Source: Acidobacteriota bacterium (GTDB taxonomy: Bacteria > Acidobacteriota > Aminicenantia > JBFLYD01). Taken from it: a stretch of 64,000 bases of DNA. The DNA is taken from positions 1-64,000 of the forward strand of contig JBFLYD010000065.1 in assembly GCA_040756905.1 (NCBI GenBank). Reading direction: 5' to 3'. A program made the position numbers and the translations under genes. The notes below the pieces were generated by a model. The model searched no databases. It saw only the letters and a list, made by a program, of their open reading frames with translations, and was not told the DNA's origin. Every line of letters starts with the position of its first letter. The first letter of the stretch is position 1. Positions 1 through 64,000 of the stretch are shown in pieces.

Positions 1-125
1 GGAAAAGAAAGTCATCCTTGACTCAATCCAGCCACTCTGAGGTATAATGAAAATTCAGCGTCACTTCGCTCCGACAGGTGGCCGGTTTCAATCAGAATCA
101 GTGGCCAGATTCATCGGAATATGCA
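1..125. mobile_element. Terminus of an IS21-family (IstA/IstB) insertion sequence, continuing off the left edge
   Basis: Read on the minus strand, the element starts at 125 with TGCATATTCCGATGAATC and continues with spaced copies of a GGCCAC-containing repeat (minus-strand GGCCACTGATTCTGATTG, then CGGCCACCTG), followed by GTCGGAGCGAAGTGACGC. Terminal TG/CA dinucleotides and several short transposase-binding repeats near the end are known traits of IS21-family ends; the match to this family is from memory of such termini. The istA/istB genes would lie outside the window. The boundary at 125/126 falls exactly where the VapC reading frame leaves its conserved LTDC motif, so this end marks an insertion into vapC. 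Confidence 0.65.
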
Positions 126-421
126 CAATCCGTTAAATTTACAGCTTTTCCTTTTTTTCTCATTTCATAAGAAAGTTTTCCTGCTTTTATCCATGTATTT
201 TCTTTTTGATCGATTATATAAAATGCATCTAAAAAATCTTCAATAATTGATACTTCTCTATCAGATTTGGCTCCCTGAATCAGCTCAGCAATTACTACTT
301 TAGGTACACATATTTCATTTTCAGATAGTATTCTATCTACTTTCTCTGATATTTTAGATGGTTTATTCTGAAAATAATCAATCCATACAGAAGTATCTAT
401 TAATATTTTTTCAGCGCTCAT
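98..421 (-). pseudogene. vapC: VapC-type PIN-domain toxin, 3' end cut off by an IS21-like element
   Basis: VapC toxins are Mg-dependent RNases with a PIN fold. This 107-residue product keeps the first acidic residue (D9 in LIDTSVW), the second (E46 in VIAELIQG) and D98 in VNLTDC. From residue 100 it runs into the IS end and stops after SDESGH. Family members are about 125-140 residues and carry a further acidic residue after the LTD motif, so roughly the last 25-30 residues are missing and the toxin is probably inactive. The start codon overlaps the 3' end of the antitoxin gene by 11 bases, the usual vapBC coupling. Confidence 0.8.
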
Positions 422-608
422 AATGTCTCATCTCTTCTGCGGTCAAGACGAATTCCAACTTTCCTTTCATGGATTTAATTTTCTCGATTTTTTTCTTTCT
501 CAAATATTCATTAATTGCTTTCCTGACGGCAGAGCTCTTATTTTTTGACTTTGTTTCTTTTAATAACTCATCAATTATATCTTTCTCAATTGTTACTGTT
601 GTTCTCAT
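411..608 (-). CDS. vapB: VapB-type antitoxin (ribbon-helix-helix-like)
   Basis: This 65-residue protein begins MRTTVTIEKDIIDELL, the beta-strand plus helix start of ribbon-helix-helix/VapB antitoxins, followed by SKNKSSAVRKAINEYLRKKK and a charged C-terminal tail that would wrap the toxin. It should bind its own promoter and neutralise VapC. A strong Shine-Dalgarno (AAAGGAG, 5 bases before ATG) supports the start. It is transcribed leftward from a good promoter at 643-671 and is translationally coupled to the truncated vapC. With the toxin truncated, the antitoxin is likely a relic or an orphan repressor. Confidence 0.8.
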   Translation of the reverse strand: MRTTVTIEKDIIDELLKETKSKNKSSAVRKAINEYLRKKKIEKIKSMKGKLEFVLTAEEMRHYER

Positions 609-642
609 GAATCTCCTTTTTATTAGTTTATTTTCACAATTT

Positions 643-671
643 ATAATAATAAAAATATTTTATATTGTCAA
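643..671 (-). promoter_or_regulatory. Sigma-70-type promoter of vapBC
   Basis: On the minus strand TTGACA (671-666) is followed by a 17-base spacer and TATTAT (648-643). The predicted start of transcription near 636 gives a leader of about 27 bases containing the AAAGGAG ribosome site. The remainder of 609-930 is AT-rich, and I see no gene in it. Confidence 0.65.
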
Positions 672-930
672 TAAATTTAAAAAAATTATTGTTCTAATTA
701 TGTCATATTTTTAGGTCAAAATATTATTCATTTTATATTTTTCTATTTCCATTTTTTAATGTAAGTAATTAAAGTTTTCTGGCAATTAAAATTTTGAGTG
801 CTATCTTTTTCAATTTAAAATTCATGACATGTAATATAAGATATTTCTTTATTAATATATTTATGAAACAGCCCATGAGAAATATTAATGTTAATGATAA
901 AATTTAAAAATTAAAAAATGGAGGAGAAAC

Positions 931-2118
931 ATGCTATCTAAAAAATATCTAATAAGCCCATTAATATTTATCTGTCTTTTAATTTCGGCATTCAATTTAA
1001 AAGCTGAAAAGAGAATAAGAATAAGAGAAATGGGAGTTAAGGTAGGCATCCTGAAGCCCGGCAAATGGAATTCAATAACCGATGTAAATGGAGTTAAGGT
1101 TGGTCATTTTACCTTAATAGAAGGGAAGAATGTCAGAACAGGAGTGACAGCAATTCTTCCTCATTCTGGGAATATCTTTCAGGAGAAAGTTCCAGGAGCA
1201 ATATATATCGGAAATGGATTTGGAAAACTCACAGGAATTTCTCAGGTGGAAGAGCTTGGGAACATTGAGACTCCAATTATCCTAACCAGCACATTATCTA
1301 TTCCTGCAGCATGGGAGGGAATCCTCGATTTTGTTCTTTCTCTAAAAGGAAATGAAAATGTTCGTTCGGTTAATCCAGTCATTGGCGAGACCAATGATGG
1401 ATTCCTGAATGATATAAGGGGAAGGCACATAAAAAGAGAGCATGTGCTGAAAGCCATTGAAAACGCAAAAGAGGGTCCGGTTGAAGAGGGTTGTGTTGGA
1501 GCTGGAACAGGAACAATTTGTTTTGGATTTAAAGGAGGGATAGGAACATCTTCAAGAGTACTTCCTCCATCACAAGGCGGATATACTGTGGGAGTCCTTG
1601 TCCAGACAAATTTTGGGGGAGTTCTCCAGATAAACGGTGCTCCTGTTGGAGTGGAGCTCGAAAAATATTATCTAAAAGACCAGATTGATTATGAGTTAGT
1701 TAAAGAAAATCATTCTAGTGACACAACAATAGATGGTTCATGTATGATTGTTGTTGCAACCGATGCTCCACTGGATTCAAGGAATCTAAAAAGACTTGCA
1801 AAAAGAACAATGCTTGGGCTTGGAAAAACAGGTGGGATTTCCTCCAATGGCTCTGGAGATTATGTAATTTCTTTTTCAACCGCTAAAGACTTAAGAATTC
1901 CTTTTGATTCAAAAAGTCCTTTAAGAACACAGCAGCTTTTAGAAAATGATTTTATTTCCGCTCTTTTTTTAGCATGCATAGAAGCAATTGAAGAAGCAAT
2001 TTACGACTCACTTTTTATAGCTGAATCGATGAAAGGAAAAGATGGTAATTTTATTGAAGCGCTTCCCCTGGAGAAAGTGAAAGAAATTCTCATTAAATAC
2101 AATCAAATCAAGAAATAA
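931..2118 (+). CDS. S58-family (DmpA/P1) aminopeptidase, secreted
   Basis: The DmpA/BapA family are Ntn-type hydrolases that cleave themselves into two chains and release N-terminal D- or L-amino acids or beta-amino acids. Residues 1-25 form a signal peptide (hydrophobic LISPLIFICLLISAF, then KA). The family landmarks follow: ITDVNGVKVGH near 49-59, GAGTGTICFGFKGGIG near 190-205, YTVGVLVQTNFG near 218-229. The self-cleavage site would be Gly269-Ser270 in TIDGSCMIVVATDAP, making Ser270 the nucleophile. The length of 395 matches the family. GGAGGAG lies 5 bases before the ATG. The following genes (M19 dipeptidase, racemase) suggest breakdown of peptides or cell-wall fragments outside the cytoplasm. 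Confidence 0.88.
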   Translation: MLSKKYLISPLIFICLLISAFNLKAEKRIRIREMGVKVGILKPGKWNSITDVNGVKVGHFTLIEGKNVRTGVTAILPHSGNIFQEKVPGAIYIGNGFGKLTGISQVEELGNIETPIILTSTLSIPAAWEGILDFVLSLKGNENVRSVNPVIGETNDGFLNDIRGRHIKREHVLKAIENAKEGPVEEGCVGAGTGTICFGFKGGIGTSSRVLPPSQGGYTVGVLVQTNFGGVLQINGAPVGVELEKYYLKDQIDYELVKENHSSDTTIDGSCMIVVATDAPLDSRNLKRLAKRTMLGLGKTGGISSNGSGDYVISFSTAKDLRIPFDSKSPLRTQQLLENDFISALFLACIEAIEEAIYDSLFIAESMKGKDGNFIEALPLEKVKEILIKYNQIKK

Positions 2119-2230
2119 TTTCTAATTTAAAGGGTTTTTTTGACCACTGCTTAATTTCATCCCTTACACAACTGAAATTAATTAATATTTTATCTTCTTA
2201 TAATTAAAAATTAATCAATCAATAAATAAT

Positions 2231-2360
2231 TTGTAGGGCAACCCTTCAGAGCCTGCCCCAAACCTTGCCCTGAACTTGTTTCATGGGTTGATTCGGGGGT
2301 TGCTTAATGCAAGGCTGAAGCCTTGCCCTACATGTCAATTTATTTAATTCGTTTTTATTA
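2231..2360. repeat. R3-family palindromic repeat (TGTAGGGCAA type), copy a
   Basis: Starts TTGTAGGGCAACCC and ends AAGCCTTGCCCTACATGTC, so its two ends can pair. It is followed by ATTTATTTAATTCGTTTTTATTA, which matches the flank of copies b (4682-4806) and c (43930-44047), allowing for changes. It fills most of the gap between the S58 peptidase and the M19 dipeptidase. Confidence 0.75.
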
Positions 2361-2429
2361 ATTAACCAAAAAAAGAATAATTTGAATTTTATTAACTATA
2401 TTTCATATAATTCAGTGCTGGAGAAAAAG

Positions 2430-3611
2430 ATGTTAAAGAAAAATAAATATTTATTTTTTGCTTTTACAGCCATTTCAATTTCATTAATTTTTATTTTTGC
2501 TTCTGAGGATTTTCATAAAAAAGCTGTAGAAATAAATCAGAATTCACTAATAATCGATTTCCATTGTGATACACTTCAGTATGTTTTGATGAAAGGGAAA
2601 GACCTTGGTAAAAGAGGAGAAACTGGAGCTGTTGACATACCTAAATTGAAAGAAGGAGGTGTTGATGCTCAGGTTTTTGCTGCATGGGTTGATTCAATAT
2701 TTAAAGGTCCTCTTGCAACAAAAAGGGCTCTTAAATTAATCGATGCGATGTATGAAGTTTTTGAAAAGAACCCGGATTCTGTAGAACTTGTCTTAAATTC
2801 CTTCGACGTGGAAAGATTGGCCAGAAATGAAAAAATTGGAGCCATTATTGGAATTGAAGGGGGTCATGCCCTGGATGGAGACATAAGAATCTTAAGAAAT
2901 TTTCACAGGCTCGGCGTAAGATTGATAACACTTACATGGTCCAATTCAAATGAAATCGGAGATTCATCCGATGACAAGCCAATTCATAATGGCTTATCTG
3001 AATTTGGAAAATCTGTGGTAAAAGAAATGAACAGGCTCGGAATGATAATCGATGTATCTCATATATCTGATAAAACATTCTGGGATGTTATTGGAATAAC
3101 CAAAAAACCTGTTGTAGCTTCTCATTCAAACTGCAGAAGCATTGTAAATGTTCCACGGAACCTTACGGATGATATGATAAAGGCTATAGCAAAAAATGGT
3201 GGAGTGATTGGAATTAACTTCTATTCTGGTTTTGTCGATGAGGAATTCAATAAAAGATACATGGAATGGAGAAAATCCCAGCCTCTAAGGGAAAGGAAAA
3301 CTTTTAAGGATCCAGAAAAGTTAGCTGAGTACAAGTTTACTTTTTTCTCAACGCCTCTTCCTATTCAAGGACCTCCCCTTGAATCTCTCTTAAAACACAT
3401 CGACCATATCTATAAGCTCGTAGGACCCGACCATATCGGGCTCGGTTCTGATTTTGATGGGATAGATTCAGCTCCTGTAGGTCTTGAAGATGTCTCAAAA
3501 CTTCCAAATTTAACTGAAGCTTTATTAAAAAGAGGATACTCAGAAAAAGAAATCAAAAAAATTCTGGGAGATAATTTCCTCAGAGTTATCAAAGAAGTGG
3601 GGGGAAAATAA
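2430..3611 (+). CDS. M19-family (renal dipeptidase-type) membrane dipeptidase, secreted
   Basis: A zinc metallopeptidase of the amidohydrolase superfamily that hydrolyses dipeptides, often with a D-residue at the C-terminal side. Visible motifs are the HxD metal pair in IDFHCDT, the bridging glutamate in GIEGGHAL, the histidines in IDVSHISD and VASHSNCR, and GLGSDFDG near the C-terminus. I start at ATG 2430 because it has GGAG five bases upstream and yields a clean signal peptide (LFFAFTAISISLIFIFA). An in-frame TTG at 2382 would add 16 residues without a ribosome site. The next gene follows immediately, which suggests one transcript with the racemase. Confidence 0.9.
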   Translation: MLKKNKYLFFAFTAISISLIFIFASEDFHKKAVEINQNSLIIDFHCDTLQYVLMKGKDLGKRGETGAVDIPKLKEGGVDAQVFAAWVDSIFKGPLATKRALKLIDAMYEVFEKNPDSVELVLNSFDVERLARNEKIGAIIGIEGGHALDGDIRILRNFHRLGVRLITLTWSNSNEIGDSSDDKPIHNGLSEFGKSVVKEMNRLGMIIDVSHISDKTFWDVIGITKKPVVASHSNCRSIVNVPRNLTDDMIKAIAKNGGVIGINFYSGFVDEEFNKRYMEWRKSQPLRERKTFKDPEKLAEYKFTFFSTPLPIQGPPLESLLKHIDHIYKLVGPDHIGLGSDFDGIDSAPVGLEDVSKLPNLTEALLKRGYSEKEIKKILGDNFLRVIKEVGGK

Positions 3612-3634
3612 AAACCATAGGAATATTAGGAGGA

Positions 3635-4306
3635 ATGGGCCCTGAGGCTACTCTCCATCTTTTCAAATTAATCATAAAAAATACACCTGCAAAGATTGAT
3701 CAGGAGCACATTCCAATCTTGATATGGAACAATCCCCATATTCCTGACAGGACAAAATTTATAATCGAAAAAGGAGAAGACCCTCTTCCTCATCTAATCG
3801 AAGGAGCAAAAAAACTGGAAAATTCTGGAGCAGATTTTTTAGTGATGCCATGTATTACAGCCCATTACTTTTATGAAAAGATTTTAAAAGAAATAAAAAT
3901 TCCTTTTCTACATATAATCAGAGAAACAATTGAACATCAAAAAAATAGATTTCCTGGCCTAAAAAAAATCGGAATTCTTGCATCTACAGGAACTGTCAGA
4001 ACTGGCTTGTTTCAAAAATTCTTTAAGAAAGAAGGGATTGAAATCATAACTCCTGACGCAAACGACCAAAATAATCTTATAATGAAAGCAATCTATGGAG
4101 ATAAAGGTGTAAAAGCCGGATATAAAATATTACCGAAAAAATTATTGATAGAAGCGGGAAATAATCTTATTAAAAAGGGTGCAGAAGCATTAATATCCGG
4201 CTGCACTGAGGTTCCCTTACTGCTTACTAAAAATGTATTTAATGTTCCTCTTTTAGATCCTCTAATTGTCTTAGCAAAATCATCTGTTAAATTTTCTTTT
4301 AGTTGA
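3635..4306 (+). CDS. Aspartate/glutamate racemase-family protein
   Basis: Members interconvert L- and D-aspartate or glutamate without cofactor, using two cysteines. Both are present, C73 in VMPCITAHY and C190 in ISGCTEVPLL (numbered from ATG 3635), and the internal GILASTGTVRTG loop is typical. The family N-terminus is usually M-K-x-IGILGGMGPEAT. Here the codons before ATG 3635 read KIKTIGILGG, so the first strand and glycine loop lie upstream of the first standard start codon. No ATG, GTG or TTG exists in frame between the stop at 3572 and 3635. Initiation at ATA 3608, which overlaps the dipeptidase stop, or a sequence error in the G6 run (3599-3604) are alternatives. It probably works with the upstream dipeptidase on D-amino-acid peptides. 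Confidence 0.8.
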   Translation: MGPEATLHLFKLIIKNTPAKIDQEHIPILIWNNPHIPDRTKFIIEKGEDPLPHLIEGAKKLENSGADFLVMPCITAHYFYEKILKEIKIPFLHIIRETIEHQKNRFPGLKKIGILASTGTVRTGLFQKFFKKEGIEIITPDANDQNNLIMKAIYGDKGVKAGYKILPKKLLIEAGNNLIKKGAEALISGCTEVPLLLTKNVFNVPLLDPLIVLAKSSVKFSFS

Positions 4307-4327
4307 ATTTTTGTTCTATTCTAAATA

Positions 4328-4904
4328 AAGAGGTCAACCATCTTCTGAGCGATATATTGACGAGCATCTTAATCTCTAAGAAATACTTGATTCTAAACGC
4401 CGAACATACATTAGTGAGCAGGAAGGGTGGCGGAGAAACCGAAGGTTCCTGAAAACCGTCACGAATGCGTAGCGGGCATGGTTTTCTCACTTATTTTAAA
4501 GTATAAGTGAAATTAAAACCAATAGAAGATAATGTTTTTTGAATTATGCATAAGTTATATATTCTTTCCCTTTTTAATAAGTGAGGGGGGGGTGAAGCAT
4601 GAGTGCTCCCGCACTAACTATATTTATTCCAAAAAAATTAAGTGATTGAAGTAGAGATATTCTTAATTCCTTAATTTATAGCAAACGCATAAAATATTGT
4701 TACATGTAGGGCAAGGCTTTAGCCTTGCATTAAGCAACCCCCGATCAAGTTCGGGGCAGGCTCTAAAGGGTTGCCCTACAATTTATTCAATGCGTTTGTA
4801 TTAGGTAATAATAAGTTAGTGCGGGACGAAGTCACCCTTGCTGATCACTGTATAAAAGTATAAGAGAAACTATCTTCTGAGCGAAGGGGATGGTTGACCT
4901 CTTC
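4328..4904. repeat. Composite of R1-family repeat arms around an R3 insertion, copy R1c
   Basis: The 635-base gap 4307-4941 holds no convincing gene. It begins with AAGAGGTCAACCATCTTCTG at 4328 and ends with the inverted arm GATGGTTGACCTCTT at 4889-4904. Inside are GTGAGCAGGAAGGGTGGC (about 4415-4433) and TCACCCTTGCTGATCACT (about 4832-4849), which are the two R1 ends seen also at 7630-7763 and 50155-50492. An R3 repeat (4682-4806) sits between them, so mobile repeats have landed inside one another. Confidence 0.65.
4682..4806. repeat. R3-family palindromic repeat, copy b
   Basis: Left end GCAAACGCAT then TGTAGGGCAAGGC; right end GGGTTGCCCTACAATTTATT then CAATGCGTTTGTATTA. The outer CAAACGCAT sequences are inverted copies of each other, so the element has terminal inverted repeats of about 10-12 bases around a palindromic core (AAGGCTTTAGCCTT, CCCGATCAAGTTCGGG). 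Confidence 0.75.
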
Positions 4905-4941
4905 TAAAAAACTCGTATTGGTTACTAATTTTTCAATATTT

Positions 4942-7542
4942 TCATTTAGCGGGAACAACTCTTATTGTTTTAATTTCCCAAGGATTTACATCCAAATATA
5001 CTTTTTTCCCTGAAAATTCAACTGAAGAGATTTCTTTCAACTCAAGAAAATCGATTTCTGAAGCTTTAATCATTTCAAAGGGAAGGGATATCTCTCCTTT
5101 TACTTTTTTCCCTTCAGTTTCATAAAATCTCATTACTAAGGATTCATCATCTTCTGATTTTTTTATTACATGAAGAATCACATTTTCAGGAGAGATTTCA
5201 AAGAATGAATAGCATGCAGGAAGTTTTCCAGAATGATTTGCCTCTAAAATTCCATAAAGAGGGTAGTTGAACTCATAACCTTTTTTATAGGCTTTTGAAT
5301 CTTTCCAGTCTCCCCTATGGGGAAAGATAGCATAATCGATTGAATGATATCCTCTATCTGCCTTTGGGTCGGGTGAAATTGCAGATTTTAAAAGGGTAAG
5401 ACAGACTTCAGAGCCTTCAAGGCTATGTCCATATTTTGACCGATTCAAAAAAGTTACCCCATAATCATCATTAGATAAGTCAACCCATTTGTGTGCTGGG
5501 AATTCCCACTTCGCCTTCTCCATTGGAGATTCAGGGTTTGTAGGTCTTTTATATATCCCATAGGCAATGTCAGTAACAAGAGCATCTGTTTCAATGTTTA
5601 TTGGAAAATAAAGTTTTAGAAGAGTCTCTGATTCTTTCCAATCTGCCTTAAGATTCATTTCTATCAACTTGCTTCCCTCGTAAAGCCTTATTTCCTGGAC
5701 GAACCTTGAATTTCTGAAATTTCTCTTTACCCTTAAAGAGGCCCTTAGGGGACCCCTCTCACCAATTTCTATTTTGCCCTTTGGTAACTCATATGGATAA
5801 TTCCTGTATTTAGGGTCTATATTCCATGCATTAAAACTTTTTGGTTTATCTCTATACGCTCTTAAAAAATTCCCTTTTCCTTTAAGAATTTCTCGATTAT
5901 TCTCTTTGTCAAAAATACTTTTGATCCATCCCTCTCCTTCAAGGTTAACTCTAATGAACTCGTTCTCTATTGAGTCTTTATTGACTCTTAAAGAAGTTTT
6001 AGAAGTGCTTTTCTCAGGAAGGATTCTGTAAACTGAATACCCTAAAGAAGGGACTGAAGCAAAAAATATAAGATAATTTTTATCATTCTCTATAACTATT
6101 TGTGATGGAATTTCTTCTCCTGTAGAATCTATAACTCCTGCTGAATTTGAAGCGCCCGGCCATTCAATTCTAACAATGTCTTTTCTCTCCCATGAAAGAG
6201 GATTAAATATAATTACTGCCTGACCTTTTCCTTCAGTATTGATATTTTTTGAGATGTTTTTAAGAGATTCATTCAATAACTCATTTCCAATTCTTTTGAT
6301 TATCCTGTAATCAACCTTTGCATCTAAATAAACTTCAGGAATGCTACTTCCTGGAAGGATATCATGGAATTGGTTGAATAGAATTTTTTCCCAGAGAAAA
6401 TTTATCTTACCCTGAGGATATTCATGCTCAAAAAATCTTGATATCGAAGAAAATTTTTCAAGGGAAAGAGCTAAAACCTCTGATTGCCGATTCAGCTTTT
6501 TTATATCCGCCTGGGATGTGAAAGTCCCTCGATGGTATTCAAGATAAAGTTCATCATCCCATGTTGGAAGTTTATCTCTGTATTTCTCCAAATCTTTAAA
6601 GAAATCAATGATTTTTCCATGCTTCCAGGGTTCTAAAGAAGTCAGTTCCATTGCAGCCGCAGTTTCTTTTGGGGTAGGTCCATGTCCACCATCACTCTCT
6701 CCATAGAGATAGGCAATTTCTTTCACATAATCTTCTGTAAATAATTCAGGTTTATCAAATTTCATGTCTTTTGATGAAAAAATTTGAGGTTCTTTCATTA
6801 AACGATTCTGGGATTTAAATTTTTCGATATCTTCAGGGTATGGTTTTGGAAATATTCCATATCCTCTTATTCCCAAATAGGCAAGAACTTCTGATCCATC
6901 AGGAGCTCTCCATGTAAATATGTTAAATGGAAAATTATTAGTATCATTCCATGTAATTTTTGTGGTTAAAAAATATTTTGCCCCTGTCTTAGCTAAAATC
7001 TGGGGAAGATTGTAATTGAAGCCAAAACTATCAGGAATCCAGGAAACCTCACTTAATTTTCCGAATCTCTTCAAATAATATCTCTGACCGAGTAGCCTCT
7101 GTCTTACTATGGATTCTCCATCGGGCAGATTGTTATCAGGCTCAATCCATTCTCCACCCACATATTCCCAACCCCCATTCTTCACAGCTTCGTCAATCTT
7201 TTTCGATATCTCAGGAAAATATTCTTCTGCCCACTTATAATATTGAGGAGCACTCTGGACATATATGAATCCTGGATATTTCTTTATGTGCTCTATAGCC
7301 TGATTGAAGGTGAATCTACATTTCTCTATAGTCTCACTTTTTCTCCATAGCCATGCTGCATCGATGTGGGATTGCCCTATCATATAAATCTTAAAACCAG
7401 AAAAAATAGACAGATCCTTTTTTTCTGATTTTGTAAAATTGGAATCGATCTTTTTCTCATCTGAAAATTTCTCTGATGAATAATTGAACATAGCTAACAT
7501 AAATACCAATATGATTGATAAAAAAATATAGTGACTTTTCAT
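4942..7542 (-). CDS. GH38-family alpha-mannosidase, exported
   Basis: GH38 enzymes are zinc-dependent retaining alpha-mannosidases. After a signal peptide (residues 1-20) the catalytic domain opens with MIGQSHIDAAWLW, whose H59 and D61 are the first zinc ligands. The nucleophile is D171 in SWIPDSFGFN. YLYGESDGGHGPT near 285 supplies further active-site residues. The C-terminal half is the beta-sandwich region of the family, and the total of about 866 residues is normal. I start at ATG 7542 (MKSHYIF) because GGAG is 8 bases upstream; an ATG two codons earlier is too close to it. It lies divergent from the GH78-like gene at 7853 and likely trims mannosylated glycans in the periplasm or outside. 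Confidence 0.9.
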   Translation of the reverse strand: MKSHYIFLSIILVFMLAMFNYSSEKFSDEKKIDSNFTKSEKKDLSIFSGFKIYMIGQSHIDAAWLWRKSETIEKCRFTFNQAIEHIKKYPGFIYVQSAPQYYKWAEEYFPEISKKIDEAVKNGGWEYVGGEWIEPDNNLPDGESIVRQRLLGQRYYLKRFGKLSEVSWIPDSFGFNYNLPQILAKTGAKYFLTTKITWNDTNNFPFNIFTWRAPDGSEVLAYLGIRGYGIFPKPYPEDIEKFKSQNRLMKEPQIFSSKDMKFDKPELFTEDYVKEIAYLYGESDGGHGPTPKETAAAMELTSLEPWKHGKIIDFFKDLEKYRDKLPTWDDELYLEYHRGTFTSQADIKKLNRQSEVLALSLEKFSSISRFFEHEYPQGKINFLWEKILFNQFHDILPGSSIPEVYLDAKVDYRIIKRIGNELLNESLKNISKNINTEGKGQAVIIFNPLSWERKDIVRIEWPGASNSAGVIDSTGEEIPSQIVIENDKNYLIFFASVPSLGYSVYRILPEKSTSKTSLRVNKDSIENEFIRVNLEGEGWIKSIFDKENNREILKGKGNFLRAYRDKPKSFNAWNIDPKYRNYPYELPKGKIEIGERGPLRASLRVKRNFRNSRFVQEIRLYEGSKLIEMNLKADWKESETLLKLYFPINIETDALVTDIAYGIYKRPTNPESPMEKAKWEFPAHKWVDLSNDDYGVTFLNRSKYGHSLEGSEVCLTLLKSAISPDPKADRGYHSIDYAIFPHRGDWKDSKAYKKGYEFNYPLYGILEANHSGKLPACYSFFEISPENVILHVIKKSEDDESLVMRFYETEGKKVKGEISLPFEMIKASEIDFLELKEISSVEFSGKKVYLDVNPWEIKTIRVVPAK

Positions 7543-7629
7543 ATTCATTCTCCAACTAATAAATTCAATTATAATTTTATTGAAAAAAAAGCAACCAAGT
7601 AAAGTTTTGTAGTTGTTAATAATTTAGGC

Positions 7630-7763
7630 AGCAAGGGTAACCAGAAAACACGCTGTATTTTTCCACCAATCTAAATAAATTAAAAGAGGTCAACTATCCC
7701 CTTCGCTCAGAAGAGAGTTGACCTCTTAATTTAAGTCTATATTTCAGGTCACCCTTCCTGCTC
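7630..7763. repeat. R1-family MITE-like repeat, short copy a
   Basis: Ends are GCAAGGGTAACC (7631-7642) and GGTCACCCTTCCTGC (7747-7761), imperfect inverted repeats of each other. In the middle AAGAGGTCAACT (7684-7695) pairs perfectly with AGTTGACCTCTT (7716-7727). The outer part AACCAGAAAACACGCTGTAT recurs inverted in the copy at 50155-50492. It lies in the divergent gap 7543-7852, which otherwise holds only upstream sequence of the two glycosidase genes. Confidence 0.7.
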
Positions 7764-7852
7764 AAAAAAGTTATATAAAATTTTCTTCCCACAAAACTTT
7801 ACTTGCTTGAAAAAGATGGACAAAATATCTATTTATTTATTATTAAGTTAAT

Positions 7853-10273
7853 ATGAAAAAAATTTTAAAAAAATGGAATTTTAAATACACATTGATTCTT
7901 GTTTTCTTCTTTCTTTCATTAACAATTATAGTTGTTTCAATAAATTCTTCTTTCCTCAAAAAATCAGCGTTAAAAGATTCACTCTGGGTTTGGCCAGATG
8001 AAAAACTGATTTCACAGAGTTCTTCGATATATTTCAGAAGACTTTTTATGTCGGATTATAAACCGAACAAAGCAGATATTATAATCACATGTGACCATGA
8101 ATACATTCTATATCTAAACGGAAAAAGAATTGCCTCCGGTGGATATGATGAATCATGGCATCACCCAGATTTATTTAACATTTCTCCTTTTATAAATAAA
8201 GGAACGAATCTTATCGCTATAGAAGCAAGATCTCCTTCTAAAAAAGGAGGATTAATTGTAAAGCTTTCAATTGACGGCAGAAAAATAACAACCAATAAAA
8301 GCTGGAAATGGATCCAAAAATATTCTGAAAAATGGAAAGATTTAAATTTTGATGATTCTTCATGGCTAAATCCAAAAGAACTGGGAAAACCACCTGTAAA
8401 ACCGTGGAAAAAGTTAAAGCCGCCTGTAAAAAAATTAACTTTTCAGGAATTGTTTCAGAAGAAAGTTCACCCTGCTAAAATTTATATTATTTCAAATAAT
8501 GATATCATTAAAAATTCGGAAAGAGCTCTCTATAGTTTTGAAGAAATTGGCAGGAGAGATATTTTAGTTGATTTTGGTCAGGAAGTAGTTGGTTATTTAG
8601 ATGCGAAAATTCATCATTCTAAAAATACAAAATTAAAATTAACTTATGGTGAATCCACTAAAGAAGCAATGGATAAAGACTCTCCTCAAATAGAGCATGT
8701 TGAATTTATCTTACCCAAAACCGAATGGAGTGGGGCTCAAAGGAGGGCTTTTAGATTTGTCAGGGTATCAGGGGTAGATGGGAAAGATTTAAGAAATATA
8801 AAAGAAATTTATATAAATTTAGTCCATTTTCCAGTAAAAGAAAAGGGAAAATTTTCTTCAAGTGACGAATTTCTTAATAAAATATGGGAATCAAGTAAGA
8901 CAACTGTTAAATTGTGCATGCAGAGCTTTTTTGAAGATGGAATAAAAAGAGATAGAGCTTTGTGGGTAGGAGACTTAAGAATTGGAGCTCTTTCTAATTA
9001 TTATACTTTTGGAAATTATGAATACGTAAAAAAATCATTGGAACTATTAAAAAATCATAAGAATAAAAATGGTTCAATCCGACCTGTTTATCCCTGGACA
9101 GGGAAATGGGTTTTATATGATTACTTATGCTGGTGGGTAATTGCCGTCGAAGACTATTATTTGTTTTCAGGGGACATAAAATTTATCAAGGATAACATCA
9201 AAGAAATTGAAAGCCAGGTAAATTTTCTTGTTAAAAGGATAAATAAAAATGGACTTCTTGAAGTAAGAACTGAAAATAAAGCACCGATAACAGATTGGGC
9301 ATCGATGCCTTCCAGAACAGGTGAGGTGGCATTTCAAAATGCTTTATTCTATAAAGCATTAATTTCATTAATTAATCTGAAAAAATTTCTGAGAAGTGAA
9401 TACAATCTGTCCAAATACAAAAAACTGGCAGAAAATATAAAAGAAAATTTCAATAAAACTTTCTGGAATTCGGAGAAAAAAGCCATAATTGATTACCAAA
9501 AACAAGGTCGCTTTTCATCTCTTTCGGCTCAAGATGGAAATGTCTTGGCTGTTCTTTTTAATATTTTAGATGATGAGAAAAAATCTAATTGCTTAAATTT
9601 TTTATATACACACCATTCAACTCCCTATGGAAACCTTATTTATGAAAAAGATTACACAGAAAAGAATAAAGATTTTCTCTCTATGAGATTAGGTGGAAAT
9701 GAAATTTCTCCATTCATGAATGCCTATGAAGCTGAGGCATTATTTCAAAGCAACAATCCAGAAAGAGCCATTGAACTTATAAAAAAGTGCTGGGGATCTA
9801 TTATAAACAAAGGATATAACACATTCTGGGAATTTCTTCCTCCATCCGGAAATATACCTGATAAATATCGAAGTCTCTGCCATTTATGGTCAACAGGCCC
9901 CTCATACATTATCCCATCTTACATATTAGGTATAAGACCAATAGAGCCTGGATTTAAAAAAATAATTATAAATCCTAAATTTTTCATTTTTACTGAATTA
10001 AAAGGGGTAATCCCATCACCTTTAGGAGATGTAAAAATTAACTTTTTAAGAGAAAATCAATTCTATAATTTAAAACTAACTATTCCTGAAAAAGCAGAGG
10101 GTATTTTACTAATTCCTGTAAAAGATAAAAATCTAAATCTCTTCGATAAGAATGAGCTACGGATTTGGAGGTTCGATAAAGAATATTATCCTGAAATTTC
10201 AGATAAAGCTGAGTTTGTTGAATTATCAATAAAAGAGGGTGGAGATTATTCATTAAAATTTAAATATAAATAA
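7853..10273 (+). CDS. GH78-like alpha-L-rhamnosidase, membrane-anchored or secreted
   Basis: GH78 enzymes are inverting alpha-L-rhamnosidases with an (alpha/alpha)6 barrel. Residues 15-30 are one hydrophobic segment acting as signal or anchor. Residues about 45-140 are a carbohydrate-binding-like jelly-roll with ILYLNGKRIASGGYD, typical of the family's N-domain. DILVDFGQEVVGYLDAKI (236-253) opens the next beta domain. The barrel has EDGIKRDRALWVGD at 361-374, aligning with the family motif DxxxRDERxxWxGD, with Asp at the usual Glu position (D367). FWEFLPPSG and LCHLWSTGPSYIIPSYILGI near the C-terminus are typical. The 806 residues are complete. Substrate specificity within GH78 cannot be told. 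Confidence 0.83.
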   Translation: MKKILKKWNFKYTLILVFFFLSLTIIVVSINSSFLKKSALKDSLWVWPDEKLISQSSSIYFRRLFMSDYKPNKADIIITCDHEYILYLNGKRIASGGYDESWHHPDLFNISPFINKGTNLIAIEARSPSKKGGLIVKLSIDGRKITTNKSWKWIQKYSEKWKDLNFDDSSWLNPKELGKPPVKPWKKLKPPVKKLTFQELFQKKVHPAKIYIISNNDIIKNSERALYSFEEIGRRDILVDFGQEVVGYLDAKIHHSKNTKLKLTYGESTKEAMDKDSPQIEHVEFILPKTEWSGAQRRAFRFVRVSGVDGKDLRNIKEIYINLVHFPVKEKGKFSSSDEFLNKIWESSKTTVKLCMQSFFEDGIKRDRALWVGDLRIGALSNYYTFGNYEYVKKSLELLKNHKNKNGSIRPVYPWTGKWVLYDYLCWWVIAVEDYYLFSGDIKFIKDNIKEIESQVNFLVKRINKNGLLEVRTENKAPITDWASMPSRTGEVAFQNALFYKALISLINLKKFLRSEYNLSKYKKLAENIKENFNKTFWNSEKKAIIDYQKQGRFSSLSAQDGNVLAVLFNILDDEKKSNCLNFLYTHHSTPYGNLIYEKDYTEKNKDFLSMRLGGNEISPFMNAYEAEALFQSNNPERAIELIKKCWGSIINKGYNTFWEFLPPSGNIPDKYRSLCHLWSTGPSYIIPSYILGIRPIEPGFKKIIINPKFFIFTELKGVIPSPLGDVKINFLRENQFYNLKLTIPEKAEGILLIPVKDKNLNLFDKNELRIWRFDKEYYPEISDKAEFVELSIKEGGDYSLKFKYK

Positions 10274-10462
10274 ATATCCTCCACTTAATCTCATCCCATT
10301 CTGCCTTAAAATCTATCCTCCTCATAAGCTCCTTGCATTAATATCAATGCTAAGAAGCAGAATACATGTCCCTTTATGGTTAAATCATATTTGTGATAAC
10401 CTTCTCGGTGTATCTCGAAAGAGAAGTTAGTAAATCATTGATCTTCCCTTTCAACATTCTAT
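10258..10462 (-). pseudogene. Relic of a DDE transposase C-terminus (IS4/IS1634-like)
   Basis: The 366-base gap 10274-10639 lacks an intact gene, but the minus strand carries decayed coding sequence. One frame reads LTIKGHVFCFLALILMQ (about 10382-10332). A second frame reads KELMRRIDFKAEWDEIKWR (about 10338-10276). IS4/IS1634-type transposases end with a helix of the kind 'xHxFxxFLALxLxKELExRL' followed by 'WxxIxxxL', so the two pieces look like one C-terminus broken by a frameshift. Further upstream MLKGKINDLLTS is open but unrecognised. This is pattern recognition only. Confidence 0.4.
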
Positions 10463-10639
10463 CACTATTTAATTAAAATATCTAATGCAAGTAAATTCAA
10501 GAGCCACAGCTAAGGAACCAGCTATAACAATTGGAAGCCCAGACAGAAAATAGTTGATACAATATAGCCTGCCTTCCAAAAAGATGACGAGAAAAATGTA
10601 AATTATGGTAAAATCTTTAATTAATTCAATTTTAAGAAA

Positions 10640-11854
10640 ATGATACTGATAAAATTAGCCATAATAATTTTAATTCTCCTTACTCTTATCAGATTAAAAA
10701 TAGACTTAGGAATAACAATGTGTACTGGTTCAATTCTTGCAGGAATTTTTTTCAGGATGAAGCCCTTATCCTTTGTAAACTCTGTAATAGAAGCTGCTAC
10801 AGAAAAATCAACATTAGACCTTGTGGGAATAGTGCTTCTTGTGATAATTCTTGGAAATTTGATGAGTAAAAAAGGTAGTTTCGATCAGCTTGTAAAATCT
10901 CTTACATATCTCATCCCATATGAGAGAGTTGTTCTTTTTCTTCCATCCTCTTTGATTGGCTTGCTTCCAATGCCTGGGGGAGCACTTTTCTCTGCTCCAA
11001 TGCTTGAGGCAACATCTAAAAAATTCAATCTTTCTCCTGAGTATAAAACATTGATTAATTTCTGGTTCAGACATATATGGGAGTACGTCTGGCCTCTTTA
11101 CCCGGGTCTTATTATGACAGCCAGTATGTGGCAGATTCCGGTAAAAAAAATAATCTATTCTTGGTTTCCCATGACAGTGGCTTCTTTTTTGGCTGGATTG
11201 ATATTTGTTTTTGTTAAGCTTCCAAAATTTAAAAAAGATGAAAAAAACAACAATTTTTTAAAATCTTTATTGATTCTTCTGTCGAGCTTATGGGAAATAT
11301 TGATTATTATTTTCCTTACTTTTGCTCTCAATATTCCTTTAATTCTTTCAATTTTTATTTCAGTGATTTTAACTCTAATTACAACAAAAATTTCTTTTAA
11401 GGAGAAAATGAAAATAACAATAAAAAGCATATCATTGAAAACAGCATTTTTACTCGTTTCAGTTATGGTTTTTAAGAATGTCCTTGAAGATTCTCGTATA
11501 TTTTCTGAAATTACCAGCTCTTTAAACATTCAGGGATATTTTTCATACTTTTTTTTATTTTTTGCTCCATTTATAATAGGGCTTCTAACAGGAGCAAATC
11601 AGGCTTATGTTGGAATTTCTTTTCCAATTTTAATGCCAGTGATAGGATTTCCGAGCCCAAAACTATATACACTCCTATTTGCATATGTAAGCGGTTTCAT
11701 GGGAACTTATATTTCTCCCTCCCATTTTTGTTTATCTCTGAGCTCAGAATATTTTAAAGCTGATTTTAAAAAAGTTGTAAAATTAATGATTCCTTTAATC
11801 TCCATTTTAATTTTATTCTCATTATCTTTATCCATTCTATTGCCTAATTGGTAG
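10640..11854 (+). CDS. DUF401-family integral membrane permease
   Basis: A 404-residue protein with about ten hydrophobic segments. The conserved region LPSSLIGLLPMPGGALFSAPM (about 101-121) and NFWFRHIWEYVWPLYPGLI (about 139-157) match the DUF401 family as I recall it, which belongs to the ion-transporter superfamily of secondary carriers and has no settled substrate. The C-terminal half repeats the fold (LLTGANQAYVGISFPILMP; GTYISPSHFCLSLSSEYF). Length is normal. It follows the glycosidase gene after a 366-base gap containing a transposase relic, so no operon link is clear. It may take up a product of the neighbouring hydrolases, but that is only positional inference. Confidence 0.75.
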   Translation: MILIKLAIIILILLTLIRLKIDLGITMCTGSILAGIFFRMKPLSFVNSVIEAATEKSTLDLVGIVLLVIILGNLMSKKGSFDQLVKSLTYLIPYERVVLFLPSSLIGLLPMPGGALFSAPMLEATSKKFNLSPEYKTLINFWFRHIWEYVWPLYPGLIMTASMWQIPVKKIIYSWFPMTVASFLAGLIFVFVKLPKFKKDEKNNNFLKSLLILLSSLWEILIIIFLTFALNIPLILSIFISVILTLITTKISFKEKMKITIKSISLKTAFLLVSVMVFKNVLEDSRIFSEITSSLNIQGYFSYFFLFFAPFIIGLLTGANQAYVGISFPILMPVIGFPSPKLYTLLFAYVSGFMGTYISPSHFCLSLSSEYFKADFKKVVKLMIPLISILILFSLSLSILLPNW

Positions 11855-11867
11855 ATTTTATATATTT

Positions 11868-12005
11868 GCTATTAAATTGAAGAACCTCGCCATTCCTGAA
11901 TCAAGTTCAGGACAGGAAATGGCGGGGATTCTTCGACGGCAAGGTATTTTTTCATTAATATGCTCGCCTTGACCCGCCCCTGAAGGGGGATTACGGCGAG
12001 CCCTC
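11868..12005. repeat. Two GC-rich palindromes between the DUF401 and mscS genes
   Basis: The first, CGCCATTCCTGAATCAAGTT...AGGACAGGAAATGGCG (about 11887-11925), is a near-perfect hairpin of REP type. The second, CGCCTTGACCCGCCCCTGAA...GGGGATTACGGCG (about 11966-11998), also folds. The first could terminate the DUF401 transcript but has no T-run. They are much richer in G+C than the surrounding DNA, as are the other dispersed palindromes. Confidence 0.5.
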
Positions 12006-12031
12006 CGTTCAAGCTTCCTCAATGGAAAATT

Positions 12032-12059
12032 TTGAGGGAACCAAAGGAATTGATATAAT
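12032..12059 (+). promoter_or_regulatory. Sigma-70-type promoter of the mscS-trehalose operon
   Basis: TTGAGG (12032-12037), a 16-base spacer, then a perfect TATAAT (12054-12059). Transcription would start near 12066, giving a leader of about 24 bases with AGGAGG just before the mscS ATG at 12090. Confidence 0.6.
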
Positions 12060-12089
12060 ACTTAGTGAATAAAATAGTAGGAGGTAAAA

Positions 12090-13145
12090 ATGCTCCCGAC
12101 ATTGTCAAATCTTGCATGGAAGATCCTTGTTCCCCTTGCGGCAGTTCTCGCATCCCTATTAATAGGGCTTATCTTCCAGAGATTTATCTTCTCAAAACTT
12201 CACAAAATTGCCAAAAGAAGTGAAGTAAGATGGGATGATGTTCTGATCATATCTCTGAAAGGGATGATTGTCTTATGGTTCTTTATAATAGGTGTGGCAA
12301 TTGCATTGAAAACCATCTATCTTCCTCCTGATATCTCTGCCCTTTCCAACAAGCTGATTGTTATTTTATTGATATTTTCGGTAATCCTTTTTTCGGGGAG
12401 GGTTTCTGTTAGATTTGTCAACCTATATATGGATAGGATTACAGTGGTTCCAGCAACAATATTCAGAAATCTAATAGCGATAATCATCTATCTTGTGGGA
12501 TTTATGATAATACTTCACCACCTTGGGATCTCAATCACACCTATTATTACAGCATTAGGAATTGGAGGACTTGCAATAGCACTTGCCCTTCAGGATACGC
12601 TTTCCAATCTCTTCTCAGGTTTTCATATCTTAATAACAAGACAGATAAAGCCCGGTGACTATGTAAAACTCGATACAGGAGAAGAAGGTTATGTTACAGA
12701 TGTAACTTGGAGGAATACAACGATAAGGGCTCTTCCGAATAACTTGATAATTGTTCCAAATTCCAAGTTGGCTTCGGCAATTGTTGTTAACTACTATCTA
12801 CCAGAGAAGGAGATGGCGGTGCTCGTTAATGTAGGAGTAAATTACGATAGCGACCTTGAAAAAGTTGAAAAGGTAACGATTGAAGTGGCAAAAGAGGTAA
12901 TGAAGGAAATTCAAGGGGGTGTTACAGAATTTGAACCTTTCATAAGATACCATACCTTCGCAGATTTCAGCATTAATTTCACGGTGATATTGCGTGCTAA
13001 AGAGTTTGTCGACCAATACCCCATAAAGCACGAGTTTATAAAAAGATTACACAAACGCTACAAAGAAGAAGGGATTGAGATACCCTTCCCTATAAGAACA
13101 GTTCATTTACAATCAAAGGAGAGAGCAAGAAATGATATGGAATAA
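12090..13145 (+). CDS. mscS: MscS-family mechanosensitive ion channel
   Basis: MscS channels open under membrane tension and release solutes during hypo-osmotic shock. Four hydrophobic segments occupy residues 10-30, 50-75, 83-100 and about 120-150. They are followed by the pore helix region ITPIITALGIGGLAIALALQ (about 149-168), with the glycine/alanine pattern of TM3, then DTLSNLFSGFHILI and the beta domain GDYVKLDTGEEGYVTDVTWR. Length 351 is typical. AGGAGG precedes the ATG. The gene leads a tightly overlapping operon whose other members make trehalose, so uptake/synthesis and emergency release of osmolytes appear linked in one transcript. Confidence 0.92.
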   Translation: MLPTLSNLAWKILVPLAAVLASLLIGLIFQRFIFSKLHKIAKRSEVRWDDVLIISLKGMIVLWFFIIGVAIALKTIYLPPDISALSNKLIVILLIFSVILFSGRVSVRFVNLYMDRITVVPATIFRNLIAIIIYLVGFMIILHHLGISITPIITALGIGGLAIALALQDTLSNLFSGFHILITRQIKPGDYVKLDTGEEGYVTDVTWRNTTIRALPNNLIIVPNSKLASAIVVNYYLPEKEMAVLVNVGVNYDSDLEKVEKVTIEVAKEVMKEIQGGVTEFEPFIRYHTFADFSINFTVILRAKEFVDQYPIKHEFIKRLHKRYKEEGIEIPFPIRTVHLQSKERARNDME

Positions 13146-14601
13146 AGATAGTTTAAAGGAGATAGTAAAGGAGAAAATTGGGGAGCACAAATTCATCATC
13201 GTCTCAAACCGAGAGCCCTATATTCACACCTATTCAGAGGAGGGGATAAAGTGTATAACCCCTGCCAGTGGAATGGCAGTGGCATTGAATCCAGTGATGA
13301 TATCCTGTGGGGGGATATGGATTGCCCATGGCTCTGGAGATGCGGACAGAGATGCAGTGGATGAAAGAGACCATGTAGATGTCCCACCAGAGAACCCGAG
13401 ATATTCATTGAGAAGGGTTTGGTTGACGAGGGAAGAAGAGGATGGCTTTTACTATGGCTATTCCAATGAAGGTATATGGCCTCTCTGCCACATTGTCTAT
13501 GTTCGTCCTACCTTTAGGGAAAGAGACTGGGAGATGTACAAGAAGGCGAATGAAAGATTTGCAGAGGTTGTCCTTAAAGAGATGGGGGATGACCAAGGCT
13601 TTGTTTTTATTCAGGATTATCATTTCGCTTTACTGTCAAGGATTATAAAGGACAGGCGCCCAGATATAGTGGTTGCACAATTCTGGCATATTCCGTGGCC
13701 CAATCCAGAAGCATTTAGGGTTTGTCCCCAAGGCGAAGAGATTCTAAATGGACTCTTAGGAAACGATATCCTTGGGTTTCATATTCGTTACCATTGTCTA
13801 AATTTTCTCGATACCGTTGACAGATTTGTAGAAGCGAGGGTTGATCACGAAAAGCTTTCTGTTATAAGAGGAGGAAAAGAAACACTGATAAGACCATTTC
13901 CCATAAGCATTGATTTTGAAAGGATAGAGGATATCTCAAGGAGTAAATGGATCAATGAGAGGATATCAAGGATAAGAACGGATTATAGGATCAGGGATAG
14001 ATTACTTGGTGTAGGAATTGACCGCATGGATTACACGAAAGGGATTATAGAGCGATTTAGAGCAATTGATAGATTTCTGGAGAAATACCCCGAATACATA
14101 GGTAGATTCGTTTTTCTTCAATTGGGCCCTATTTCCCGAATTCATATTCCAAAATACAAGGAATACAACGATGAGATCTACCACACAATGGTGGACATAA
14201 ATGAGAAATGGAAGGTTAAGGACTGGCAGCCCATTATTCTCCAGAAAAGCCATCTTTCCATTGAAGAGGTTATTAGCTATTATAGAGCAGCTGATCTATG
14301 CATAGTAAGTTCCATTCATGATGGCATGAATCTTGTTGCAAAGGAGTTTGTTGCATCAAGAATTGATGAGAGTGGAGTTTTAATATTAAGCAGGTTTACA
14401 GGAGCATCAAGGGAATTGGAGAGCGCAATACTTGTCAATCCTATTGCTATAGATCAGTTTGCCAATGCCATAAAGGAAGGGTTGGAGATGCCAGAGGATG
14501 AAAAGATGCAGAGGATGAGAGGGATGAGAGATATTTTAAGGAAAAACAATGTTTATCGCTGGGCAGGGAAGATTGTTGACGAGATGAAAAAGCTTATTTA
14601 G
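13132..14601 (+). CDS. otsA: GT20 trehalose-6-phosphate synthase-like glycosyltransferase
   Basis: GT20 enzymes transfer glucose from an NDP-sugar to glucose-6-phosphate. [10 protein letters not shown] (residues 21-30) is the N-terminal sugar-phosphate loop. [28 protein letters not shown] and [10 protein letters not shown] (about 160-220) are the family's core acceptor region. [11 protein letters not shown] (about 297-307) carries the donor-binding R and K, and [16 protein letters not shown] the late donor motif. The start overlaps mscS by 14 bases with GGAG upstream. A trehalose phosphatase gene ends the operon, supporting OtsA activity, though glucosylglycerol-phosphate synthase is a close GT20 relative and cannot be ruled out. 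Confidence 0.85.
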
Positions 14602-14604
14602 AAT

Positions 14605-14700
14605 TTTAAACTGAAAAATGCAAAATGGAAAATGTGAAATGAAAGAAGTTAAAATCAACTACTTAAAATTTGCATTTTACAATTTTCAATAAATTTTACA
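14605..14700. repeat. R6 inverted repeat (AAAATGCAAAATG type) inside the operon
   Basis: TGAAAAATGCAAAATGGAAAATG (from about 14611) pairs imperfectly with CATTTTACAATTTTCA and its flank AAATTTGCATTTTAC (about 14668-14693). It lies between the GT20 and DUF5752 genes and reaches the latter's start, where it could affect translation or mRNA stability. Confidence 0.6.
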
Positions 14701-14702
14701 TC

Positions 14703-15350
14703 ATGATACAGCCTTTCCATTTCTATACAAGACTTAACCTTGTGGAATTATTAGGGATGAAAGCTAAAAATGTGATGGAACTTCTTGATGGGATAAAAAA
14801 GGCTCCTGGCTCATCTATTTACTATCATACCCATAGATTCCTTCAGCAGCATCATTATCTTTCTCCAGAACCTCCCAATGATTTCGCATTCTGGACGACG
14901 AATTCCTTAGGGCTTGATGAATTGGGTGAAAGGCTTGCCAGCGCTGATACAGTAAGATTCAGGAGGATAAGGGATTTAAGAGAAAGATTTATTGAGATTT
15001 TGGAATCTTATACAAGAGAAAAGAATGTTAGAATTATTGATTGTCAGGAAGGGGAGGAATTTCACTTTATGTCATGTAGAACTTTTATCCTTCCCACCTG
15101 TTACAAGGCCCATGACCTAAAAGAATTTATAGAAATACTTGAGAAGATAAGTGTAAACTCCCTCTATTTTCATATCTTTGAATCCCGTTTGAGACTTGAA
15201 AGAGGGGAAAACGATTTTTCCAACTGGTTTGAAGCTATGGGAATGCAAGAGCTGGCAAGGGAATTATCACGGTTTGATCCCTATACCATAACATTGGAAG
15301 GATTGAGAAGGAGGATTATTCAATTGGTGAGCAAATATGTCAAGAATTGA
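14703..15350 (+). CDS. DUF5752-family protein of unknown function
   Basis: A 215-residue soluble protein. I recognise the pattern of the DUF5752 family, which is found beside trehalose and glycogen genes: IQPFHFYTRLNLVELLG at the start, IYYHTHRFLQQHH, then NDFAFWTTNSLGLDELGERLA and a C-terminal half that repeats LYFHIFESRLRLERGENDFSNWFEAMGMQELAREL. The two halves look like an internal duplication, each with a Y/F-H-x-x-x-x-R/L motif followed by NDFxxW. I start at ATG 14703; a TTG at 14670 lies within the R6 repeat. The gene is followed by treT with a 14-base overlap. A role with the neighbouring glycosyltransferases is inferred from position. Confidence 0.75.
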   Translation: MIQPFHFYTRLNLVELLGMKAKNVMELLDGIKKAPGSSIYYHTHRFLQQHHYLSPEPPNDFAFWTTNSLGLDELGERLASADTVRFRRIRDLRERFIEILESYTREKNVRIIDCQEGEEFHFMSCRTFILPTCYKAHDLKEFIEILEKISVNSLYFHIFESRLRLERGENDFSNWFEAMGMQELARELSRFDPYTITLEGLRRRIIQLVSKYVKN

Positions 15351-16557
15351 TGAATATATTCCCATTGTGGGGAAAAGCACTATTGAGGAGCTCTTCTTTC
15401 TGGCTGAGAGGCTAAAAGGGAAGGTTATTCAGAATATTAACTCCACTGGAGTGGGAGGAGGTGTGGCTGAGATACTCACAAGGATGCTTCCTCTTCTCAA
15501 AAATCTTGGCGTAAACACAAAGTGGGATGTGATAAAAGGGAATGAAAGATTCTTCAATATCACAAAAAAGATGCACAATGCCCTTCATGGTATGAAGTTG
15601 GATATAGGAAAAGAGGAAATTGAATATTTTATTGAGGTCAACAGGCAAAATGCTGAGGACATAGAGCTTTATGGTGATATAATCTTCATACATGACCCCC
15701 AACCAATAGTTCTTATAGAAAAAAAAGCAAGAATCGGTAAGAAATGGATATGGAGATGCCATATAGATTTTACAACCCCTAAAAAAGAGGTTTGGGAACT
15801 TTTAAAAGGGTTTATTGAAAGATATGATTGTGCTGTTTTTTCTGCCCCAGCTTTTTCAAGAGCCCTATCAGTAAGACAGGTTCTTATCTCTCCTTCCATT
15901 GACCCTTTATCCAAGAAGAATAAAGAGCTGCCAGTGGATATTGTAGATAAAGTATGCGAGCGGTTCGGTATAGACAGAAAAAGACCCATTATAACCCAGA
16001 TCTCAAGGTTTGATTATCTCAAGGATCCTATAGGGGTAATAAAAGCATACAGAATGGTAAAAGAGCATATGGATTGTCAGCTTGTTCTTGCAGGGGGAGG
16101 TGCCACAGATGATCCTGATGGGATAAAGGTTCTGGAAGAAGTGAAAAGGGAGGCAGAATCTGATCCGGATATATTTGTCATTTTTCTTCCTCCAGCCAGT
16201 GATATAGAGATAAACGCTCTCCAAAAGGCATCAGATATTATTCTTCAGAAATCGTTAAAGGAGGGGTTTGGTCTTACAGTGGCGGAGGCTCTATGGAAAG
16301 CGAAACCCGTAATTGCATCCGCTGTGGGAGGAATCCCCCTCCAGATTGCCCATAGATATTCTGGCATTCTAACCCATTCTATTGAAGGGACAGCATACTG
16401 GATAAAACAACTTCTTAACGAGCCCGAATATGCAAAGAAACTTGGGATTAATGGGAAGGAGCACATTAAAAACAATTTCCTTATAATAAGGCACTTAAGA
16501 GATTACCTTCTACTTTTCCTCTCTTTGTATGAGAAGAAGGATATAACTTATCTATGA
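15337..16557 (+). CDS. treT: TreT-like trehalose glycosyltransferring synthase (GT4)
   Basis: TreT makes trehalose directly from NDP-glucose and glucose. The N-terminal Rossmann domain holds INSTGVGGGVAEILTRMLPLL (about 34-54), the hallmark of this GT4 group. IFIHDPQPIVLI (about 112-123) and WRCHIDFTTP (about 137-146) follow, with RPIITQISRFDYLKDPIGV (about 215-233) beginning the donor domain. QKSLKEGFGLTVAEALWKAKPVIAS (about 302-326) carries the E-x7-E GT4 motif. Length 406 fits. It overlaps its neighbours on both sides. Together with the GT20 and phosphatase genes it gives the cell two possible trehalose routes in one operon. Confidence 0.85.
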   Translation: MSRIDEYIPIVGKSTIEELFFLAERLKGKVIQNINSTGVGGGVAEILTRMLPLLKNLGVNTKWDVIKGNERFFNITKKMHNALHGMKLDIGKEEIEYFIEVNRQNAEDIELYGDIIFIHDPQPIVLIEKKARIGKKWIWRCHIDFTTPKKEVWELLKGFIERYDCAVFSAPAFSRALSVRQVLISPSIDPLSKKNKELPVDIVDKVCERFGIDRKRPIITQISRFDYLKDPIGVIKAYRMVKEHMDCQLVLAGGGATDDPDGIKVLEEVKREAESDPDIFVIFLPPASDIEINALQKASDIILQKSLKEGFGLTVAEALWKAKPVIASAVGGIPLQIAHRYSGILTHSIEGTAYWIKQLLNEPEYAKKLGINGKEHIKNNFLIIRHLRDYLLLFLSLYEKKDITYL

Positions 16558-17312
16558 AAGAGATAATCAAGAGTATAAGATATCACAAAAATATCCTTCT
16601 CTTCCTAGATTATGATGGGACCCTCGTTCCAATAAAGAGAAGACCAGAGCTTGCCTTGCTTCATCCATGGAGAAGGAGGATATTAATAAATCTGAGCGAG
16701 AAGGTTTTCTTGTCAATTGTTTCAGGAAGATCTCTACCGGAGCTAAGAATTCTCGTGGGCATAGATAATATAGCCTATATTGGTAACCATGGTATGGAGA
16801 TCTATTTAGATGATAAATACTGGATTCATCCGAAAGCTGAAACTATAAAATTACTCCTAAAAGATTCCCTAAGAAGCATAGAGCAAAAAACAGGGGATTT
16901 TAAAGGAATATTTATCGAGGACAAGGGTCTAACAGGTAGTATCCACTACAGGCTGTTAGCTCCTGGAAAACGGGATAAATTGAAAGACATAATTAATGAA
17001 GAGATAAGAACTACCGAAGGATTGCTGAGAATTGCTGAAGGGAAAATGGTTTATGAGATAAGACCCAATGTGGAATGGGACAAGGGGAAAGGGGTGAAAG
17101 AGCTTATCAGGTGGCTTGATCTTAAAGAAGAACCATTAAGAATCTATATAGGAGATGATATAACCGATGAAGATGTCTTTAGAGTCCTTGGTAAGGATGA
17201 TTTAACCATTCTTGTGGGTAATAGAAAAGATTCAAATGCCCTGCACCGCTTAAAGGATATTAAAGAAGTTTGGAGATTTTTAAGGGAGTTAAATAAGATC
17301 TTAGCAACATGA
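16554..17312 (+). CDS. otsB: Trehalose-6-phosphate phosphatase (HAD superfamily)
   Basis: Dephosphorylates trehalose-6-phosphate. FLDYDGTLVPI (residues 17-27) holds the nucleophile D19 and the acid/base D21. SIVSGRSLPEL is motif II. NHGMEIY is the cap start, VEWDKGKGVKELI holds the motif III lysine, and YIGDDITDEDVFR is motif IV. At 252 residues it is a stand-alone phosphatase. Its ATG overlaps the treT stop (ATGA). It closes the mscS operon; an R2 repeat begins about 35 bases after its stop. Confidence 0.9.
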   Translation: MKEIIKSIRYHKNILLFLDYDGTLVPIKRRPELALLHPWRRRILINLSEKVFLSIVSGRSLPELRILVGIDNIAYIGNHGMEIYLDDKYWIHPKAETIKLLLKDSLRSIEQKTGDFKGIFIEDKGLTGSIHYRLLAPGKRDKLKDIINEEIRTTEGLLRIAEGKMVYEIRPNVEWDKGKGVKELIRWLDLKEEPLRIYIGDDITDEDVFRVLGKDDLTILVGNRKDSNALHRLKDIKEVWRFLRELNKILAT

Positions 17313-17348
17313 AGAAAATAGAAAGTGTTTCGTTCACCCAAACCTATT

Positions 17349-17533
17349 GTCGTGTCACTTAAATATCTTTCGTTAGTCTTATGTGACACGACACTTTCCC
17401 TATGGGGGCAAGCCCCCCTTAGACGCTTCGCTGAGCACCCCCAGACATGGGGAAGGTCTCTTCCCCATACCCCTTCGAGTGTGCTTCAAGAGAAATATAT
17501 TGTTTGTAAAGAAATTTATGTGACAGCACACTA
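17349..17533. repeat. R2-family structured repeat, copy 1
   Basis: A 185-base element occupying most of the gap 17313-17630. The first stem is TGTCGTGTCAC...GTGACACGACA. The second is GGGGGCAAGCCCCC. Then comes TTAGACGCTTCGCTGAGC, and a third stem ATGGGGAAG-GTCT-CTTCCCCAT. It ends GTGACAGCACAC, an approximate inverted copy of its start. On the minus strand AGGGA lies 7 bases before a GTG that opens the phrase SHKTNERYLSDTT. Open frames here are by-products of the repeat. Confidence 0.8.
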
Positions 17534-17630
17534 GATGTATGATATTATATGTAGTTAGAACCATATTTATGATTCAACACACTATAAAATATTTCACGAT
17601 TTTTAAATTAATCTAAATGGAGAAATCTAA

Positions 17631-18812
17631 ATGACGGAAAAACTTTTCTGGCTAAATCCTTATGAGAAAGAATTTGAAGCAGAAATACTGGAAAATCTGG
17701 AAATAAACGGAAAGAAAGCTCTGATATTAAACAGAACCCTATTCTATCCTGAATCTGGAGGTCAACCATCTGATAAAGGATGGATAGATGGAATTGAAGT
17801 TTATGATGTGAAAGAAGAGGATTCTAAGATATTCCATTATGTTAAGGATTTCCCCAGAAAAAAATTAATCCGGGGAAAAATTGACTGGGAAAGAAGATAT
17901 GACCACATGCAACAGCACACAGGCCAACATATTCTTTCTGAATCTTTCATCAAGCTACTGAATGCTGAAACTCTTTCTTTCCATCTTGGCGAGGAAATTT
18001 CAACCATTGAAATTAATCTAAGAAAGATAGATTGGGAAAAAGTCTATGAAGTTGAAAATCTTTCCAATTCAATAATCTATGAAAATAGAAAAGTAAAAGT
18101 ATATTTTATAAAAAGGAACGAAATAGGAGAAAATATAAGATTGAGAAAGATTCCAGAAGATGTAGAAAATTTAAGAATCGTTGAAATAGAAAATTTTGAT
18201 TTCTCAGCATGTGGAGGAACCCATTTAAAAAGAACAGGTGAAGTAGGAATTATAAAAGTTTTAAAGTGGGAAAAAATAAGAGATAATTTCAGGTTTGAAT
18301 TTTTATGCGGAAAAAGAGCATTGAAAGATTATTATTTAAAAAATAAGCTTTTAAAAGAAATTGCTGACAGTTTTTCAGTAAAAGATTTAGAAGTCAAAAA
18401 TGCCATCGAAAGATTAAAAGAAGAGCTGAAGAGCTTCAGGAAAAAATCAGAAGAGATTGAGAATAGATTGATTGAGTATGAAGCATTTGACATCGAAAAA
18501 GAGGGTGAGAAAGGAATTATTAAAAAAATTTTTTATAATAGAGATCCAAAGAAAATAAAATATTTAGCTTTGAATTTAATCAAAAGGGGAAATTATGTAG
18601 TTTTATTTGGAGTTAAATCAGAAAAAGTTTATGTTATTCTTGCCTGCTCAGAAAATATTCCACTCGACCTAAGAGAATTTACTCCGAAAATTTCCCAGAC
18701 CATAGAAGGAAAGGGAGGGGGAAGTAGAACATTGATTGAAGTGGCAGGTCCAAAAAGAGAATCATTAGAAGAACTTCTTGACGAAATTAAGATATCTTTA
18801 CAAATCCAATAA
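17631..18812 (+). CDS. AlaX-type alanyl-tRNA editing protein (long form with DHHA1 domain)
   Basis: AlaX proteins hydrolyse Ser-tRNA(Ala) or Gly-tRNA(Ala) in trans. Residues 1-85 form the N-terminal beta-barrel with LFYPESGGQPSDKGW. The zinc site is HTGQH (H96, H100) and CGGTH (C194, H198), all present. A coiled-coil segment (about 240-285) leads to a DHHA1-type C-terminal domain (KGGGSRTLIEVAG near 362-374), as in AlaX-L. Length 393 matches the long form; there is no synthetase domain. GGAG lies 8 bases before the ATG. Its 3' end overlaps the convergent ywiC-like gene by 26 bases. Confidence 0.9.
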   Translation: MTEKLFWLNPYEKEFEAEILENLEINGKKALILNRTLFYPESGGQPSDKGWIDGIEVYDVKEEDSKIFHYVKDFPRKKLIRGKIDWERRYDHMQQHTGQHILSESFIKLLNAETLSFHLGEEISTIEINLRKIDWEKVYEVENLSNSIIYENRKVKVYFIKRNEIGENIRLRKIPEDVENLRIVEIENFDFSACGGTHLKRTGEVGIIKVLKWEKIRDNFRFEFLCGKRALKDYYLKNKLLKEIADSFSVKDLEVKNAIERLKEELKSFRKKSEEIENRLIEYEAFDIEKEGEKGIIKKIFYNRDPKKIKYLALNLIKRGNYVVLFGVKSEKVYVILACSENIPLDLREFTPKISQTIEGKGGGSRTLIEVAGPKRESLEELLDEIKISLQIQ

Positions 18813-19599
18813 AAATTACAAAAATAAGTGAATAAATCAATTCAGTTCTACCAATTTTTTTTATATTAAATCCTGAAGGCTCGAAAATTAAAGGCCATAT
18901 CCCCCTAACTATAACTGGTAAAAAAGCAAAGAAAACGAAATACGATATTTTATTGCTTACAATTAATGAAACTATGAACAAGAAAAGAAATAAATGATAA
19001 ATTAAACACAAGGTCTTCGACTTTCTAATTTTCTCTTCATTTCTTATAAAAAAAGAAACCCTCAATTTAACATAAAAAATGCTGCTAATAAAAAAAATTC
19101 CATTAATAATCCATAAAATAATAGCTTTTAAATCAATGGAACTAGTTAATGAGTAGTATCCTGCAGGGGCTGATAATGATAATCCTGTTATGGCAAATAT
19201 TTCTCCCATAAAAGTTCTTTCTTTCTTTTTTGAGACAAAATATATGTAAACGATGAGAAGAAAAAATGCAACAATTCCAAAGTATATCAACAATTTAAGC
19301 CCATATATAAAAATTAATAAAAAAGAAAGGAATGAAATCAATAGAAAATAAAAAACCAAAAAATAAATTGCATCATAAAAATTTTTACTCTTTATATTTT
19401 TTAGTTTTTCGAGCCTCATGATAGCAATTAAAGGCTCTTTGGATAGGAAAAGCAAAGAAATTAAGAAAAAAAATAGTATGTATTCGATTTTTATATACTT
19501 CAGTAGCAAAAAAGATGAGAAAAAGGGAACATAGAGCATTCCCCATGCTCCATGTTCCTTTGGAATAATCGGTTTTGGAAAAATTTTAAAAAATCTCAT
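18787..19599 (-). CDS. YwiC-like integral membrane protein
   Basis: A 270-residue protein with about eight hydrophobic segments and the N-terminal motif PIIPKEHGAWGMLYVPF (residues about 10-26), diagnostic of the YwiC family. In Bacillus, ywiC lies in the Fnr/nitrate-respiration region, and here it also lies downstream of a Crp/Fnr-type regulator and a hemerythrin gene. Its function is not established. The start is 19 bases after the hemerythrin stop, so it is likely cotranscribed leftward with it. Confidence 0.8.
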   Translation of the reverse strand: MRFFKIFPKPIIPKEHGAWGMLYVPFFSSFLLLKYIKIEYILFFFLISLLFLSKEPLIAIMRLEKLKNIKSKNFYDAIYFLVFYFLLISFLSFLLIFIYGLKLLIYFGIVAFFLLIVYIYFVSKKKERTFMGEIFAITGLSLSAPAGYYSLTSSIDLKAIILWIINGIFFISSIFYVKLRVSFFIRNEEKIRKSKTLCLIYHLFLFLFIVSLIVSNKISYFVFFAFLPVIVRGIWPLIFEPSGFNIKKIGRTELIYSLIFVIFIGFVKIS

Positions 19600-19617
19600 G
19601 AAAAGGAGATATATTAA

Positions 19618-20169
19618 TTAAATTCCCAATTCTTTCTCCAATTTCTCAACTAATTCCACATATTTATGATGGATCCCTTCTCCCATTTCCTCATCAACTT
19701 TATCGAATCGCTTTATTAATTCCTTCTGATCTTCATTGGCAAACATCTGGTCTGCCATGGGATAAAGGATGTTATCCTCTTTGAAAATGTGTTGAGTAAG
19801 GAGTTCTGAATAGCCAAGAGCATTTCTTATTATCTCAGTTCTTGCTTCTTTGTTATTTTTCTCATACTTTTCAACCGCATCAGCTAAACCTTTTACGAAT
19901 CTTCTTCCCTCATCGTGTTCCATCAACATTACACCAATCGGGCCACCTTCTCTTGGCATTCCCCGATTTTCCATTTCATTAAAAAGGATATTCTCTTCTT
20001 TCCCATGGTGGCATTTATCAGCAAATGTTCTTATAAAATCAACCGACTTTCTGAAAATTTCCGCTGGAACATCCTCTCCTGAATTCAACTTTTCTGATGC
20101 AATCTTAAGTATATTTATCATTCTCTCAATCACTCTATGTTCATGTTTTAAAACATCTGTTGAAATCAT
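19618..20169 (-). CDS. Hemerythrin-domain (HHE) protein
   Basis: Hemerythrin-like proteins bind a di-iron centre and sense, store or scavenge O2 or NO. The ligand set is visible in four helices: H9/H11 in LKHEHRVIER, CHHGKEENILF in the middle helix, LMEHDEGRRFV, and LTQHIFKEDNILYPM. The 183 residues make a single soluble domain with a C-terminal helical tail. AAGGAGG lies 5 bases before the ATG. A 12-base palindrome at 20219-20230 sits 50 bases upstream, and the gene encoding a Crp/Fnr regulator is directly before it, suggesting O2- or NO-dependent induction. Confidence 0.9.
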   Translation of the reverse strand: MISTDVLKHEHRVIERMINILKIASEKLNSGEDVPAEIFRKSVDFIRTFADKCHHGKEENILFNEMENRGMPREGGPIGVMLMEHDEGRRFVKGLADAVEKYEKNNKEARTEIIRNALGYSELLTQHIFKEDNILYPMADQMFANEDQKELIKRFDKVDEEMGEGIHHKYVELVEKLEKELGI

Positions 20170-20189
20170 TTCTTTCCTCCTTCACCATT

Positions 20190-20231
20190 AATATAATATA
20201 CAAAGATTTCCATTGAAATGACTTAAGTCAC
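20190..20231 (-). promoter_or_regulatory. Dnr/Fnr-like operator (TGACTTAAGTCA) and -10 box of the hemerythrin gene
   Basis: The perfect palindrome TGACTTAAGTCA (20219-20230) resembles the Dnr/NnrR consensus TTGAC-N4-GTCAA with one mismatch at each outer base. TATATT sequences on the minus strand at 20200-20190 give a -10 box that would put the operator centre near -41.5, the class II activator position. The neighbouring Crp/Fnr protein (20246-20944) is the obvious candidate to bind it. Confidence 0.6.
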
Positions 20232-20245
20232 AGATTTTAAAAAAT

Positions 20246-20944
20246 TTAAATTATTTCTGCTTCTTTCTTGAGCTTATGAAAATCCATGATTATGATTTTT
20301 TTCCCTTTAGACTGGATAATTCCTGAATTACGGAATTTTTTAAAACTTCTTGAAATTATTTCCCTCACTGTCCCTATTTGAGATGCCAATTCCTGATTCG
20401 TCAATTTAAGGTCCAATATAATTCTTTCCCCTTCTTTCACTCCTGATTCCTCTGCTCTCTTGATTAAGTATTTTGCCAACCTCTGTTTAACCTCCAGAAA
20501 TGCTAAATCTTCTATAAGATGAACCATTTTTCTCAATCTTTCTGAAAGAGAACGTATTATCCCCTCGAATATCTCAGGAAATTTGTAACACAATTCTTTA
20601 AGGTCTCTTTTTGGAATAAATATTAAAGTAGTTGGTTCTAAAGCTTCTGCAGAAGCAGGGAATGGACCCTCATCAAAAACTGAAAGTTCAGCTATTGGTC
20701 TCCCTTCTTTTTCAATCGTAAGAACCTGTTCTCTATCTTCACCAGAACTTTTATAAATCTTTACGGTTCCCTTGTGAATTATAAAAAGGCCATCACAAAA
20801 ATCGTCTTCAAGGAAAATAATTTCTCCTTTATTAAAATTTCGAAGTTCAGACTTCATGCATAAAATCTCTAAAACATTGAATTTTAATTTAGAAAAAAAA
20901 CTTACCTTTTTAAGAGTTTCGATAACACAAAGACCTTTTATCAT
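20246..20944 (-). CDS. Crp/Fnr-family transcription regulator
   Basis: The N-terminal cyclic-nucleotide-binding-like barrel (residues about 8-125) contains FNKGEIIFLEDDFCDGLFIIHKGTVKIYK and IAELSVFDEGPFPASAEAL, where the cAMP-type phosphate cassette is not fully kept. The C-terminal winged helix reads LTNQELASQIGTVREIISRSFKKFRNSGII (about 180-210). The Fnr four-cysteine cluster is absent: only a few scattered cysteines (C6, C29, C50) are present. A haem-type or other signal as in Dnr is therefore possible but unproven. The stop is 76 bases from the hemerythrin start, with a palindromic operator between them. It starts 6 bases after rdgB. Confidence 0.85.
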   Translation of the reverse strand: MIKGLCVIETLKKVSFFSKLKFNVLEILCMKSELRNFNKGEIIFLEDDFCDGLFIIHKGTVKIYKSSGEDREQVLTIEKEGRPIAELSVFDEGPFPASAEALEPTTLIFIPKRDLKELCYKFPEIFEGIIRSLSERLRKMVHLIEDLAFLEVKQRLAKYLIKRAEESGVKEGERIILDLKLTNQELASQIGTVREIISRSFKKFRNSGIIQSKGKKIIIMDFHKLKKEAEII

Positions 20945-20949
20945 CGGAT

Positions 20950-21591
20950 TTAAACTTTTTTATTGTTTTTAAATTTTCTCAAGTATCCAACCAATTTTTT
21001 TAAAGCTTTTCCCCGATGACTGATTGAATTTTTCTCATCTATATTCATTTCTGCAAATGTTTTGTCCAACGGAGGATAGAAAAACACTGGATCATATCCA
21101 AATCCCATTTTTCCTCTTGGCTTTTCAAGAATTACCCCATCCACTTCTTGTTTTGTCTCAAAAATTATTATTCTTTCATCGGCAAGAGCAAGCGCGCATA
21201 CAAACTTTGCCTTTCTCTTTTGGTAGGGAATACCTTTCATTAAATATAACAATTTTTCAATATTCTTTTTACTATCTCCTTCGCTACCTGAAAATCTCGA
21301 TGAATATATTCCTGGCAATCCATTAAGAGCCTCAACAATCAATCCCGAATCCTCACCCAGAGTCATCAGATTGGTCTTTTTATTCCAGAAAATAGCCTTC
21401 TTTCTTGCTATTTCTAAAAAGCTCCTTCCTGATTCTAAGAATTCATTTCTCAAATATAATTCATGGAGACCTATTATTTTGAAAGGAAGATCGGAAAGGA
21501 AACTTTTTATCTCTTCAATCTTTCCCAGGTTAAAACTTGCAATCAATAGTGTTGTGTCACTTAAATACCTTTTGTTATTTTGATGTGACAC
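20950..21591 (-). CDS. rdgB: RdgB/HAM1 XTP/dITP diphosphatase, 5' end supplied by an R2 repeat
   Basis: Hydrolyses dITP, XTP and ITP to keep them out of DNA and RNA. The normal N-terminus LLIASFNLGKIEEIKSFL is followed by GEDSGLIVEALNGLPGIYSSRFSG and GKMGFGYDPVFFYP, with SHRGKALKKL near the end, all family motifs. The core begins at TTG 21546, which has no ribosome site. The nearest plausible start is GTG 21591, preceded by AGGGAG, and both lie in R2 copy 2. That start adds about 15 repeat-encoded residues (MSHQNNKRYLSDTTL). The open frame extends further, to 21669, but that is repeat sequence. It is followed closely by the Crp/Fnr gene. Confidence 0.87.
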   Translation of the reverse strand: MSHQNNKRYLSDTTLLIASFNLGKIEEIKSFLSDLPFKIIGLHELYLRNEFLESGRSFLEIARKKAIFWNKKTNLMTLGEDSGLIVEALNGLPGIYSSRFSGSEGDSKKNIEKLLYLMKGIPYQKRKAKFVCALALADERIIIFETKQEVDGVILEKPRGKMGFGYDPVFFYPPLDKTFAEMNIDEKNSISHRGKALKKLVGYLRKFKNNKKV

Positions 21592-21786
21592 AACACTCTC
21601 CCTATGGGAGAAAGATCTCCTTAGACGCTTCGCTGAGCACCCCCAGACATGGGGAAGCTTCTTCCCCATGCCCCTTCATTGTGTTTTATTCTAAAGTATT
21701 TATTTGTGAAGATATTTATGGAAAAGCACAATAGTGTTGTGTCACTTAAATACCTTTTGTTTTTCTTTTGTAACACGCTACTTCCT
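21549..21786. repeat. R2-family structured repeat, copy 2 plus a partial tandem copy
   Basis: The full copy 21549-21733 has stem 1 GTGTTGTGTCAC...GTGACACAACAC, stem 2 GGAGAAAGATCTCC, the TTAGACGCTTCGCTGAGC block, and stem 3 ATGGGGAAG-CTT-CTTCCCCAT. Immediately after it stem 1 restarts (21734-21786: GTGTTGTGTCACTTAAATAC) but decays. Compared with copies 1 and 3, stem 1 differs at paired positions with pairing kept. The element abuts rdgB and provides its start region. Confidence 0.8.
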
Positions 21787-21813
21787 CTCCCTATTTTTAA
21801 CCTTAAGTATAAA

Positions 21814-22461
21814 TTATACCCTATGGGTTATCTCTTCTATTTCTTTTAATTCAAGAATGTTTTTCAGGAATTGCTTATCCTTAGATTGGCTGCCAGAATA
21901 TGAAACAGATACATGAAAAAAATCTTCTTTTCTCTTTATCTCAAAGCTTTCAACATTTAAATCCAACTGAGATATTATTTTTTTAATTTCATTTACAACT
22001 TCAGGCGTTTTCTTTGTTTTTACTTCATATAGATGAACACTGTATTTAGGTGAGATGAGGTTCTCCAAGAATCTGAAAATAATCAACGTAAAAAGAATTA
22101 TAAATGTGGAGATAACAGAAATAAAATAATTGCCTGTTCCAATTGCCAAACCTAACCCAGCAACAGCCCACAAAGATGCAGCAGTGGTCAAACCCCTTAC
22201 CTCTCCTCTTGCCTGAATAATAGTTCCAGCTCCAATAAATCCAATTCCTGTGATAACCTGAGCTGCAATTCTTGAAGGGTCTCCTGATGTACCTTTAACA
22301 AATTCAAAGGATAATATGGACATCAAAGTTGCACCAAAACAAATCAATATGTGAGTTCTGAACCCTGCATATTTTCCACTTATTTCTCTTTCGATCCCTA
22401 TGATTCCACCCAGGATTATACTCAAAAGCAATTTAATTATCATATCTTGGCTGATTGTCAT
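21814..22461 (-). CDS. MgtC/SapB-family membrane protein
   Basis: Four to five hydrophobic segments fill residues 1-135, with the family signature LGGIIGIEREISGKYAGFRTHILICFGATLM (about 17-47) and AAQVITGIGFIGAGTIIQARGEVRGLTTAASLW (about 65-97). A cytoplasmic C-terminal ACT-like domain follows (about 138-215). MgtC relatives are linked to Mg limitation and phosphate/ATP balance, but their exact role is not settled. I start at ATG 22461 (MTISQDM), which has GGGGGA five bases upstream and matches family starts; an ATG four codons earlier is possible. Confidence 0.85.
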   Translation of the reverse strand: MTISQDMIIKLLLSIILGGIIGIEREISGKYAGFRTHILICFGATLMSILSFEFVKGTSGDPSRIAAQVITGIGFIGAGTIIQARGEVRGLTTAASLWAVAGLGLAIGTGNYFISVISTFIILFTLIIFRFLENLISPKYSVHLYEVKTKKTPEVVNEIKKIISQLDLNVESFEIKRKEDFFHVSVSYSGSQSKDKQFLKNILELKEIEEITHRV

Positions 22462-22498
22462 TATTTCCCCCATTAAAACTAATTAAATTTTCTCAAAT

Positions 22499-23395
22499 TT
22501 ATTTTACAAATAAAGAAAAGAAAATAAAAATAAATATTAAAAGAATCAAAAAAAAGAAGAGTTTATCCTTTATAAGGGATTCTGGTTCGTCAATCAATGC
22601 TCCACCTTTTAGCACTTTGTATGAAAAACTTAAAAGAAATATAAAGACAAAAGGTATTGAAAAAATGAAAAGTTTGTTTTTTATTTCGACTGAAAATTGG
22701 ATGTATAGAATAAAAAATAATAAGCCGCTTAAAATCATAAAATAATTAAGAGTTCCTTTTTTGTATCCATTGAATGATTTTCTGTAATTTTTAGCTCTTT
22801 CATCTCCAAGATATTTCAACTCTGAGATTCTCTTGCCAGACAATAAAAAATTACCGAATAACCACCAGAAAATTAATGGTATTAACGGTGGAAATTTCTC
22901 TGGTTCTAATGAAAACCATCCTATTAAAAATCTAATTGGATTATTTGCCGATTCAAGAATCGAATCAAAATAAGGGATGTCTTTCACTCTAAATGGCTTT
23001 AAATTGTATAAAATACCTGCAATAAACAATGAAAATAGAGACAAATGAAAATAAAGAGAAAAGAATAGCACTGATATAATGAATGAAACTAATAAAAGAG
23101 AAATGGCAATGAAAATCAAAGACTTCTTATTTACTTCGCCTTTAAGCAAGGGCCTTTCCTTTTTTGCGGGATGATGAGAATCAAATGGAAAATCAGCAAT
23201 TTCATTAATTATATAATTAACTACAGAGACCATGCCTGTTAAAATAAATGCAAATAATGAATAAACAAGAAGGTATTTTAAATCAATTTGACCTAAATTA
23301 TTTCTGTTAAGCAAAAGGTAAAAAAATACTCCCACAAAAATAGCCAGGCTACGAGGCCAACGCTCAATTCTCATTGCTTTTAAATAGGAATTCAT
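22499..23395 (-). CDS. UbiA-superfamily prenyltransferase (decaprenyl-phosphate phosphoribosyltransferase-like)
   Basis: A 298-residue protein with eight to nine hydrophobic segments. RIERWPRSLAIFVGVFFYLL at the start and NYIINEIADFPFDSHHPAKK (about 64-83) supply the Mg-pyrophosphate aspartate motif. The HPxKxxRP pattern is that of the phosphoribosyl/UbiA subgroup that acts on polyprenyl phosphates rather than quinone precursors. The second aspartate region is weak (YFDSILESANNPIRFLIGW). It is transcribed with the methyltransferase 7 bases upstream. The polyprenyl substrate is a guess. Confidence 0.78.
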   Translation of the reverse strand: MNSYLKAMRIERWPRSLAIFVGVFFYLLLNRNNLGQIDLKYLLVYSLFAFILTGMVSVVNYIINEIADFPFDSHHPAKKERPLLKGEVNKKSLIFIAISLLLVSFIISVLFFSLYFHLSLFSLFIAGILYNLKPFRVKDIPYFDSILESANNPIRFLIGWFSLEPEKFPPLIPLIFWWLFGNFLLSGKRISELKYLGDERAKNYRKSFNGYKKGTLNYFMILSGLLFFILYIQFSVEIKNKLFIFSIPFVFIFLLSFSYKVLKGGALIDEPESLIKDKLFFFLILLIFIFIFFSLFVK

Positions 23396-23401
23396 TTTGT
23401 T

Positions 23402-24292
23402 TTATTTTCGCCTGGCATAAACTTCTAAAGAATCGCCTAAAGCCAGTATTATATATAGTTTTTTAAAAAATCTCCATTCTGAGACTCTTTTCATTATTTT
23501 AAACCTTGACATAATGTAAGATAAAGTAAATTTCCAAACATATTTTCTAATTTTTAATATTTTAAATCCGTTCAATTCAAGTAGTTTAGTCAGGGATTTT
23601 TTTGTGAAAAAAACTAAATGGGCTGGCCTAAAATGCCACCATCTTCTTCCTAATATCTTTGCAACTGGGCTAAATACATCTGGCGTAACGATAACAATTA
23701 CTCCTTTATTTTTCAATATATTATGCGTTTTTTCAACAACTTTTTCTGGGTAAGGCGTATGTTCAATTAAATCTATTAAAGTAACAACATCGAACCCTTC
23801 ATTGCCAAATTCATAATCAAGAAAATCTTCCTGGATAAGTTCAATTCCATAAATTTCTTTTGCTTTCTCCACACTCCACTTGCTCGGCTCAATTCCTGTG
23901 GCATTGAACCCTTTACTTTTAGCAAGGTTTATGAAAATCCCTGTGGCAGTGCCAACATCCAGTAGTTTTGCATTTTTTCTGGAAATTTTTTCTAAATAAT
24001 TTATTATTCTTAAAAAATTAAAAGACCTTCCTTCTTCTTCTTTCTGATAGGCATTGTCTTCCATCGACTGATAGTATTTTAATATCTGAGCTTTAGAAGG
24101 CATTGGATTTGCAAAAACAAAATCGCACATTTCACATTTACTTAAATCCCATAATTTACCATACTGCGAATCTGTAACTTTAAAATCTTTACTTTCAAGA
24201 TGTTCAAGCCTTATGTTGCCTTTTCTAAACATTTTTATTTTCTCACTTTTACATAATGGACACTTTTTTCTCTCATTCATTATCATTTTCAT
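23402..24292 (-). CDS. Zinc-ribbon plus class I SAM-dependent methyltransferase
   Basis: The N-terminus holds two Cx2C pairs (CPLCKS near 9-14 and CEMCDF near 53-58), a zinc ribbon common in sugar or cell-surface methyltransferases. The SAM domain follows with LLDVGTATGIFINLAKSKGF (motif I, about 95-114), GIEPSKWSVEKAKEIYGIEL and DVVTLIDLIEHTPYP (motif IV). The 296 residues are complete. Such proteins often modify glycan or lipid carriers, which would fit the adjacent UbiA-type enzyme, but the substrate is unknown. Confidence 0.83.
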   Translation of the reverse strand: MKMIMNERKKCPLCKSEKIKMFRKGNIRLEHLESKDFKVTDSQYGKLWDLSKCEMCDFVFANPMPSKAQILKYYQSMEDNAYQKEEEGRSFNFLRIINYLEKISRKNAKLLDVGTATGIFINLAKSKGFNATGIEPSKWSVEKAKEIYGIELIQEDFLDYEFGNEGFDVVTLIDLIEHTPYPEKVVEKTHNILKNKGVIVIVTPDVFSPVAKILGRRWWHFRPAHLVFFTKKSLTKLLELNGFKILKIRKYVWKFTLSYIMSRFKIMKRVSEWRFFKKLYIILALGDSLEVYARRK

Positions 24293-24451
24293 TTCCTAAC
24301 ATGACTAAATATTAAAGGAAATTAATTTTAAGCACAATAGAATTGTCAATTATCATTAATTTCTATTATATTATCTCCCGCATGTTTTTATTTTATATTC
24401 CTTTATTTTTCTTGGGTGCTGTCCCCTAAATATCTTAACAAACAAATTTTT

Positions 24452-24673
24452 AACCCGAATTACGCAAGGATATTATGTAAACCTTCGTTAATTCGTCATT
24501 CCCGCCCCTGCTTTCGCAGGCCCCTGATTAAATCAGGGGTTGCCCCCGTGAAAACGGGGGGCGGGAATCCAGAAATAAGGGATGATAAACGCTGGATTCC
24601 TGCTGAAGTTTACCCCTTTGGATTCCTGCTTTAGCAGGAATGCCATTGAAGGAAACCTTGCGTAATTCGGGTT
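24452..24673. mobile_element. R4: 222-base MITE-like palindromic element with perfect 18-base inverted ends
   Basis: Left end AACCCGAATTACGCAAGG (24452-24469) and right end CCTTGCGTAATTCGGGTT (24656-24673) are perfect inverted repeats. The interior has REP-type palindromes (GTCATTCCCGC...GCGGGAATCCAG; GGATTCCTGCTTTAGCAGGAA; CCCCTGATTAAATCAGGGG). The start of the same end (AACCCGAATTATGCAA) recurs at 43921-43936. An open frame through it (24416-24634) is not a gene. The gap 24293-25109 otherwise contains only the palindrome at 24842-24905 and AT-rich DNA. Confidence 0.8.
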
Positions 24674-24818
24674 TAGACAAAAATTAACTTGCTTCCAGCC
24701 TAAAATCCCTTGACATAATAAAAATATTTTATTATTTTTTAATATAAGGTTTTCAATTAGACATAGATGACACAGATGTCACTATTTAATATAGTTATTA
24801 TTGAAGACTGTAATATAA

Positions 24819-24920
24819 TGTCCTATGCTGATAGTGTTTTTGTCATTCCTGCGGAAGCAGGAATCCAGAGGAAAGGAGCTGGATTCCCATTTTCACGGGA
24901 ATGACGGAACGATGGGACAT
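24819..24920. repeat. REP-like palindrome flanked by ATGTCC/GGGACAT
   Basis: GTCATTCCTGCGGAAGCAGG (24842 on) ... CTGGATTCCC...CACGGGAATGAC (to 24905) forms a double hairpin of the widespread GTCATTCC-GGAATGAC type. Outer ATGTCC (from 24819) and GGGACAT (to 24920) are inverted. Confidence 0.65.
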
Positions 24921-25109
24921 TTTTATACAGGAGTCAATAATATAGTTAATAATAATATTTTAATAAAATATTTAGGCTGTTTTTAATTAATATTTTTATA
25001 GGAGGCTTCATATTTTTTATACACCCAAAGTGGGGGAGATAAAACTCCAGATCACTATTACTCCATTAAATTATAATATTTCATATTTATAACCATTTAG
25101 GAGGGAAAA

Positions 25110-25685
25110 ATGCAGATAAAAAGAAATATTAAGTATGAATCAGAATTGGATAAAGAATTTATAAAAGAAGTTGCTTCCATGTATGGAGGAGAAGAGGTTT
25201 ATAACTGCATCCAGTGTGGAACATGCAGTGGAACCTGTCCTATTTCCCTTTACATGGATTATACGCCAAGAAGAATCATGGCAATGATAAGAAGTGGGTT
25301 TAAGGATGAAGTTCTGAAAAGCTTCACAATCTGGCTATGCTCTTCATGTTACTCCTGCACTGTTCAATGTCCAATGAATATAAAGATTACAGATATTATG
25401 TATGCTTTAAAGAGGATGGCTATTGAGGAAAATATATGTCCTCGAAAATTTCCAATTCCGGTTCTCGCAAGAGAATTTACAAAAATGGTCAGAAACTATG
25501 GAAGAATAAACGAAGGAAGGCTAACTACAAAACTTTTCTTTAAGTCAAATCCTTTTAAAATATTTAACTATTCAAACCTTGGGATGAAATTGTTTAAACT
25601 TGGGCGTATAAAACTCATGCCAGAGACAATAAAGAACCCTAAGGAAATAAAAACTCTTTTAAAAGGACTGGAGGGGAAAAAATGA
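25110..25685 (+). CDS. hdrC: HdrC-like heterodisulfide reductase subunit C
   Basis: HdrC carries two [4Fe-4S] clusters that pass electrons between the HdrA flavin and the HdrB active site. The cluster motifs are CIQCGTCSGTCP (C33, C36, C39, C43) and CSSCYSCTVQCP (C77, C80, C83, C87). Length 191 is normal for the soluble cytoplasmic type, with no membrane segment. AGGAGG precedes the ATG. It is the first gene of a 15-kb operon and overlaps hdrB. In a bacterium without coenzyme M/B chemistry the disulfide or other acceptor at HdrB is unknown. Confidence 0.92.
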   Translation: MQIKRNIKYESELDKEFIKEVASMYGGEEVYNCIQCGTCSGTCPISLYMDYTPRRIMAMIRSGFKDEVLKSFTIWLCSSCYSCTVQCPMNIKITDIMYALKRMAIEENICPRKFPIPVLAREFTKMVRNYGRINEGRLTTKLFFKSNPFKIFNYSNLGMKLFKLGRIKLMPETIKNPKEIKTLLKGLEGKK

Positions 25686-26545
25686 AAGAATATGCTTATT
25701 TCCCAGGTTGTTCTGTTAAAGGAACTGCTAAGGCTTATGAAGAATCCCTTTTGGCTGTGTTCAAAGAATTGGGGATTATTTGGAATGAGTTAGAAGACTG
25801 GAATTGCTGTGGAGCTACTATATATATGTCTGTGGATGAAACCATATCTTTTACTCTCTCATCAAGAAATATGGCCTTAGCAGAAAAAAATGGAAAAGAT
25901 ATTGTTGCTCCCTGTAGTGCTTGCTATCTTGTATTAAAAAAGACAAAAGATTACATCGAAAAATATCCTGATTTAAAAGAGAAAATTAAAAATAGTCTTA
26001 GCTCTATTGGACTCAGTTATTCAGGAAATACTATTGTAAAACATCCGTTGGAGATATTCGTTAATGATATGGGGTTGAATGAGATAAAAAGACATGTTAG
26101 GAAACCTTTAAAGGAAATGAAGATAGCGCCATATTACGGTTGTCAGATTGTCCGCCCTTATACGGATGTGGATAATCCAATTTATCCAGAGATAATGGAT
26201 TCTCTTTTAGAATCTATCGGAGCCAGTGTAGTGGAGTATCCTGTTAAAACGAGATGCTGTGGAGGATCTTTAACAGGAACCATTGAAGAAGTTGGGCTCA
26301 GACTAAATTACATCCTCATTGAAGAGGCAATTAAAAGGGGAGCGAATTGTATCGCAGTTCTATGTCCTCTCTGTCAATTCAACCTTGAAGCTTACCAGGA
26401 AAGTATAAACAAAATGTATAAATCCAATTTTAACATGCCCATTCTATATTTTACTCAGGTAATGGGTATGGCTTTTGGACTATCTAAACAATCATTGGGG
26501 ATGAAAAGATCAATCGTTTCAGCAGAGCATTTTTATCCAGTTTGA
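25682..26545 (+). CDS. hdrB: HdrB-like heterodisulfide reductase subunit B
   Basis: Contains two CCG domains, the cysteine-rich modules that hold the two non-cubane [4Fe-4S] clusters of HdrB. The first is FPGCSVK...WNCCGAT...PCSACY (about residues 7-85). The second is YYGCQIVRP...TRCCGGSLTG...LCPLCQF (about 150-240). All CCG cysteines seem present, so disulfide-type two-electron chemistry is possible. Its ATG overlaps hdrC (ATGA), and the next start is right after its stop. Confidence 0.92.
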   Translation: MKEYAYFPGCSVKGTAKAYEESLLAVFKELGIIWNELEDWNCCGATIYMSVDETISFTLSSRNMALAEKNGKDIVAPCSACYLVLKKTKDYIEKYPDLKEKIKNSLSSIGLSYSGNTIVKHPLEIFVNDMGLNEIKRHVRKPLKEMKIAPYYGCQIVRPYTDVDNPIYPEIMDSLLESIGASVVEYPVKTRCCGGSLTGTIEEVGLRLNYILIEEAIKRGANCIAVLCPLCQFNLEAYQESINKMYKSNFNMPILYFTQVMGMAFGLSKQSLGMKRSIVSAEHFYPV

Positions 26546-26556
26546 CGGAGGTAAAA

Positions 26557-27420
26557 ATGAAAAAAAATTTGGAAAAAAACGAAGACCTATGGATAGGTGT
26601 TTATATTTGTCATTGCGGGACTAACATTGCACCAAAAGTAAAAGTTGAAAAAGTCGCTGAATTTGCTTCAAAAATTGAAGGAGTTAAAGCAGCAAGAGAT
26701 TATAAATATATGTGTTCTGACCCGGGGCAAGATCTTATAAAGAATGACATCAAGAACTTAAACCTGAACAGGGTAGTTGTTGCTTCCTGTTCACCAGCCT
26801 TGCATGAGAACACGTTCAGAAGAGCCTGTGCTCAAGCTGGTTTGAATCCTTTCCTCTTTCAGATGGCAAATATCAGGGAACATTGTTCATGGGTTACAGA
26901 GGACTCTATTGAAGCCACTGATAAAGCTGAAAAAATTGTATCAGCGGCAATCAGAAGAGTTACTTGGCATGAACCACTTGAATATACAAAAGTTAAGATA
27001 AACCCAGATGTCCTTGTAGTTGGCGGAGGAATTACTGGAATCGAATCTGCACTAAGACTGGCAGGAGCTGGAAGAAAGGTGTATTTAGTGGAAAGAGAGC
27101 CGTCAATCGGAGGTCGAATGGGTGAGCTGGACAAGACATTTCCCACACTCGATTGTGCAGCATGTATATTAACTCCAAAGATGGGAGAAGTGAAAGGAAA
27201 GGAAAAAATTGTTCTCATGACCTATTCAGAAGTTGAAAATGTGTCAGGTTCGATTGGAGGCTTCAAGGTTAAAATTCATAAAAAACCGAGATATGTAAAG
27301 CTGGATGTGTGCACTGGCTGCGGGATTTGCTGGGAGAATTGCCCTGCATTTATAACCCCCTCCCAGAGAAAAATCGAAAGAGAAGGAGTGTTGATAGGGG
27401 AGAAAGTTTATGCAAAATAA
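26557..27420 (+). CDS. hdrA: N-terminal half of split HdrA (HdrA-N)
   Basis: HdrA carries the bifurcating FAD. Numbering is from an upstream TTG at 26542; I start at ATG 26557, with GGAGG 5 bases before it. Visible are the N-terminal cluster domain (GVYICHCGTNI; C58; ASCSPALHENTFRRACAQAG; HCSWV), the FAD Rossmann motif VLVVGGGITGIESALRLAGAG (157-177), the conserved PTLDCAACILTPKM, and the first ferredoxin motif CTGCGICWENCP (257-268). It ends at residue 292 whereas HdrA is about 650 residues. The missing half (second FAD segment and two ferredoxin sets) is encoded at 35266-37017 behind a different N-terminus. No stray stop or frameshift explains the end: downstream lies an R5 palindrome. Confidence 0.9.
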   Translation: MKKNLEKNEDLWIGVYICHCGTNIAPKVKVEKVAEFASKIEGVKAARDYKYMCSDPGQDLIKNDIKNLNLNRVVVASCSPALHENTFRRACAQAGLNPFLFQMANIREHCSWVTEDSIEATDKAEKIVSAAIRRVTWHEPLEYTKVKINPDVLVVGGGITGIESALRLAGAGRKVYLVEREPSIGGRMGELDKTFPTLDCAACILTPKMGEVKGKEKIVLMTYSEVENVSGSIGGFKVKIHKKPRYVKLDVCTGCGICWENCPAFITPSQRKIEREGVLIGEKVYAK

Positions 27421-27439
27421 CCAAACACCAAGTAATCTA

Positions 27440-27532
27440 AGGCACAAAGGCACTGAGGCGCATAGGCACAGAGGTTGTTTAATTTTTCATCCTTTGTGCC
27501 TTTGTCACTTTGTGCCTCTGTGCCTTTCTTTG
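27440..27532. repeat. R5 palindrome (GGCACAAAGG type), copy 1, directly after HdrA-N
   Basis: AGGCACAAAGGCACTGAGGC...AGGCACAGAGG (27440-27475) pairs with CCTTTGTGCCTTTGTCAC...CCTCTGTGCC (27491-27525). This long imperfect hairpin is built of a short degenerate motif. The second copy lies at 37017-37100. The two bracket the inserted module, 27567-37017. Confidence 0.75.
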
Positions 27533-27566
27533 TTTGTTGGAATTTGGTAATTGGGTATTTCTGTAT

Positions 27567-27926
27567 ATGATTCTTGAAGAGATAAAAAGAATACTTAACT
27601 GTGAGGTTATCTGTGGTGGAGACTCCATGAATACAGAAATAAAATATGCATGTGGTTCTGATCTGATGAGTGATGTTCTGGCCTATTTTAAACCCGGCTC
27701 TCTTCTTTTAACAGGGCTGACTAACATCCAATCTGTAAGAACTGCTGATATAGCTGAGGTTAAAGCTATTGTATATGTTCGAGGGAAAAGACCTGATAAA
27801 GATGCGGTAGATCTGGCCATAAAACTGAACATTCCTTTGCTATCAGCAAAATGTATGATGTATGAAGCCTGTGGTCTTCTTTATTCCCATGGCTTGCCTG
27901 GCGTTGGCGAAAAATCTAAAGGTTAG
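27567..27926 (+). CDS. DRTGG-domain protein (first copy)
   Basis: A 119-residue protein with the DRTGG-like fold: CGSDLMSDVLAYFKPGSLLLTGLTNIQSVRTADIAEVKAIVYVRGKRPD, then IPLLSAKCMMYEACGLLY. Domains of this type sit beside HydABC hydrogenase genes in clostridia and related anaerobes and are thought to be regulatory. I start at ATG 27567 (MILEEIKRIL), since an upstream in-frame extension lies in the R5 palindrome. It is separated by 5 bases from the ATPase gene. A paralogue is at 29682. Confidence 0.8.
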   Translation: MILEEIKRILNCEVICGGDSMNTEIKYACGSDLMSDVLAYFKPGSLLLTGLTNIQSVRTADIAEVKAIVYVRGKRPDKDAVDLAIKLNIPLLSAKCMMYEACGLLYSHGLPGVGEKSKG

Positions 27927-27931
27927 CAGAA

Positions 27932-28372
27932 ATGTCAGTTGAAAATATTCTGTGGGAAAAATTTAACATTACGGGAAGAGATTTTAAAAATGCTGGAAGT
28001 GTTTCAATAAAAATAAAAGAAATTCTCAAACAAGTTGGAATAAATTCTTCAATTGTAAGACGGGTGGCTATCGCTACTTATGAAGCAGAAATGAATGTAG
28101 TGATGTATGCTAATAAAGGAATTTTAAATTTTTCTCTTTCTCCTGAAAAAATTGAAATTAATGTAGAAGATGAAGGTCCAGGAATTGAAGACATAGAGCT
28201 TGCAATGCAGGAAGGATATTCCACTGCTACAGAAGAAATGCGGGAGATGGGTTTCGGAGCAGGGATGGGATTACCAAACATCAAGAAAAACGCAGATGAA
28301 TTCGAAATTTCCTCTGAGGTAGGCAAGGGAACAAAAGTTGGAATAATCATTAATTTAAAAAAAGAGACATAA
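27932..28372 (+). CDS. Anti-sigma/RsbW-like ATP-binding protein
   Basis: A small GHKL ATPase without transmitter domain: RVAIATYEAEMNVVMYANKG holds the N-box, IEINVEDEGPGIEDIELAMQEG the G1 box, and MGFGAGMGLPNIKKNADEFEISSEVGKGTKVGI the G2 region. RsbW-type proteins phosphorylate anti-anti-sigma factors or bind regulators. Here it is part of the conserved gene set preceding NuoE/NuoF-type hydrogenase subunits. It directly abuts the hydrogenase-like gene that follows. Confidence 0.85.
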   Translation: MSVENILWEKFNITGRDFKNAGSVSIKIKEILKQVGINSSIVRRVAIATYEAEMNVVMYANKGILNFSLSPEKIEINVEDEGPGIEDIELAMQEGYSTATEEMREMGFGAGMGLPNIKKNADEFEISSEVGKGTKVGIIINLKKET

Positions 28373-29680
28373 ATGGAACAATATTATCACTCAATCTATT
28401 TCGATGAAGAAAAATGCAATGGCAGAATGAGGTGCATGCGAGTTTGCCCGACTCAAGCAATTAGAATTAGAAACGGAAAAGCTAAAATGATCGAGGAGAG
28501 ATGTATTGATTGTGGAGAATGTACAACAACTTGTCCACAAAATGCCATTCTTCCCCTCACAGATTCATTTTCTGAACTTTCTAAGTTCAAATATAACATT
28601 GCTATTCCATCACCTGCCCTTTACGCTCAATTTGGTCGAGAAATCCTTCCTGATAAAGTCCTTGAAGGAGTAAGAAAGATTGGATTTGATGAGGCATACG
28701 ATGTAGCTCTGGCATGCGGTTCAGTAAGTTTCGCGATTCAAGAATACATAAGAGATTACAAAGGGCAAAAACCTCTCATTTCAAATTCCTGTCCGGTTAT
28801 TGTTCGATTAATCCAGGTAAAATATCCTGAATTGATAGATTTAATAATACCAATCGAACCACCGAGAGAAATAGCTGCAAGAGAAATGAAAAAGGGGAAA
28901 TCTAAAAAATTAGGGCTTAAGGAAGAAGAAATCGGTGCAATTTATCTTACTCCTTGCCCTGCAAAAATGATATCCATAAAACAGCCCGCAGAAGGGGGGA
29001 AGTCACATTTAGACGGGGCTATTTCAATTGCTGATGTTTATGCTCCTCTTCTTTCTGCAATGGAGGGTCTGAATAAACGGGAATATAAACAATCCTTAGA
29101 AAACATATGTATAGTTGGCATAGCCTGGTCCATAGCAGGAGGAATATGTAGAACACTTAGATTAAAGAACTCTTTGGGAGTTTCAGGTCTCTCCCATGTT
29201 ATCAAAATATTTGATGATGTAGTAAGTGGTAAATTAAAAAATATTGATTTTGTTGAAGCTTATGCGTGCATCGAAGGATGCGTCGGAGGTTCATTAACTG
29301 TAGAGAATATCTACATCTCTTATAATAAGATTTTAAAATTAATCGAGACCCTTGAGCTAAGAAAGAATAAAGCCTGTCCCGATATAAGGGAAATAAGAAG
29401 ATTATACAAAGAAGATTATTTCTTCATTAGAGAAAAAATAAACCCAAGACCTCTTAAGCCTCTCGCTGAAAACATCTCAGATGCTATAAAGAAGATGAAG
29501 GAAAAGGATGAAATATATCAGAGCTTGCCAAAGATTGATTGTGGGGTCTGTGGCTCTCCCACCTGTTTGGCATTTGCTGAAGATGTAGTTAAGGGAGAAG
29601 CAAAAATTTCAGATTGCATACTTATCTCATCAGAAAAATTTCTCAAAATAAAACAGGTTAGTAGAAAAGGAGAAAATTAA
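28373..29680 (+). CDS. Degenerate [FeFe]-hydrogenase-like iron-sulfur protein (sensory type)
   Basis: Two ferredoxin motifs open the protein. The first, CNGRMRCMRVCP (C15, C21, C25), lacks one cysteine, with R18 in its place. The second, CIDCGECTTTCP, is complete. The H-cluster domain follows. SNSCPVI (C140) replaces TSCCPAW, so the proton-relay cysteine is serine 139. TPCPAKM (C195) replaces MPCxxKxxE, losing the glutamate. EAYACIEGCVGGSL (C299, C303) matches L3. All four H-cluster-binding cysteines are kept. A C-terminal CGVCGSPTCLAFAEDVV...C415 [4Fe-4S] domain follows. Relatives in hyd operons are presumed redox or H2 sensors. Catalysis is unlikely, and a bound cluster is possible. Confidence 0.82.
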   Translation: MEQYYHSIYFDEEKCNGRMRCMRVCPTQAIRIRNGKAKMIEERCIDCGECTTTCPQNAILPLTDSFSELSKFKYNIAIPSPALYAQFGREILPDKVLEGVRKIGFDEAYDVALACGSVSFAIQEYIRDYKGQKPLISNSCPVIVRLIQVKYPELIDLIIPIEPPREIAAREMKKGKSKKLGLKEEEIGAIYLTPCPAKMISIKQPAEGGKSHLDGAISIADVYAPLLSAMEGLNKREYKQSLENICIVGIAWSIAGGICRTLRLKNSLGVSGLSHVIKIFDDVVSGKLKNIDFVEAYACIEGCVGGSLTVENIYISYNKILKLIETLELRKNKACPDIREIRRLYKEDYFFIREKINPRPLKPLAENISDAIKKMKEKDEIYQSLPKIDCGVCGSPTCLAFAEDVVKGEAKISDCILISSEKFLKIKQVSRKGEN

Positions 29681-29681
29681 A

Positions 29682-30032
29682 ATGAACTTAAATGAAATAA
29701 TAAAAAAACTTAATTTAGAGATAATAACCGCAAAAGATAGGTTAGATGTCCAGATAACAGGAGGATATGCCAGTGACCTTTTAAGTGATGTCATAGCTAA
29801 TACAGTAAAGGGAAATATCTGGCTTACATTACAGACTCATCAAAATATAGTAGCTGTTGCAATTTTAAAAGAACTTTCGGGAATAATACTTGTAAACAAT
29901 CGCAAGCCCGAAGAAGAAACTATAAAAAAAGCCCAACAAGAAAATGTTCCAATTTTAATAAGCAAATTATCCACTTTTGAGTTAGCAGGTCAATTATATC
30001 AGTTGGGAATAAAAGCATCACAAAAATGTTAA
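29682..30032 (+). CDS. DRTGG-domain protein (second copy)
   Basis: A 116-residue paralogue of the protein at 27567-27926. It has TGGYASDLLSDVIANTVKGNIWLTLQTHQNIVAVAILKELSGIILVNNRKPEEET and then VPILISKLSTFELAGQLY. The order DRTGG, ATPase, hydrogenase-like, DRTGG, PHP is the one seen in clostridial hyd operons. Its last codons overlap the PHP gene start by 7 bases. Confidence 0.8.
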   Translation: MNLNEIIKKLNLEIITAKDRLDVQITGGYASDLLSDVIANTVKGNIWLTLQTHQNIVAVAILKELSGIILVNNRKPEEETIKKAQQENVPILISKLSTFELAGQLYQLGIKASQKC

Positions 30033-30763
30033 AACCCTTTAAAGCTGATTTACATATACATTCATGCTTATCCCCCTGTGCTGATCTGAATATGTCACCC
30101 ATAAAAATAATAAATAAAGCTACGATGGAGAAAATAGAGATTATTGGTATCTGTGATCATAATTCTTCCGAGAATGTAGTGGCATTTACAAAAGTTGCAG
30201 AAACCAAAAACATCAAAGTTTTACCTGGAATGGAAGTAACTTCAAAAGAAGAAGTGCATATACTTGCGTTATTCGAAAAAGCTGAATCTGCTTTAAAGCT
30301 TCAGGAGATCATATATGAGAATCTTTCTGGCGAGAATGATGAAGAGGCTTTCGGGACTCAAGTTGTTGCAAATGAACTTGATGAAGTCGAAGGTTTTAAT
30401 AATAAACTTTTAATTGGAGCTACTGAACTTTCAGTAGAAGATGTGGTTGATTTTATTCACTCTTTTAATGGACTTGCCATTGCCTCTCATGTAGATAGAG
30501 AAGGATTCAGCATAATCGGTCAGTTAGGTTTTATCCCAGAAAATCTTAAATTAGATGCTTTAGAGATATCTCCAAAACTTTCAAATATAGAAGCAAGGAA
30601 AATATTTAATCAATATGAGAGTTTCCCATTTATTTTCTCTTCAGATGCTCACAAGCTGGAAGAGATAGGAAAGGGCGTAACCTCTTTTCTTTTAAAAGAG
30701 CCTACTTTAGATGAGATAAAAAAGGCTTTAAAGAGCGAAGAAGGAAGAAAGGTCATTAACTGA
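30026..30763 (+). CDS. PHP-domain metal-dependent phosphoesterase-like protein
   Basis: Begins FKADLHIHSCLSPCADLNMSP, the HxH metal motif of PHP enzymes, followed by IIGICDHNSSENV, LPGMEVTSKEEVHILALF, IASHVDREGFS and FIFSSDAHKLEEIG, which together supply the usual trinuclear-metal ligands. It is 245 residues long. Its function in the hydrogenase gene set is unknown; a nucleotide or phospho-signal phosphatase is a reasonable guess. It overlaps the DRTGG gene, and the next gene starts one base after its stop. Confidence 0.85.
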   Translation: MLKPFKADLHIHSCLSPCADLNMSPIKIINKATMEKIEIIGICDHNSSENVVAFTKVAETKNIKVLPGMEVTSKEEVHILALFEKAESALKLQEIIYENLSGENDEEAFGTQVVANELDEVEGFNNKLLIGATELSVEDVVDFIHSFNGLAIASHVDREGFSIIGQLGFIPENLKLDALEISPKLSNIEARKIFNQYESFPFIFSSDAHKLEEIGKGVTSFLLKEPTLDEIKKALKSEEGRKVIN

Positions 30764-30764
30764 A

Positions 30765-31307
30765 ATGGAAGATTTATCTCTTCACATTCTGGACATAGCT
30801 GAGAACTCCATTTCTTCTGGTGCAAAAGAAATTAAAATCAAGATCTCAGAAAATTCAGAAAAAGACATTCTTTCTTTAGAAATAATAGATAATGGAAAAG
30901 GGATGGATGAGGAAACTGTAAGAAAAGTGCTTGATCCATTTTTTACAACAAGGACAACAAGAAGGGTGGGGCTTGGATTGCCACTCCTTGCTGAGGCAGC
31001 AAGAATGAGCGGGGGGGATATATCTATTAAGTCAAAATTGGGGAAAGGAACAAAAATTACTGCTACATTTCAGCTCAGACATATCGACAGAAAGCCCCTT
31101 GGGGATATGGTAAGTACCTTGATTACACTCATTGCAGCAAATCCTTCACTGAAATTTATATACATACATCAAAAGAACGGAAGTAAATTTATCTTTGATA
31201 CTAATAATTATAAAAAATTAATAAAAGATAATTTTATAAAACCTGAAACCATCAGGGAAATAAAAAAGATATTGAAGAATGGATTGGACAATTTATCAAG
31301 GAGGTGA
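30765..31307 (+). CDS. GHKL ATPase (histidine-kinase-like, no transmitter domain)
   Basis: A 180-residue protein with the kinase ATP lid: LHILDIAENSISSGAKEI (N-box), LEIIDNGKGMDEETV (G1), VLDPFFTTRTTRRVGLGLPLLAEAARMSGG (F and G2) and KLGKGTKITATFQL. It has no H-box or sensory domain. This and the DRTGG/RsbW/PHP genes form the conserved regulatory set of HydABC operons. Its end overlaps the first possible NuoE start. Confidence 0.85.
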   Translation: MEDLSLHILDIAENSISSGAKEIKIKISENSEKDILSLEIIDNGKGMDEETVRKVLDPFFTTRTTRRVGLGLPLLAEAARMSGGDISIKSKLGKGTKITATFQLRHIDRKPLGDMVSTLITLIAANPSLKFIYIHQKNGSKFIFDTNNYKKLIKDNFIKPETIREIKKILKNGLDNLSRR

Positions 31308-31311
31308 GCAA

Positions 31312-31767
31312 ATGTTTTCAATGGAAAAGGTCGATAGTATCATTGAAAGGTATAAGGGTGAAAAAAGTTCCCTTATAGCCATGCTTCAAGACCTTCAGGC
31401 TGAATTCAATTATCTTCCAAAAGATGCCCTTAAGAAAATCTCAGAAAACACTAACATCCCAATAAGTAGAATTTATAGTGTTGTAACTTTTTTCAAGGCT
31501 TTTAGTCTAAAGCCTAAAGGTAAACACATCATAAAAGTATGCTTGGGGACAGCATGTCAGATTAAACAAGGTGCAAAAATATTAGAAAATTTTGAAAAGG
31601 AATTAAATATAAAAGAAGGTGAGACAACCAAAGATATGAAATTCAGCCTCCATAAGGTTTATTGTTTAGGATGCTGTGGACAAGCTCCAGCTTCAATAAT
31701 AGGAGAAGATGTTTATGGATATTTAACTCCTTATAAGATAAAAAAAATTATCACAAAATTTAAGTAG
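31312..31767 (+). CDS. NuoE/HydC-like [2Fe-2S] thioredoxin-fold subunit
   Basis: The small subunit of NADH-dehydrogenase-type flavoprotein modules. SLIAMLQDLQAEFNYLPKDAL and IPISRIYSVVTFFKAFSLKPKGKH are the typical N-helix region. Cluster ligands are CLGTACQIKQG (Cx4C) and YCLGCCGQAPA (Cx3C). I start at ATG 31312 because AGGAGG lies just upstream; an earlier ATG at 31279 has no ribosome site. It would pair with the NuoF-like protein at 32186. Confidence 0.9.
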   Translation: MFSMEKVDSIIERYKGEKSSLIAMLQDLQAEFNYLPKDALKKISENTNIPISRIYSVVTFFKAFSLKPKGKHIIKVCLGTACQIKQGAKILENFEKELNIKEGETTKDMKFSLHKVYCLGCCGQAPASIIGEDVYGYLTPYKIKKIITKFK

Positions 31768-31778
31768 GAGGTCTTAAT

Positions 31779-32165
31779 ATGACGAAAAAAACATTAGAAG
31801 AATTGAAGAGAATAAGAGAAGAAACAAAAAAAGGATTATTTTTAAGAGAAGGTGATTTTAAAGCTAAGATAATTGTTCATATGGGAACCTGCGGAATTGC
31901 TGCTGGTGCAAGACAAATTATGAGTGCACTCATGGATGAATATGAGAAAAAAGGGATCCGTGATGTGATGATAACAACTTCAGGTTGCGCTGGGTTGTGT
32001 TCAAGGGAACCTATGGTAACTATAGAAATAAAAGATCAGGCTCCTGTAAAATATGTTGATTTAACTCCAGAGAAAATAAGAAAAATCTTTAATGAACATG
32101 TTCTAAAAGGAAATATTGTAAAGGAATATGCCCTGGCTGTAGGAAGCGAGAGGGTTGGTGGTTGA
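31779..32165 (+). CDS. [2Fe-2S] thioredoxin-like ferredoxin of hydrogenase operons
   Basis: A 128-residue thioredoxin-fold ferredoxin: IIVHMGTCGIAAGARQIMSALMDEYEKKGI, then ITTSGCAGLCSREPMVTIEI. Only one cysteine is visible in the first ligand loop, with Cx3C in the second, as I recall for this group of HydABC-linked proteins. AGGAGG precedes the ATG. It is a likely electron relay or assembly partner between NuoE and NuoF modules. Confidence 0.82.
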   Translation: MTKKTLEELKRIREETKKGLFLREGDFKAKIIVHMGTCGIAAGARQIMSALMDEYEKKGIRDVMITTSGCAGLCSREPMVTIEIKDQAPVKYVDLTPEKIRKIFNEHVLKGNIVKEYALAVGSERVGG

Positions 32166-32185
32166 AAAAATAAGGAGGAAAAAAA

Positions 32186-35100
32186 ATGGAGAGGATGCGT
32201 AGATTAGAGCTTTTAGTGTGTACTGGCACCGCCTGTGTTTCAAAGGGTGCCTTTGATCTTTTAGAAATTTTTAAAAAAGAAATAGAGAAAAAAGGACTCA
32301 AGGACGAGGTTGCTGTAATACCTACAGGATGCAATAGTTTATGTGGAAAAGGTCCATTAATCCTTGTAGAACCCGATGGAATCTTTTATCAAAGTGTGAA
32401 AGAAGATGATGTTCCCTATCTTGTTGAAGAACATTTGTTAAAAGGAAGACCTGTAAAAAAGCTCATGTATACTCCTGCCTTAGAAGAGATACCGATCCCA
32501 AGGATGAGAGATATTGATTTTTACAAGAGGCAAATTCTTATTGTTTCAAGAAACAGGGGACTTATTGACCCAGAAAAGATAGAAGAATATTTAGCAATGG
32601 ATGGATATACTGCTCTCGAAAAGGCCTTTACTCAGATGACGCCTGATCAAATAATAGAAGAAATCAAGAAATCTGGACTCAGGGGAAGAGGTGGAGCAGG
32701 ATTTCCTACTGGTCTCAAATGGGAGATAACGCGTAAACAGCCTGGAGATGAAAAATACCTGATTTGCAATGGCGATGAAGGAGATCCAGGAGCGTTTATG
32801 GATCGTGCAATTCTTGAATCAGACCCTCATACTGTTTTAGAAGGGATGATTATTGGAGCAAAGGCAATAGGCGCAAACCACGGTTTCTTTTACATCCGAG
32901 AAGAATATCCCTTGGCCTTAAAAAGAGTTTATACTGCGATAGATCAAGCTCGAGAATATGGTCTCTTAGGAGATAATATAATGGGAACAGAGTTCAGTTT
33001 TGATGTAACAGTTGTAAAAGGAGCAGGCGCATTTGTTTGCGGTGAAGAAACAGCTTTAATAGCATCCGTAGAAGGCAGACTTGGTGAACCGAGATACAGG
33101 CCACCTTTCCCAGCAGAAAAAGGAGTGTGGGGTAAACCTACATGCATAAACAATGTAGAGACCTGGGCTAATATCCCAGCTATAATCAATAGAGGGGGAG
33201 ATTGGTTCTCTACCATCGGCACAATCACAAGCAAAGGGACTAAAGTTTTTTCAGTGGCAGGGAAAATAAGAGATGCAGGACTTATAGAAGTGCCAATGGG
33301 GATAACACTTGGGGACATAATTTTTGATGTTTGCGGTGGTATTCCTCAAAATAGAAAGTTCAAAGCCGTCCAGATTGGAGGACCATCTGGTGGATTTTTG
33401 CCAGCAGAACTTCTCAATCTTCCAATAGACTATGAAAGCCTTACAGAAGCTGGAGCTATAATGGGTTCTGGAGGACTGGTTGTTATGGATGAAAATACTT
33501 GTATAATAGATGTTGTCCGCTTTTTCCTTTCTTTTTTGAAAGATGAATCCTGTGGTAAATGCACTCCCTGCAGAGAAGGAACAGTAAGATTATTTGATAT
33601 CCTCACAAAAATATCTGAAGGTAAAGGAAGCATGGAAGACCTTGAGCTCCTCGAAGATATTGGTAGATATATAAAAAATTCAGCCTTCTGTGGATTAGGT
33701 ACATCCGTGCCTAATACAGTATTGACAACAATAAGATACTTTAGAGATGAATATGAGGCTCATATAAAAGATAACCGCTGTCCCGCATCGATTTGTAAAG
33801 AATTAAGTATAACCCCTTGTATTGAAGCCTGTCCTATAGATACACAAGCTCCTGCGTATATTTCATATGTGGCTGAAGGGAGATTCAAAGAAGCTTTTAA
33901 TGTTATAAGAGAAGACAATCCACTGGCTACTGTTTGTGCAAAAGTGTGTGATAGTCCTTGCGAGATAAGATGCAGAACAGGAGAAACTGGGGATGCAATA
34001 GGTATCAGGAGTCTTAAGAGGTTTGTACTTGATTATGGAAGAGAAAAAGGATGGAAACCTCCAGTGGTTAAAGGTTCAAAAAGATATGAAAAAGTTGCAA
34101 TTGTTGGCAGCGGTCCGGCAGGTCTTATGTGTGCATGGGAGCTTGTGAAGCTTGGGTACAGACCAACAATTTTTGAAGCCGAGGAGACTTTAGGAGGAAT
34201 GTTAACTCAAACCATTCCTGAATTCAGACTTCCAAAATCTGATGTGGATCAGGAGATAGAAGCTATCAGGAAAAGTGGAGTTGAGTTTAAAACGGGAATA
34301 AGGATTGGCATTGATAAAACACTGGAAGACCTTTTCAAAGAAGGATATAAATCTATATTTTTAGCTACAGGAGCCTATAAAAATATAAAACTTGGAATCC
34401 CAGGTGAGGATTCAGCTGGAGTGATAGACCCTATAGAATTTCTAAAAGCAGCAAAGAGAGGGAAGAGGCCAAAGATAGGGAAAAAAGTTGCTGTGGTAGG
34501 AGGTGGAAATACTGCAATAGATGTGGCAAGAACAGCCTGGAGATTGGGCTCTGATGTTACAATTTTCTATCGAAGAACACAGACTGAAATGCCTGCAAAT
34601 AGAGAGGAAATTTTGGAAGCTCTGGATGAGGGCATAAAAATTGAACTTCTTGTAGCTCCAGTGGAAATTATATCAGAAAATGGCAAACTGAAGGCCATTA
34701 AACTCATAAGAATGGAACTCGGAGAATTTGATAAGGATGCAAGAAGAAAGCCAGTTCCAAAAAAAGGATCTGAATTCTTAATTGAAATAGATACATTAAT
34801 TCCAGCAATTGGTCAACAGCCTGAAATTCCTTTTGCTAAAGATGGTTATTCTCTAAATTTATCAAAGTGGAATACCATTGAAGTCGATTTCAAATCTCTT
34901 CAAACAAATGTGGAAGGTATTTTTGCAGGTGGCGATGTTGTCACTGGTCCTGCTACAGTGATTGAGGCAATGGGAGCTGGAAAAAGAGCTGCTTACTATA
35001 TTCATAGATATTTACGCTCATTAAAAGGTGAACCTGTAAAAGAAAAAGAAATAACTCAAATATATGTCAAACCGTACGAGCTTTCTGATGAAGAACTTGA

Positions 35101-35269
35101 AGAGATAATTTCAGCCTATCGTCCTGAAGTTTCTTATTTAAATATAGAAGAAAGAAGAGGAAATTTTAAAGAAGTTGCCAAGGGGCTTACTAAAGAACAA
35201 GCAATAAAAGAGGCAAAAAGATGTATAAGATGTGATTTAGAAAGGATGAAAAAGGAGGTGGCCATATGA
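32186..35269 (+). CDS. NuoF/HydB-like NADH-binding subunit fused to a GltD/NfnB-like flavoprotein
   Basis: This 1027-residue protein has several modules. Residues 1-95 are a thioredoxin-fold [2Fe-2S] domain (C12, C17, C49, C53). About 110-530 is NuoF: GRGGAGFPTGLKWE (167-180) for FMN/NADH, GDEGDPGAFMDR, an SLBB region, and CGKCTPCREGT plus C502 for the [4Fe-4S] cluster. About 531-625 is a GltD-type cysteine domain (CIEACPIDTQAPAYI; CAKVCDSPCEIRC). About 635-980 has two Rossmann motifs, VAIVGSGPAGLMCAWEL and VAVVGGGNTAIDVA, for FAD and NAD(P)H. The C-terminus ends EAKRCIRCDLERM. The protein could link NADH at NuoF with a second pyridine nucleotide. It overlaps the next gene by 4 bases. Confidence 0.9.
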   Translation: MERMRRLELLVCTGTACVSKGAFDLLEIFKKEIEKKGLKDEVAVIPTGCNSLCGKGPLILVEPDGIFYQSVKEDDVPYLVEEHLLKGRPVKKLMYTPALEEIPIPRMRDIDFYKRQILIVSRNRGLIDPEKIEEYLAMDGYTALEKAFTQMTPDQIIEEIKKSGLRGRGGAGFPTGLKWEITRKQPGDEKYLICNGDEGDPGAFMDRAILESDPHTVLEGMIIGAKAIGANHGFFYIREEYPLALKRVYTAIDQAREYGLLGDNIMGTEFSFDVTVVKGAGAFVCGEETALIASVEGRLGEPRYRPPFPAEKGVWGKPTCINNVETWANIPAIINRGGDWFSTIGTITSKGTKVFSVAGKIRDAGLIEVPMGITLGDIIFDVCGGIPQNRKFKAVQIGGPSGGFLPAELLNLPIDYESLTEAGAIMGSGGLVVMDENTCIIDVVRFFLSFLKDESCGKCTPCREGTVRLFDILTKISEGKGSMEDLELLEDIGRYIKNSAFCGLGTSVPNTVLTTIRYFRDEYEAHIKDNRCPASICKELSITPCIEACPIDTQAPAYISYVAEGRFKEAFNVIREDNPLATVCAKVCDSPCEIRCRTGETGDAIGIRSLKRFVLDYGREKGWKPPVVKGSKRYEKVAIVGSGPAGLMCAWELVKLGYRPTIFEAEETLGGMLTQTIPEFRLPKSDVDQEIEAIRKSGVEFKTGIRIGIDKTLEDLFKEGYKSIFLATGAYKNIKLGIPGEDSAGVIDPIEFLKAAKRGKRPKIGKKVAVVGGGNTAIDVARTAWRLGSDVTIFYRRTQTEMPANREEILEALDEGIKIELLVAPVEIISENGKLKAIKLIRMELGEFDKDARRKPVPKKGSEFLIEIDTLIPAIGQQPEIPFAKDGYSLNLSKWNTIEVDFKSLQTNVEGIFAGGDVVTGPATVIEAMGAGKRAAYYIHRYLRSLKGEPVKEKEITQIYVKPYELSDEELEEIISAYRPEVSYLNIEERRGNFKEVAKGLTKEQAIKEAKRCIRCDLERMKKEVAI

Positions 35270-37017
35270 TTAGAGTGGAAATAAATGGCAATAAATTTGA
35301 AACTGAAAAAGAAGTAACAATTCTTCAGGCTTGTGAAAAGCTTGGAATTCCCATTCCAACATTATGTTATCATCCTTTACTTGAGCCCTATGCAGCTTGC
35401 AGAGTCTGTGTTGTCGAAATCACCCATAGAGGTGCAACTAAGATAGTGACTTCCTGTAACACAATGATAGAGAATGGAATGATTGTAAACACTGAGTCCC
35501 CAGAGGCATTGAGTGCAAGAAGGATGAACTTAGAACTTTTAATGGCTCAGGCTCCTGCTGCAGAAGTAGTTCAACAGATTGCAAAGGATATGGGGATTGA
35601 GAAAACAAGGTTCCCTATTAGAAAGCCTGAAGAGAAGTGCATTCTATGTGGACTCTGTGTAAGAGCATGTGAACAGGTGGTGGGAGCCAATGCCATAGGA
35701 TTCAAATACAGAGGAGTTGATAGAGAAGTTGCACCTCCTTTTGATGAACCATCTGAAAAATGCATAACCTGTGGAGCTTGTACATTTTTCTGTCCAACTG
35801 GAGCAATTTCCTTGAATGATTTCTTTGGAAGAAAAATTATTCATTCAGAACTTTTCCTCGGCCCTCCAAAAGCGATAAGGGTGCCTACTCTTACAGCTGT
35901 TCCAAATGTGCCAATAATTGACCCGGAGTATTGTATTCATTTTAAGACGAATAACTGCCAGCTCTGTGTTAAAGTATGTGAGCCAGGGGCGATCGACCAT
36001 GCGATGAAGGAAGAATATGAAGAAATAGAAGTGGGAAACATCGTTCTTTCTACTGGCTATGAACTTTTTGATTGTAGGAAGATTCCAGCATACAATTATG
36101 GAAAGCTAAACAATGTGATTACAAGTCTTGAGTTTGAGCATCTCTGCCATGCCAGTGGTCCCACTGGGGGAAAGATAAAAACAACAGATGGAAAAGAACC
36201 TGAGGCGATAGGGGTTGTCCATTGCGTTGGAAGCAGGGATAAAAATTACCATGAATATTGCTCAAAAATCTGTTGTATGTATGCCTTAAAATTTTCGCAT
36301 CTTATAAGGGAAAAAACTAATGCTCATATTTACGAATTTTACATTGATATGAGAGCCCCTGGAAAAGGATATGAGGAGTTCTATAACAGAATGCTACAGG
36401 AAGGAGTTACGTTCATAAGAGGAAAAGTGGCAGAGATTACAGATGTGGCTCTTATTCCTGAAGAAGAGGGTAAATTGGTAATTCGCTGTGAAGATACACT
36501 GGCAGGAGTTATAAGAAGAATACCGGTTGATATGGCAGTTCTCTGCCCTGCTATAATTCCAAGGAAGGATTCTGAACAGGTCGCAAGAATATTCGGAATA
36601 GGATGCGGAAATGATAAATTTTTCAGAGAACAGCATCCCAAATTGGGCCCTATTTCAACTTTAACAGATGGAATATTTATTGCAGGTGCATGTCAGAGTC
36701 CAAAAGACATTCCTGAAAGCATTGCCCAAGGAGCAGGAGCTGCTGCTGGAGTTCTATCGATGGGGGAAGAATTTATAATTGAACCCATATATGCAGTTAT
36801 AGATGAAGAACTCTGCGCAGGATGCAAAATATGCATTGGAGTTTGTCCATATGATGCCATCTCCTACAATGGAGAGAAAAAAATAAGTGTTGTAAATGAA
36901 ACACTCTGCAAAGGTTGTGGTGCCTGTGTAGCAGCTTGCCCTTCAAGATCTTCATATCAGAAAGGATTCAGGGATGAACAGATCCTTGCAGAGATTGCAG
37001 GAGCAATTTCCATTTAA
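35266..37017 (+). CDS. Fusion of NuoG/HydA-like Fe-S N-terminus with the C-terminal half of HdrA
   Basis: Residues 1-78 are a plant-type [2Fe-2S] domain (C34, C45, C48, C64). Residues 125-135 and 166-176 are two [4Fe-4S] motifs (CILCGLCVRAC; CITCGACTFFC), as in NuoG/HydA but without the His-ligated cluster or the H-cluster domain. From about 198 the sequence is HdrA: GPPKAIRVPTLTAVPNVP, C223-C238, IVLSTGYELFDC, NVITSLEFEHLC, VVHCVGSRDKNYHEYCSKIC, FYIDMRAPGKGYEEFYNR and DGIFIAGACQSPKDIPESIA, then CAGCKICIGVCP and CKGCGACVAACP. This is the half missing from 26557-27420. Together they should rebuild one FAD site. AGGAGG precedes the ATG. Confidence 0.9.
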   Translation: MIRVEINGNKFETEKEVTILQACEKLGIPIPTLCYHPLLEPYAACRVCVVEITHRGATKIVTSCNTMIENGMIVNTESPEALSARRMNLELLMAQAPAAEVVQQIAKDMGIEKTRFPIRKPEEKCILCGLCVRACEQVVGANAIGFKYRGVDREVAPPFDEPSEKCITCGACTFFCPTGAISLNDFFGRKIIHSELFLGPPKAIRVPTLTAVPNVPIIDPEYCIHFKTNNCQLCVKVCEPGAIDHAMKEEYEEIEVGNIVLSTGYELFDCRKIPAYNYGKLNNVITSLEFEHLCHASGPTGGKIKTTDGKEPEAIGVVHCVGSRDKNYHEYCSKICCMYALKFSHLIREKTNAHIYEFYIDMRAPGKGYEEFYNRMLQEGVTFIRGKVAEITDVALIPEEEGKLVIRCEDTLAGVIRRIPVDMAVLCPAIIPRKDSEQVARIFGIGCGNDKFFREQHPKLGPISTLTDGIFIAGACQSPKDIPESIAQGAGAAAGVLSMGEEFIIEPIYAVIDEELCAGCKICIGVCPYDAISYNGEKKISVVNETLCKGCGACVAACPSRSSYQKGFRDEQILAEIAGAISI

Positions 37018-37100
37018 GGCACAGAGGCGCAAAGTGGCAAAGGCACAAAGGACAAAACATACTCTGTGCCTATGTGCCTTAGTGCCTTTGTGTCTTAGAT
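37017..37100. repeat. R5 palindrome (GGCACAAAGG type), copy 2, directly after HdrA-C
   Basis: AGGCACAGAGGCGCAAAGTG...GGCACAAAGG (37017-37051) pairs with CTCTGTGCCTATGTGCCTTA...GCCTTTGTGTCTTAG (37062-37100). It lies between the fusion gene and mvhD within the operon and shares the motif of copy 1. Confidence 0.75.
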
Positions 37101-37127
37101 TATTGGATATTTCTAATAGGAGGTATT

Positions 37128-37556
37128 ATGAGTAATAATGGTAAAGATTTCAGTCCAAAGATAATAGGATTTTTATGTAGATGGTGCTCTTATCAGGGAG
37201 CGGATTTAGCTGGGACGAGTAGAATTCAATATCCTCCAAATCTAATTCCGATAAAAGTAATGTGTTCAGGAAGAGTGGACCCATCCTTTGTTTTAAAAGC
37301 CTTTGAAATGGGAGCAGATGCTGTTGCCATATTTGGATGCCATCCTGGGGATTGCCATTATCAGGAAGGAAACTATAAAGCCTTGAGGCGATATACACTT
37401 CTTTTGAAAATGCTCGATCAGATAGGAATCGATAGAAGAAGGCTAAAGTTAGAATGGGTCTCTGCTGCAGAAGGAGAAAAATTTGCCCGATGTGTTTCTC
37501 AAATTTCTAAGGAGATAAAAGCTTTAGGTCCATTGAAATATAGAAAGGAGACATAA
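37128..37556 (+). CDS. mvhD: MvhD-like [2Fe-2S] subunit linking hydrogenase to Hdr
   Basis: MvhD joins the [NiFe] hydrogenase to HdrA. Conserved pieces are IIGFLCRWCSYQGADLAG, LIPIKVMCSGRVDPSFVLKAFEMGADAVAIFGCHPGDCHYQEGN and RRRLKLEWVSAAEGEKFA. Cysteines in LCRWC, VMCSG and GCHPGDC provide the cluster ligands. Length 142 is normal for a stand-alone subunit. AGGAGG lies 6 bases before the ATG. Its position after HdrA-C is the canonical hdrA-mvhD order, which supports the idea that HdrA was once continuous here. Confidence 0.92.
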   Translation: MSNNGKDFSPKIIGFLCRWCSYQGADLAGTSRIQYPPNLIPIKVMCSGRVDPSFVLKAFEMGADAVAIFGCHPGDCHYQEGNYKALRRYTLLLKMLDQIGIDRRRLKLEWVSAAEGEKFARCVSQISKEIKALGPLKYRKET

Positions 37557-37557
37557 A

Positions 37558-38517
37558 ATGGCGAAGCCAAAAGTAGCATTCTACTGGTGTGCCTCCTGTG
37601 GAGGGTGTGAGGAAGCAGTGGTAGACCTGGCTGAAGATATATTGAAAGTAGTAGAAGCAGTTGACATAGCTTTCTGGCCAGTTGCATTAGACATAAAGAA
37701 AAAAGATGTGGAAGGTATGGAAGATAAATCTATTGGAGTTTCTTTTATAAATGGAGCAATTAGGCTATCCGAACAGGAGGAAATGGTAAAGCTCCTGAGG
37801 AGAAAATCAGGGTTGATTGTAGCATTTGGTAGCTGTGCCCATCTTGGAGGAATTCCTGGACTTGCTAATCTTTATGAAGTAAATCAGATATTTGAAAGAG
37901 CTTACTTTACATCTCCATCAACTCATAACCCTGAAAAGATTCTCCCTTCTCAGGAAACAGATGTCCCTGAAGGAAAGCTAACTCTTCCAAGATTTCTTGA
38001 TAGAGCTTATGCCTTAGACCAGGTGATAGATGTTGATTATTATCTTCCTGGATGTTCAGTACCAGCAGACTTGATAATGAATGCTGTGAAAGCTATCCTC
38101 GAGGGAAAGCTTCCTCCTAAGGGAACAGTTTTATCTCCAAATAAATCCTTATGTGATACATGCAAGAGAAACGAAACAAAGCCAGAAAAGCTCAAGATTA
38201 AAAAAATATATAGACCTTATGAGATAGAAATAGACCCTGAAAAGTGTTTCCTTGATCAGGGGCTTATATGTCTGGGTCCAGCCACAAGAGGAGGATGCGG
38301 AGAAAGATGTATAGAAGCTAACATGCCATGCAGAGGATGCTTTGGCCCTACAGATCAGGTGGAGGATCAGGGAGCAAAATTTCTATCAGCCTTTGCGTCG
38401 ATAATAGATTCTAATGATGAAAAAGAAATTCAAAAGATAATAGATACCATAGCTGACCCTGTTGGAACTTTTTATAGATTCTCCCTTTCCAAATCTATAT
38501 TAAAAGGAAAAATTTAA
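37558..38517 (+). CDS. mvhG: MvhG-like [NiFe] hydrogenase small subunit (group 3)
   Basis: The small subunit binds the Fe-S chain beside the [NiFe] site. FYWCASCGGCEEAVVDL (C11, C14 and C17) begins the proximal cluster, LIVAFGSCAHLGGIPG gives the next ligand, and VDYYLPGCSVPADLI the fourth. Later CLGPATRGGCGERC and MPCRGCFGPTDQV supply medial and distal clusters. There is no twin-arginine signal or membrane anchor, so it is cytoplasmic as in group 3c MvhG. It starts two bases after the mvhD stop. Confidence 0.92.
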   Translation: MAKPKVAFYWCASCGGCEEAVVDLAEDILKVVEAVDIAFWPVALDIKKKDVEGMEDKSIGVSFINGAIRLSEQEEMVKLLRRKSGLIVAFGSCAHLGGIPGLANLYEVNQIFERAYFTSPSTHNPEKILPSQETDVPEGKLTLPRFLDRAYALDQVIDVDYYLPGCSVPADLIMNAVKAILEGKLPPKGTVLSPNKSLCDTCKRNETKPEKLKIKKIYRPYEIEIDPEKCFLDQGLICLGPATRGGCGERCIEANMPCRGCFGPTDQVEDQGAKFLSAFASIIDSNDEKEIQKIIDTIADPVGTFYRFSLSKSILKGKI

Positions 38518-38527
38518 GGAGGAAAAA

Positions 38528-39988
38528 ATGTCAAGAAAGATAACTATCGACCCAATTACAAGGTTAGAAGGTCATGGAAAGATTGAAATATTTCTCGATG
38601 ATGAAGGAGATGTAAAAAATGCCTATCTCCAGGTTCCAGAATTGAGGGGATTTGAACAGTTTGTTGTTGGAAGACCTGCTGAGGAGATGGCGAGAATAAC
38701 TCCAAGAATATGTGGCGTCTGTCCCACTGCCCATCATATGGCTTCTACAAAAGCTTTAGATGACCTTTTCAAGGTTGACCCCCCTCCTGCAGCAAAAAAA
38801 ATTAGGGAGCTTTTCTATTCAGTATTTATGCTTGAAGACCACACATTACACTTTTTCTTTTTGGGAGGCCCTGATTTTGTTGTTGGACCCTCAGCTCCTG
38901 CTGCAGAAAGAAATATACTTGGAGTTTTAGGAAAAGTTGGACTCGAGATAGGAGGAAAGGTAATAAAAATAAGAAGAGAATGCAGGGAATTGATGACCAT
39001 GATGGCTGGAAAAGTTATCCATCCTGTTTTTGGACTTCCGGGAGGAATATCTAAGGGAATAAAAAAGGAAGAAGCTGAGAAAATCCAGGAAGTGGCAAAA
39101 GGAGGAGTAGAGTTTGCAAAATTTGCCCTGAAAATTTTTGAGGATGTGGTTTTAAAAAATAAAGAATATGTCGACCTCATAACAGGAGACATTTATTATC
39201 ATAAAACATACTCTATGGGCCTTGTTGATGGGTATAATAAAGTAAATTTCTACGATGGAGATATCAGGGTTGTAAATCCTGATGGGAAGGAATATGTGAA
39301 GTTTAAAGCTCAGGATTATCTTAAACATGTTGCTGAGCATGTTGAGCCATGGAGTTACATAAAATTTTTGTATCTAAAAAATGTGGGATGGAAAGGATTC
39401 GTAGATGGAATTGATAGCGGAGTATACAGGGTTGCTCCTTTAGCAAGGTTGAATACCTCCGATGGCATCGCAACTCCTCTGGCCCAGACTGAATATGAAA
39501 GAATGTATGAAACATTGGGAGGGAAACCTGCCCATTTTACCCTTGCTTTCCATTGGGCCAGGCTAATAGAGTCTCTCTATGCAGCTGAAAACATGCTAAA
39601 ATTATCACAGGATCCAGAAATCACTGACACAAAAATAAGGAACATCCCAACTACCACTCCAAAAGAGGGCATAGGAGTTGTGGAAGCACCAAGAGGAACA
39701 CTTTTTCATCATTACAAAACTGATGAAAAAGGAATCATAGAAGAAGCAAACCTCATTGTAGGTACTCAGAACAATTCAGCTGCTATAAACATGGGAATTC
39801 AGAAAGCAGCTAAAGCTCTAATTAAAAAGAATAAAGTTGATGATGGAATTTTAAACATGATTGAAATGACTTTCAGAGCTTATGACCCATGCCATGCTTG
39901 TGGAACTCATTCTCTCCCAGGTCATCTTCCTTTGATTATAAGAATTTTTAATTCAAAAGGGGAACTCCTTCGACAGATTAAAAATTAA
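38528..39988 (+). CDS. mvhA: MvhA-like [NiFe] hydrogenase large subunit (group 3c-like)
   Basis: Holds the [NiFe] centre. The N-terminal ligands are RICGVCPTAHH (C62, C65). The C-terminal ligands are DPCHACGTH (C455, C458), so the active site is intact. Maturation should remove the 25 residues after H461 (SLPGHLPLII...). EGHGKIEIFLDDEG and ELRGFEQFVVGRPAEEM are typical of the MvhA/FrhA group. Length 486 fits. The next gene encodes the endopeptidase expected for this cleavage. Partnership with HdrABC/MvhD genes points to group 3c; a phylogeny would settle it. Confidence 0.92.
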   Translation: MSRKITIDPITRLEGHGKIEIFLDDEGDVKNAYLQVPELRGFEQFVVGRPAEEMARITPRICGVCPTAHHMASTKALDDLFKVDPPPAAKKIRELFYSVFMLEDHTLHFFFLGGPDFVVGPSAPAAERNILGVLGKVGLEIGGKVIKIRRECRELMTMMAGKVIHPVFGLPGGISKGIKKEEAEKIQEVAKGGVEFAKFALKIFEDVVLKNKEYVDLITGDIYYHKTYSMGLVDGYNKVNFYDGDIRVVNPDGKEYVKFKAQDYLKHVAEHVEPWSYIKFLYLKNVGWKGFVDGIDSGVYRVAPLARLNTSDGIATPLAQTEYERMYETLGGKPAHFTLAFHWARLIESLYAAENMLKLSQDPEITDTKIRNIPTTTPKEGIGVVEAPRGTLFHHYKTDEKGIIEEANLIVGTQNNSAAINMGIQKAAKALIKKNKVDDGILNMIEMTFRAYDPCHACGTHSLPGHLPLIIRIFNSKGELLRQIKN

Positions 39989-40007
39989 AAATTGGGTCTT
40001 TTTCAAA

Positions 40008-40520
40008 ATGAGAAAGAACTACAAAAAAAATTTTCTGATACTTGGGCTGGGAAATGAGATTCTTAAAGATGATGGGGTCGGAATTTTTGCAGTAAGATCC
40101 CTTAAAGATAGAGTTGGAAAAAATGTAGATTTGGAGGAAAGCTCTGAATCAGGGTTGACATTACTTGATATAATCCTTCCATATAAAAGAGTTTTGATTA
40201 TCGACTCCATAAGAAAGGAGGAAAAAGAACCAGGGACTATTTATGAATTTGATTTGAAAGACTTGTCAGTTTCCCCATCCCCCTCTCCCCATTATTTGGG
40301 GCTTCCCCTTTCTCTTTTACTGGCAAAAAAATTAAACCTTAAAACACCAGAAACAATAAAAATTCTTGCTGTAGAAATAGGTCATCCAATTAAAATGGGA
40401 GAGGGACTTTCCCCTGGAATTAAGAAAGTAATTCCAACACTTATAAAAAGAGCAGTAGAAATAATTAACGAATGGAAAGAACGTGAAAAAAATAAAGAAA
40501 AACTTGAAGTAATTTATTAG
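40008..40520 (+). CDS. [NiFe] hydrogenase maturation endopeptidase (HyaD/HycI family)
   Basis: Cleaves the C-terminal peptide of the large subunit after Ni insertion. FLILGLGNEILKDDGVG (residues 9-25) contains the first metal-binding acid (E18) and the GxGNxxxxDDG motif. LEESSESGLTLLDII and VLIIDSIRKEEKEPGTI carry the second ligand (D in IIDS). The usual third ligand appears as GHPIKMGEGLSPG near 126-138. It is 170 residues long, the last intact gene of the operon, and lies 19 bases from mvhA. Confidence 0.9.
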   Translation: MRKNYKKNFLILGLGNEILKDDGVGIFAVRSLKDRVGKNVDLEESSESGLTLLDIILPYKRVLIIDSIRKEEKEPGTIYEFDLKDLSVSPSPSPHYLGLPLSLLLAKKLNLKTPETIKILAVEIGHPIKMGEGLSPGIKKVIPTLIKRAVEIINEWKEREKNKEKLEVIY

Positions 40521-40704
40521 ACAAAATCAGTTATGTGGTGTGGAATTCTTTGAGGAAACAAGAAAAATCAGCGGGTCTGGCCTGGGATTATCAATAGCAA
40601 AAAAAATCATAGATGCCCATCCCGGGATAATCAAAGTCTCAAGTGTTCTTGGAGAAGGCAGCACATTTACTGTTTTATTGCCTAAAATAAATAAAAGAAA
40701 ATGA
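40513..40704 (+). pseudogene. Remnant of a histidine kinase C-terminus (ATP-binding domain)
   Basis: In one frame this stretch reads EFFEETRKISGSGLGLSIAK, then KIIDAHPGIIKVSSVLGEGS, TFTVLLPK and a stop. That is the F/G2 region and C-terminal strand of a sensor kinase ATPase domain. No start codon, N-box or sensor domain precedes it: upstream it runs into the hydrogenase protease gene. Only about 55 recognisable residues remain, so it is a truncated relic, probably left by a deletion that brought this locus next to the operon. It ends 29 bases before the convergent Fis-like gene. Confidence 0.7.
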
Positions 40705-40732
40705 ATAGAAAAATATTAGAAAAAAATCTGAT

Positions 40733-40966
40733 TTATCTTTGTTTTATTTTTAATGAATTTATTTTTCCTATAAGAGTATTTCTGTGAATTCCCAATGATT
40801 TAGATGCTTTCTTTTTATTTCCCTTGTTCTTTTTTAAGGCTTTTTCTATGTATACTTTTTCAAATTCTTTTAAAGCTTCTTTTATAAGTAAATTTTTCTC
40901 AACCATTTCCTCACAAATAATTTCTAATTTTTCTTTTATTGAAAGAGTTCTAAACGATTTTTCCAT
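40733..40966 (-). CDS. Small Fis-type helix-turn-helix protein
   Basis: A 77-residue protein: a charged helical N-terminus (EKLEIICEEMVEKNLLIKEALKEFEKVYIEKAL) followed by KKNKGNKKKASKSLGIHRNTLIGKINSLKI, which is the Fis/NtrC C-terminal HTH (HTH_8). Proteins this size occur as free regulators and as remnants of sigma-54 activators. Here its start overlaps cvpA by 17 bases, implying coupled translation and a real gene. Its DNA targets are unknown. Confidence 0.72.
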   Translation of the reverse strand: MEKSFRTLSIKEKLEIICEEMVEKNLLIKEALKEFEKVYIEKALKKNKGNKKKASKSLGIHRNTLIGKINSLKIKQR

Positions 40967-41501
40967 GTTTCTTATCCTTCCCCATTAAATATTTGTAATT
41001 TGAGTAGAATTTATCCTGGAGATCGATGGGTAAATATTTAACAATTTTTACTGAGACATCTAAAAAAATTGGAGAGAAATAGGACTTCTTCATTGAATCG
41101 AGAAAAAGAGGAAGAAATACCATTATCAATATTAATGCAACAGATATAATAAATCCTTTTAATATTCCAAAAATTCCTCCCAGAGCTCTATCTAAAAATT
41201 CCAATGGACCTCTTAAAAAAATTTTACTTATTACAAGGCCAATTAATTTCCCCAATAGAATAACCCCTATTAAAATTCCAAAAAAACTTATCACTTCTGA
41301 ATAAGTTGGGTCTTTTATCCATTTTATTATTTTTAATGAGACATCCTGCCAGTATCCAAATGCCAGGAATAATCCAGCCACTATGGAAACTATTGATGTC
41401 ACTTCTCTAAATAACCCTCTAACTATTCCTAATATAAACGAAAAAATGAAGATAAATATGATGATTAAATCAAGCCATGGGAAGCCAGCCTTGCTAAACA
41501 A
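40950..41501 (-). CDS. CvpA-family membrane protein
   Basis: A 183-residue protein with four hydrophobic segments and the pattern WLDLIIIFIFIFSFILGIVRGLFREVTSIVSIVAG (about 10-44), then RALGGIFGILKGFIISVALILIMVFL (about 104-129), as in CvpA (colicin V production) proteins. CvpA affects envelope homeostasis in enteric bacteria, by an unknown mechanism. It is two bases from the PHP gene upstream. Confidence 0.85.
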   Translation of the reverse strand: MFSKAGFPWLDLIIIFIFIFSFILGIVRGLFREVTSIVSIVAGLFLAFGYWQDVSLKIIKWIKDPTYSEVISFFGILIGVILLGKLIGLVISKIFLRGPLEFLDRALGGIFGILKGFIISVALILIMVFLPLFLDSMKKSYFSPIFLDVSVKIVKYLPIDLQDKFYSNYKYLMGKDKKHGKIV

Positions 41502-41502
41502 T

Positions 41503-42369
41503 TTATCTCCTCTTTTTCAAATCTTCTAATATCCTGTAATCACCTTTAACCATACCAATCGTCACAATGGGTTTAATCTTCCCGTGAAAATCCGAGCCAG
41601 CAGACGGTATGAGGCCATTATCCAATGCCATTTTTAGATACTTCTCGGTCAACTCCTCATTGTGATAAGATGTCCATACCTCTAACCCTTTTAACCCTGC
41701 TTTCTTTAAAATTATTGCATCCCCAGTCTCGATTCTGCAAAAACTTGCTCCTGGATGAGCAAGCACTGGAACGCCTCCAAAACTTTTTCCGATTTTTATT
41801 GCTTCCTCAGCAGGGATATTTTCAAAATGAACATAGGCCGGTTTATTCTCCTCAAAATAATCCTTATAAAATCGATAGGGTGCTTTGAATGTATCCTTCT
41901 CAAAATATTTCTCCAATCTTGGGTTCGTCCTTTCTTTCTCTAATATAACTTTTGCAATTGCAGTGCCGAGAGGAGGGGTTCCTTGAGAACTTTCCAAAAC
42001 TTCATCCATGGATATGTTAAATCCAATCTCTTTCAATTTTTCTATTCTTTTTAATGCAAGCCTGAATCTTCTTTTTTTTATCTTCTTAATAAAACTCTCA
42101 ATTTCTTTACTTTTCCATTTAATAAAAGGAAATAGAATGTGTAATTCCCTTCCGTTAAAATTTGTTGTTACTTCTATGTTTGGAATTACCTCAATACCAT
42201 ATTTTTTACCTTTTTCTAAAGCTTCTGGATAGGCATCCAAAGAATCATGGTCAGAGATAGATATGGCTGTGAACCCTGCTTTTTTCGCTAAAACGATTAT
42301 CTCTTCAGGGCTCAAATCTCCATCACTGCTCTTGTTTGAATGGATATGAAGGTCGATAAAATTTTCCAT
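41503..42369 (-). CDS. PHP-domain phosphoesterase (RNase AM/YciV-like)
   Basis: FIDLHIHSNKSSDGDLSPEE, AISISDHDSLDAY, VIPNIEVTTNFNGRELHILFPF, VPVLAHPGASF and IPSAGSDFHGKIKP give the full PHP metal-ligand set. The 288-residue length matches YciV/TrpH proteins, known as 3',5'-nucleotide phosphatases and 5'-3' exoribonucleases that trim 5S/23S rRNA. It is adjacent to cvpA and purC in a leftward group with spacings of 1-3 bases. It is distinct from the shorter PHP protein in the hydrogenase operon. Confidence 0.85.
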   Translation of the reverse strand: MENFIDLHIHSNKSSDGDLSPEEIIVLAKKAGFTAISISDHDSLDAYPEALEKGKKYGIEVIPNIEVTTNFNGRELHILFPFIKWKSKEIESFIKKIKKRRFRLALKRIEKLKEIGFNISMDEVLESSQGTPPLGTAIAKVILEKERTNPRLEKYFEKDTFKAPYRFYKDYFEENKPAYVHFENIPAEEAIKIGKSFGGVPVLAHPGASFCRIETGDAIILKKAGLKGLEVWTSYHNEELTEKYLKMALDNGLIPSAGSDFHGKIKPIVTIGMVKGDYRILEDLKKRR

Positions 42370-42372
42370 AGA

Positions 42373-43263
42373 TTAAATATCCATCTTTCCTGTCAATAAT
42401 CGATAGGCCTTGATGTATTTTTCTTTTGTTTTTATAACAACTTCTTTGGGCAAATCAGGAGGCGGGGAATTTTTATCCCATTTAACACTCTCCAGATAAT
42501 CTCTTACAAATTGTTTATCATAGCTTACTTGAGGTTTTCCCCCTTCATAAGTTTCAAGGGCCCAAAAACGAGAAGAATCCGGAGTCAATACTTCATCCAC
42601 TAAGATAACATTTCCCTTTTCATCGATACCGAACTCAAATTTACTATCTGCTATTATAATTCCTCTCTCTAACGCATACGAGAAAGCTTTATCGTAAATC
42701 TCAATACTCTTGTATTTTAGAAAATCAGATATTTCATCTCCAATTATATGTTTTACTCTCTCAAAAGATATATTTTCATCATGACCGCTCTCAGCTTTAG
42801 TTGCAGGAGTAAAAATCGGAAAAGGAAGTTTCGAGCTCTCTTTCAGATTAGAAGGAAGATTAACATCCCCAATTTTCCCGGTTTGTTTATACTCCTTCCA
42901 ACCCGAACCGAACAGATATCCTCTCACAACACATTCTACCGGCATCACTTTCACTTTTTTAACTATCATTGACCTTTTCTTCAATATGTCTTTATATTCC
43001 TTCAAAAAATCAGGAAAATCATCTACCTCAGATGTAATCAAATGATTTTCTACGATTGAGGATGTGAAATTAAACCAGAATAAAGATAGCTGATTTAATA
43101 TTATTCCTTTCAGAGGAATTAAAGTTGGTAGCACATAATCAAACGCTGAAATTCTATCTGTTGAGATAATGAGGAGTTTTTCTCCCAGATCGTAAACATC
43201 TCTTACCTTTCCTCTTTTAAATAATGGAATTCCTTTTAAATTAACCGAACCTAAGGTTTGCAT
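42373..43263 (-). CDS. purC: SAICAR synthetase (phosphoribosylaminoimidazole-succinocarboxamide synthase)
   Basis: Joins CAIR and aspartate with ATP in purine synthesis. FKRGKVRDVYDLGEKLLIISTDRISAFDYVLPTLIPLKGIIL (about 15-56), VECVVRGYLFGSGWKEY (about 109-125) and ADSKFEFGIDEKGNVILVDEVLTPDSSRFW (about 205-234) are strong family motifs. The 296 residues are the yeast-like longer type. It is the first gene of a leftward run ending with the Fis-like gene, and is divergent from pgsA. Confidence 0.95.
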   Translation of the reverse strand: MQTLGSVNLKGIPLFKRGKVRDVYDLGEKLLIISTDRISAFDYVLPTLIPLKGIILNQLSLFWFNFTSSIVENHLITSEVDDFPDFLKEYKDILKKRSMIVKKVKVMPVECVVRGYLFGSGWKEYKQTGKIGDVNLPSNLKESSKLPFPIFTPATKAESGHDENISFERVKHIIGDEISDFLKYKSIEIYDKAFSYALERGIIIADSKFEFGIDEKGNVILVDEVLTPDSSRFWALETYEGGKPQVSYDKQFVRDYLESVKWDKNSPPPDLPKEVVIKTKEKYIKAYRLLTGKMDI

Positions 43264-43367
43264 TTTTAAAATATATAAATTTTATTTTAATAAAGTCAAG
43301 GAAAGTTTGGCAAAAATTTTTAAAATATATTTGACTTATAATGCGTCATAAGATATATGAAAGAAAT

Positions 43368-43922
43368 ATGAATTTGCCGAATTTTCTAACGTTTATCAGA
43401 ATTTTTCTTGTGCCTTTTTTAGTCGTAGTTCTCTTAACAAAGTTCGAAGGAAAAGAATTATGGGGGTTTGGTATTTTCATTGCAGCTGCTTTTACAGATT
43501 GGTTTGATGGATATATTGCAAGGAAAAAAAAATTAATCACAAAACTCGGAAAATTTCTCGACCCTGTAGCAGATAAGCTGTTGACATCATCTGCATTCAT
43601 TTCTCTGGTTGAAATGAATTTAGCTCCCGCATGGATGGTTGTGATTATAATTGGAAGAGAAATTGCTGTAACAGGGTTGAGAGCTATAGCAGCTTCTCAG
43701 GGAGTAACAATATCTGCTTCGATTCTCGGCAAATTCAAAATGGAAATTGAGGTAATCTGTATTTCTCTATTAATACTGGGAAAAAAATATTTAGGAGATT
43801 TCATCTTTTTAGGTAAAATATTTCTATGGGTTGCAATGATTATGGCACTTATTTCCGCTGCAGAATATTTAATTAAGTTCTGGAAAATTTTTTCTGACAA
43901 AACACTTCGAGAATTAATTTAA
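43368..43922 (+). CDS. pgsA: CDP-diacylglycerol-glycerol-3-phosphate 3-phosphatidyltransferase
   Basis: Makes phosphatidylglycerol phosphate. NLPNFLTFIRIFLVPFLVVVLL opens the protein. The CDP-alcohol phosphotransferase motif DxxDGxxAR...GxxxDxxxD is present as TDWFDGYIARKKKLITKLGKFLDPVADKLL. It has four or five membrane helices. I start at ATG 43368 (MNLPNF), the usual family N-terminus; an ATG 27 bases earlier overlaps a TATAAT sequence (43337-43342). It ends just before repeats. Confidence 0.92.
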   Translation: MNLPNFLTFIRIFLVPFLVVVLLTKFEGKELWGFGIFIAAAFTDWFDGYIARKKKLITKLGKFLDPVADKLLTSSAFISLVEMNLAPAWMVVIIIGREIAVTGLRAIAASQGVTISASILGKFKMEIEVICISLLILGKKYLGDFIFLGKIFLWVAMIMALISAAEYLIKFWKIFSDKTLRELI

Positions 43923-43929
43923 CCCGAAT

Positions 43930-44047
43930 TATGCAAACCTATGTCAAAGCTCTTGTAGGGCAGGGCTTTAGCCTGCATCTTTGGTGAATCAAAGCAAGGC
44001 TAAAGCCTTGCCCTACATGTCAATTTATTTAATGCGTTTGTATTAGC
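43930..44047. repeat. R3-family palindromic repeat, copy c, joined to an R4-like end
   Basis: Right after pgsA, AACCCGAATTATGCAA (43921-43936) resembles the R4 end. TTGTAGGGCAGGGCTTTAGC (43952 on) to AAGGCTAAAGCCTTGCCCTACATGTC follows, then ATTTATTTAATGCGTTTGTATTA. The two strands of the core pair over AGGGCAAGGCTTTAGCCT. It lies in the gap 43923-44277. Confidence 0.75.
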
Positions 44048-44088
44048 TTAAACAAATTAAAGGTAAAAATAGCTTTGATGATCCTAAT

Positions 44089-44266
44089 GTCATGTCACTT
44101 AAATACCTTTCGTTATTTTTATGTGACATGACACTTTCCCTATGGGAGAAAGATCTCCTTAGACGCTTCGCTCCCCCAGGCTGGGGAAGGGATCTTCCCT
44201 ATATCCCTTCATTGTGCTTTATGAGAAATTGTTTATTTATAAAGATATTTATGGGATAGCACACTA
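44089..44266. repeat. R2-family structured repeat, copy 3
   Basis: Stem 1 is TGTCATGTCAC...GTGACATGACA, stem 2 GGAGAAAGATCTCC, then TTAGACGCTTCGCTCCCCCAGG and stem 3 GGGGAAG-GGAT-CTTCCC. It ends ATAGCACAC. It lies downstream of the fabD stop (44278) and could also act in 3'-end formation. On the minus strand the AGGGA and ATG start unit is preserved (ATG TCA CAT AAA AAT AAC). Confidence 0.8.
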
Positions 44267-44277
44267 ATTATAATTAT

Positions 44278-45207
44278 TTAGGTGGTACTGGATAAGCTTT
44301 TCTTTACCTGGGATAAGCTCTCCATATCTTCCACATTGTAAATTTCCACCTCTTTTCCCTTCATTTTTGATATTCTTTTCGTTAAACCGCTGAGAACCTT
44401 CCCTGAGCCTAATTCAACAAATATTTCCGCCTCTTCCAACATCAATTCCATTGACTGAACCCACAAAACAGGTTTGGTGACCTGCCTTTTTAGGGCATTC
44501 CTTGCTTTTTCAGCTTTAAATATTTTTTCTGCATCAACATTTGTAACCACTGGGAATTGAGGATCTTTGAACAGGACAGAACCAAACTCAATTTTTAATT
44601 TCTCCTCTGCCTGAATCATCATACTACAATGAAAAGGAGCTGAAACAGGAAGATATACAGCTTTTGGTGCTTTTATCTTTTCAACTGCTTTTTCCACAGC
44701 AAGCTTTTCTCCTGATATAACTATCTGTTCATAGCTATTCCAATTAGCTATCTCAACGATGCCCTCTCCCATGTTGCTTAAAATTTCTTCCACTTTTTTT
44801 CCTTCAACTCCAATAAGAGCTGCCATTGCTCCTTTTTCTGGGGAAACAGCTTCCTGCATAAAAACGCCTCTTTTATAGACCAATTTTAATGCATCTTCAA
44901 AATTAAGGGAGCCTGCACATAGAAGGGCTGAATACTCGCCAAGACTGTGACCAGCTGAAATTGATGGTTTAATATTAAGGGCTAAAAATGCTATGTAACT
45001 TACAATTAGCAATGCCGGTTGTGTATTATATGTCAATTTAAGTTCGTCTTCTGGGCCTTCAAAACATAATTTAGAGATCGGGTATTCAAGAACTTCATCA
45101 GCTCTGTGAAATATCCTCTTTGCAAAATCAAAATTTTTATAAAATTCTCTTCCCATTCCCACTTTTTGTGATCCCTGACCGGGAAAAAGAAATGCTATTC
45201 TATTCAT
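44278..45207 (-). CDS. fabD: Malonyl-CoA:ACP transacylase
   Basis: Loads malonate on acyl carrier protein for fatty acid synthesis. FLFPGQGSQKVGMGREFY begins the protein. SAGHSLGEYSALLCAG (about 90-105) holds the catalytic serine. VYLPVSAPFHCSMM (about 193-206) holds the catalytic histidine, and FVELGSGKVLSGLTKRI ends it. Length 309 is standard. It starts one base after the exchanger-like gene stop and stands without other fab genes in view. Confidence 0.95.
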   Translation of the reverse strand: MNRIAFLFPGQGSQKVGMGREFYKNFDFAKRIFHRADEVLEYPISKLCFEGPEDELKLTYNTQPALLIVSYIAFLALNIKPSISAGHSLGEYSALLCAGSLNFEDALKLVYKRGVFMQEAVSPEKGAMAALIGVEGKKVEEILSNMGEGIVEIANWNSYEQIVISGEKLAVEKAVEKIKAPKAVYLPVSAPFHCSMMIQAEEKLKIEFGSVLFKDPQFPVVTNVDAEKIFKAEKARNALKRQVTKPVLWVQSMELMLEEAEIFVELGSGKVLSGLTKRISKMKGKEVEIYNVEDMESLSQVKKSLSSTT

Positions 45208-45208
45208 T

Positions 45209-46384
45209 TTATTTTTTTAAATTTAGATTGAATATGTTATTTTCCTTTGAGATCTGGAAAAAGATTTTAAAAGCCTTAATACTTCTTGTTTTAAAAATAA
45301 TCATCATTAACTCAATTCCTATCCAGAATAAATAAATGAAAAAAATTTCCTCCCTGAGAGATGGGAAAATAAACTGAATAAACCATAACGTAAATAAAGC
45401 TGTAGCTTCATACCAGTGAAATCTCATGTTAATCAGAAATATAAACCCGAGAAACGACTGCGCCACAGTGAGTATAATTTCTAAACGATGAAAAGAATCA
45501 AACGGAATTGAAACTATTCCTTTTGAACTTATGCTGAATACAAATGGAAGAGAACCAGCAAGAACAGTCCACTGGTTAATGTTGGATGAAACGAAATTCA
45601 TGATAGCGATCGGAGCTGTTTTAATTCTCCTCGCCCAATTAATGGCTGAAACTTTTTCAGGAAACTCTGATAAAAAAGGTGCCATCCACTGAATGAATAC
45701 AAATTCAGAAATACCCATAAATAAAGCAAGGCTTTTCAAGCTTTCAACGAATTTCTCAACTGTAAAAAGGAGGATTAAGCCACCGGATAAAAACAATGCT
45801 ATTATAGCTGTATTCCTCCACCTTTTTTTTAAAGAAAGTATCCTTCTTGGAATGGCTTCAACATCCTCTAACTTTTCTTCTTCCTGAGGAGGTATCTTGT
45901 TTAAAACATAAAGGTAAATTAAATATATGAAAATAAGAATACTTCCATCAAAAATTGTTAACGTACCTTTGAAATATATATAGATAAAATATATCAAAGG
46001 AGGGAGAAGAAACAGAGTCTCCACTGAATGTTCATTTTCCAATTTTATAAAAAGAAGAGGTTTTTTATATTTTTTTAAATGAGAGAAAAATGCAACAAAA
46101 TAAATTAAAGGCCAACCAAGACCGACAAGAAGCCTCAGAGAACCTGTCAGGTTGGCTGTCATGTTGGGAATATCCCTGTTCCAGGCTATAGAGGCTTCGA
46201 CTGCAAATTCGGGAAGAGTTTGAAGCCATGCTAAAATAGCTAACGCCAATCCTTGAGAGATTAGAAATTGTGCAGCTTCAGCCGCCCAGGCAATAAGCAT
46301 AGCAGCAGTAATTATTGAAGGAAATGTCCATAATGAAGAATAGGGATGAGCTCCCTTAATGCTATATAAAAAGATTTTTTTCAC
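45209..46384 (-). CDS. Divergent Na+/Ca2+-exchanger (CaCA)-family membrane protein
   Basis: A 391-residue protein with about 10-11 hydrophobic segments in two halves. Each half has an alpha-repeat-like motif: LQTLPEFAVEASIAWNRD with TANLTGSLRLLVGLGWPL (about 55-93), and APFLSEFPEKVSAINWARR with IMNFVSSNINQWTVLAGSL (about 236-277). The key glutamate after proline is kept in both, but the GNxxGSNxxN consensus is altered. Ion specificity cannot be predicted. The start is GTG at 46384. It is cotranscribed with fabD. Confidence 0.68.
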   Translation of the reverse strand: MKKIFLYSIKGAHPYSSLWTFPSIITAAMLIAWAAEAAQFLISQGLALAILAWLQTLPEFAVEASIAWNRDIPNMTANLTGSLRLLVGLGWPLIYFVAFFSHLKKYKKPLLFIKLENEHSVETLFLLPPLIYFIYIYFKGTLTIFDGSILIFIYLIYLYVLNKIPPQEEEKLEDVEAIPRRILSLKKRWRNTAIIALFLSGGLILLFTVEKFVESLKSLALFMGISEFVFIQWMAPFLSEFPEKVSAINWARRIKTAPIAIMNFVSSNINQWTVLAGSLPFVFSISSKGIVSIPFDSFHRLEIILTVAQSFLGFIFLINMRFHWYEATALFTLWFIQFIFPSLREEIFFIYLFWIGIELMMIIFKTRSIKAFKIFFQISKENNIFNLNLKK

Positions 46385-46406
46385 TTCAGAGCTTTATTGA
46401 ATAGAT

Positions 46407-46706
46407 TTAATCAAAACCTAATCTTTTCTTGGCTTCATCGCTCATCATCGATGGATGCCAGGGGGGATCCCACACAAGGTCTATCCTGACATTTTTTATT
46501 CCTTCAATATTTTTTACTGCCAGTTCTGCTGCCTCTAATAGAGTATTCTGAAGAGGGCATCCTGGAGCAGTTAAAGTCATCTTTAAAAAAACTTGATCTT
46601 CTTCGATCCTGACATCGTAGATAAGCCCCATATCTACTATATTTAATCCAATCTCAGGATCAACCACATTTTTGAGCTTATCCAAAACTTGTTGTTCTGT
46701 AATCAA
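46407..46706 (-). CDS. MIP18/DUF59-family iron-sulfur assembly protein (SufT/PaaD-like)
   Basis: A 99-residue protein: EQQVLDKLKNVVDPEIGLNIVDMGLIYDVRI, LKMTLTAPGCPLQNTLLEAAE and VRIDLVWDPPWHPSMMSDEAKKRLGF, the full DUF59 pattern with its conserved cysteine. Such proteins help mature Fe-S proteins, a clear need given the many clusters encoded nearby. I start at TTG 46706, with AGGAGG 6 bases upstream. Longer in-frame starts up to 46778 overlap bamD and lack a ribosome site. Confidence 0.88.
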   Translation of the reverse strand: MITEQQVLDKLKNVVDPEIGLNIVDMGLIYDVRIEEDQVFLKMTLTAPGCPLQNTLLEAAELAVKNIEGIKNVRIDLVWDPPWHPSMMSDEAKKRLGFD

Positions 46707-46734
46707 TTGAATCCTCCTAAAAATCATTATACAT

Positions 46735-47496
46735 TTATTTGAATTCTTTATCGAGTTTCTTTCTTGCCTTTTTTGCAAATTTGCTTTCAGGGTAATCTGA
46801 AATTATCTTTGAAAAATAAGGAAAAGCTTCCTCTTTTTTCCCGACTTTCAAAAAAGAATCTCCTAAATAATAGTAAAGCATATCAAGCTTTTTAAAATCT
46901 GAGTAATAAGAAAGGGCTTCTTTAAACCTGTTGATAGCAGCTTCATATGCTCTTGTTTTATAGTAAAATCTTCCAATAAGAAAAATATGTTCAGTATATC
47001 TATTTTTACAAATTTTTAATTTTTCCTTTGCCTGTTTTGCTTCTTCACTGTATGGATAATCAGCAATTACTTTCTCAAGTTCGGAGACGGCTTTCAAAGT
47101 ATTTGTTTGATCTCTTCCTGGCTTGAACATCTTCTTATAGTATGTCATTGCAATTTGATACCTTGCGTAAGAAGCCAGAGGACTAAAGGGATAAAGGGAT
47201 ATAAATTCAGCATACTCTGAAGAAGCTAAAATCATACTTCCCTCATCACCCTGATTAAAGTATATATCTCCTAATTTTAATTTGGCTCTTTGAGCATATA
47301 TGCTCTGAGGGAATGTATCGATAACCTGGCGAAAATAGAGTCTTGCCTTTTCTGGGTCTTTTTTCATCCAGGCTTCGCCCAGCTTAAAAAGTGCCTCATC
47401 CGAAGAAGCAATTTCAGGCGTAACGACAGGTGGCTTTTTTGAACAATAAATAAAAAATAACATTAAGACAAAAGTTAGGAAAAAAATTTTTCTCAT
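46735..47496 (-). CDS. bamD: Outer-membrane assembly lipoprotein BamD
   Basis: Part of the BAM complex that folds outer-membrane proteins. MRKIFFLTFVLMLFFIYCSK is a lipoprotein signal with the lipobox cysteine at residue 19. TPR repeats follow, beginning LFKLGEAWMKKDPEKARLYFRQVIDTFPQSIYAQRAKLKLGDIYFNQGD and ending FSKIISDYPESKFAKKARKKL. I start at 47496, which has ATGGAG upstream and lies directly after the epimerase stop; a longer frame up to 47562 overlaps that gene. Confidence 0.85.
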   Translation of the reverse strand: MRKIFFLTFVLMLFFIYCSKKPPVVTPEIASSDEALFKLGEAWMKKDPEKARLYFRQVIDTFPQSIYAQRAKLKLGDIYFNQGDEGSMILASSEYAEFISLYPFSPLASYARYQIAMTYYKKMFKPGRDQTNTLKAVSELEKVIADYPYSEEAKQAKEKLKICKNRYTEHIFLIGRFYYKTRAYEAAINRFKEALSYYSDFKKLDMLYYYLGDSFLKVGKKEEAFPYFSKIISDYPESKFAKKARKKLDKEFK

Positions 47497-47497
47497 T

Positions 47498-48439
47498 TTA
47501 ATCTCCATAAACTTCCAGCATCCATTTCCATTGTTTCTCAAGGCCATCTTCCAATTTCCCATTTGGCTTAAACTTTAAATCCCTTTGTGCTTTTAAATAA
47601 TCTGCTTGCGTATGCCTTACATCCCCTGATACCTCTTTCAAATATTTTATTCTTATTTTTCTTCCTGTAATATTTTCAAATAGAGGAAAAATTGAATTTA
47701 GCCTTATGTTCGTTCCTCCTCCAATGTTATACACCTCTCCAGCAACACCATAATAATAAGAAGAAATCGTGCCGTTTATAACATCATCAATATAGGTAAA
47801 ATCTCTACTCTGATTTCCGTCGCCATACACCTCAATTTCTCTACCATCTAATATACTCAAAAAAAACTTATGAAAGCCCATATCAGGCCTCTGACGAGGA
47901 CCATATACAGTAAAATATCTCAGGGATATCACAGGTATTTTAAAATTCTCAAAATATAAGAAACAAAGATTTTCTCCTGCTAATTTTGTTACACCGTATG
48001 GAGAAACAGGTTTCAACTCAGAATTTTCTCTAAATGGAATGCCAGCATTTCCATAAACTGAGGAAGAGGATGCATAGATAAATTTCTTTACAGGTATATT
48101 CTTTAACACTTCCAATATCTTTTGTGTCAATAAAACATTGGTTCTCACATAAACTTCAAAATCTAACCCCCAGCTTTTTCTTACACCAGGTTGTGCAGCT
48201 AAATGAAATACTCCATCACATCCTTTCAAGATCTTTTCGATTTCCATTTCTTCCATTTTCCCTCGAAGGAATAAAAAATTTTTATTTCCCAAGATAGACT
48301 TTATGTTTTTTTCTTTAATAATAGGAGAATAATAATCTGAAAATGAATCCACTCCAATGACTACATTTCCTTCAGCTAAAAGTCTCTCACATAAATGAGA
48401 CCCGATAAAACCAGCAGCTCCAGTTACTACAAATTTCAT
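47498..48439 (-). CDS. NAD-dependent sugar epimerase/dehydratase (UDP-glucuronate/UDP-glucose 4-epimerase-like)
   Basis: An extended SDR: VVTGAAGFIGSHLCERLLAEG (residues 4-24) binds NAD. FHLAAQPGVRKSW and the active site SSSSVYGNAGIPFRE with YGVTKLAGE (YxxxK) are intact. LRYFTVYGPRQRPDMG and DFTYIDDVINGT follow. Length 313 is typical. AAQPGVR is common in UDP-glucuronate 4-epimerases, but substrate assignment by eye is weak. It is probably for surface polysaccharide. Confidence 0.88.
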   Translation of the reverse strand: MKFVVTGAAGFIGSHLCERLLAEGNVVIGVDSFSDYYSPIIKEKNIKSILGNKNFLFLRGKMEEMEIEKILKGCDGVFHLAAQPGVRKSWGLDFEVYVRTNVLLTQKILEVLKNIPVKKFIYASSSSVYGNAGIPFRENSELKPVSPYGVTKLAGENLCFLYFENFKIPVISLRYFTVYGPRQRPDMGFHKFFLSILDGREIEVYGDGNQSRDFTYIDDVINGTISSYYYGVAGEVYNIGGGTNIRLNSIFPLFENITGRKIRIKYLKEVSGDVRHTQADYLKAQRDLKFKPNGKLEDGLEKQWKWMLEVYGD

Positions 48440-48440
48440 T

Positions 48441-49112
48441 CTATCTTAAATTTAATTTTCTCTTCTTTTCTTCTATTTCTTTAAATTTTATGTATGATTC
48501 CAATGGATCAGCTGATTTGAAAATGCTCGAACCTATCACCAACAAGTCTGCTCCTGCATCTATTATTTTTTCGATGTTATCAATCCCGATACCTCCATCA
48601 ACTTCAATTTCCACTTTCAAGTTTTTCTTCAAAACTATTTCCTTTAACTTAGTTATTTTTTTTAAAGTTGAATTTATAAAATTCTGAGCTTCAAAACCAG
48701 GATTTACACTCATCAATAGCACGAAATCAACTTCTTCAATTATTTCATCAATTGAAGAAAGGGATGTGGCCGGGTTTAAAGCAACCCCTGCTTTCCTGTT
48801 GTTTTTCTTGATATTATTTATAATTTTGTTTAAATGAGGTGAACTCTCAACATGAATCGAAAGCCAATCAGAGCCATAATCTATAAAAAATTTTAACATA
48901 CTGTGAGGATTATCAATCATAAGATGAACATCTAAAGAAACAGAAGTTAACTTTTTTATCGACCTGATCAATTCAGGACCAAATGTAAGATTTGGTACAA
49001 AATGTCCATCCATTATATCCACATGAATAGCTTCTATACCACCATTTTCTATTCTTTTTATTGAATCTCCGATGAAAGCAAAGTTAGCTGATAAAATCGA
49101 TGGAATAATCAT
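48441..49112 (-). CDS. rpe: Ribulose-phosphate 3-epimerase
   Basis: Interconverts ribulose-5-P and xylulose-5-P. IIPSILSANFAFIGDSIK, IHVDIMDGHFVPNLTFGPELI, LDVHLMIDNP, LLMSVNPGFEAQNF and VEIEVDGGIGIDNI give all conserved catalytic and metal residues. It is 223 residues long. The PASTA gene upstream touches its start (49112), a linkage also seen in other bacteria. Confidence 0.95.
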   Translation of the reverse strand: MIIPSILSANFAFIGDSIKRIENGGIEAIHVDIMDGHFVPNLTFGPELIRSIKKLTSVSLDVHLMIDNPHSMLKFFIDYGSDWLSIHVESSPHLNKIINNIKKNNRKAGVALNPATSLSSIDEIIEEVDFVLLMSVNPGFEAQNFINSTLKKITKLKEIVLKKNLKVEIEVDGGIGIDNIEKIIDAGADLLVIGSSIFKSADPLESYIKFKEIEEKKRKLNLR

Positions 49113-49822
49113 TAACTGCTAACCTCTAAGGAAATCAAGTTTTTTTTAATCATTTTCCAGCCTGATAATGGCATCTGCCTTATTATTATACCTGACTCAA
49201 TCCCAGGATAGGAAATCTTGGAGATATCTCCTATTTTAAAGCCCATTCCCTCAATCTGACTGATTACCGAGTTTAACTTCTTTCCTATTAAATCTGGCAT
49301 TATAAGCTCTTCTTCATATGTACCACTCGATACAAGAATATTCACGGAACTTCCTCTTTTAACCTCCACATCATGCATTGGTTCCTGAGCTATAATTGAG
49401 CCTGAGGGAAAGTTATAAGACTTGGTCTGAGAGATCTCCCCTTTAAGCAATCCAGTTTCTCCTAACATTATCTCTGCAGCTCTCAATGTTTTTCCAGCTA
49501 AATCAGGTACAATAACCTTTTCACTCCCAAGAGAAATCGTTACCTTTACTGATTTATTTCTTTTGATTTTGAGACCTGGAAGCGGGTCCTGATAAATTAT
49601 CGTATTTAGGGGAAAATCTGGATGGTACTGACTTGCCCTTTTTTTCAGAAAAAGATTTAATTTAGAACATGTATAAGAAGCTTTTTCTAAGGATTCTCCT
49701 CTCAAATCTGGGACATCCACCTCATCCCCTTTTATCAATAGATTCATGGTTATAAGCATAGAAATAAAACTTACAACTCCAAAAAATGTAAGAACCCCTA
49801 TAATTTTTAAAATCTTTTTCAT
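49112..49822 (-). CDS. Membrane-anchored protein with three PASTA domains
   Basis: One N-terminal membrane helix (residues about 7-30) is followed by three PASTA repeats, each beginning with a VPDLxGxxLxxA-type phrase: VDVPDLRGESLEKASYTC, VIVPDLAGKTLRAAEIML and LIMPDLIGKKLNSVISQI. PASTA domains bind peptidoglycan or muropeptides, as on PknB or PBP2x. Here they stand alone in the periplasm with no kinase or transpeptidase domain. The stop overlaps rpe. Confidence 0.87.
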   Translation of the reverse strand: MKKILKIIGVLTFFGVVSFISMLITMNLLIKGDEVDVPDLRGESLEKASYTCSKLNLFLKKRASQYHPDFPLNTIIYQDPLPGLKIKRNKSVKVTISLGSEKVIVPDLAGKTLRAAEIMLGETGLLKGEISQTKSYNFPSGSIIAQEPMHDVEVKRGSSVNILVSSGTYEEELIMPDLIGKKLNSVISQIEGMGFKIGDISKISYPGIESGIIIRQMPLSGWKMIKKNLISLEVSS

Positions 49823-49862
49823 TCGATTGAAATAATTGATTTTTATATCATAAATACTTACA

Positions 49863-50120
49863 TCATTTCAATTTTTCTTTCTTTTTTTCATCTCTTAGAA
49901 GATAATAAATTTCCCAGCTGAGTTCATTAACAAGACAATCTTTACAGGATTCTATAATTTTTAAATCCCCTTCTTGTATTTTATTGCTTATAATTTTCTT
50001 TATTCTGCTTCTAATCTTATATAGCAAAATAAAATTTATCATCTCTTTTGATATTATAAACTTTTCCTTTATTTGTAAATATTTAGAGGACAACCATCTC
50101 TTGGGGGATATACAGAGCAT
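49863..50120 (-). CDS. Hypothetical short protein, possibly a gene remnant truncated by an R1 repeat
   Basis: The open frame of 85 residues has no family I recognise. Its first 25 residues (LCISPKRWLSSKYL...) come from a decayed R1 arm (about 50085-50125). A likelier start is the internal ATG giving MINFILLYKIRSRIKKII. The C-terminus has SCKDCLVNELSWEIYYLLRDEKKK, with a CxxC-type pair. It may be the tail of a gene cut by the repeat, since the PASTA-rpe pair usually has rsmB- or fmt-like neighbours, which are absent here. Confidence 0.3.
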   Translation of the reverse strand: MLCISPKRWLSSKYLQIKEKFIISKEMINFILLYKIRSRIKKIISNKIQEGDLKIIESCKDCLVNELSWEIYYLLRDEKKKEKLK

Positions 50121-50154
50121 CTAATAAATAGATAAGACATAAACGAAGAAAGAA

Positions 50155-50492
50155 GTGAGCAGGAAGGGTGGCATGAAATATAAATCTAAATTATTAAGAG
50201 GTCAACTATCTTCTGAGCGATATATCGACGAGCATCTAAAAATCTGCGAAGTGAGTGAGAATAATCTTCTATATTTATTCTATCGAAAGAGAAATAATAT
50301 AACGAACGGGAGCGAGAGAGAATATAGAAGATAAGAGAAGATAAGACCTTGAGTGATAGGAGATTATTTGAACGAACGAGCATAGATTTTGATGCGAGGA
50401 GATCTGAGGGAAGGGGATGGTTGACTTCTTCTAATTCATTTAGATTGGTGTGGAAAATACAGCGTGTTTTCTGGTTACCCTTGCTGATCACT
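50155..50492. repeat. R1-family MITE-like repeat, long copy b
   Basis: Ends GAGCAGGAAGGGTGGC (50157-50172) and GGTTACCCTTGCTGATCAC (50473-50491) are imperfect inverted repeats. Inside, AAGAGGTCAACTATCTTCTG near 50199 pairs with GGATGGTTGACTTCTTC near 50417. The interior (about 200 bases) is rich in GAGCGA/TCTTCTAT inverted pieces and has no gene. It fills the gap 50121-50591, upstream of recJ. Confidence 0.7.
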
Positions 50493-50591
50493 ATGTAAAA
50501 AGTATAAGAGAAACTACCTTCTGAACTAATACCAGCACTTTAAATTATTCCATATTGATATAACAAAATTCAATGTGTTATTCTTAGTTAT

Positions 50592-52283
50592 ATGAATGAA
50601 TCTAAATGGATAATAAATCCTATCCATCCAGAAGCGAATAAATTATCGAATGATTTAGAAATTCCGATAGAATTGGCATCGATATTGATTAGAAAGGGGA
50701 TCCGTACGTCTGAGGAAGGAAAAAAATTTCTGTTTCCCTCAATTGAAGACCTCCATCCTCCCTTCTTAATGAAGGATATGCAAAAAGCAGTGGAAAGAAT
50801 AAAGAAAGCTAAAGAAAATAACGAAAAAATCTTAATTTTTGGTGATTATGATGCTGATGGCATTACTTCAACTCTCATTCTCTATAAATGTCTGAAAAAT
50901 TTAGGAACAAACGTTTTCTATTACATTCCCCATAGAATTAAAGAAGGGTATGGAATAAAAAAATCATCTCTGGAATATATTGAAGATTATGCTCCAGACC
51001 TTGTCATTACAGTAGATAATGGAATAAAAGCAATTGATTTCGTAAATGAAGCTAATAAAAAGGGAATAGATGTGATCATTGCTGATCATCATGTACCAGG
51101 GGATGAGCTTCCGCCTGCTTTTGCTGTATTAAATCCCCTTCAGAGAGGGTGTTTTTACCCCTTTAAAAACCTTGCTGGAGTTGGCGTAACTTTTAAGCTT
51201 GTCCAATCGCTCCTTCAAGAATTTAAAAAAGATAAGAATGTTCGTCATTATTTAAAAATAGCCTCGATAGGCACGATAGCGGATTTAGCTGAACTCCAAG
51301 GAGAAAACAGAACTATTGTAAAACTTGGGTTAAAAGAACTCGGGAATCCTTACAATAACGGACTGAAAAATATAATTGAAATATCAGGCTTAACAGGAAA
51401 GGAAATAACCACCTATGATATATCATTTAAAATAGGACCAAGGATAAATGCATCAGGGAGATTGGCATCTCCTTACATTGCAATAGAACTATTTTTAACA
51501 GAAAGCCAGGAAGAAAGTTTGCTTAAAGCAAAAGAATTAGATAAACTCAATACACAAAGACAGCAAATAGAGGAAAATATTTTAAAAGAAATTATGGATA
51601 AAATAAAAGAAATTGAACCTCAGAAACGAAAGATATTAATATTTGCAAATGAGGGATGGCATAGAGGAGTCATAGGCGTGGTTGCTTCAAAGATTGCAGA
51701 AAAGTATAGAAGGCCAGCCATTCTTATTTCAATAGATGATAACAATGGATATGGTTCAGGAAGGTCTATTGAATCTTTTTCTTTAATTGATGCTCTTAAA
51801 TCTTCAGAAGATCTTTTTAAAAGCTGGGGAGGGCATAAAATGGCAGCTGGCTTTGAAATTCAACCATCGAAAATTCCACTCCTTGAAGAAAGATTGACGG
51901 AATATTGCGAGACGCATGTAGATGATGAGGTATTCACCCGGAAATATATGATTGATTCATGTATAAATTTTGACAGGATAGATAATGTATTCATTGATTA
52001 TTTAGAAATGTTTTCTCCGTTCGGAATAGGCAATCCAAGACCTGTTTTTTTCACGGATAATGTAACAATTAAAGAACCTCCTGCCATACTGAAAGGAAAA
52101 TATCTGAAACTGTTTCTGTTTAAAAAAAACAAATTTTTCGATGCCCTGATATGGGAAAACACAGAAGATTACAACAATCTAAAAAGAGGGGAAAAAATAA
52201 ATATAATTTTTTATCCGCAAAGAAAATATTCAAAACAAACGAATGAATTTTTTTTAAATATATTAGATATAAAAAAGATATAA
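50592..52283 (+). CDS. recJ: Single-stranded-DNA 5'-3' exonuclease RecJ
   Basis: A DHH-family nuclease for recombination and mismatch repair. ILIFGDYDADGITSTLILYK (motif I, about 78-97), VITVDNGIKAIDF, VIIADHHVPGDELP (the DHH motif, about 158-171) and IASIGTIADLAEL follow. FKIGPRINASGRLASP and a DHHA1-type region with SGRSIESFSLIDAL and WGGHKMAAGFEI come next, then the OB-fold C-terminus. The length of 563 is usual. It is first in a rightward run reaching the PTS genes; lptC/A begins 8 bases later. Confidence 0.93.
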   Translation: MNESKWIINPIHPEANKLSNDLEIPIELASILIRKGIRTSEEGKKFLFPSIEDLHPPFLMKDMQKAVERIKKAKENNEKILIFGDYDADGITSTLILYKCLKNLGTNVFYYIPHRIKEGYGIKKSSLEYIEDYAPDLVITVDNGIKAIDFVNEANKKGIDVIIADHHVPGDELPPAFAVLNPLQRGCFYPFKNLAGVGVTFKLVQSLLQEFKKDKNVRHYLKIASIGTIADLAELQGENRTIVKLGLKELGNPYNNGLKNIIEISGLTGKEITTYDISFKIGPRINASGRLASPYIAIELFLTESQEESLLKAKELDKLNTQRQQIEENILKEIMDKIKEIEPQKRKILIFANEGWHRGVIGVVASKIAEKYRRPAILISIDDNNGYGSGRSIESFSLIDALKSSEDLFKSWGGHKMAAGFEIQPSKIPLLEERLTEYCETHVDDEVFTRKYMIDSCINFDRIDNVFIDYLEMFSPFGIGNPRPVFFTDNVTIKEPPAILKGKYLKLFLFKKNKFFDALIWENTEDYNNLKRGEKINIIFYPQRKYSKQTNEFFLNILDIKKI

Positions 52284-52291
52284 TCATACAT

Positions 52292-54247
52292 ATGATTTCT
52301 CAAAAAGTTGGAAAAACGATCTTGGGCATGTTTCTTATTTCAATTCTGGGCATTTTTTTATTTGAAATTATAATCAGAATCGACAGAGAAAACACAAAAA
52401 AACAAGAAGAAATAAAGCAGACAAAAGATGACAAAATTCAGTTAAAAACAAACATAAATTATGTGGAAACAAAAGGAGGTAAAAAAATTTTCCAGGTCAA
52501 TTCTCTTGAACATTATCTGGGTAATGATAATCTGTTTCATCTAAAAGGAAATGTCTGCATTCGGATATTTAATAAAGCTCCTGATAATAAAGACCTGATT
52601 ATTGAAGGGGAAGAAGGATTTTATCCAAAAGATTTTTCTTCTTTTAAAATTCTTAAAAATTCTAAGATTATCTCAGAGAAAAACATAATTGAATCCGAGT
52701 ATTTTGAATATTTCTCAAAAAATGAAGAAATTAAAACGGACAAAAAAACGAAATTTATGATTAGAAACGTTGAGGGAACATCAACAAATGGCATGAATTA
52801 TTATCTTAACGAAAAAAAAGTTAGCCTGAACAATTTAGAAAAGGCATTGATGGAAGTTGAAAATGAGGAGTCAGTGATTTTCCACGGAGAAAGATTCAAC
52901 TTTTTATATGACCAGAATAAAGGAGAACTTATTAATAACACTTCCATTGCTCAGGGTGAAAACATTCTAAGGGCAAATTCTATAAATTTTAAATTGGATG
53001 AAGAAAAAAATCACATAAAAGAGATTGAGGCTTTTGAGAATGCTTTTCTCAGATTTTCTCAGGTGGAAAAAAAAGAAATTATCAAAAACATTGATAATAA
53101 GCCAGGGCTAAGGAAAATCGCAGGGAACAAAATATTTCTTGAAATATTTCCCGATGGGAAAAAACCTTTTAAAGGAACATGCAGTGGAAATTGTGAATAT
53201 ATAACAGAATTTTTAAACTCCCAAGAGAAAAGGAAACTGGCTTCTGAATTCATGAAATTTGAATTTTATGAGGAAGGAGGAATAAAAAATTTTGAAGGGA
53301 TCGAAAGAGTTTTAATGGAAGATAACCAGAAAAGATTTTATGGAGATTCTATTTCTTTAGAATTTTATCCTGGAGAAAATAAAATTCGAAAAGGAAACAT
53401 CCAGGATAACTTCTTTTATGAAGATATGGATATAAAACTTTGGGGAGCATTCTCTACAATAAAAGACAATATAATAGAAGTTCAAGGATTTAGACCAAAA
53501 ATAGTTTACAAAGAAAACCAGATTGTTGCTGATAAATTAATAATAAATAATGAAAAAAATTATTTCGAAGGAGCAGGAAACATAAGAACAACGATGATTG
53601 ACAAGAATAACAAAATAGGATTTTTCTCTGATGCAAACGAACCGATCTTTATCTCTTCAGACAAAATATTCTGGTCCAGAAAAAATGATGAGTCTCGATT
53701 CATTGGTAACACTGGAATGTGGAAAGGAAATGAATCTTTGATGGCTGAAGAAATTCACATCGAAGGAAATGAGGGAAATTTGAAGGCATTTAAAAATTGT
53801 CAGTTTGAAATCTTCTATGAAAAAAAAGATGGTGGGAAAAAAAAGATTAAATGTAAAGCTGATGAGATTTCTTTTTTAAACAAGCAAAAATTAATTTCCC
53901 TCTCAGATGAATCATCTGAATCATCTTTATTAACCGAGGAGTTTGAAATTAAAGGCAACAGGATGTACATTTATTTAACTGAAAAAAAAATATTAGAAAA
54001 AATAAATGTTGAAAAAAATGTAAAAATACAATATGGAGATTTTTTAATAAGTGGAGAAAAGGTTGAATGGGATATTGTTGATGAAAAGATGGAGGTCACT
54101 GGAAATCCTGAATTGAATGACAAAAATAGAGGGATGATAAAAGGAAGAAAGGTTATAGTAGATTTTGCTAATGATAAAATTGTAACGGAAAGTCGTGAGG
54201 AGGAAAGGTCTATTACTATAATAAAATCTCAAAAAGAGAAAAAATGA
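52292..54247 (+). CDS. Large LptC/LptA(OstA)-like LPS-export protein
   Basis: LptC and LptA form the periplasmic bridge carrying lipopolysaccharide. One N-terminal membrane anchor (residues about 8-24) is followed by an LptC-like stretch. After that come several OstA/LptA-type beta-jellyroll repeats, recognisable as strings such as LIIEGEEGFYPKDFSSFKIL, ILRANSINFKLDEEKNHIKEIEAFENAFL, KIKCKADEISFLNKQKLI and GDFLISGEKVEWDIVDEKMEVTG. At 651 residues it is over three times the size of E. coli LptC, so it likely combines LptC with multiple LptA units. The stop overlaps lptB, supporting this role. No separate lptA is visible. Confidence 0.75.
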   Translation: MISQKVGKTILGMFLISILGIFLFEIIIRIDRENTKKQEEIKQTKDDKIQLKTNINYVETKGGKKIFQVNSLEHYLGNDNLFHLKGNVCIRIFNKAPDNKDLIIEGEEGFYPKDFSSFKILKNSKIISEKNIIESEYFEYFSKNEEIKTDKKTKFMIRNVEGTSTNGMNYYLNEKKVSLNNLEKALMEVENEESVIFHGERFNFLYDQNKGELINNTSIAQGENILRANSINFKLDEEKNHIKEIEAFENAFLRFSQVEKKEIIKNIDNKPGLRKIAGNKIFLEIFPDGKKPFKGTCSGNCEYITEFLNSQEKRKLASEFMKFEFYEEGGIKNFEGIERVLMEDNQKRFYGDSISLEFYPGENKIRKGNIQDNFFYEDMDIKLWGAFSTIKDNIIEVQGFRPKIVYKENQIVADKLIINNEKNYFEGAGNIRTTMIDKNNKIGFFSDANEPIFISSDKIFWSRKNDESRFIGNTGMWKGNESLMAEEIHIEGNEGNLKAFKNCQFEIFYEKKDGGKKKIKCKADEISFLNKQKLISLSDESSESSLLTEEFEIKGNRMYIYLTEKKILEKINVEKNVKIQYGDFLISGEKVEWDIVDEKMEVTGNPELNDKNRGMIKGRKVIVDFANDKIVTESREEERSITIIKSQKEKK

Positions 54248-54969
54248 TAAAATTAGAGGCAATGAATTTAGAAAAAAGCTTTAACAGGAAAAAAGTAATA
54301 AAAAATGTTTCCCTTTACCAGGAGGAAGGAGAGATTGTGGGACTTTTAGGTCCAAACGGCGCTGGTAAAACAACTACCTTTTCGATGATTTTAGGACTCT
54401 TAAAAGTGGACAAAGGAAAAATTTTTTTTAATAACCATGAAATTACAAATTTCCCGATGTATTTAAGAGTCCAGATGGGAATCGGATTCCTTTCCCAAGA
54501 AACATCATCGTTCAGAGGTCTGACTACTGAAGAAAATCTCTTGGCTGTTTTAGAAAATTCTGAAATCCATCCAAATCAATGGAGAGAAATAATTAAAAAT
54601 TTACTAAACGAGTTGGAAATCTGGCATCTCAGAAAAATTAAATCTTTTGCTCTTTCTGGTGGAGAAAGAAGACGTCTTGAAATCGCTAGATCACTCGTGC
54701 TTTCACCAAAATTCCTTCTCCTCGATGAGCCTTTTACTGGAATAGATCCTATTGCCATATTAGACATACAAAAAATTATACATTCATTAAAAGAAAAGGG
54801 GATAGGAATCCTTATCACTGACCATAATGTAAGGGAAACCTTGAAAATTACAGACAGAACATATATCATTAAAGATGGGACGATATTTAAAGAAGGGAAT
54901 CCTCAGGTTTTATCCACTGACCCAGAAGTTAAAAAGGGATATTTAGGTGAAAAAGTTGTTGTTGATTGA
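54244..54969 (+). CDS. lptB: LPS export ABC transporter ATPase LptB
   Basis: Walker A is GLLGPNGAGKTTTFSMILG. The signature is FALSGGERRRLEIARSLVL, Walker B FLLLDEPFTGIDPIA, and the H-loop LITDHNVRETL. IGFLSQETSSFRGLTTEENL is an LptB-type Q-loop. Length 241 is standard. It sits directly before rpoN, the common lptB-rpoN-hpf-ptsN order of diderm bacteria. Confidence 0.95.
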   Translation: MIKLEAMNLEKSFNRKKVIKNVSLYQEEGEIVGLLGPNGAGKTTTFSMILGLLKVDKGKIFFNNHEITNFPMYLRVQMGIGFLSQETSSFRGLTTEENLLAVLENSEIHPNQWREIIKNLLNELEIWHLRKIKSFALSGGERRRLEIARSLVLSPKFLLLDEPFTGIDPIAILDIQKIIHSLKEKGIGILITDHNVRETLKITDRTYIIKDGTIFKEGNPQVLSTDPEVKKGYLGEKVVVD

Positions 54970-54975
54970 TTTAAA

Positions 54976-56376
54976 ATGACGATAAATCAAAAATTCGATG
55001 TAAAACAAATCCAGAAATTAATAATGACTCCTGCCTTACAGAAATCTCTAAAACTTTTGCCCTTGCCCAATCTTGAACTTGCAAGAATAATAGAAGAAGA
55101 AATAGCCTTAAATCCAATGCTGGAAATTAGCACCGAGGATTCCAATCAGGGAGAAGAGATATTGCAAAAAGAGGTAGAAGATTTAAATCCTGCTAAAGAA
55201 GATATAAATCTTGATGAATTTTTAGCTTCAATCCCTGAGGAGAGCTTTTTCTTTCCAGATGAAACGATAAATTTCGACCTTTTTGAAAACATTCCTTACA
55301 AGAAATCCATAAAAGAATATTTAACAGAACAAGTCATGTCCATTTCTTTCAATGAAGAAGAGAAAGGAATAGCAGAAAAAATAATTGAAAATTTAGATGA
55401 AAGAGGATTCTTAATTTCTTCAGTAAAAGAATTATCAGAACGAGAAGATATTGATTTTAATAAGCTAATTAAAACAAAGAGTAAATTACAGGAAGAAATT
55501 GATCCCCAAGGTATTGCTTCTGACAACTTTTATGAGTACTTAAAATTTCAACTCAAAAAAATGTTCAAAAATCCTTCTGAGATAAAATATATTTCTGAAC
55601 AATTAATGAAGTTTGAAAAAAATCAAGGGAAAAAACCAAAAGATTCAGAATTACAATACATAAAAAAATTTATAGAAAAATTAAAAAAATTGAAACCATA
55701 TCCCATGTATGGAATTGAGGATAAAAAACCTGAATATTTTAATGCGGATGTAATAATCATGAAAGAGGAAAATGGATACAGTATAAACTTAAATACCGAA
55801 AACGTCCCGGTTGTGAGAATCAACAGATCCTATTTAAAACTTTTAAAAGAAGAGAAAACCCTTGATAGCGAAACAAGAAAATTCTTAAAAGAAAAGAAGA
55901 AAACAGCAGAATTTTTTCTTAAAAGTATTGATCTAAGGAATAAAACCATATTTAAAATCGCTAAAATTATACTTGAAAATCAAAGAGAATTCTTTGAAAA
56001 AGGAATAAATTATATCAAACCAATGAAGATGAAAGATATTGCATCATCAATTGGAATTGATGAATCTACTGTTAGCAGAGCAGTTGCGAATAAAAATATT
56101 TCTACCCCCCATGGAATATTTCCCATTAAATTTTTCTTCCACAGTAGCCTTCCAGATTCTTACGGACATAATGTATCTTCCTATGCAATAAAAAATAAAA
56201 TAAGAAGGTTAGTAGAAGAAGAAAACAAAAATTCCCCCTTGACTGATTTAGAAATACTGGAAATATTTAGAGTTGAGGGAATAAAAATTTCAAGGAGGAC
56301 AGTAACAAAATATAGAGAAGAAATGAAGATCCCTCCATCCTATTTAAGAAAGAAAAATATAAATTTAGGAGTATAA
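54976..56376 (+). CDS. rpoN: RNA polymerase sigma-54 factor
   Basis: Region I is FDVKQIQKLIMTPALQKSLKLLPLPNLELARIIEEEIALNPMLE (activator-interacting). An acidic region II follows. The core-binding domain and HTH read MKMKDIASSIGIDESTVSRAVANKNI. The RpoN box is ISRRTVTKYREEMKIPPSYLR near 445, allowing -24/-12 promoter recognition. Length 466 is complete. The only sigma-54-activator-like pieces seen nearby are the Fis-type HTH and kinase remnant at 40.5-41 kb. Confidence 0.96.
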   Translation: MTINQKFDVKQIQKLIMTPALQKSLKLLPLPNLELARIIEEEIALNPMLEISTEDSNQGEEILQKEVEDLNPAKEDINLDEFLASIPEESFFFPDETINFDLFENIPYKKSIKEYLTEQVMSISFNEEEKGIAEKIIENLDERGFLISSVKELSEREDIDFNKLIKTKSKLQEEIDPQGIASDNFYEYLKFQLKKMFKNPSEIKYISEQLMKFEKNQGKKPKDSELQYIKKFIEKLKKLKPYPMYGIEDKKPEYFNADVIIMKEENGYSINLNTENVPVVRINRSYLKLLKEEKTLDSETRKFLKEKKKTAEFFLKSIDLRNKTIFKIAKIILENQREFFEKGINYIKPMKMKDIASSIGIDESTVSRAVANKNISTPHGIFPIKFFFHSSLPDSYGHNVSSYAIKNKIRRLVEEENKNSPLTDLEILEIFRVEGIKISRRTVTKYREEMKIPPSYLRKKNINLGV

Positions 56377-56377
56377 A

Positions 56378-56902
56378 ATGAAAGTCAATTTCACTGGAAG
56401 ACAGGTTGAAATAACAGAGGAGTTAAAGAGATATATAGAAAAAAAACTGAAAAAAATTGAAAGAACGGGTGTAAAAATAATCGATGTAGATGTTGTTCTA
56501 TCCGAAGAGAAATATATGAAAGTAGCAGAAATAAACCTGAAAGGGAATCTTCTGTCATTCAATACAGTTCAGAAATCGAACAACATTAGAAAATCAATCA
56601 ATCAGGCATTCTCAGCAATACAAAAAAGGATGAAAAGAGAGAAAGAAAAATTTATAGATAAAAAAAGGAGAAGAAGGAAAACAAAAGTTATTGAAGAGAG
56701 AGTAATTGAAGAGATTGAAACTCAGAATGTTATAAAAACAAACGATTATTATACAAAACCCATAACCTTGGAGGAGGCTTTAATTTATATTAATTCAAAT
56801 AAAAAAGATATACTTGTATTCAAAAATTCTTTGAATAATAGATTTTCCGTTCTATATAGAAAAAAAGATGGATCGATCAGTTTAATAGAACCTGATCTAT
56901 AA
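56378..56902 (+). CDS. hpf: Ribosome hibernation promoting factor, long form
   Basis: Residues 1-100 are the S30AE domain (VNFTGRQVEITEELKRYIEKKLKKIERTG; INLKGNLLSFNTVQKSNNIRKSINQAFSAIQKRMKREKEK). The C-terminal 60 residues include KPITLEEALIYINSNKKDILVFKNSLNNRFSVLYRKKDGSISLIEP, the dimerising tail of long HPF that makes 100S ribosomes. It follows rpoN by one base. Confidence 0.92.
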   Translation: MKVNFTGRQVEITEELKRYIEKKLKKIERTGVKIIDVDVVLSEEKYMKVAEINLKGNLLSFNTVQKSNNIRKSINQAFSAIQKRMKREKEKFIDKKRRRRKTKVIEERVIEEIETQNVIKTNDYYTKPITLEEALIYINSNKKDILVFKNSLNNRFSVLYRKKDGSISLIEPDL

Positions 56903-56907
56903 ATTAT

Positions 56908-57375
56908 ATGAGACTCAGCAATCTTTTAAAAAAAGATCTTATAATTACAAATCTGACTCAGAAAGATAGGGAAGGAATTCTTCAAGAGATGATAGGCTTT
57001 TTAAAAAAGAAAAAATTAATCTCAGACCACAAAGACCTTTTCAAAAAATTACTGGAACGTGAAAAACAAGTAACAACAGCCATAGCCGATGGGATAGCAA
57101 TTCCTCATTGTAAATCAAAAGAAATTGAAGAATCCATAATAGTCCTGGGAATATCAAAAGAAGGAGCCAACTTCAATTCTATAAATGGGAAGCCAACTCA
57201 TATTTTTTTTCTTGTAATCTCTCCTCTTGAACTTTCATCTCATCACCTTCAAATATTAGCCTTGGTAGCTCATATGGCAAAGAAAGGTGAACATTTAAGA
57301 GACAGGTTGTTAAAGAAAGAGTCTGAAGAAGAAATTATAAAAGCAATCAGGGAAGAAGAAACAACTCATGAATAA
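56908..57375 (+). CDS. ptsN: PTS EIIA(Ntr)-type regulatory protein
   Basis: LLEREKQVTTAIADGIAIPHCKSKEIEESIIVLGISKEG contains the phosphorylated histidine in IPHCK. HIFFLVISPLELSSHHLQILALVAHMAKK and the C-terminal helices match EIIA-Ntr/EIIA-Fru. Length 155. It overlaps hprK by 8 bases. No sugar permease (EIIBC) is encoded nearby, so a signalling role is likely. Confidence 0.93.
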   Translation: MRLSNLLKKDLIITNLTQKDREGILQEMIGFLKKKKLISDHKDLFKKLLEREKQVTTAIADGIAIPHCKSKEIEESIIVLGISKEGANFNSINGKPTHIFFLVISPLELSSHHLQILALVAHMAKKGEHLRDRLLKKESEEEIIKAIREEETTHE

Positions 57376-57931
57376 AGAGACGATTAAAAAATGCTCTCAA
57401 AACGCTATATCTGGAATACTGATGGATATTCTGGGTATCGGAGTATTAATAATCGGCGAAAGCGGAACTGGAAAAAGTGAAAGTGCATTGGATTTGATAT
57501 TTAAAGGACATAAACTCATTTCAGATGATCTGGTTGACATTTTCAAATCTAAAAATGGAAACCTCATCGGTAAATCTCCTTCTCTCATTAAAAATCTAAT
57601 GGAAATAAGAGGGTTGGGAATAATTAACATAAAAAAAATTTTTGGACCATCTTCTGTAGAGAAAAAGAAAAAGATAGACCTTGTTATCAAGCTTGAAAAA
57701 TGGGAAAAAGAAGAAGACTTTGACAGATTGGGAATAGAAGAATTAACTCATGAAATCATGGGAGTAAATTTTCCCCTGATAAAAATCCCAGTCGCGGTAG
57801 GGAGAAATCTATCAATTCTAATTGAAGTTGCGGTTAGAAATTTTATTTTAAAAAGACAGGGATATGACTCGGTACATAAATTAAACAATAAACTAAAAAA
57901 GATGCTCCAGGCGAAGGAGAAAACTATTTGA
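57368..57931 (+). CDS. hprK: HPr kinase/phosphorylase, short form without N-terminal domain
   Basis: HprK phosphorylates HPr on serine using ATP or pyrophosphate. GVLIIGESGTGKSESALDLIFKGHKLISDDLVDIF (about 25-60) holds the P-loop. EIRGLGIINIKKIFG and LTHEIMGVNFPLIKIPVAVGRNLSILIEVAVRNFIL carry the HPrK signature and C-terminal helix. At 187 residues it lacks the about 130-residue N-terminal domain of Gram-positive enzymes, as in other Gram-negative short forms. The gene lies with ptsN, rapZ, EIIA-Man, HPr and EI in a closed regulatory set. Confidence 0.9.
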   Translation: MNKETIKKCSQNAISGILMDILGIGVLIIGESGTGKSESALDLIFKGHKLISDDLVDIFKSKNGNLIGKSPSLIKNLMEIRGLGIINIKKIFGPSSVEKKKKIDLVIKLEKWEKEEDFDRLGIEELTHEIMGVNFPLIKIPVAVGRNLSILIEVAVRNFILKRQGYDSVHKLNNKLKKMLQAKEKTI

Positions 57932-58797
57932 TTTTTAAGAAAAATTTTTTAATCATAACCGGACTTTCAGGTTCTGGGAAAACATTGTTCTCAAATTTTT
58001 TAGAAGATGCGGGATATTTTTGCGTGGACAATCTTCCGTCAAAACTGATTCCAAAATTTATTGAACTTTATGAAAAGAATGAAACAATCTCATCAGCAGC
58101 AATTGTAGCTGATATAAGAGAAAAAGATTTTGTTAAGGACTTTCCAGAAGTTTTTAAAGCCCTGAGAAAATCCAAAAAATATAATATAAAGTTGATTTTT
58201 CTGGAAGCAAATGATGATCTTCTAATAAGAAGATTCAAAGAAACAAGAAGACCCCATCCATTATCAGAAAATATCCCTTTAAAGATAGGTGTAAAAAAAG
58301 AAAAAGAACTACTAAAAAAAATAAAAGAAATGGCCGATGAAATAATAGATACCTCCAGCTTAACAGTCCCCCAATTGAGAGAGTTTGTAAGGGATAAATT
58401 TGGAACAAAAACCGATCAAAAGAAAATGATGATACATTTAATTTCTTTTGGATATAAATGGGGGATACCCTTTGATTCAGATTTAGTTCTGGATGTAAGA
58501 TTTCTTCCAAACCCTTTCTACAAAGAAAAGCTTAAATATCTATCAGGTAAAAATAAAGAGGTAAAAGACTTTATTCTGTCATCAGAGGATACAAAAAAAT
58601 ACTTGCTTTTGTTAGAGCAGATGCTTGATTTCTTGATCCCTAAGTTCATTTCAGAGGGAAAAAGTTATCTTGCTATATCTTTCGGCTGTACTGGAGGAAA
58701 ACACCGATCTATCATCATAGCCGAAGAAGTGAAAAAAATTTTAAAAAATAAAGGCCTTTCCAGTAAAATTACCCATCGAGATTTAAATAAAGAGTAA
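57928..58797 (+). CDS. rapZ: RNase adapter protein RapZ (YvcJ family)
   Basis: A nucleotide-binding protein linking amino-sugar signals to RNA decay in enterics. FLIITGLSGSGKTLFSNFLEDAGYFCVDNLPSKLIPKF holds Walker A. FLEANDDLLIRRFKETRRPHPLS and ISFGYKWGIPFDSDLVLDVRFLPNPF follow, with SFGCTGGKHRSIIIAEEV at the C-terminus. It starts at TTG 57928, overlapping the hprK stop, with AAGGAG upstream. Length 289 is normal. Confidence 0.93.
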   Translation: MIFKKNFLIITGLSGSGKTLFSNFLEDAGYFCVDNLPSKLIPKFIELYEKNETISSAAIVADIREKDFVKDFPEVFKALRKSKKYNIKLIFLEANDDLLIRRFKETRRPHPLSENIPLKIGVKKEKELLKKIKEMADEIIDTSSLTVPQLREFVRDKFGTKTDQKKMMIHLISFGYKWGIPFDSDLVLDVRFLPNPFYKEKLKYLSGKNKEVKDFILSSEDTKKYLLLLEQMLDFLIPKFISEGKSYLAISFGCTGGKHRSIIIAEEVKKILKNKGLSSKITHRDLNKE

Positions 58798-58799
58798 AA

Positions 58800-59204
58800 A
58801 TGATAGGCGGAATCATAATAACTCATGGTGAACTTGGGAAGGAACTATTAAATGTTCTCTCTTACATTTTAGGTGAAACACCTCCCATTGAAGCATTGTC
58901 TCTTGGATGGTTTGATGATGCGGATAAAGCAAAAAAACAAATAAAAGATTGCATAAAAAGAGTGAACAAAGGAAATGGAGTTATAATTTTCACTGATATG
59001 TTTGGAGGAACTCCATCAAACATAAGTTTCAGTTTTTTAAAGGAGAATGAAATTGAGATAATAACCGGAACAAATTTACCAATGCTGATTAAATTTTCTT
59101 CAATTCAGAATAGAAAAAATTTAAAAGACGTTGCCGAAGAGATTAGAAACTATGGATTCGATAGTATACAATTAGCTTCATCTCTATTAAATATAAAAAA
59201 ATGA
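58800..59204 (+). CDS. PTS EIIA component, mannose/fructose family
   Basis: GGIIITHGELGKELLNVLSYILG holds the phosphorylated histidine (H9). VIIFTDMFGGTPSNISFSFL is the family's second motif. Length 134 is one EIIA-Man domain, with no EIIB/C/D neighbours. It would accept phosphate from HPr and may act as a regulatory reservoir. It overlaps the HPr gene by 4 bases. Confidence 0.9.
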   Translation: MIGGIIITHGELGKELLNVLSYILGETPPIEALSLGWFDDADKAKKQIKDCIKRVNKGNGVIIFTDMFGGTPSNISFSFLKENEIEIITGTNLPMLIKFSSIQNRKNLKDVAEEIRNYGFDSIQLASSLLNIKK

Positions 59205-59470
59205 TTGAAAAAACAGTGATACTAAAAAATCGGCTTGGGCTCCACGCAAGAGCTGCTTCACATTTTGTTAAATTAGCCAAAAAATTTAATTCTTCTATTT
59301 CAATAATAAAGGATGGAGTAGAAATAAATGGAAAAAGTATTCTCGGAATTTTAACACTTGCAGCAAACAGAGGAGCTGAGCTAATCTTAAAAATAGATGG
59401 AAATGATGAAAAGGAAGCCATGAATTCTTTAGAAAATCTAATAGAAAATAAATTTGGAGAAGAAGAATAA
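59201..59470 (+). CDS. ptsH: Phosphocarrier protein HPr
   Basis: LKNRLGLHARAASHFVKLAKKF contains the active histidine (H15). NGKSILGILTLAANRGAELIL holds the serine in the position phosphorylated by HprK. It is 89 residues long. It starts within ATGA of the EIIA gene. The presence of both HprK and the regulatory serine predicts dual phosphorylation. Confidence 0.94.
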   Translation: MIEKTVILKNRLGLHARAASHFVKLAKKFNSSISIIKDGVEINGKSILGILTLAANRGAELILKIDGNDEKEAMNSLENLIENKFGEEE

Positions 59471-59471
59471 A

Positions 59472-61223
59472 ATGCTCAAGCTCAAAGGAGTATCAATTGC
59501 TCCAGGTATATCGATTGGAAGAGCATTAATCAAGGAAAAAAATTTATTTTCTTCAACCATGAAGAAAATAAAAAAATCAGATATCAACAATGAGCTGAAT
59601 AAGTTTGAAGATGCAGTAGAAAAATCGAAACAAGAAATAATCTCAACAAAGAATGATATAGAAGAGAAAATAGGCAAAGAATCAGCTCTTATTTTTGAAT
59701 CCCATTTGCTTTTAATGGAGGATAAAATCTTTCTTGATGAAGTTAGAAATCTGATCAAAAAAAATAGAATAAGGGCGGATGCAGCTATTTTAAAAACAAG
59801 AGATAATTTTAACAAAATATTTGAATCCATAGAGGATAAATATATAAAAGAAAGAGTCCATGATGTATGCGATGTTTTAACCAGAATTTATAAAAATATA
59901 AAGAAGGAAGAGGAATTAACACTGGATATAAAAAAAAGACCAAGTTTTATTATTATAACTCATCAAATCCTTCCATCTGAAGTAGCCGAGCTTTTCAATT
60001 ATGAAAACATCGTTGGACTTGCAGTAGACCATGGAAGCAAAATTTCTCACGCAGTTCTGTTGGCAAGGTCACTGGGAATCCCTGTGGTGATCGATTTGAA
60101 GAATTCAATCTCAACGATAAAAAATGATGATCTCGTAATAATAGATGGGATTGAGGGTGAAATTATAATAAATCCTTCGCCTTCCATATCAAAAAAATAT
60201 GCAGAAAAAATGGAGAGATATAAAGAAAAAAAGAAAGACGAATACAAAATTATTTCCCTTCCTTCAGTAACCCTGGATGGATTTCCATTCTTTCTGTATG
60301 CAAACATCGAACTTCCAGAAGAGGTAAAAAGTGCGTTTTCCTATGGAGCAGAAGGAATTGGACTTTTTAGAACAGAATATTTATATTTACACTCAAAAAA
60401 CCTTCCAACAGAGGAAGAGCAATTTTCAGTTTATTCTAAAATGGCGGAAGAATCGTTTCCAAAACCTTTAGTTATCAGAATTTTAGATGTGGGAGGAGAT
60501 AAGAAGATTGTTCCAATTAACGAGGAGCCAAATCCTACTCTTGGCTTAAGGTCAATTAGATTACTTTTAAAAAGAAAAGATATACTGAGATCTCAGATTA
60601 AAGCAATCATAAGAGCCTCTTATCTTGGAAATGTAAAAATACTAATTCCCATGGTTACCGAATTATCTGAGTTAATTTCATTTAAAGAACTTGTTGAGGA
60701 AACAAAAAATAATTTGAAAAAAAGAAACATCCATTTCGATGATAATATTCCTGTAGGAGTGATGATTGAAGTTCCAGCTGCAGCTTATATTTCTGACATT
60801 TTAGCAAAAAATTGTGATTTTCTGAGTATTGGCACTAATGATCTTATTCAATACACTCTTGCTATTGATCGAACAAATCAAGAAGTATCTTATCTATACA
60901 AACCACTTCATCCTTCAATACTGAGAACTATTCAAAAGGTGGTTGAATCTGCTAAAATAAATCAAAAAGAAATATACGTATGTGGAGAAATGGCTTCCGA
61001 TTCCCTTTATACATTGACACTGCTCGGACTTGGAATAAATTTTTTCAGCATGAATCCATTCTTTATCCCGAAAATCAAGAAAGTTTTGAGAAGAATCGAA
61101 AAAGAGAAGATTACTGAGATTGTTACTGAAGTATTCAGTCTGAGCTCGGCCGAGGAAATTGAAAAATACCTCTACGAAAGCATAGATAAAAAATTTCTAG
61201 GAATTTTAAAGCAAAATGAATGA
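59472..61223 (+). CDS. ptsI: PTS Enzyme I (phosphoenolpyruvate-protein phosphotransferase)
   Basis: LKGVSIAPGISIGRALI begins the protein. GLAVDHGSKISHAVLLARSLGIP (about 178-200) contains the phosphohistidine. FRTEYLYL, ILDVGGDKKIVPINEEPNPTLGLRSIRLLL, GVMIEVPAAAYISDIL and FLSIGTNDLIQYTLAIDRTN form the PEP barrel with intact Mg ligands. I start at ATG 59472; an in-frame TTG at 59454 overlaps ptsH. It drives HPr and the two EIIA proteins in this set. Confidence 0.95.
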   Translation: MLKLKGVSIAPGISIGRALIKEKNLFSSTMKKIKKSDINNELNKFEDAVEKSKQEIISTKNDIEEKIGKESALIFESHLLLMEDKIFLDEVRNLIKKNRIRADAAILKTRDNFNKIFESIEDKYIKERVHDVCDVLTRIYKNIKKEEELTLDIKKRPSFIIITHQILPSEVAELFNYENIVGLAVDHGSKISHAVLLARSLGIPVVIDLKNSISTIKNDDLVIIDGIEGEIIINPSPSISKKYAEKMERYKEKKKDEYKIISLPSVTLDGFPFFLYANIELPEEVKSAFSYGAEGIGLFRTEYLYLHSKNLPTEEEQFSVYSKMAEESFPKPLVIRILDVGGDKKIVPINEEPNPTLGLRSIRLLLKRKDILRSQIKAIIRASYLGNVKILIPMVTELSELISFKELVEETKNNLKKRNIHFDDNIPVGVMIEVPAAAYISDILAKNCDFLSIGTNDLIQYTLAIDRTNQEVSYLYKPLHPSILRTIQKVVESAKINQKEIYVCGEMASDSLYTLTLLGLGINFFSMNPFFIPKIKKVLRRIEKEKITEIVTEVFSLSSAEEIEKYLYESIDKKFLGILKQNE

Positions 61224-61578
61224 TATAGATAAAATAAAAATCGATAAACCGTGGGGTTATGAAATTTTATTTGCTAAAACTGAATTTTATGCAGGCAAGA
61301 TTTTAAAAATTAATTCAGGAGAACAATTAAGCCTACAGTTCCATGAAAAAAAAGATGAAACTATATATCTTTACGCGGGCAAAATGAAATTCATAGTTGA
61401 AGAGGATGGAAAGCTTGTTAAAAAAACATTAGAGAAAGGGATGACTTACAGAATTAAGCCCGGCACAAAGCATAGAATGATTGCTTTAAAAGATTGTGTA
61501 GTTTTTGAAGTTTCTACACCTTACCTTAATGATGTTATAAGATTAGAAGATAAATACGGAAGAGAAGATAAATTATAA
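61216..61578 (+). CDS. Single-domain cupin of mannose-6-phosphate-isomerase type II kind
   Basis: IDKPWGYEILFAKTEFYAGKILKINSGEQLSLQFHEKKDETIYLYAGKM carries the cupin HxH-like region (FHEKKDE) and GMTYRIKPGTKHRMIALKDCVVFEVSTP the second cupin motif. At 120 residues it resembles the C-terminal domain of bifunctional ManC/PMI enzymes without the nucleotidyltransferase. It may be a sugar-phosphate isomerase or a sensor. It overlaps ptsI by 8 bases. Confidence 0.82.
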   Translation: MNDIDKIKIDKPWGYEILFAKTEFYAGKILKINSGEQLSLQFHEKKDETIYLYAGKMKFIVEEDGKLVKKTLEKGMTYRIKPGTKHRMIALKDCVVFEVSTPYLNDVIRLEDKYGREDKL

Positions 61579-61593
61579 AAATTAAATCTATTT

Positions 61594-61719
61594 AATACAA
61601 ACGCCTTTAATTCTGATGCATTCCTGTCCCCTCACCCCTCCCTCTCCCCTGAGGGGAGAGGATGAAGTGAGGGGGAAAACGATTAAGATGTAACAAATAT
61701 TAAGGCGTTCGTATTAGTT
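61594..61719. repeat. R3-type ends around a different core, copy d
   Basis: AATACAAACGCCTTTAATTC at the left and TTAAGGCGTTCGTATTAG at the right are inverted copies of the R3 terminal sequence (TAATACAAACGC). The core is a CCCCTCACCCCTCCCTCTCC...GGGGAGAGG...GTGAGGGGG palindrome, unlike the TGTAGGGCAA core of copies a-c. It separates the convergent cupin and ssb genes. Confidence 0.7.
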
Positions 61720-61721
61720 TC

Positions 61722-62174
61722 TCAAAAAGGAGGCTCTTCCTCATCAACCGAAGGAATTTCTTCGATGATATCCTCTGTTATTTCCTCAGCTTCTTCATAA
61801 GTATCAGGTATTTCAGGAGGTATCTCTTCTTTTCTACCAATTAAAACAATGTTATTAGCCTCAATTGTGGTGGCAGTTCTCTTCATTCCATTCTTATCAG
61901 TCCAGGTTCTACTTCTCAATTTTCCCTCAATCAGAACCTGCTTTCCCTTATTGAGATACTTATCAACAAATTCTGCTAAGGGTCCCCATGCATTAATTCT
62001 ATGCCATTCTGTCCTTCTTTCTTTAGAATTTAAACTTCTATTAAAAAAGACTTCGGAAGTTGCAACGGAAAATGTTGCCACAGGCCTCTGTATCTGAGCA
62101 GGATATCGAAGTTCTGGTTTGTGCCCCACATAGCCCAATAGAATAACTTTATTTATACTGTTTACATCTTTCAT
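61722..62174 (-). CDS. ssb: Single-stranded DNA-binding protein
   Basis: The OB-fold is KVILLGYVGHKPELRYPAQ, VATFSVATSE, TEWHRINAWGPLAEFVDKYLNKGKQVLIEGKLRSRTW. It is followed by an acidic linker and the protein-binding tip EEEPPF at the very C-terminus. It is 150 residues long, smaller than E. coli SSB but complete. It starts three bases after the cpoB stop. Confidence 0.93.
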   Translation of the reverse strand: MKDVNSINKVILLGYVGHKPELRYPAQIQRPVATFSVATSEVFFNRSLNSKERRTEWHRINAWGPLAEFVDKYLNKGKQVLIEGKLRSRTWTDKNGMKRTATTIEANNIVLIGRKEEIPPEIPDTYEEAEEITEDIIEEIPSVDEEEPPF

Positions 62175-62176
62175 AT

Positions 62177-62953
62177 CTATTGACCTATCCTTCTCAATTT
62201 TTCTTCTGCTAACTTTGCCTCTTCTGAAAATGGAAACTTCGAAATGAGATCCCTGAGAATCTTTTTTCCTTCATCTATTCTCATCAGCTCCAAGAAAGCG
62301 TATCCCTTTTTTAAGTACGCACTGGGTATTTTATCAGCTTTTGGATATGTGCTTATTAAAATATCGAATTCTTTTATTGCGTTCTCATGGTCCTTTTGAC
62401 TGTAATAACATTCGCCAATCCAGTACTGAGCATTATCTGCGTCAGGAGAATCTTTAAATTTTTCTAAATACTGTCTGAAACCTGCTATCGCAAGGGAATA
62501 ATTTCCTTTAATGTAGTCTGAGTATGCGGTGTAGTAAATCTGCTGAGGTTGAGAATAAACAAATTTCTCTTCTCCGATTTTTCCTTGTTTTTCGGGTGTA
62601 ACATCTCTAACCTCGGTTTTTTCTTTTTGAACCTCTTCATAAATTCTACTCAGGGTTGATGTTAACTCAGTTATTTTATCATTTAAAGTTGAAATCTTTT
62701 GCATTCCCACATCTGAATTTTCTTTAAATTCTAAAACTGATTTCTGCAAAAACTTTAATTGTTCTGACATAGTCTTAACCTGAGTGTAGATTTGTAGAAT
62801 CTCATTCGCTGTGGAATCAACCTTTTTTTCTAAGATGCTGACCCTTTCTTGAAGCTTCTGGATCTCTTCCATCAAAATCTGATATTCCTTCTTCTTTGCA
62901 CCTACCATAAAAGGGATGAGGAAAATTAACAGAAGATATACAATTTTTTTCAT
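62177..62953 (-). CDS. cpoB: CpoB/YbgF-like cell-division coordinator (Tol-Pal)
   Basis: The signal peptide is IVYLLLIFLIPFMVGA. A coiled coil from about 25 to 105 mediates trimerisation, and TPR-like repeats fill the end (YSDYIKGNYSLAIAGFRQYLEKFKDSPDADNAQYWIGECYYSQKDHENAIKEFDILISTYPKADKIPSAYLKKGYAF). It couples Tol-Pal constriction with peptidoglycan synthesis in Proteobacteria. It overlaps pal by 4 bases. Confidence 0.88.
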   Translation of the reverse strand: MKKIVYLLLIFLIPFMVGAKKKEYQILMEEIQKLQERVSILEKKVDSTANEILQIYTQVKTMSEQLKFLQKSVLEFKENSDVGMQKISTLNDKITELTSTLSRIYEEVQKEKTEVRDVTPEKQGKIGEEKFVYSQPQQIYYTAYSDYIKGNYSLAIAGFRQYLEKFKDSPDADNAQYWIGECYYSQKDHENAIKEFDILISTYPKADKIPSAYLKKGYAFLELMRIDEGKKILRDLISKFPFSEEAKLAEEKLRRIGQ

Positions 62954-63507
62954 TTTTCAATTATTAGAAACTGAGCTCTCCTGTTCTTTGCCCAGGCTTC
63001 CTCATTGTGTTCGAGATCAAGAGGCTGTGTTTTTCCATAGCTTATTATTTTCATTCTCTCAGGAGAGATACCAAGTGCCACTAAATAATCCCTTGTACTT
63101 TTCGCTCTTCTCTCTCCAAGAGCCATGTTGTACTCTTCTGTTCCTCTTTCATCACAGTGTCCTTCGATTAAAATTTTAACCGTTGCAAAACTCTGGAGCC
63201 ATCTCGAATTTTTCTCGAGCACCGGCTTTGCATCATCCCTGATAAAATATCTGTCGAAATCAAAATGAATCATTTCTAATGGAGATTCTCTGTTAAGTTC
63301 TTCTAAAGTTTTCATCCTGAATATCTCTTCCTCTGTTAGTTCTGGCTCTTTAACAACCGGAACTTTTTCAACCTCTTTTTCTTCAATTTTCGGAGCTTCC
63401 TCAATTGCCGGTGGTGATGGAGGAGTAACTTCGACTTTCTTTTTACAATAACTCAAAAATAAAATTAGTAAAATTAAAGAAAAAACTACAGCTAAAACTT
63501 TTTTCAT
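62950..63507 (-). CDS. pal: Peptidoglycan-associated lipoprotein Pal
   Basis: The lipoprotein signal ends at FLSYCKKK (C21). A Pro/Glu-rich spacer (about 28-70) follows. The OmpA domain is MIHFDFDRYFIRDDAKPVLEKNSRWL, IEGHCDERGTEEYNMALGERRAKSTRDYLVALGI and IISYGKTQPLDLEHNEEAWAKNRRAQFLI, with the Asp and Arg that bind meso-diaminopimelate. GGGAGG lies 6 bases upstream of the ATG. Confidence 0.94.
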   Translation of the reverse strand: MKKVLAVVFSLILLILFLSYCKKKVEVTPPSPPAIEEAPKIEEKEVEKVPVVKEPELTEEEIFRMKTLEELNRESPLEMIHFDFDRYFIRDDAKPVLEKNSRWLQSFATVKILIEGHCDERGTEEYNMALGERRAKSTRDYLVALGISPERMKIISYGKTQPLDLEHNEEAWAKNRRAQFLIIEK

Positions 63508-63535
63508 TTTAACCTCCCATTTATTTTAATAAGAA

Positions 63536-64000
63536 TCATTTTGACCAGTAACCCATCTTATTATTCCCTTCAAAGGTAATCTGCTTTACATTTTGTCCAT
63601 CATAATCCACAAGGAATATCTGATAAGAACCCGTTCTATTCGAAGAAAATGTTAAATGCCTTCCATCAGGAGACCAAGAAGGGTTTTCATTTCTCCCTGA
63701 AAATTCTGTTAATTTAATTATAGTATTATTTCTTATGCTGTACACGTATATATCAAAATTATTTTCTATCCTTGATACAAATGCAATCCTGTCACCATCA
63801 GGACTCCATGCTGGCGAGTCATAATAAGAACCCTCGTAAGTTATTCTCCTCACATTTGTTCCTTCTACATCCATAATATAGATTTGAGGCGACCCACTTC
63901 TATCAGAAGTGAATGCTATCTCTCTTCCATTAGGAGACCAGCTGGGTGATGTATCAATAGAATTATTAAATGTCAATCTTTTTAAACCAGTCCCATCACT
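63536..64000 (-). CDS. tolB: TolB, C-terminal part (continues beyond the right edge)
   Basis: A WD40-like beta-propeller: DTSPSWSPNGREIAFTSDRSGSPQIYIMDVEGTNVRRITYEG, then DSPAWSPDGDRIAFVSRIEN, ENPSWSPDGRHLTFSSNRTGSYQIFLVDYDG. The reading frame is open to 64000 (SDGTGLKRLTFNN), so an internal TTG at 63976 is not the start. TolB is the periplasmic part of Tol-Pal, and the order tolB-pal-cpoB is canonical. Confidence 0.92.
   Translation of the reverse strand, partial: SDGTGLKRLTFNNSIDTSPSWSPNGREIAFTSDRSGSPQIYIMDVEGTNVRRITYEGSYYDSPAWSPDGDRIAFVSRIENNFDIYVYSIRNNTIIKLTEFSGRNENPSWSPDGRHLTFSSNRTGSYQIFLVDYDGQNVKQITFEGNNKMGYWSK

Follow-up and report, generated by a model that had tools for sequence, protein, structure and literature searches.

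Palindromic repeats that code in frame have been known chiefly from Rickettsia. Rickettsia palindromic elements are described as lying in frame inside unrelated protein-coding genes, where they are read as a similar peptide (PMC10969869, citing Ogata 2000). In Coxiella, QMITE1 and QMITE2 are MITE families of about 50 copies; several genes stop at the element edge (PMC5896051, Table 2), some insertions are internal and in frame (PMC5896051), and the discussion in that paper treats insertions at the 5' end of functionally known genes as lacking or rare. The RU-1, RU-2 and ERIC-type repeats of enterobacteria encode peptides that have become part of host proteins, in the case of Yersinia wbbJ at the N-terminus (PMC2759123), and no mention of a unit of Shine-Dalgarno (SD) sequence and start codon was found in the text of PMC2759123. 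In the open-access literature, no direct report of an SD or start supplied by a MITE was found.

The repeat family described here, R2, resembles the Rickettsia elements, as far as the cited description of them goes, in being a short palindromic repeat with tens of copies and in-frame insertions in coding genes, and it is unlike them in its host lineage, its length of 186 bp, its clear target duplication, its inverted termini and its several insertions at first codons and stop codons. Like the Coxiella QMITEs, R2 is found at the ends of genes whose stop codon lies at the element edge; unlike them, it has cost four genes their first codons. From the RU-1, RU-2 and ERIC-type repeats it differs in sequence and host. 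Phenomena of this class have been described before; to the extent of these analyses, the R2 family, its target and a recurrent loss of first codons are new.

Three full copies of R2 lie in the window, the whole stretch of 64,000 nucleotides that was analysed, from an Acidobacteriota bacterium. All are on the plus strand: copy 1 at 17345..17534 (minus strand AGGGA-AAGTGTC-GTG, VSHKTNERYLSD), copy 2 at 21547..21733 (AGGGA-GAGTGTT-GTG, VSHQNNKRYLSD) and copy 3 at 44085..44266 (AGGGA-AAGTGTC-ATG, MSHKNNERYLSD). The earlier note had described AGGGA, then GTG, GTG or ATG, and then codons for SHxxNxRYLSD on the minus strand of these copies, and this holds, with a spacing of 7 nt in all three. Copy 2, a full element of 186-187 bp with its left end at 21547 (nhmmer and blastn over the genome), is read on its minus strand into rdgB, and its frame continues unbroken into LLIASFNLGK of RdgB, as had also been noted.

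Searches with nhmmer and blastn covered the genome, which comprises 2.56 Mb in 69 contigs and is 97.8% complete, and the stretches around the copies were analysed. About 75 copies of R2 were found, 56 of them full (174-200 bp); R2 was found neither in 60 relatives nor in 141 other genomes of the class. The 186-bp element is built of a left hairpin (13-bp arms AGTGTYRTGTCAC and GTGACRYACACT), a right hairpin that ends in GCACAC and, between the two, a core holding two smaller hairpins; its outer ends are imperfect inverted repeats (TGTCGTGTCACTTAAATA and TGTGCTGTCCCATAAATA), and an autonomous element would be expected to have its transposase ORF between TGTCGTGTCAC and TGTGCTGTCC. Five copies sit inside a different dispersed repeat that also occurs without the element, so that the occupied site ..ACATTCTA-TTGTCG....GCACACTA-TTTTTGCCCC can be set against the empty site ..ACATTC-TA-TTTTTGCCCC, also written ACATTC-TA-TTTTTGCCCCTCAC; occupied copies carry TA on both sides. 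Of the 35 copies flanked by TA on either side, 24 had the same base following TA at the left and the right end (mean of the shuffles, 11.9; 24 was not reached in any of 5000), and 16 copies had identical 4-mers other than CTAG at both ends (CTAT, CTAC, CTAA, ATAG, TTAG, CCAG and CTGG). These matching bases and 4-mers therefore indicate that R2 duplicates about 4 bp of a CTAG-like target centred on TA; a duplication of TA only was dropped in favour of NTAN, since the following base also matched.

MITEs of the IS630/Tc1 kind that target TA, such as Correia and RUP, are non-autonomous and have terminal inverted repeats and TA at the insertion site. R2 is unlike these in that the matching bases reach NTAN and that the genome carries no IS630-type (DDE_3) transposase. 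No transposase of PF13358, PF01609 or PF13546 was found in the 97.8% complete genome, and the search for a transposase with R2 ends, which covered the IS630, PF01609 and PF13546 types, returned none; the case for mobility is for this reason built on footprints. R2 has many short dispersed copies without a transposase gene, terminal inverted repeats, and a target duplication together with empty sites, and judged by these features it is a non-autonomous, MITE-type mobile element that is specific to its lineage. A structured RNA family was considered and rejected, as no Rfam match in the window exceeded the gathering score.

Some members of the family are longer, at 341 and 370 bp, and have exchanged cores; others are shorter, namely single hairpins of about 52 bp and two-hairpin forms of about 88-105 bp. 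The longer variants were found at L111:10016-10385, L073:4983-5352, L082:4977-5345, L103:6370-6710 and L109:5162-5504; between the same terminal hairpins, the two carry different, exchangeable cores. The two-hairpin forms were found at L124 (C22:57416), L078 (C23:14687), L069 (C7:9796) and L117 (C63:3810), and two of them lie in frame just past the signal-peptide-like N-termini of a GH116-like protein and a protein of beta-lactamase fold. The dispersed repeat that serves as an R2 target (TTAATACAAACGCACAAATATTTGTTACATTC..CCCCTCACCCCCG..) was located at L112:2558-2651, L119:12876-12970, L074:10018-10109 and L089:4541-4638, with one more copy inside the TPR gene of C38. Further dispersed repeats unrelated to R2 (AGAGGTCAACCATCTTCTGAGCGATATAT..) occur in the window at 4325-4382, 4855-4922, 7665-7732, 50081-50250 and 50403-50450, and a weak match to the right end of R2 (E 0.004), on the minus strand and lacking the left end, lies at 24414-24450.

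One frame of R2 on the minus strand is open, frame A (LVCCPINIF..KHTEGVWGRGFPMSGGCSAKRLRRSFSHRESVVSHQNNKRYLSDTTL), and insertions in this frame therefore leave genes readable. Open reading frames of at least 100 aa that read outward from the left end on the minus strand numbered 14 in frame A and 2 and 0 in the other frames. Whole elements are read through in a 957-aa ORF (C9), in a glycosyl-hydrolase-like 1033-aa ORF with two elements and an 865-aa ORF (both C47), in a TPR protein (C38) and in a prepilin, MKQ|L-KGFTLIE (C57), and an in-frame insertion in a plus frame was found in ATP synthase subunit b, MKA|RLVLV (C43). A solved-structure search with the glycoside-hydrolase-like ORF of C47 gave no match. 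Frame A is also open throughout in the 370-bp copies and in one of the 341-bp copies, which lies within a coding gene. In sixteen genes of 150 aa or more, the stop codon is a TAG placed exactly at the R2 edge; by phase, gene ends at the edge numbered 17 in phase 0, one of which reads TGG, and 3 and 5 in the other phases. Selection on the frame A peptide was rejected, as pN/pS among the long variants was 0.77, no different from the other frames (0.60-1.23); frame A is therefore tolerated, and not evidently selected for its peptide. The pattern is one of tolerance inside and at the edges of genes, and in about a dozen genes besides rdgB, R2 replaces the start or sits harmlessly in frame.

At rdgB, the native part of the gene, which encodes a Ham1-family ITPase, occupies 20950..21546 on the minus strand (Pfam PF01725, E=1.2e-56, model positions 1-184 of 186). 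Position 1 of the Ham1p_like model falls on the TTG codon at 21546, which is residue 43 of the 241-aa open frame, so that the onset of the conserved domain coincides exactly with the edge of copy 2. The minus-strand ORF 20950-21669 fuses MGKKLPHVWGCSAKRLRRSFSHRESVVSHQNNKRYLSDTTL to LIASFNLGKIEEIKSF.., with no stop between the repeat and LLIASFNLGK. The RdgB homologues of 37 of 40 same-class relatives align from about the TTG 21546 point, and in the relatives with a clear start (N-termini such as MIDLLIATNNNGK, MHKILILSTKNPGK and MVKKKLLIATTNQGK) the protein begins about 3 or more residues ahead of the equivalent point; from these clear starts it follows that about 3-4 native codons are missing here. 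The proposal that the repeat had replaced the native start region of rdgB is borne out, and the loss of the first codons in favour of an N-terminus apparently written by R2 is well supported. The gene is present in a single copy and encodes the only RdgB in the genome.

The element at rdgB is not alone. The full copy that the earlier note had recognized stands, and a second, partial copy with its own SD and a GTG at 21776 had been overlooked directly upstream, at 21732..21790 on the plus strand. This reduced copy comprises the left hairpin plus AGGGAGAG only; it reads AGGGAGAGGAAGTAGC-GTG, and its peptide ends in KRYLSDTTL as in the full copy. The full copy is flanked by the target duplication ATAG (CTAT on the minus strand), at 21546..21549 on the left and 21731..21734 on the right, and therefore entered between the half copy and rdgB. 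Its net length of 185 is one base short of a codon multiple, so that the frame from GTG 21776 no longer reads into rdgB. What remains of that frame is a minus-strand leader ORF at 21621..21776, with the SD AGGGAGAGGA, the peptide VLQKKNKRYLSDTTLLCFSINIFTNKYFRIKHNEGAWGRSFPMSGGAQRSV before its stop and an opening cost of 6.1 kcal/mol; it ends 29 nt ahead of the GTG at 21591 and is one base out of phase with rdgB. The history of the locus thus comprises two nested insertions and not one.

The mobility signature, copy number, junctions, frame, loss of native first codons and the three parallel loci discussed below were read directly from the sequence; from these we infer the order of events, the start used and its coupling. 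An R2 element would first have entered the first few codons of rdgB. This copy would then have decayed to the half consisting of an SD and the left hairpin, which may have supplied the SD and GTG 21776 in frame with LLIASFNLGK; judging by the junction, the product before the second insertion would have read VLQKKNKRYLSDTTL-LIASFNLGK. A full element would next have entered at the CTAT where the half copy met rdgB, after which RdgB would have to start inside the full copy, most probably at GTG 21591. Ribosomes finishing the leader ORF 29 nt upstream might melt the structure there and re-initiate at GTG 21591.

The candidates for that start differ in their surroundings. GTG 21591 (21589..21591, minus strand) would give the product VSHQNNKRYLSDTTL-LIASFNLGK, beginning (f)M-SHQNNKRYLSDTTLLIASFNLGK, and is the only in-copy candidate with a well-spaced SD, the AGGGA at 21599..21603 on the minus strand. 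The start lies in the left terminal hairpin of copy 2 (21548..21597, 13-bp arms), and the AGGGA lies in a second hairpin, CUCCC-AUA-GGGAG. An alternative ATG (21667..21669, minus strand) stands 1 nt after AAGGGG, within a GGGGAAG/CTTCCCC hairpin, and the TTG at the repeat edge (21544..21546, minus strand) has no SD. In the genome, an SD precedes 40% of genes versus 15% of random sites, and AGGGA at a spacing of 7 is not its usual form. On the predicted RNA, opening the site would cost 24.8 kcal/mol at GTG 21591, 18.1 at ATG 21669 and 16.5 at TTG 21546, compared with 3.4-13.1 kcal/mol (5-95%) for 101 SD-bearing reference genes, all of which fall below GTG 21591. The earlier note's claim that rdgB uses this start is unproven as stated, because the start and its SD are both base-paired; GTG 21591 is a plausible start for RdgB.

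The same values bear on the idea that, from the second insertion onwards, rdgB has had little or no expression and is becoming a pseudogene, which would fit the occlusion of all three in-frame starts; we regard this as unlikely, since the RdgB domain is of full length with a strong Pfam score and no other RdgB is encoded in the genome. Slightly less probable still is a start at TTG 21546 in which folding of the left hairpin, situated between AGGGA and the TTG, would place the SD close by. In the fold, the TTG is for the most part free of pairing (P 0.65), and looping out the hairpin would leave AGGGA about 4-5 nt from it; such a start would, however, make the protein about 3-4 residues shorter than in the clear-start relatives, and a looped SD is unworkable at the glycerate kinase and zinc-ribbon loci, which have no start codon just past the edge.

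A more serious contender, if a doubtful one, is translation from GTG 21776 in the half copy through the full copy, with about 75 extra residues, in which case the broken phase would reflect an assembly error or slippage in the G5 run or hairpin loop. GTG 21776 has the best SD and a normal accessibility, the sister locus on C18 has the same half-plus-full layout and is open throughout, and six full R2 copies are read through in coding genes. Against this, the assembled frame from GTG 21776 ends at a stop at 21621, and a shorter C/G run or loop is common among R2 copies, so that the base count of copy 2 is plausibly real. A G5 run is a weak slippage site, which counts against slippage. If one base had been miscounted in sequencing or assembly, the true sequence would have one long ORF running from 21776, and the inner start would then be unneeded. 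On balance, we lean slightly towards the account as a whole, in which R2 is an element of the MITE kind, rdgB received nested insertions, and a start at GTG 21591 would be aided by coupling to the leader ORF.

Three further genes had their first codons cut off by R2, and in all of them the joint is in frame A; as read from the sequence, every start-donor locus is a single case from a single genome. In a glycerate kinase gene (C47:21713; homology from residue 6 of 1x3l), a half element follows ATG TTA GA, the upstream ATG now runs to TAA, and the element supplies the sole ATG, GTG or TTG ahead of the domain, a GTG that follows GAGGG by 7-8 nt. A NagK/BadF-type kinase gene (C18:11132; homology from residue 4 of 8zo3) has half and full copies as at rdgB, open throughout. 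At a zinc-ribbon ORF (C23:35848), whose Pfam match is weak and below the cut-off, the separated upstream ATGG meets a stop, and the only in-frame start is the element's GTG. If frame were irrelevant, four of four joints in frame A would be expected in about 1% of cases (one third to the fourth power).

Across the family, AGGGA or AGGAA followed at 6-7 nt by ATG or GTG was found in about 43 of the 56 full copies, and the frame of the unit was open to the repeat edge in 28 of 56, both counts including five GTGTTGTG copies counted by hand. That only half keep the unit open speaks against the simple reading in the earlier note. In about 15 of 56 copies, a stop follows right after the start. Window copies 1 and 3 have no gene in the unit frame: copy 1 is intergenic, between trehalose-phosphatase-like and AlaX-like genes, and copy 3, likewise intergenic, sits 12 nt away from a fabD-like gene, on its 3' side (names by inspection). 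A simple model in which every copy donates a start to its neighbour was rejected, as the genes at C14 (HU/IHF), C43:30183 (CusB-type), C63:13643, C37:11536 and C21 keep their own ATG just past the element, mostly with their own SD as well. The gene for a CusB-type efflux adaptor at locus L093 is accompanied by two R2 copies (C43:28881, C43:30183), one immediately ahead of the gene's own SD and the other extending into the gene's 3' end.

The start codon is also part of a structure. The arms of the left hairpin covary (for example, C-G 45 and T-A 10, or G-C 29 and A-T 19), with 675 Watson-Crick pairs versus at most 637 in shuffles, and the alternation of G and A at the first base of the start codon is one such covarying pair; the structure therefore explains the retention of this base as well as translation would. 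The suggestion that the unit could switch on adjacent genes is not supported as a general rule, because in about a quarter of the full copies a stop directly follows the start, the first base of the start codon varies together with its partner in the stem, and several copies stand just ahead of genes that have a start of their own; most copies are not upstream of a start-less gene. It is rather probable that the SD-start unit is a by-product of the palindrome, without meaning save at the few loci where selection kept a gene joined, which agrees with the covariation, the early stops and the lack of purifying selection on frame A. This is compatible with the main account and denies adaptation only; the joining of all four stripped genes in frame A speaks against it. 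More tentatively, R2 may have been shaped to be harmless to translation, with ends that keep TAG at stop codons, one open frame and a portable SD and start, and at least four genes (those for RdgB, the glycerate kinase, the NagK-type kinase and the zinc-ribbon protein) may depend on starts made by the element.

If this is true, the left end of R2 re-starts genes whose first codons it separates. Automatic annotation of the start codons of genes joined to R2 can be expected to be unreliable. The R2 family, from a lineage other than Rickettsia and with its empty sites, clear target and several genes that have exchanged their first codons, makes it directly testable how a mobile element enters essential-looking genes without killing them, and likewise how a gene loses its native start codon and acquires another.

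Follow-up and report, generated by a model that had tools for sequence, protein, structure and literature searches.

A split HdrA joined to a Bfu-type NADH module in a probable Hdr-Mvh-Bfu complex of an Acidobacteriota bacterium

Introduction

The locus described here raises the question of what is made by an operon in which hdrA is divided by the genes of an NADH-linked enzyme: one complex, two complexes, or a broken gene. It lies within a stretch of 64,000 nucleotides from an anaerobic bacterium (contig JBFLYD010000065.1, assembly GCA_040756905.1), hereafter the window. The initial annotation proposed a single complex in which H2, NADH (maybe NADPH), ferredoxin and an HdrB-linked disulfide acceptor meet on a two-chain FAD. 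If true, one enzyme would unite HdrA and Bfu, two of the four known bifurcating families, with a [NiFe] hydrogenase, and the union would have come about through splitting and fusion within the catalytic flavoprotein itself. Two questions would become testable, namely whether the low-potential arm of HdrA can feed another flavin rather than free ferredoxin, and by what route Hdr-Mvh enzymes outside the methanogens reach the NADH pool.

Gene content of the operon

Pfam and NCBIfam matches confirmed every gene listed earlier, from hdrC to the protease, in the same order and on the forward strand between positions 25110 and 40520 (Table 1). For the first DRTGG gene, sequence inspection made the ATG at 27567 a likelier start than the TTG at 27510. 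HdrB contains the pattern C-x(31-40)-CC-x(33-42)-C-x2-C twice, accounting for both noncubane cluster sites. MvhD, MvhG and MvhA are all present with the Ni ligands, and the C-terminus of MvhA reads DPCHAC.

Table 1. Features of the operon and of its two border repeats, with positions in the window.
Feature	Position	Strand	Evidence
hdrC	25110..25685	+	4Fe-4S dicluster domains; syntenic homologues in relatives
hdrB	25682..26545	+	PF02754, two stretches; both CCG (noncubane [4Fe-4S]) motifs intact
hdrA-N, 292 aa	26542..27420	+	HdrA2 model 2-257; 5odc 3-260
Hairpin-forming repeat directly after hdrA-N	27421..27524	none	One of two copies found in genome; predicted hairpin
DRTGG-domain protein 1 (cassette)	27567..27926	+	PF07085; start corrected to ATG
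RsbW-like HATPase (cassette)	27932..28372	+	PF13581
HydS-like protein (cassette)	28373..29680	+	PF02906 (Fe_hyd_lg_C) and PF04060; SNSCP replaces TSCCP
DRTGG-domain protein 2 (cassette)	29682..30032	+	PF07085
PHP-domain protein (cassette)	30026..30763	+	PF02811, PF13263
GHKL ATPase (cassette)	30765..31307	+	PF02518
nuoE / BfuC (HydC-like)	31279..31767	+	PF01257, E 2e-51
Thioredoxin-like [2Fe-2S] protein	31779..32165	+	PF01257 weak; fdxn_Clost, E 3e-10; in most relatives
nuoF / BfuB with C-terminal GltD (NADPH-type) tail	32186..35269	+	7t2r_B and 9bov_A matches; H-x5-C-x4-C at 526
nuoG-N (BfuA)::HdrA-C fusion, 583 aa	35266..37017	+	HdrA2 model 264-640; FeFe_hydrog_A6 1-208; PDB; fold search
Hairpin repeat, second copy, directly after fusion gene	37018..37106	none	Repeat search; predicted hairpin
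mvhD	37128..37556	+	PF02662, E 2.5e-52; HdrA2 644-774
mvhG, [NiFe] hydrogenase small subunit	37558..38517	+	VhuG, E 1.7e-61
mvhA, large subunit	38528..39988	+	VhuA, E 5e-121; only one found in genome
Hydrogenase maturation protease	40008..40520	+	PF01750

HdrA in two complementary halves

The halves of hdrA lie about 8.4 kb apart and cover complementary parts of the protein, as had been proposed. HdrA-N matches positions 2-257 of the 777 in the HdrA2 model (E 9e-109); the fusion protein, whose residues 1-184 form a HydA/NuoG N-terminal part, takes up the model at 264 and follows it to 640 (E 1e-119), and MvhD carries it on at 644-774. Alignment to 5odc HdrA agrees, with HdrA-N on residues 3-260 and HdrA-C on residues 244-649. 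The N-terminal domain, the FAD domain, and the inserted and C-terminal ferredoxin domains of HdrA are all present in the two chains jointly rather than in one protein, and no second HdrA, full-length or otherwise, was found in the bacterium's own genome.

More specifically, HdrA-N comprises the N-terminal domain, the FAD-binding half of the TrxR domain and, from the inserted ferredoxin, the first motif (C257/260/263/267); a novel conserved extension, some 20 residues long, closes the chain. Ten of its cysteines are invariant in 17 relatives. Predicted alone, it was modeled confidently in the N-terminal domain only, with the FAD half largely below pLDDT 60, a result that would fit the need for a partner chain.

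In the fusion, the HdrA alignment begins at residue 164, at the final [4Fe-4S] motif of the NuoG/HydA part, which places the joint at a cysteine motif; the clear HdrA match starts at 198. Residues E356 and K409, the criterion for a bifurcating HdrA FAD (PMC9430772), correspond to E291 and K342 of the fusion and are invariant in 33 sequences. A fold search matched this single chain to both HdrA and HydA-type structures, and its BfuA part superposes on 9mqx_A of Wor-Bfu with an rmsd of 1.5 over 185 columns. The fusion has cysteines at 34-64, 125-135 and 166-176, and the clusters expected of BfuC (NuoE) and of BfuA (A1/A2) are accounted for. The fusion bears out the proposal that HdrA-C occupies the place of the catalytic [FeFe] domain.

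The NADH-linked core

Residues 6-540 of NuoF have 7t2r_B as their best match (E 1.8e-231), the nearest protein being the HydB subunit of NiFe-HydABCSL, and residues 543-1017 match 9bov_A. The FMN domain, SLBB and 4Fe-4S (B1) parts of BfuB (matched by PF01512, PF10531, under its curated cut-off, and PF10589) are present together with the B2 ligands H-x5-C-x4-C at residue 526. The C-terminal ferredoxin domain of BfuB (IPR017896, B3/B4) is absent from the window NuoF, where GltD is found and no Fer4 dicluster match occurs; several relatives, such as L048, retain a C-terminal ferredoxin domain with two motifs. As GltD replaces the ferredoxin-docking domain, a reaction with ferredoxin at this NuoF is doubtful and one with NADP(H) more likely, and NADPH may replace ferredoxin here. 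Among the partners named in the initial annotation, it is ferredoxin that becomes questionable for the window, while its suggestion of NADPH gains ground.

Occurrence in relatives

Of the 396 genomes sampled from the phylum, 20, spread over 11 families, carry the NuoG-N::HdrA-C fusion, which also occurs in named MAGs of other phyla. Wherever the locus is complete, hdrA-N lies upstream in the same operon, with one exception (L058). The operons of two relatives lack the Mvh genes, indicating that the system does not require H2. A second family encodes NuoE and the matching FAD half of HdrA in one ORF, next to a NuoG-N::HdrA-C::HdrA' protein, so a covalent link to the NADH module is possible for either half of HdrA. 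An apparent HdrB::HdrA-N fusion in L053 was discarded: it forms a single ORF, but its upstream part is out of the HdrB frame.

In a tree of HdrA-C, which included a few stray long-branch rows, the AU test rejected a single fusion clade (p 0.0001 with the Dehalococcoidia copy and, weakly, p 0.013 without it). A single origin is thereby rejected in favor of a history with repeated fusion, reversal or recombination. The Dehalococcoidia copy is an independent origin.

Comparison with known complexes

The locus shares with HdrABC-MvhAGD of methanogens the HdrC, HdrB and HdrA parts, MvhD, MvhG and MvhA, the FAD and cluster residues, and the gene order flanking the split. It differs in that HdrA consists of two chains, with BfuA heading the second, and in the addition of NuoE and NuoF. 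Furthermore, the methanogen complex acts on CoM-S-S-CoB, whereas the disulfide-type acceptor of the present locus is putative. With the Bfu family (NiFe-HydABCSL, Wor-Bfu) it has in common the NuoE/NuoF core with the B2 ligand motif and a BfuA part that fits Wor-Bfu; however, a BfuA bearing half of HdrA is not among the four described types, and the window NuoF has GltD where their ferredoxin domain stands.

BamE is the HdrA-like subunit of the Bam complex. In this class II benzoyl-CoA reductase (Bam-Bfu, BamBCDEFGHI), a Bfu module and an HdrA module meet in one complex (PMC9304861), which is a precedent for joining Bfu to HdrA. It differs from the present locus in its substrate, benzoyl-CoA, in that a [NiFe] hydrogenase is not described for it, and in that BamE and BamI are given there as distinct subunits; no gene for the tungstopterin subunits BamBC occurs in 25110-40520.

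HdrA9-11 of ANME-1 and Moorella HdrA carry an NAD(P)H module that breaks the HdrA sequence at the inserted ferredoxin or TrxR domain (PMC9012536; PMC9430772), and NfnB/GltD inserts at the same HdrA point were also found within the same phylum (L137, L140). Those inserts lie within one chain, whereas here a Bfu module is involved and HdrA is encoded by two genes. Different NAD(P)H modules are thus accepted at a single, exactly defined site of HdrA, its inserted ferredoxin, which hints at the way in which complexes of this kind are put together. FlxABCD-HdrABC and MetVF-HdrABC-MvhD likewise link HdrABC to NADH metabolism, but with other NADH modules and an HdrA that is not divided between genes. 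Stn, the Nfn-Bfu transhydrogenase, also has a GltD domain attached to a Bfu core (PMC10482914); there it sits on the NuoG-type subunit rather than on NuoF, and Hdr and Mvh are missing. A search of mainly open-access literature found neither a split HdrA nor a BfuA::HdrA fusion. The initial annotation gave no precedent for the joined form, but Bam-Bfu is one for Bfu together with HdrA, and NfnB inserts at that site of HdrA have been published.

A proposed electron path

With the second half of HdrA fused to part of an NADH-linked enzyme, two enzymes have probably merged into one. We consider a single soluble Hdr-Mvh-Bfu complex the likely product of the operon, with the low-potential ferredoxin branch of HdrA wired into the Bfu core. 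The complementary halves, the intact flavin and cysteine sites, the covalent joining of HdrA-C to BfuA, and the recurrence of covalent fusions in 20 genomes with conserved FAD and Fe-S residues all support the single complex proposed initially.

In such a complex, HdrA would be assembled from HdrA-N and from HdrA-C, the latter following the BfuA (NuoG/HydA N-terminal) domain in one chain. MvhAG would exchange electrons with H2, and MvhD would hand them via the C-terminal ferredoxin domain of HdrA to the two-chain FAD. As in HdrABC-MvhAGD, one branch from the FAD would run through HdrC to HdrB and a disulfide-type acceptor. The other, which in an ordinary HdrA passes to free ferredoxin by way of the inserted one, would be rerouted through the HdrA-N/HdrA-C ferredoxin and the BfuA clusters to the FMN of NuoF, where NAD(H) would react with ferredoxin (in relatives) or, via the GltD tail, probably with NADP(H) (in the window). 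No hydrogenase other than the operon's own was found in the genome, so the likely role of the complex is to keep H2 in balance with the pools of NAD(P)H, ferredoxin and thiols, with electrons flowing either way.

More tentatively, and with slightly less than even confidence, we suggest two bifurcation sites in series, the low-potential arm of the HdrA FAD passing through the two-chain Fe-S ferredoxin to the Bfu FMN and coupling H2, disulfide, NAD(H), and ferredoxin or NADP(H). On this view, the inserted ferredoxin would serve as a general docking port, which evolution has fitted repeatedly with different modules for NAD(P)H.

A plain bifurcating NiFe-Bfu hydrogenase, itself a published enzyme (PMC9304861), would be a simpler product, with HdrA-C as an electron wire from Mvh to BfuA, an FAD that no longer bifurcates, and HdrBC as a remnant or regulatory side arm. 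The kinship of NuoF with HydB of NiFe-HydABCSL suits this reading, but the invariance of E291, K342 and the HdrA cysteines, both catalytic CCG motifs of HdrB, and the retention of hdrC and hdrB in the complete operons examined make it unlikely. The independent gain and loss of the cassette and Mvh genes among relatives could instead point to two complexes from one operon, an Hdr-Mvh enzyme built from the HdrA halves and a loosely interacting NuoEF dehydrogenase; with BfuA covalently joined to HdrA-C here, and the HdrA FAD half to NuoE elsewhere, we regard this as quite improbable. The single complex remains our preferred reading.

Border repeats and the separable cassette

A repeat pair, found only twice in the genome and predicted to form hairpins, lies at both borders of the insert; its interpretation as an insertion scar is ruled out by relatives with the same gene order and no repeats. 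Such repeats might betray an assembly error, a concern raised initially, but the same arrangement recurs without them in about 20 independent genomes and in several phyla at 50-72% identity, ruling out misassembly, and the key residues are conserved, so that an assembly error or a decayed gene is a scarcely credible explanation of the split.

The gene first labeled HydA-like encodes a HydS-type protein that probably lacks the H-cluster, because no HydF match reached the cut-off anywhere in the genome; for the same reason an active [FeFe] hydrogenase is unlikely. It is the only Fe_hyd_lg_C match of the genome, and an H-cluster domain accompanied by maturases was not found there. The DRTGG, HydS, PHP and GHKL genes are a separable cassette, missing in four relatives (L050, L052, L053, L057), which rules out the whole insert as a single unit. 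The initial reading of the insert as a HydABC gene set stands for the HydBC-like Bfu core, but not for the DRTGG-to-GHKL part of what is a composite. The minimal operon without the cassette reads hdrCB-hdrA_N-nuoEF-nuoG::hdrAC-mvhD(GA), as in L050, whose sequence breaks off within mvhG, and ten-gene minimal versions are available for expression.

Gene content and the two halves of HdrA

On the + strand, ORF, Pfam and NCBIfam assignments give the order hdrC, hdrB, hdrA-N, DRTGG, HATPase, HydS-like, DRTGG, PHP, GHKL, nuoE, [2Fe-2S] protein, nuoF-gltD, nuoG-N::hdrA-C, mvhD, mvhG, mvhA and protease, bearing out the initial annotation. Its claim of complementary HdrA halves also held: profile matches place HdrA-N on positions 2-257 of the HdrA2 model, the nuoG-N::hdrA-C product (the fusion) on 264-640 and MvhD on 644-774, while HdrA-N and the fusion cover residues 3-260 and 244-649 of the HdrA crystal structure 5odc. 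A full-length hdrA elsewhere in the operon had been named as evidence against a split; a search of the window's own genome found no second HdrA. The same genome yielded no [NiFe] large subunit besides the window mvhA, and no Fe_hyd_lg_C protein besides the HydS-like gene; for HydF, nothing in it scored above the cut-off.

The joint lies inside the ferredoxin inserted in HdrA. HdrA-N ends with the motif CTGCGICWENCP and about 25 further residues, and the HdrA alignment of the fusion starts at residue 164. This residue belongs to the HydA/NuoG N-terminal part (BfuA of the HydABC-type bifurcating, or Bfu, family) and falls in its second [4Fe-4S] motif. The first motif of the inserted ferredoxin (C257, C260, C263, C267) forms the end of HdrA-N and the second (C223, C231, C234, C238) follows the BfuA clusters in the fusion, so that this ferredoxin is split over two chains. 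In two-cluster ferredoxins, the fourth ligand of each cluster comes from the other motif, and it is therefore reasonable to infer, rather than to state as a result, a cluster pair common to both chains. In all split-type relatives, a short HdrA-N C-terminal tail with a conserved P..R.I..G replaces the usual HdrA continuation.

Conserved residues and domain affinities

Bifurcating HdrA flavins are recognised by E356 and K409 of 5odc HdrA (PMC9430772), which correspond to fusion E291 and K342, invariant in an alignment of 33 sequences. Furthermore, 10 cysteines of HdrA-N are invariant (n=17 sequences), and both CCG motifs are intact in HdrB. NuoF residues 6-540 most closely match HydB of the bifurcating NiFe-HydABCSL (7t2r_B, E 1.8e-231), with H-x5-C-x4-C at 526. 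Residues 543-1017 form a GltD domain resembling that of Nfn-Bfu/Stn (9bov_A), and no Fer4 dicluster was matched in the window NuoF; similar GltD tails occur at L038, L046 and L158, and several relatives (e.g. L048) retain a ferredoxin tail. The BfuA part of the fusion lacks the Cys3His motif; its best structural fit is to Wor-Bfu, whose BfuA is small (9mqx_A, rmsd 1.5). The predicted fusion model (mean pLDDT 75.8, linker around residues 188-214 uncertain) gives separate matches to structures of HdrA and to those of HydA type; HdrA-N modelled alone is confident in its N-terminal domain only.

Recurrence and locus layouts

With the window protein as query, HdrA-C matches were found in 52 of 297 phylum genomes, the full fusion being clear in many. 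The proposed search for the fusion in other genomes, run with a family alignment, returned it in 20 of 396 phylum genomes from 11 families, counting matches that begin at position 1-2 and whose reading frame is about 530-640 aa long. It also occurs in MAGs labelled Bdellovibrio (L057), Sumerlaeota (L059) and Dehalococcoidia (L058); at L058, full-length HdrA, not HdrA-N, adjoins it.

Gene maps of relatives' loci form a series of layouts. Since the DRTGG/HydS/PHP/GHKL cassette is present in some split operons and absent from others, it is separable. The insert had been read as one hyd/nuo gene set, which stands for its NuoE/NuoF/NuoG part and fails for the cassette (missing at L050, L052, L053 and L057). 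As the GltD-insert and split-operon layouts both exist, one region of HdrA accepts two different NAD(P)H modules.

The genomes of the two split operons without Mvh also have an Mvh-linked copy. Upstream of the intact L038 operon lie short hdrA-N, nuoE, nuoF and fusion matches, perhaps a decayed duplicate.

Locus layouts, read from gene maps, and positions of individual features (window positions where no locus is named)
Feature	Loci	Positions
Ordinary hdrCBA-mvhDGA	L138, L139, L141	
Single-chain hdrA with GltD insert + mvhDGA	L137, L140	
hdrCB-hdrA_N-nuoE-nuoF-nuoG::hdrAC, then Mvh genes as far as contigs extend	L050, L052, L053, L057	
Layout of the row above, Mvh genes included, + DRTGG/HydS/PHP/GHKL cassette	window, L040-L046, L054, L055, L059 (truncated by contig end)	
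Split operon + cassette without HydS	L038	
Split operon without Mvh	L048, L049	
Second-family genes	L157	10366-13593 and 7567-8484
Short matches upstream of operon	L038 (G101)	708-2046
mvhA with in-frame TGA	L038 (G101)	14560-14950
mvhA with in-frame TGA	L055 (G274)	14690-15000
mvhA with in-frame TGA	G195:C59	929-1165
Hairpin repeat copies		27421-27524 and 37018-37106

Origins and a second fusion family

In HdrA-C trees, most fusions cluster with same-phylum HdrAs, and the Dehalococcoidia fusion is placed within Dehalococcoidia HdrAs. These sequences indicate at least two origins of the fusion. A single clade of all fusions was rejected (p 0.0001), and one leaving out L058 was weakly rejected (p 0.013).

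A second family (L157-L160) has proteins of 1076-1102 aa, in which NuoG-N::HdrA-C is followed by a second HdrA (HdrA'). At three of the four loci, an FAD half of HdrA (N-domain absent, DCxxC present) is joined to NuoE in one ORF; of all the sequence evidence, this speaks most strongly for a Bfu core on which the two HdrA halves would both sit. One HdrA has lost the N-domain and its counterpart the Cys197 motif, complementary losses that resemble the HdrA heterodimers proposed in ANME (PMC9012536). At L157, HdrBC and 2-oxoacid-oxidoreductase-like genes adjoin.

Relation to known bifurcating systems

Four types of Bfu enzymes have been described, as has Bam-Bfu, which has an HdrA module (PMC9304861). 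ANME-1 has HdrA with NfnB inserted in its ferredoxin domain (PMC9012536), and in Moorella HdrA is interrupted by GltD (PMC9430772). In the literature searched, no paper was found to describe an HdrA split between genes, a fusion of BfuA to HdrA, or an operon of the Hdr-Mvh-Bfu kind. The split-HdrA/Bfu architecture is real, recurrent and apparently undescribed, and there is a strong structural case for its operon as a predicted variant of known bifurcating complexes. Through the fusion, BfuA would sit exactly at HdrA's second exit, the inserted-ferredoxin branch; hence we propose that the low-potential arm of HdrA would feed the FMN of Bfu. We infer the direction of flow, the acceptors and true bifurcation at the HdrA FAD or the Bfu FMN.

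Additional features

The mvhA of three relatives contains an in-frame TGA. In L038 and L055 it takes the exact place of the second cysteine in RICGVC, an N-terminal motif, and in G195 it lies within the same domain. SelA is present in all three genomes, and the TGA possibly encodes an N-terminal selenocysteine Ni ligand. The window's genome has no SelA, and the window mvhA has Cys.

The hairpin repeat GGCACAGAGGCACAAAG, absent from relatives, was found in only two copies in the window's own genome, directly after hdrA-N and after the fusion gene, thus parting the operon into three blocks; the copies are possibly mRNA-processing hairpins. The same genome carries two further NuoE/NuoF cores, L152 (G000:C57) and L153 (G000:C44), one with an 802-aa NuoG-type protein and adjoining FNR-like and GltD/NfnB-like genes, the other adjoining a seemingly glutamate-synthase-like 530-aa protein.
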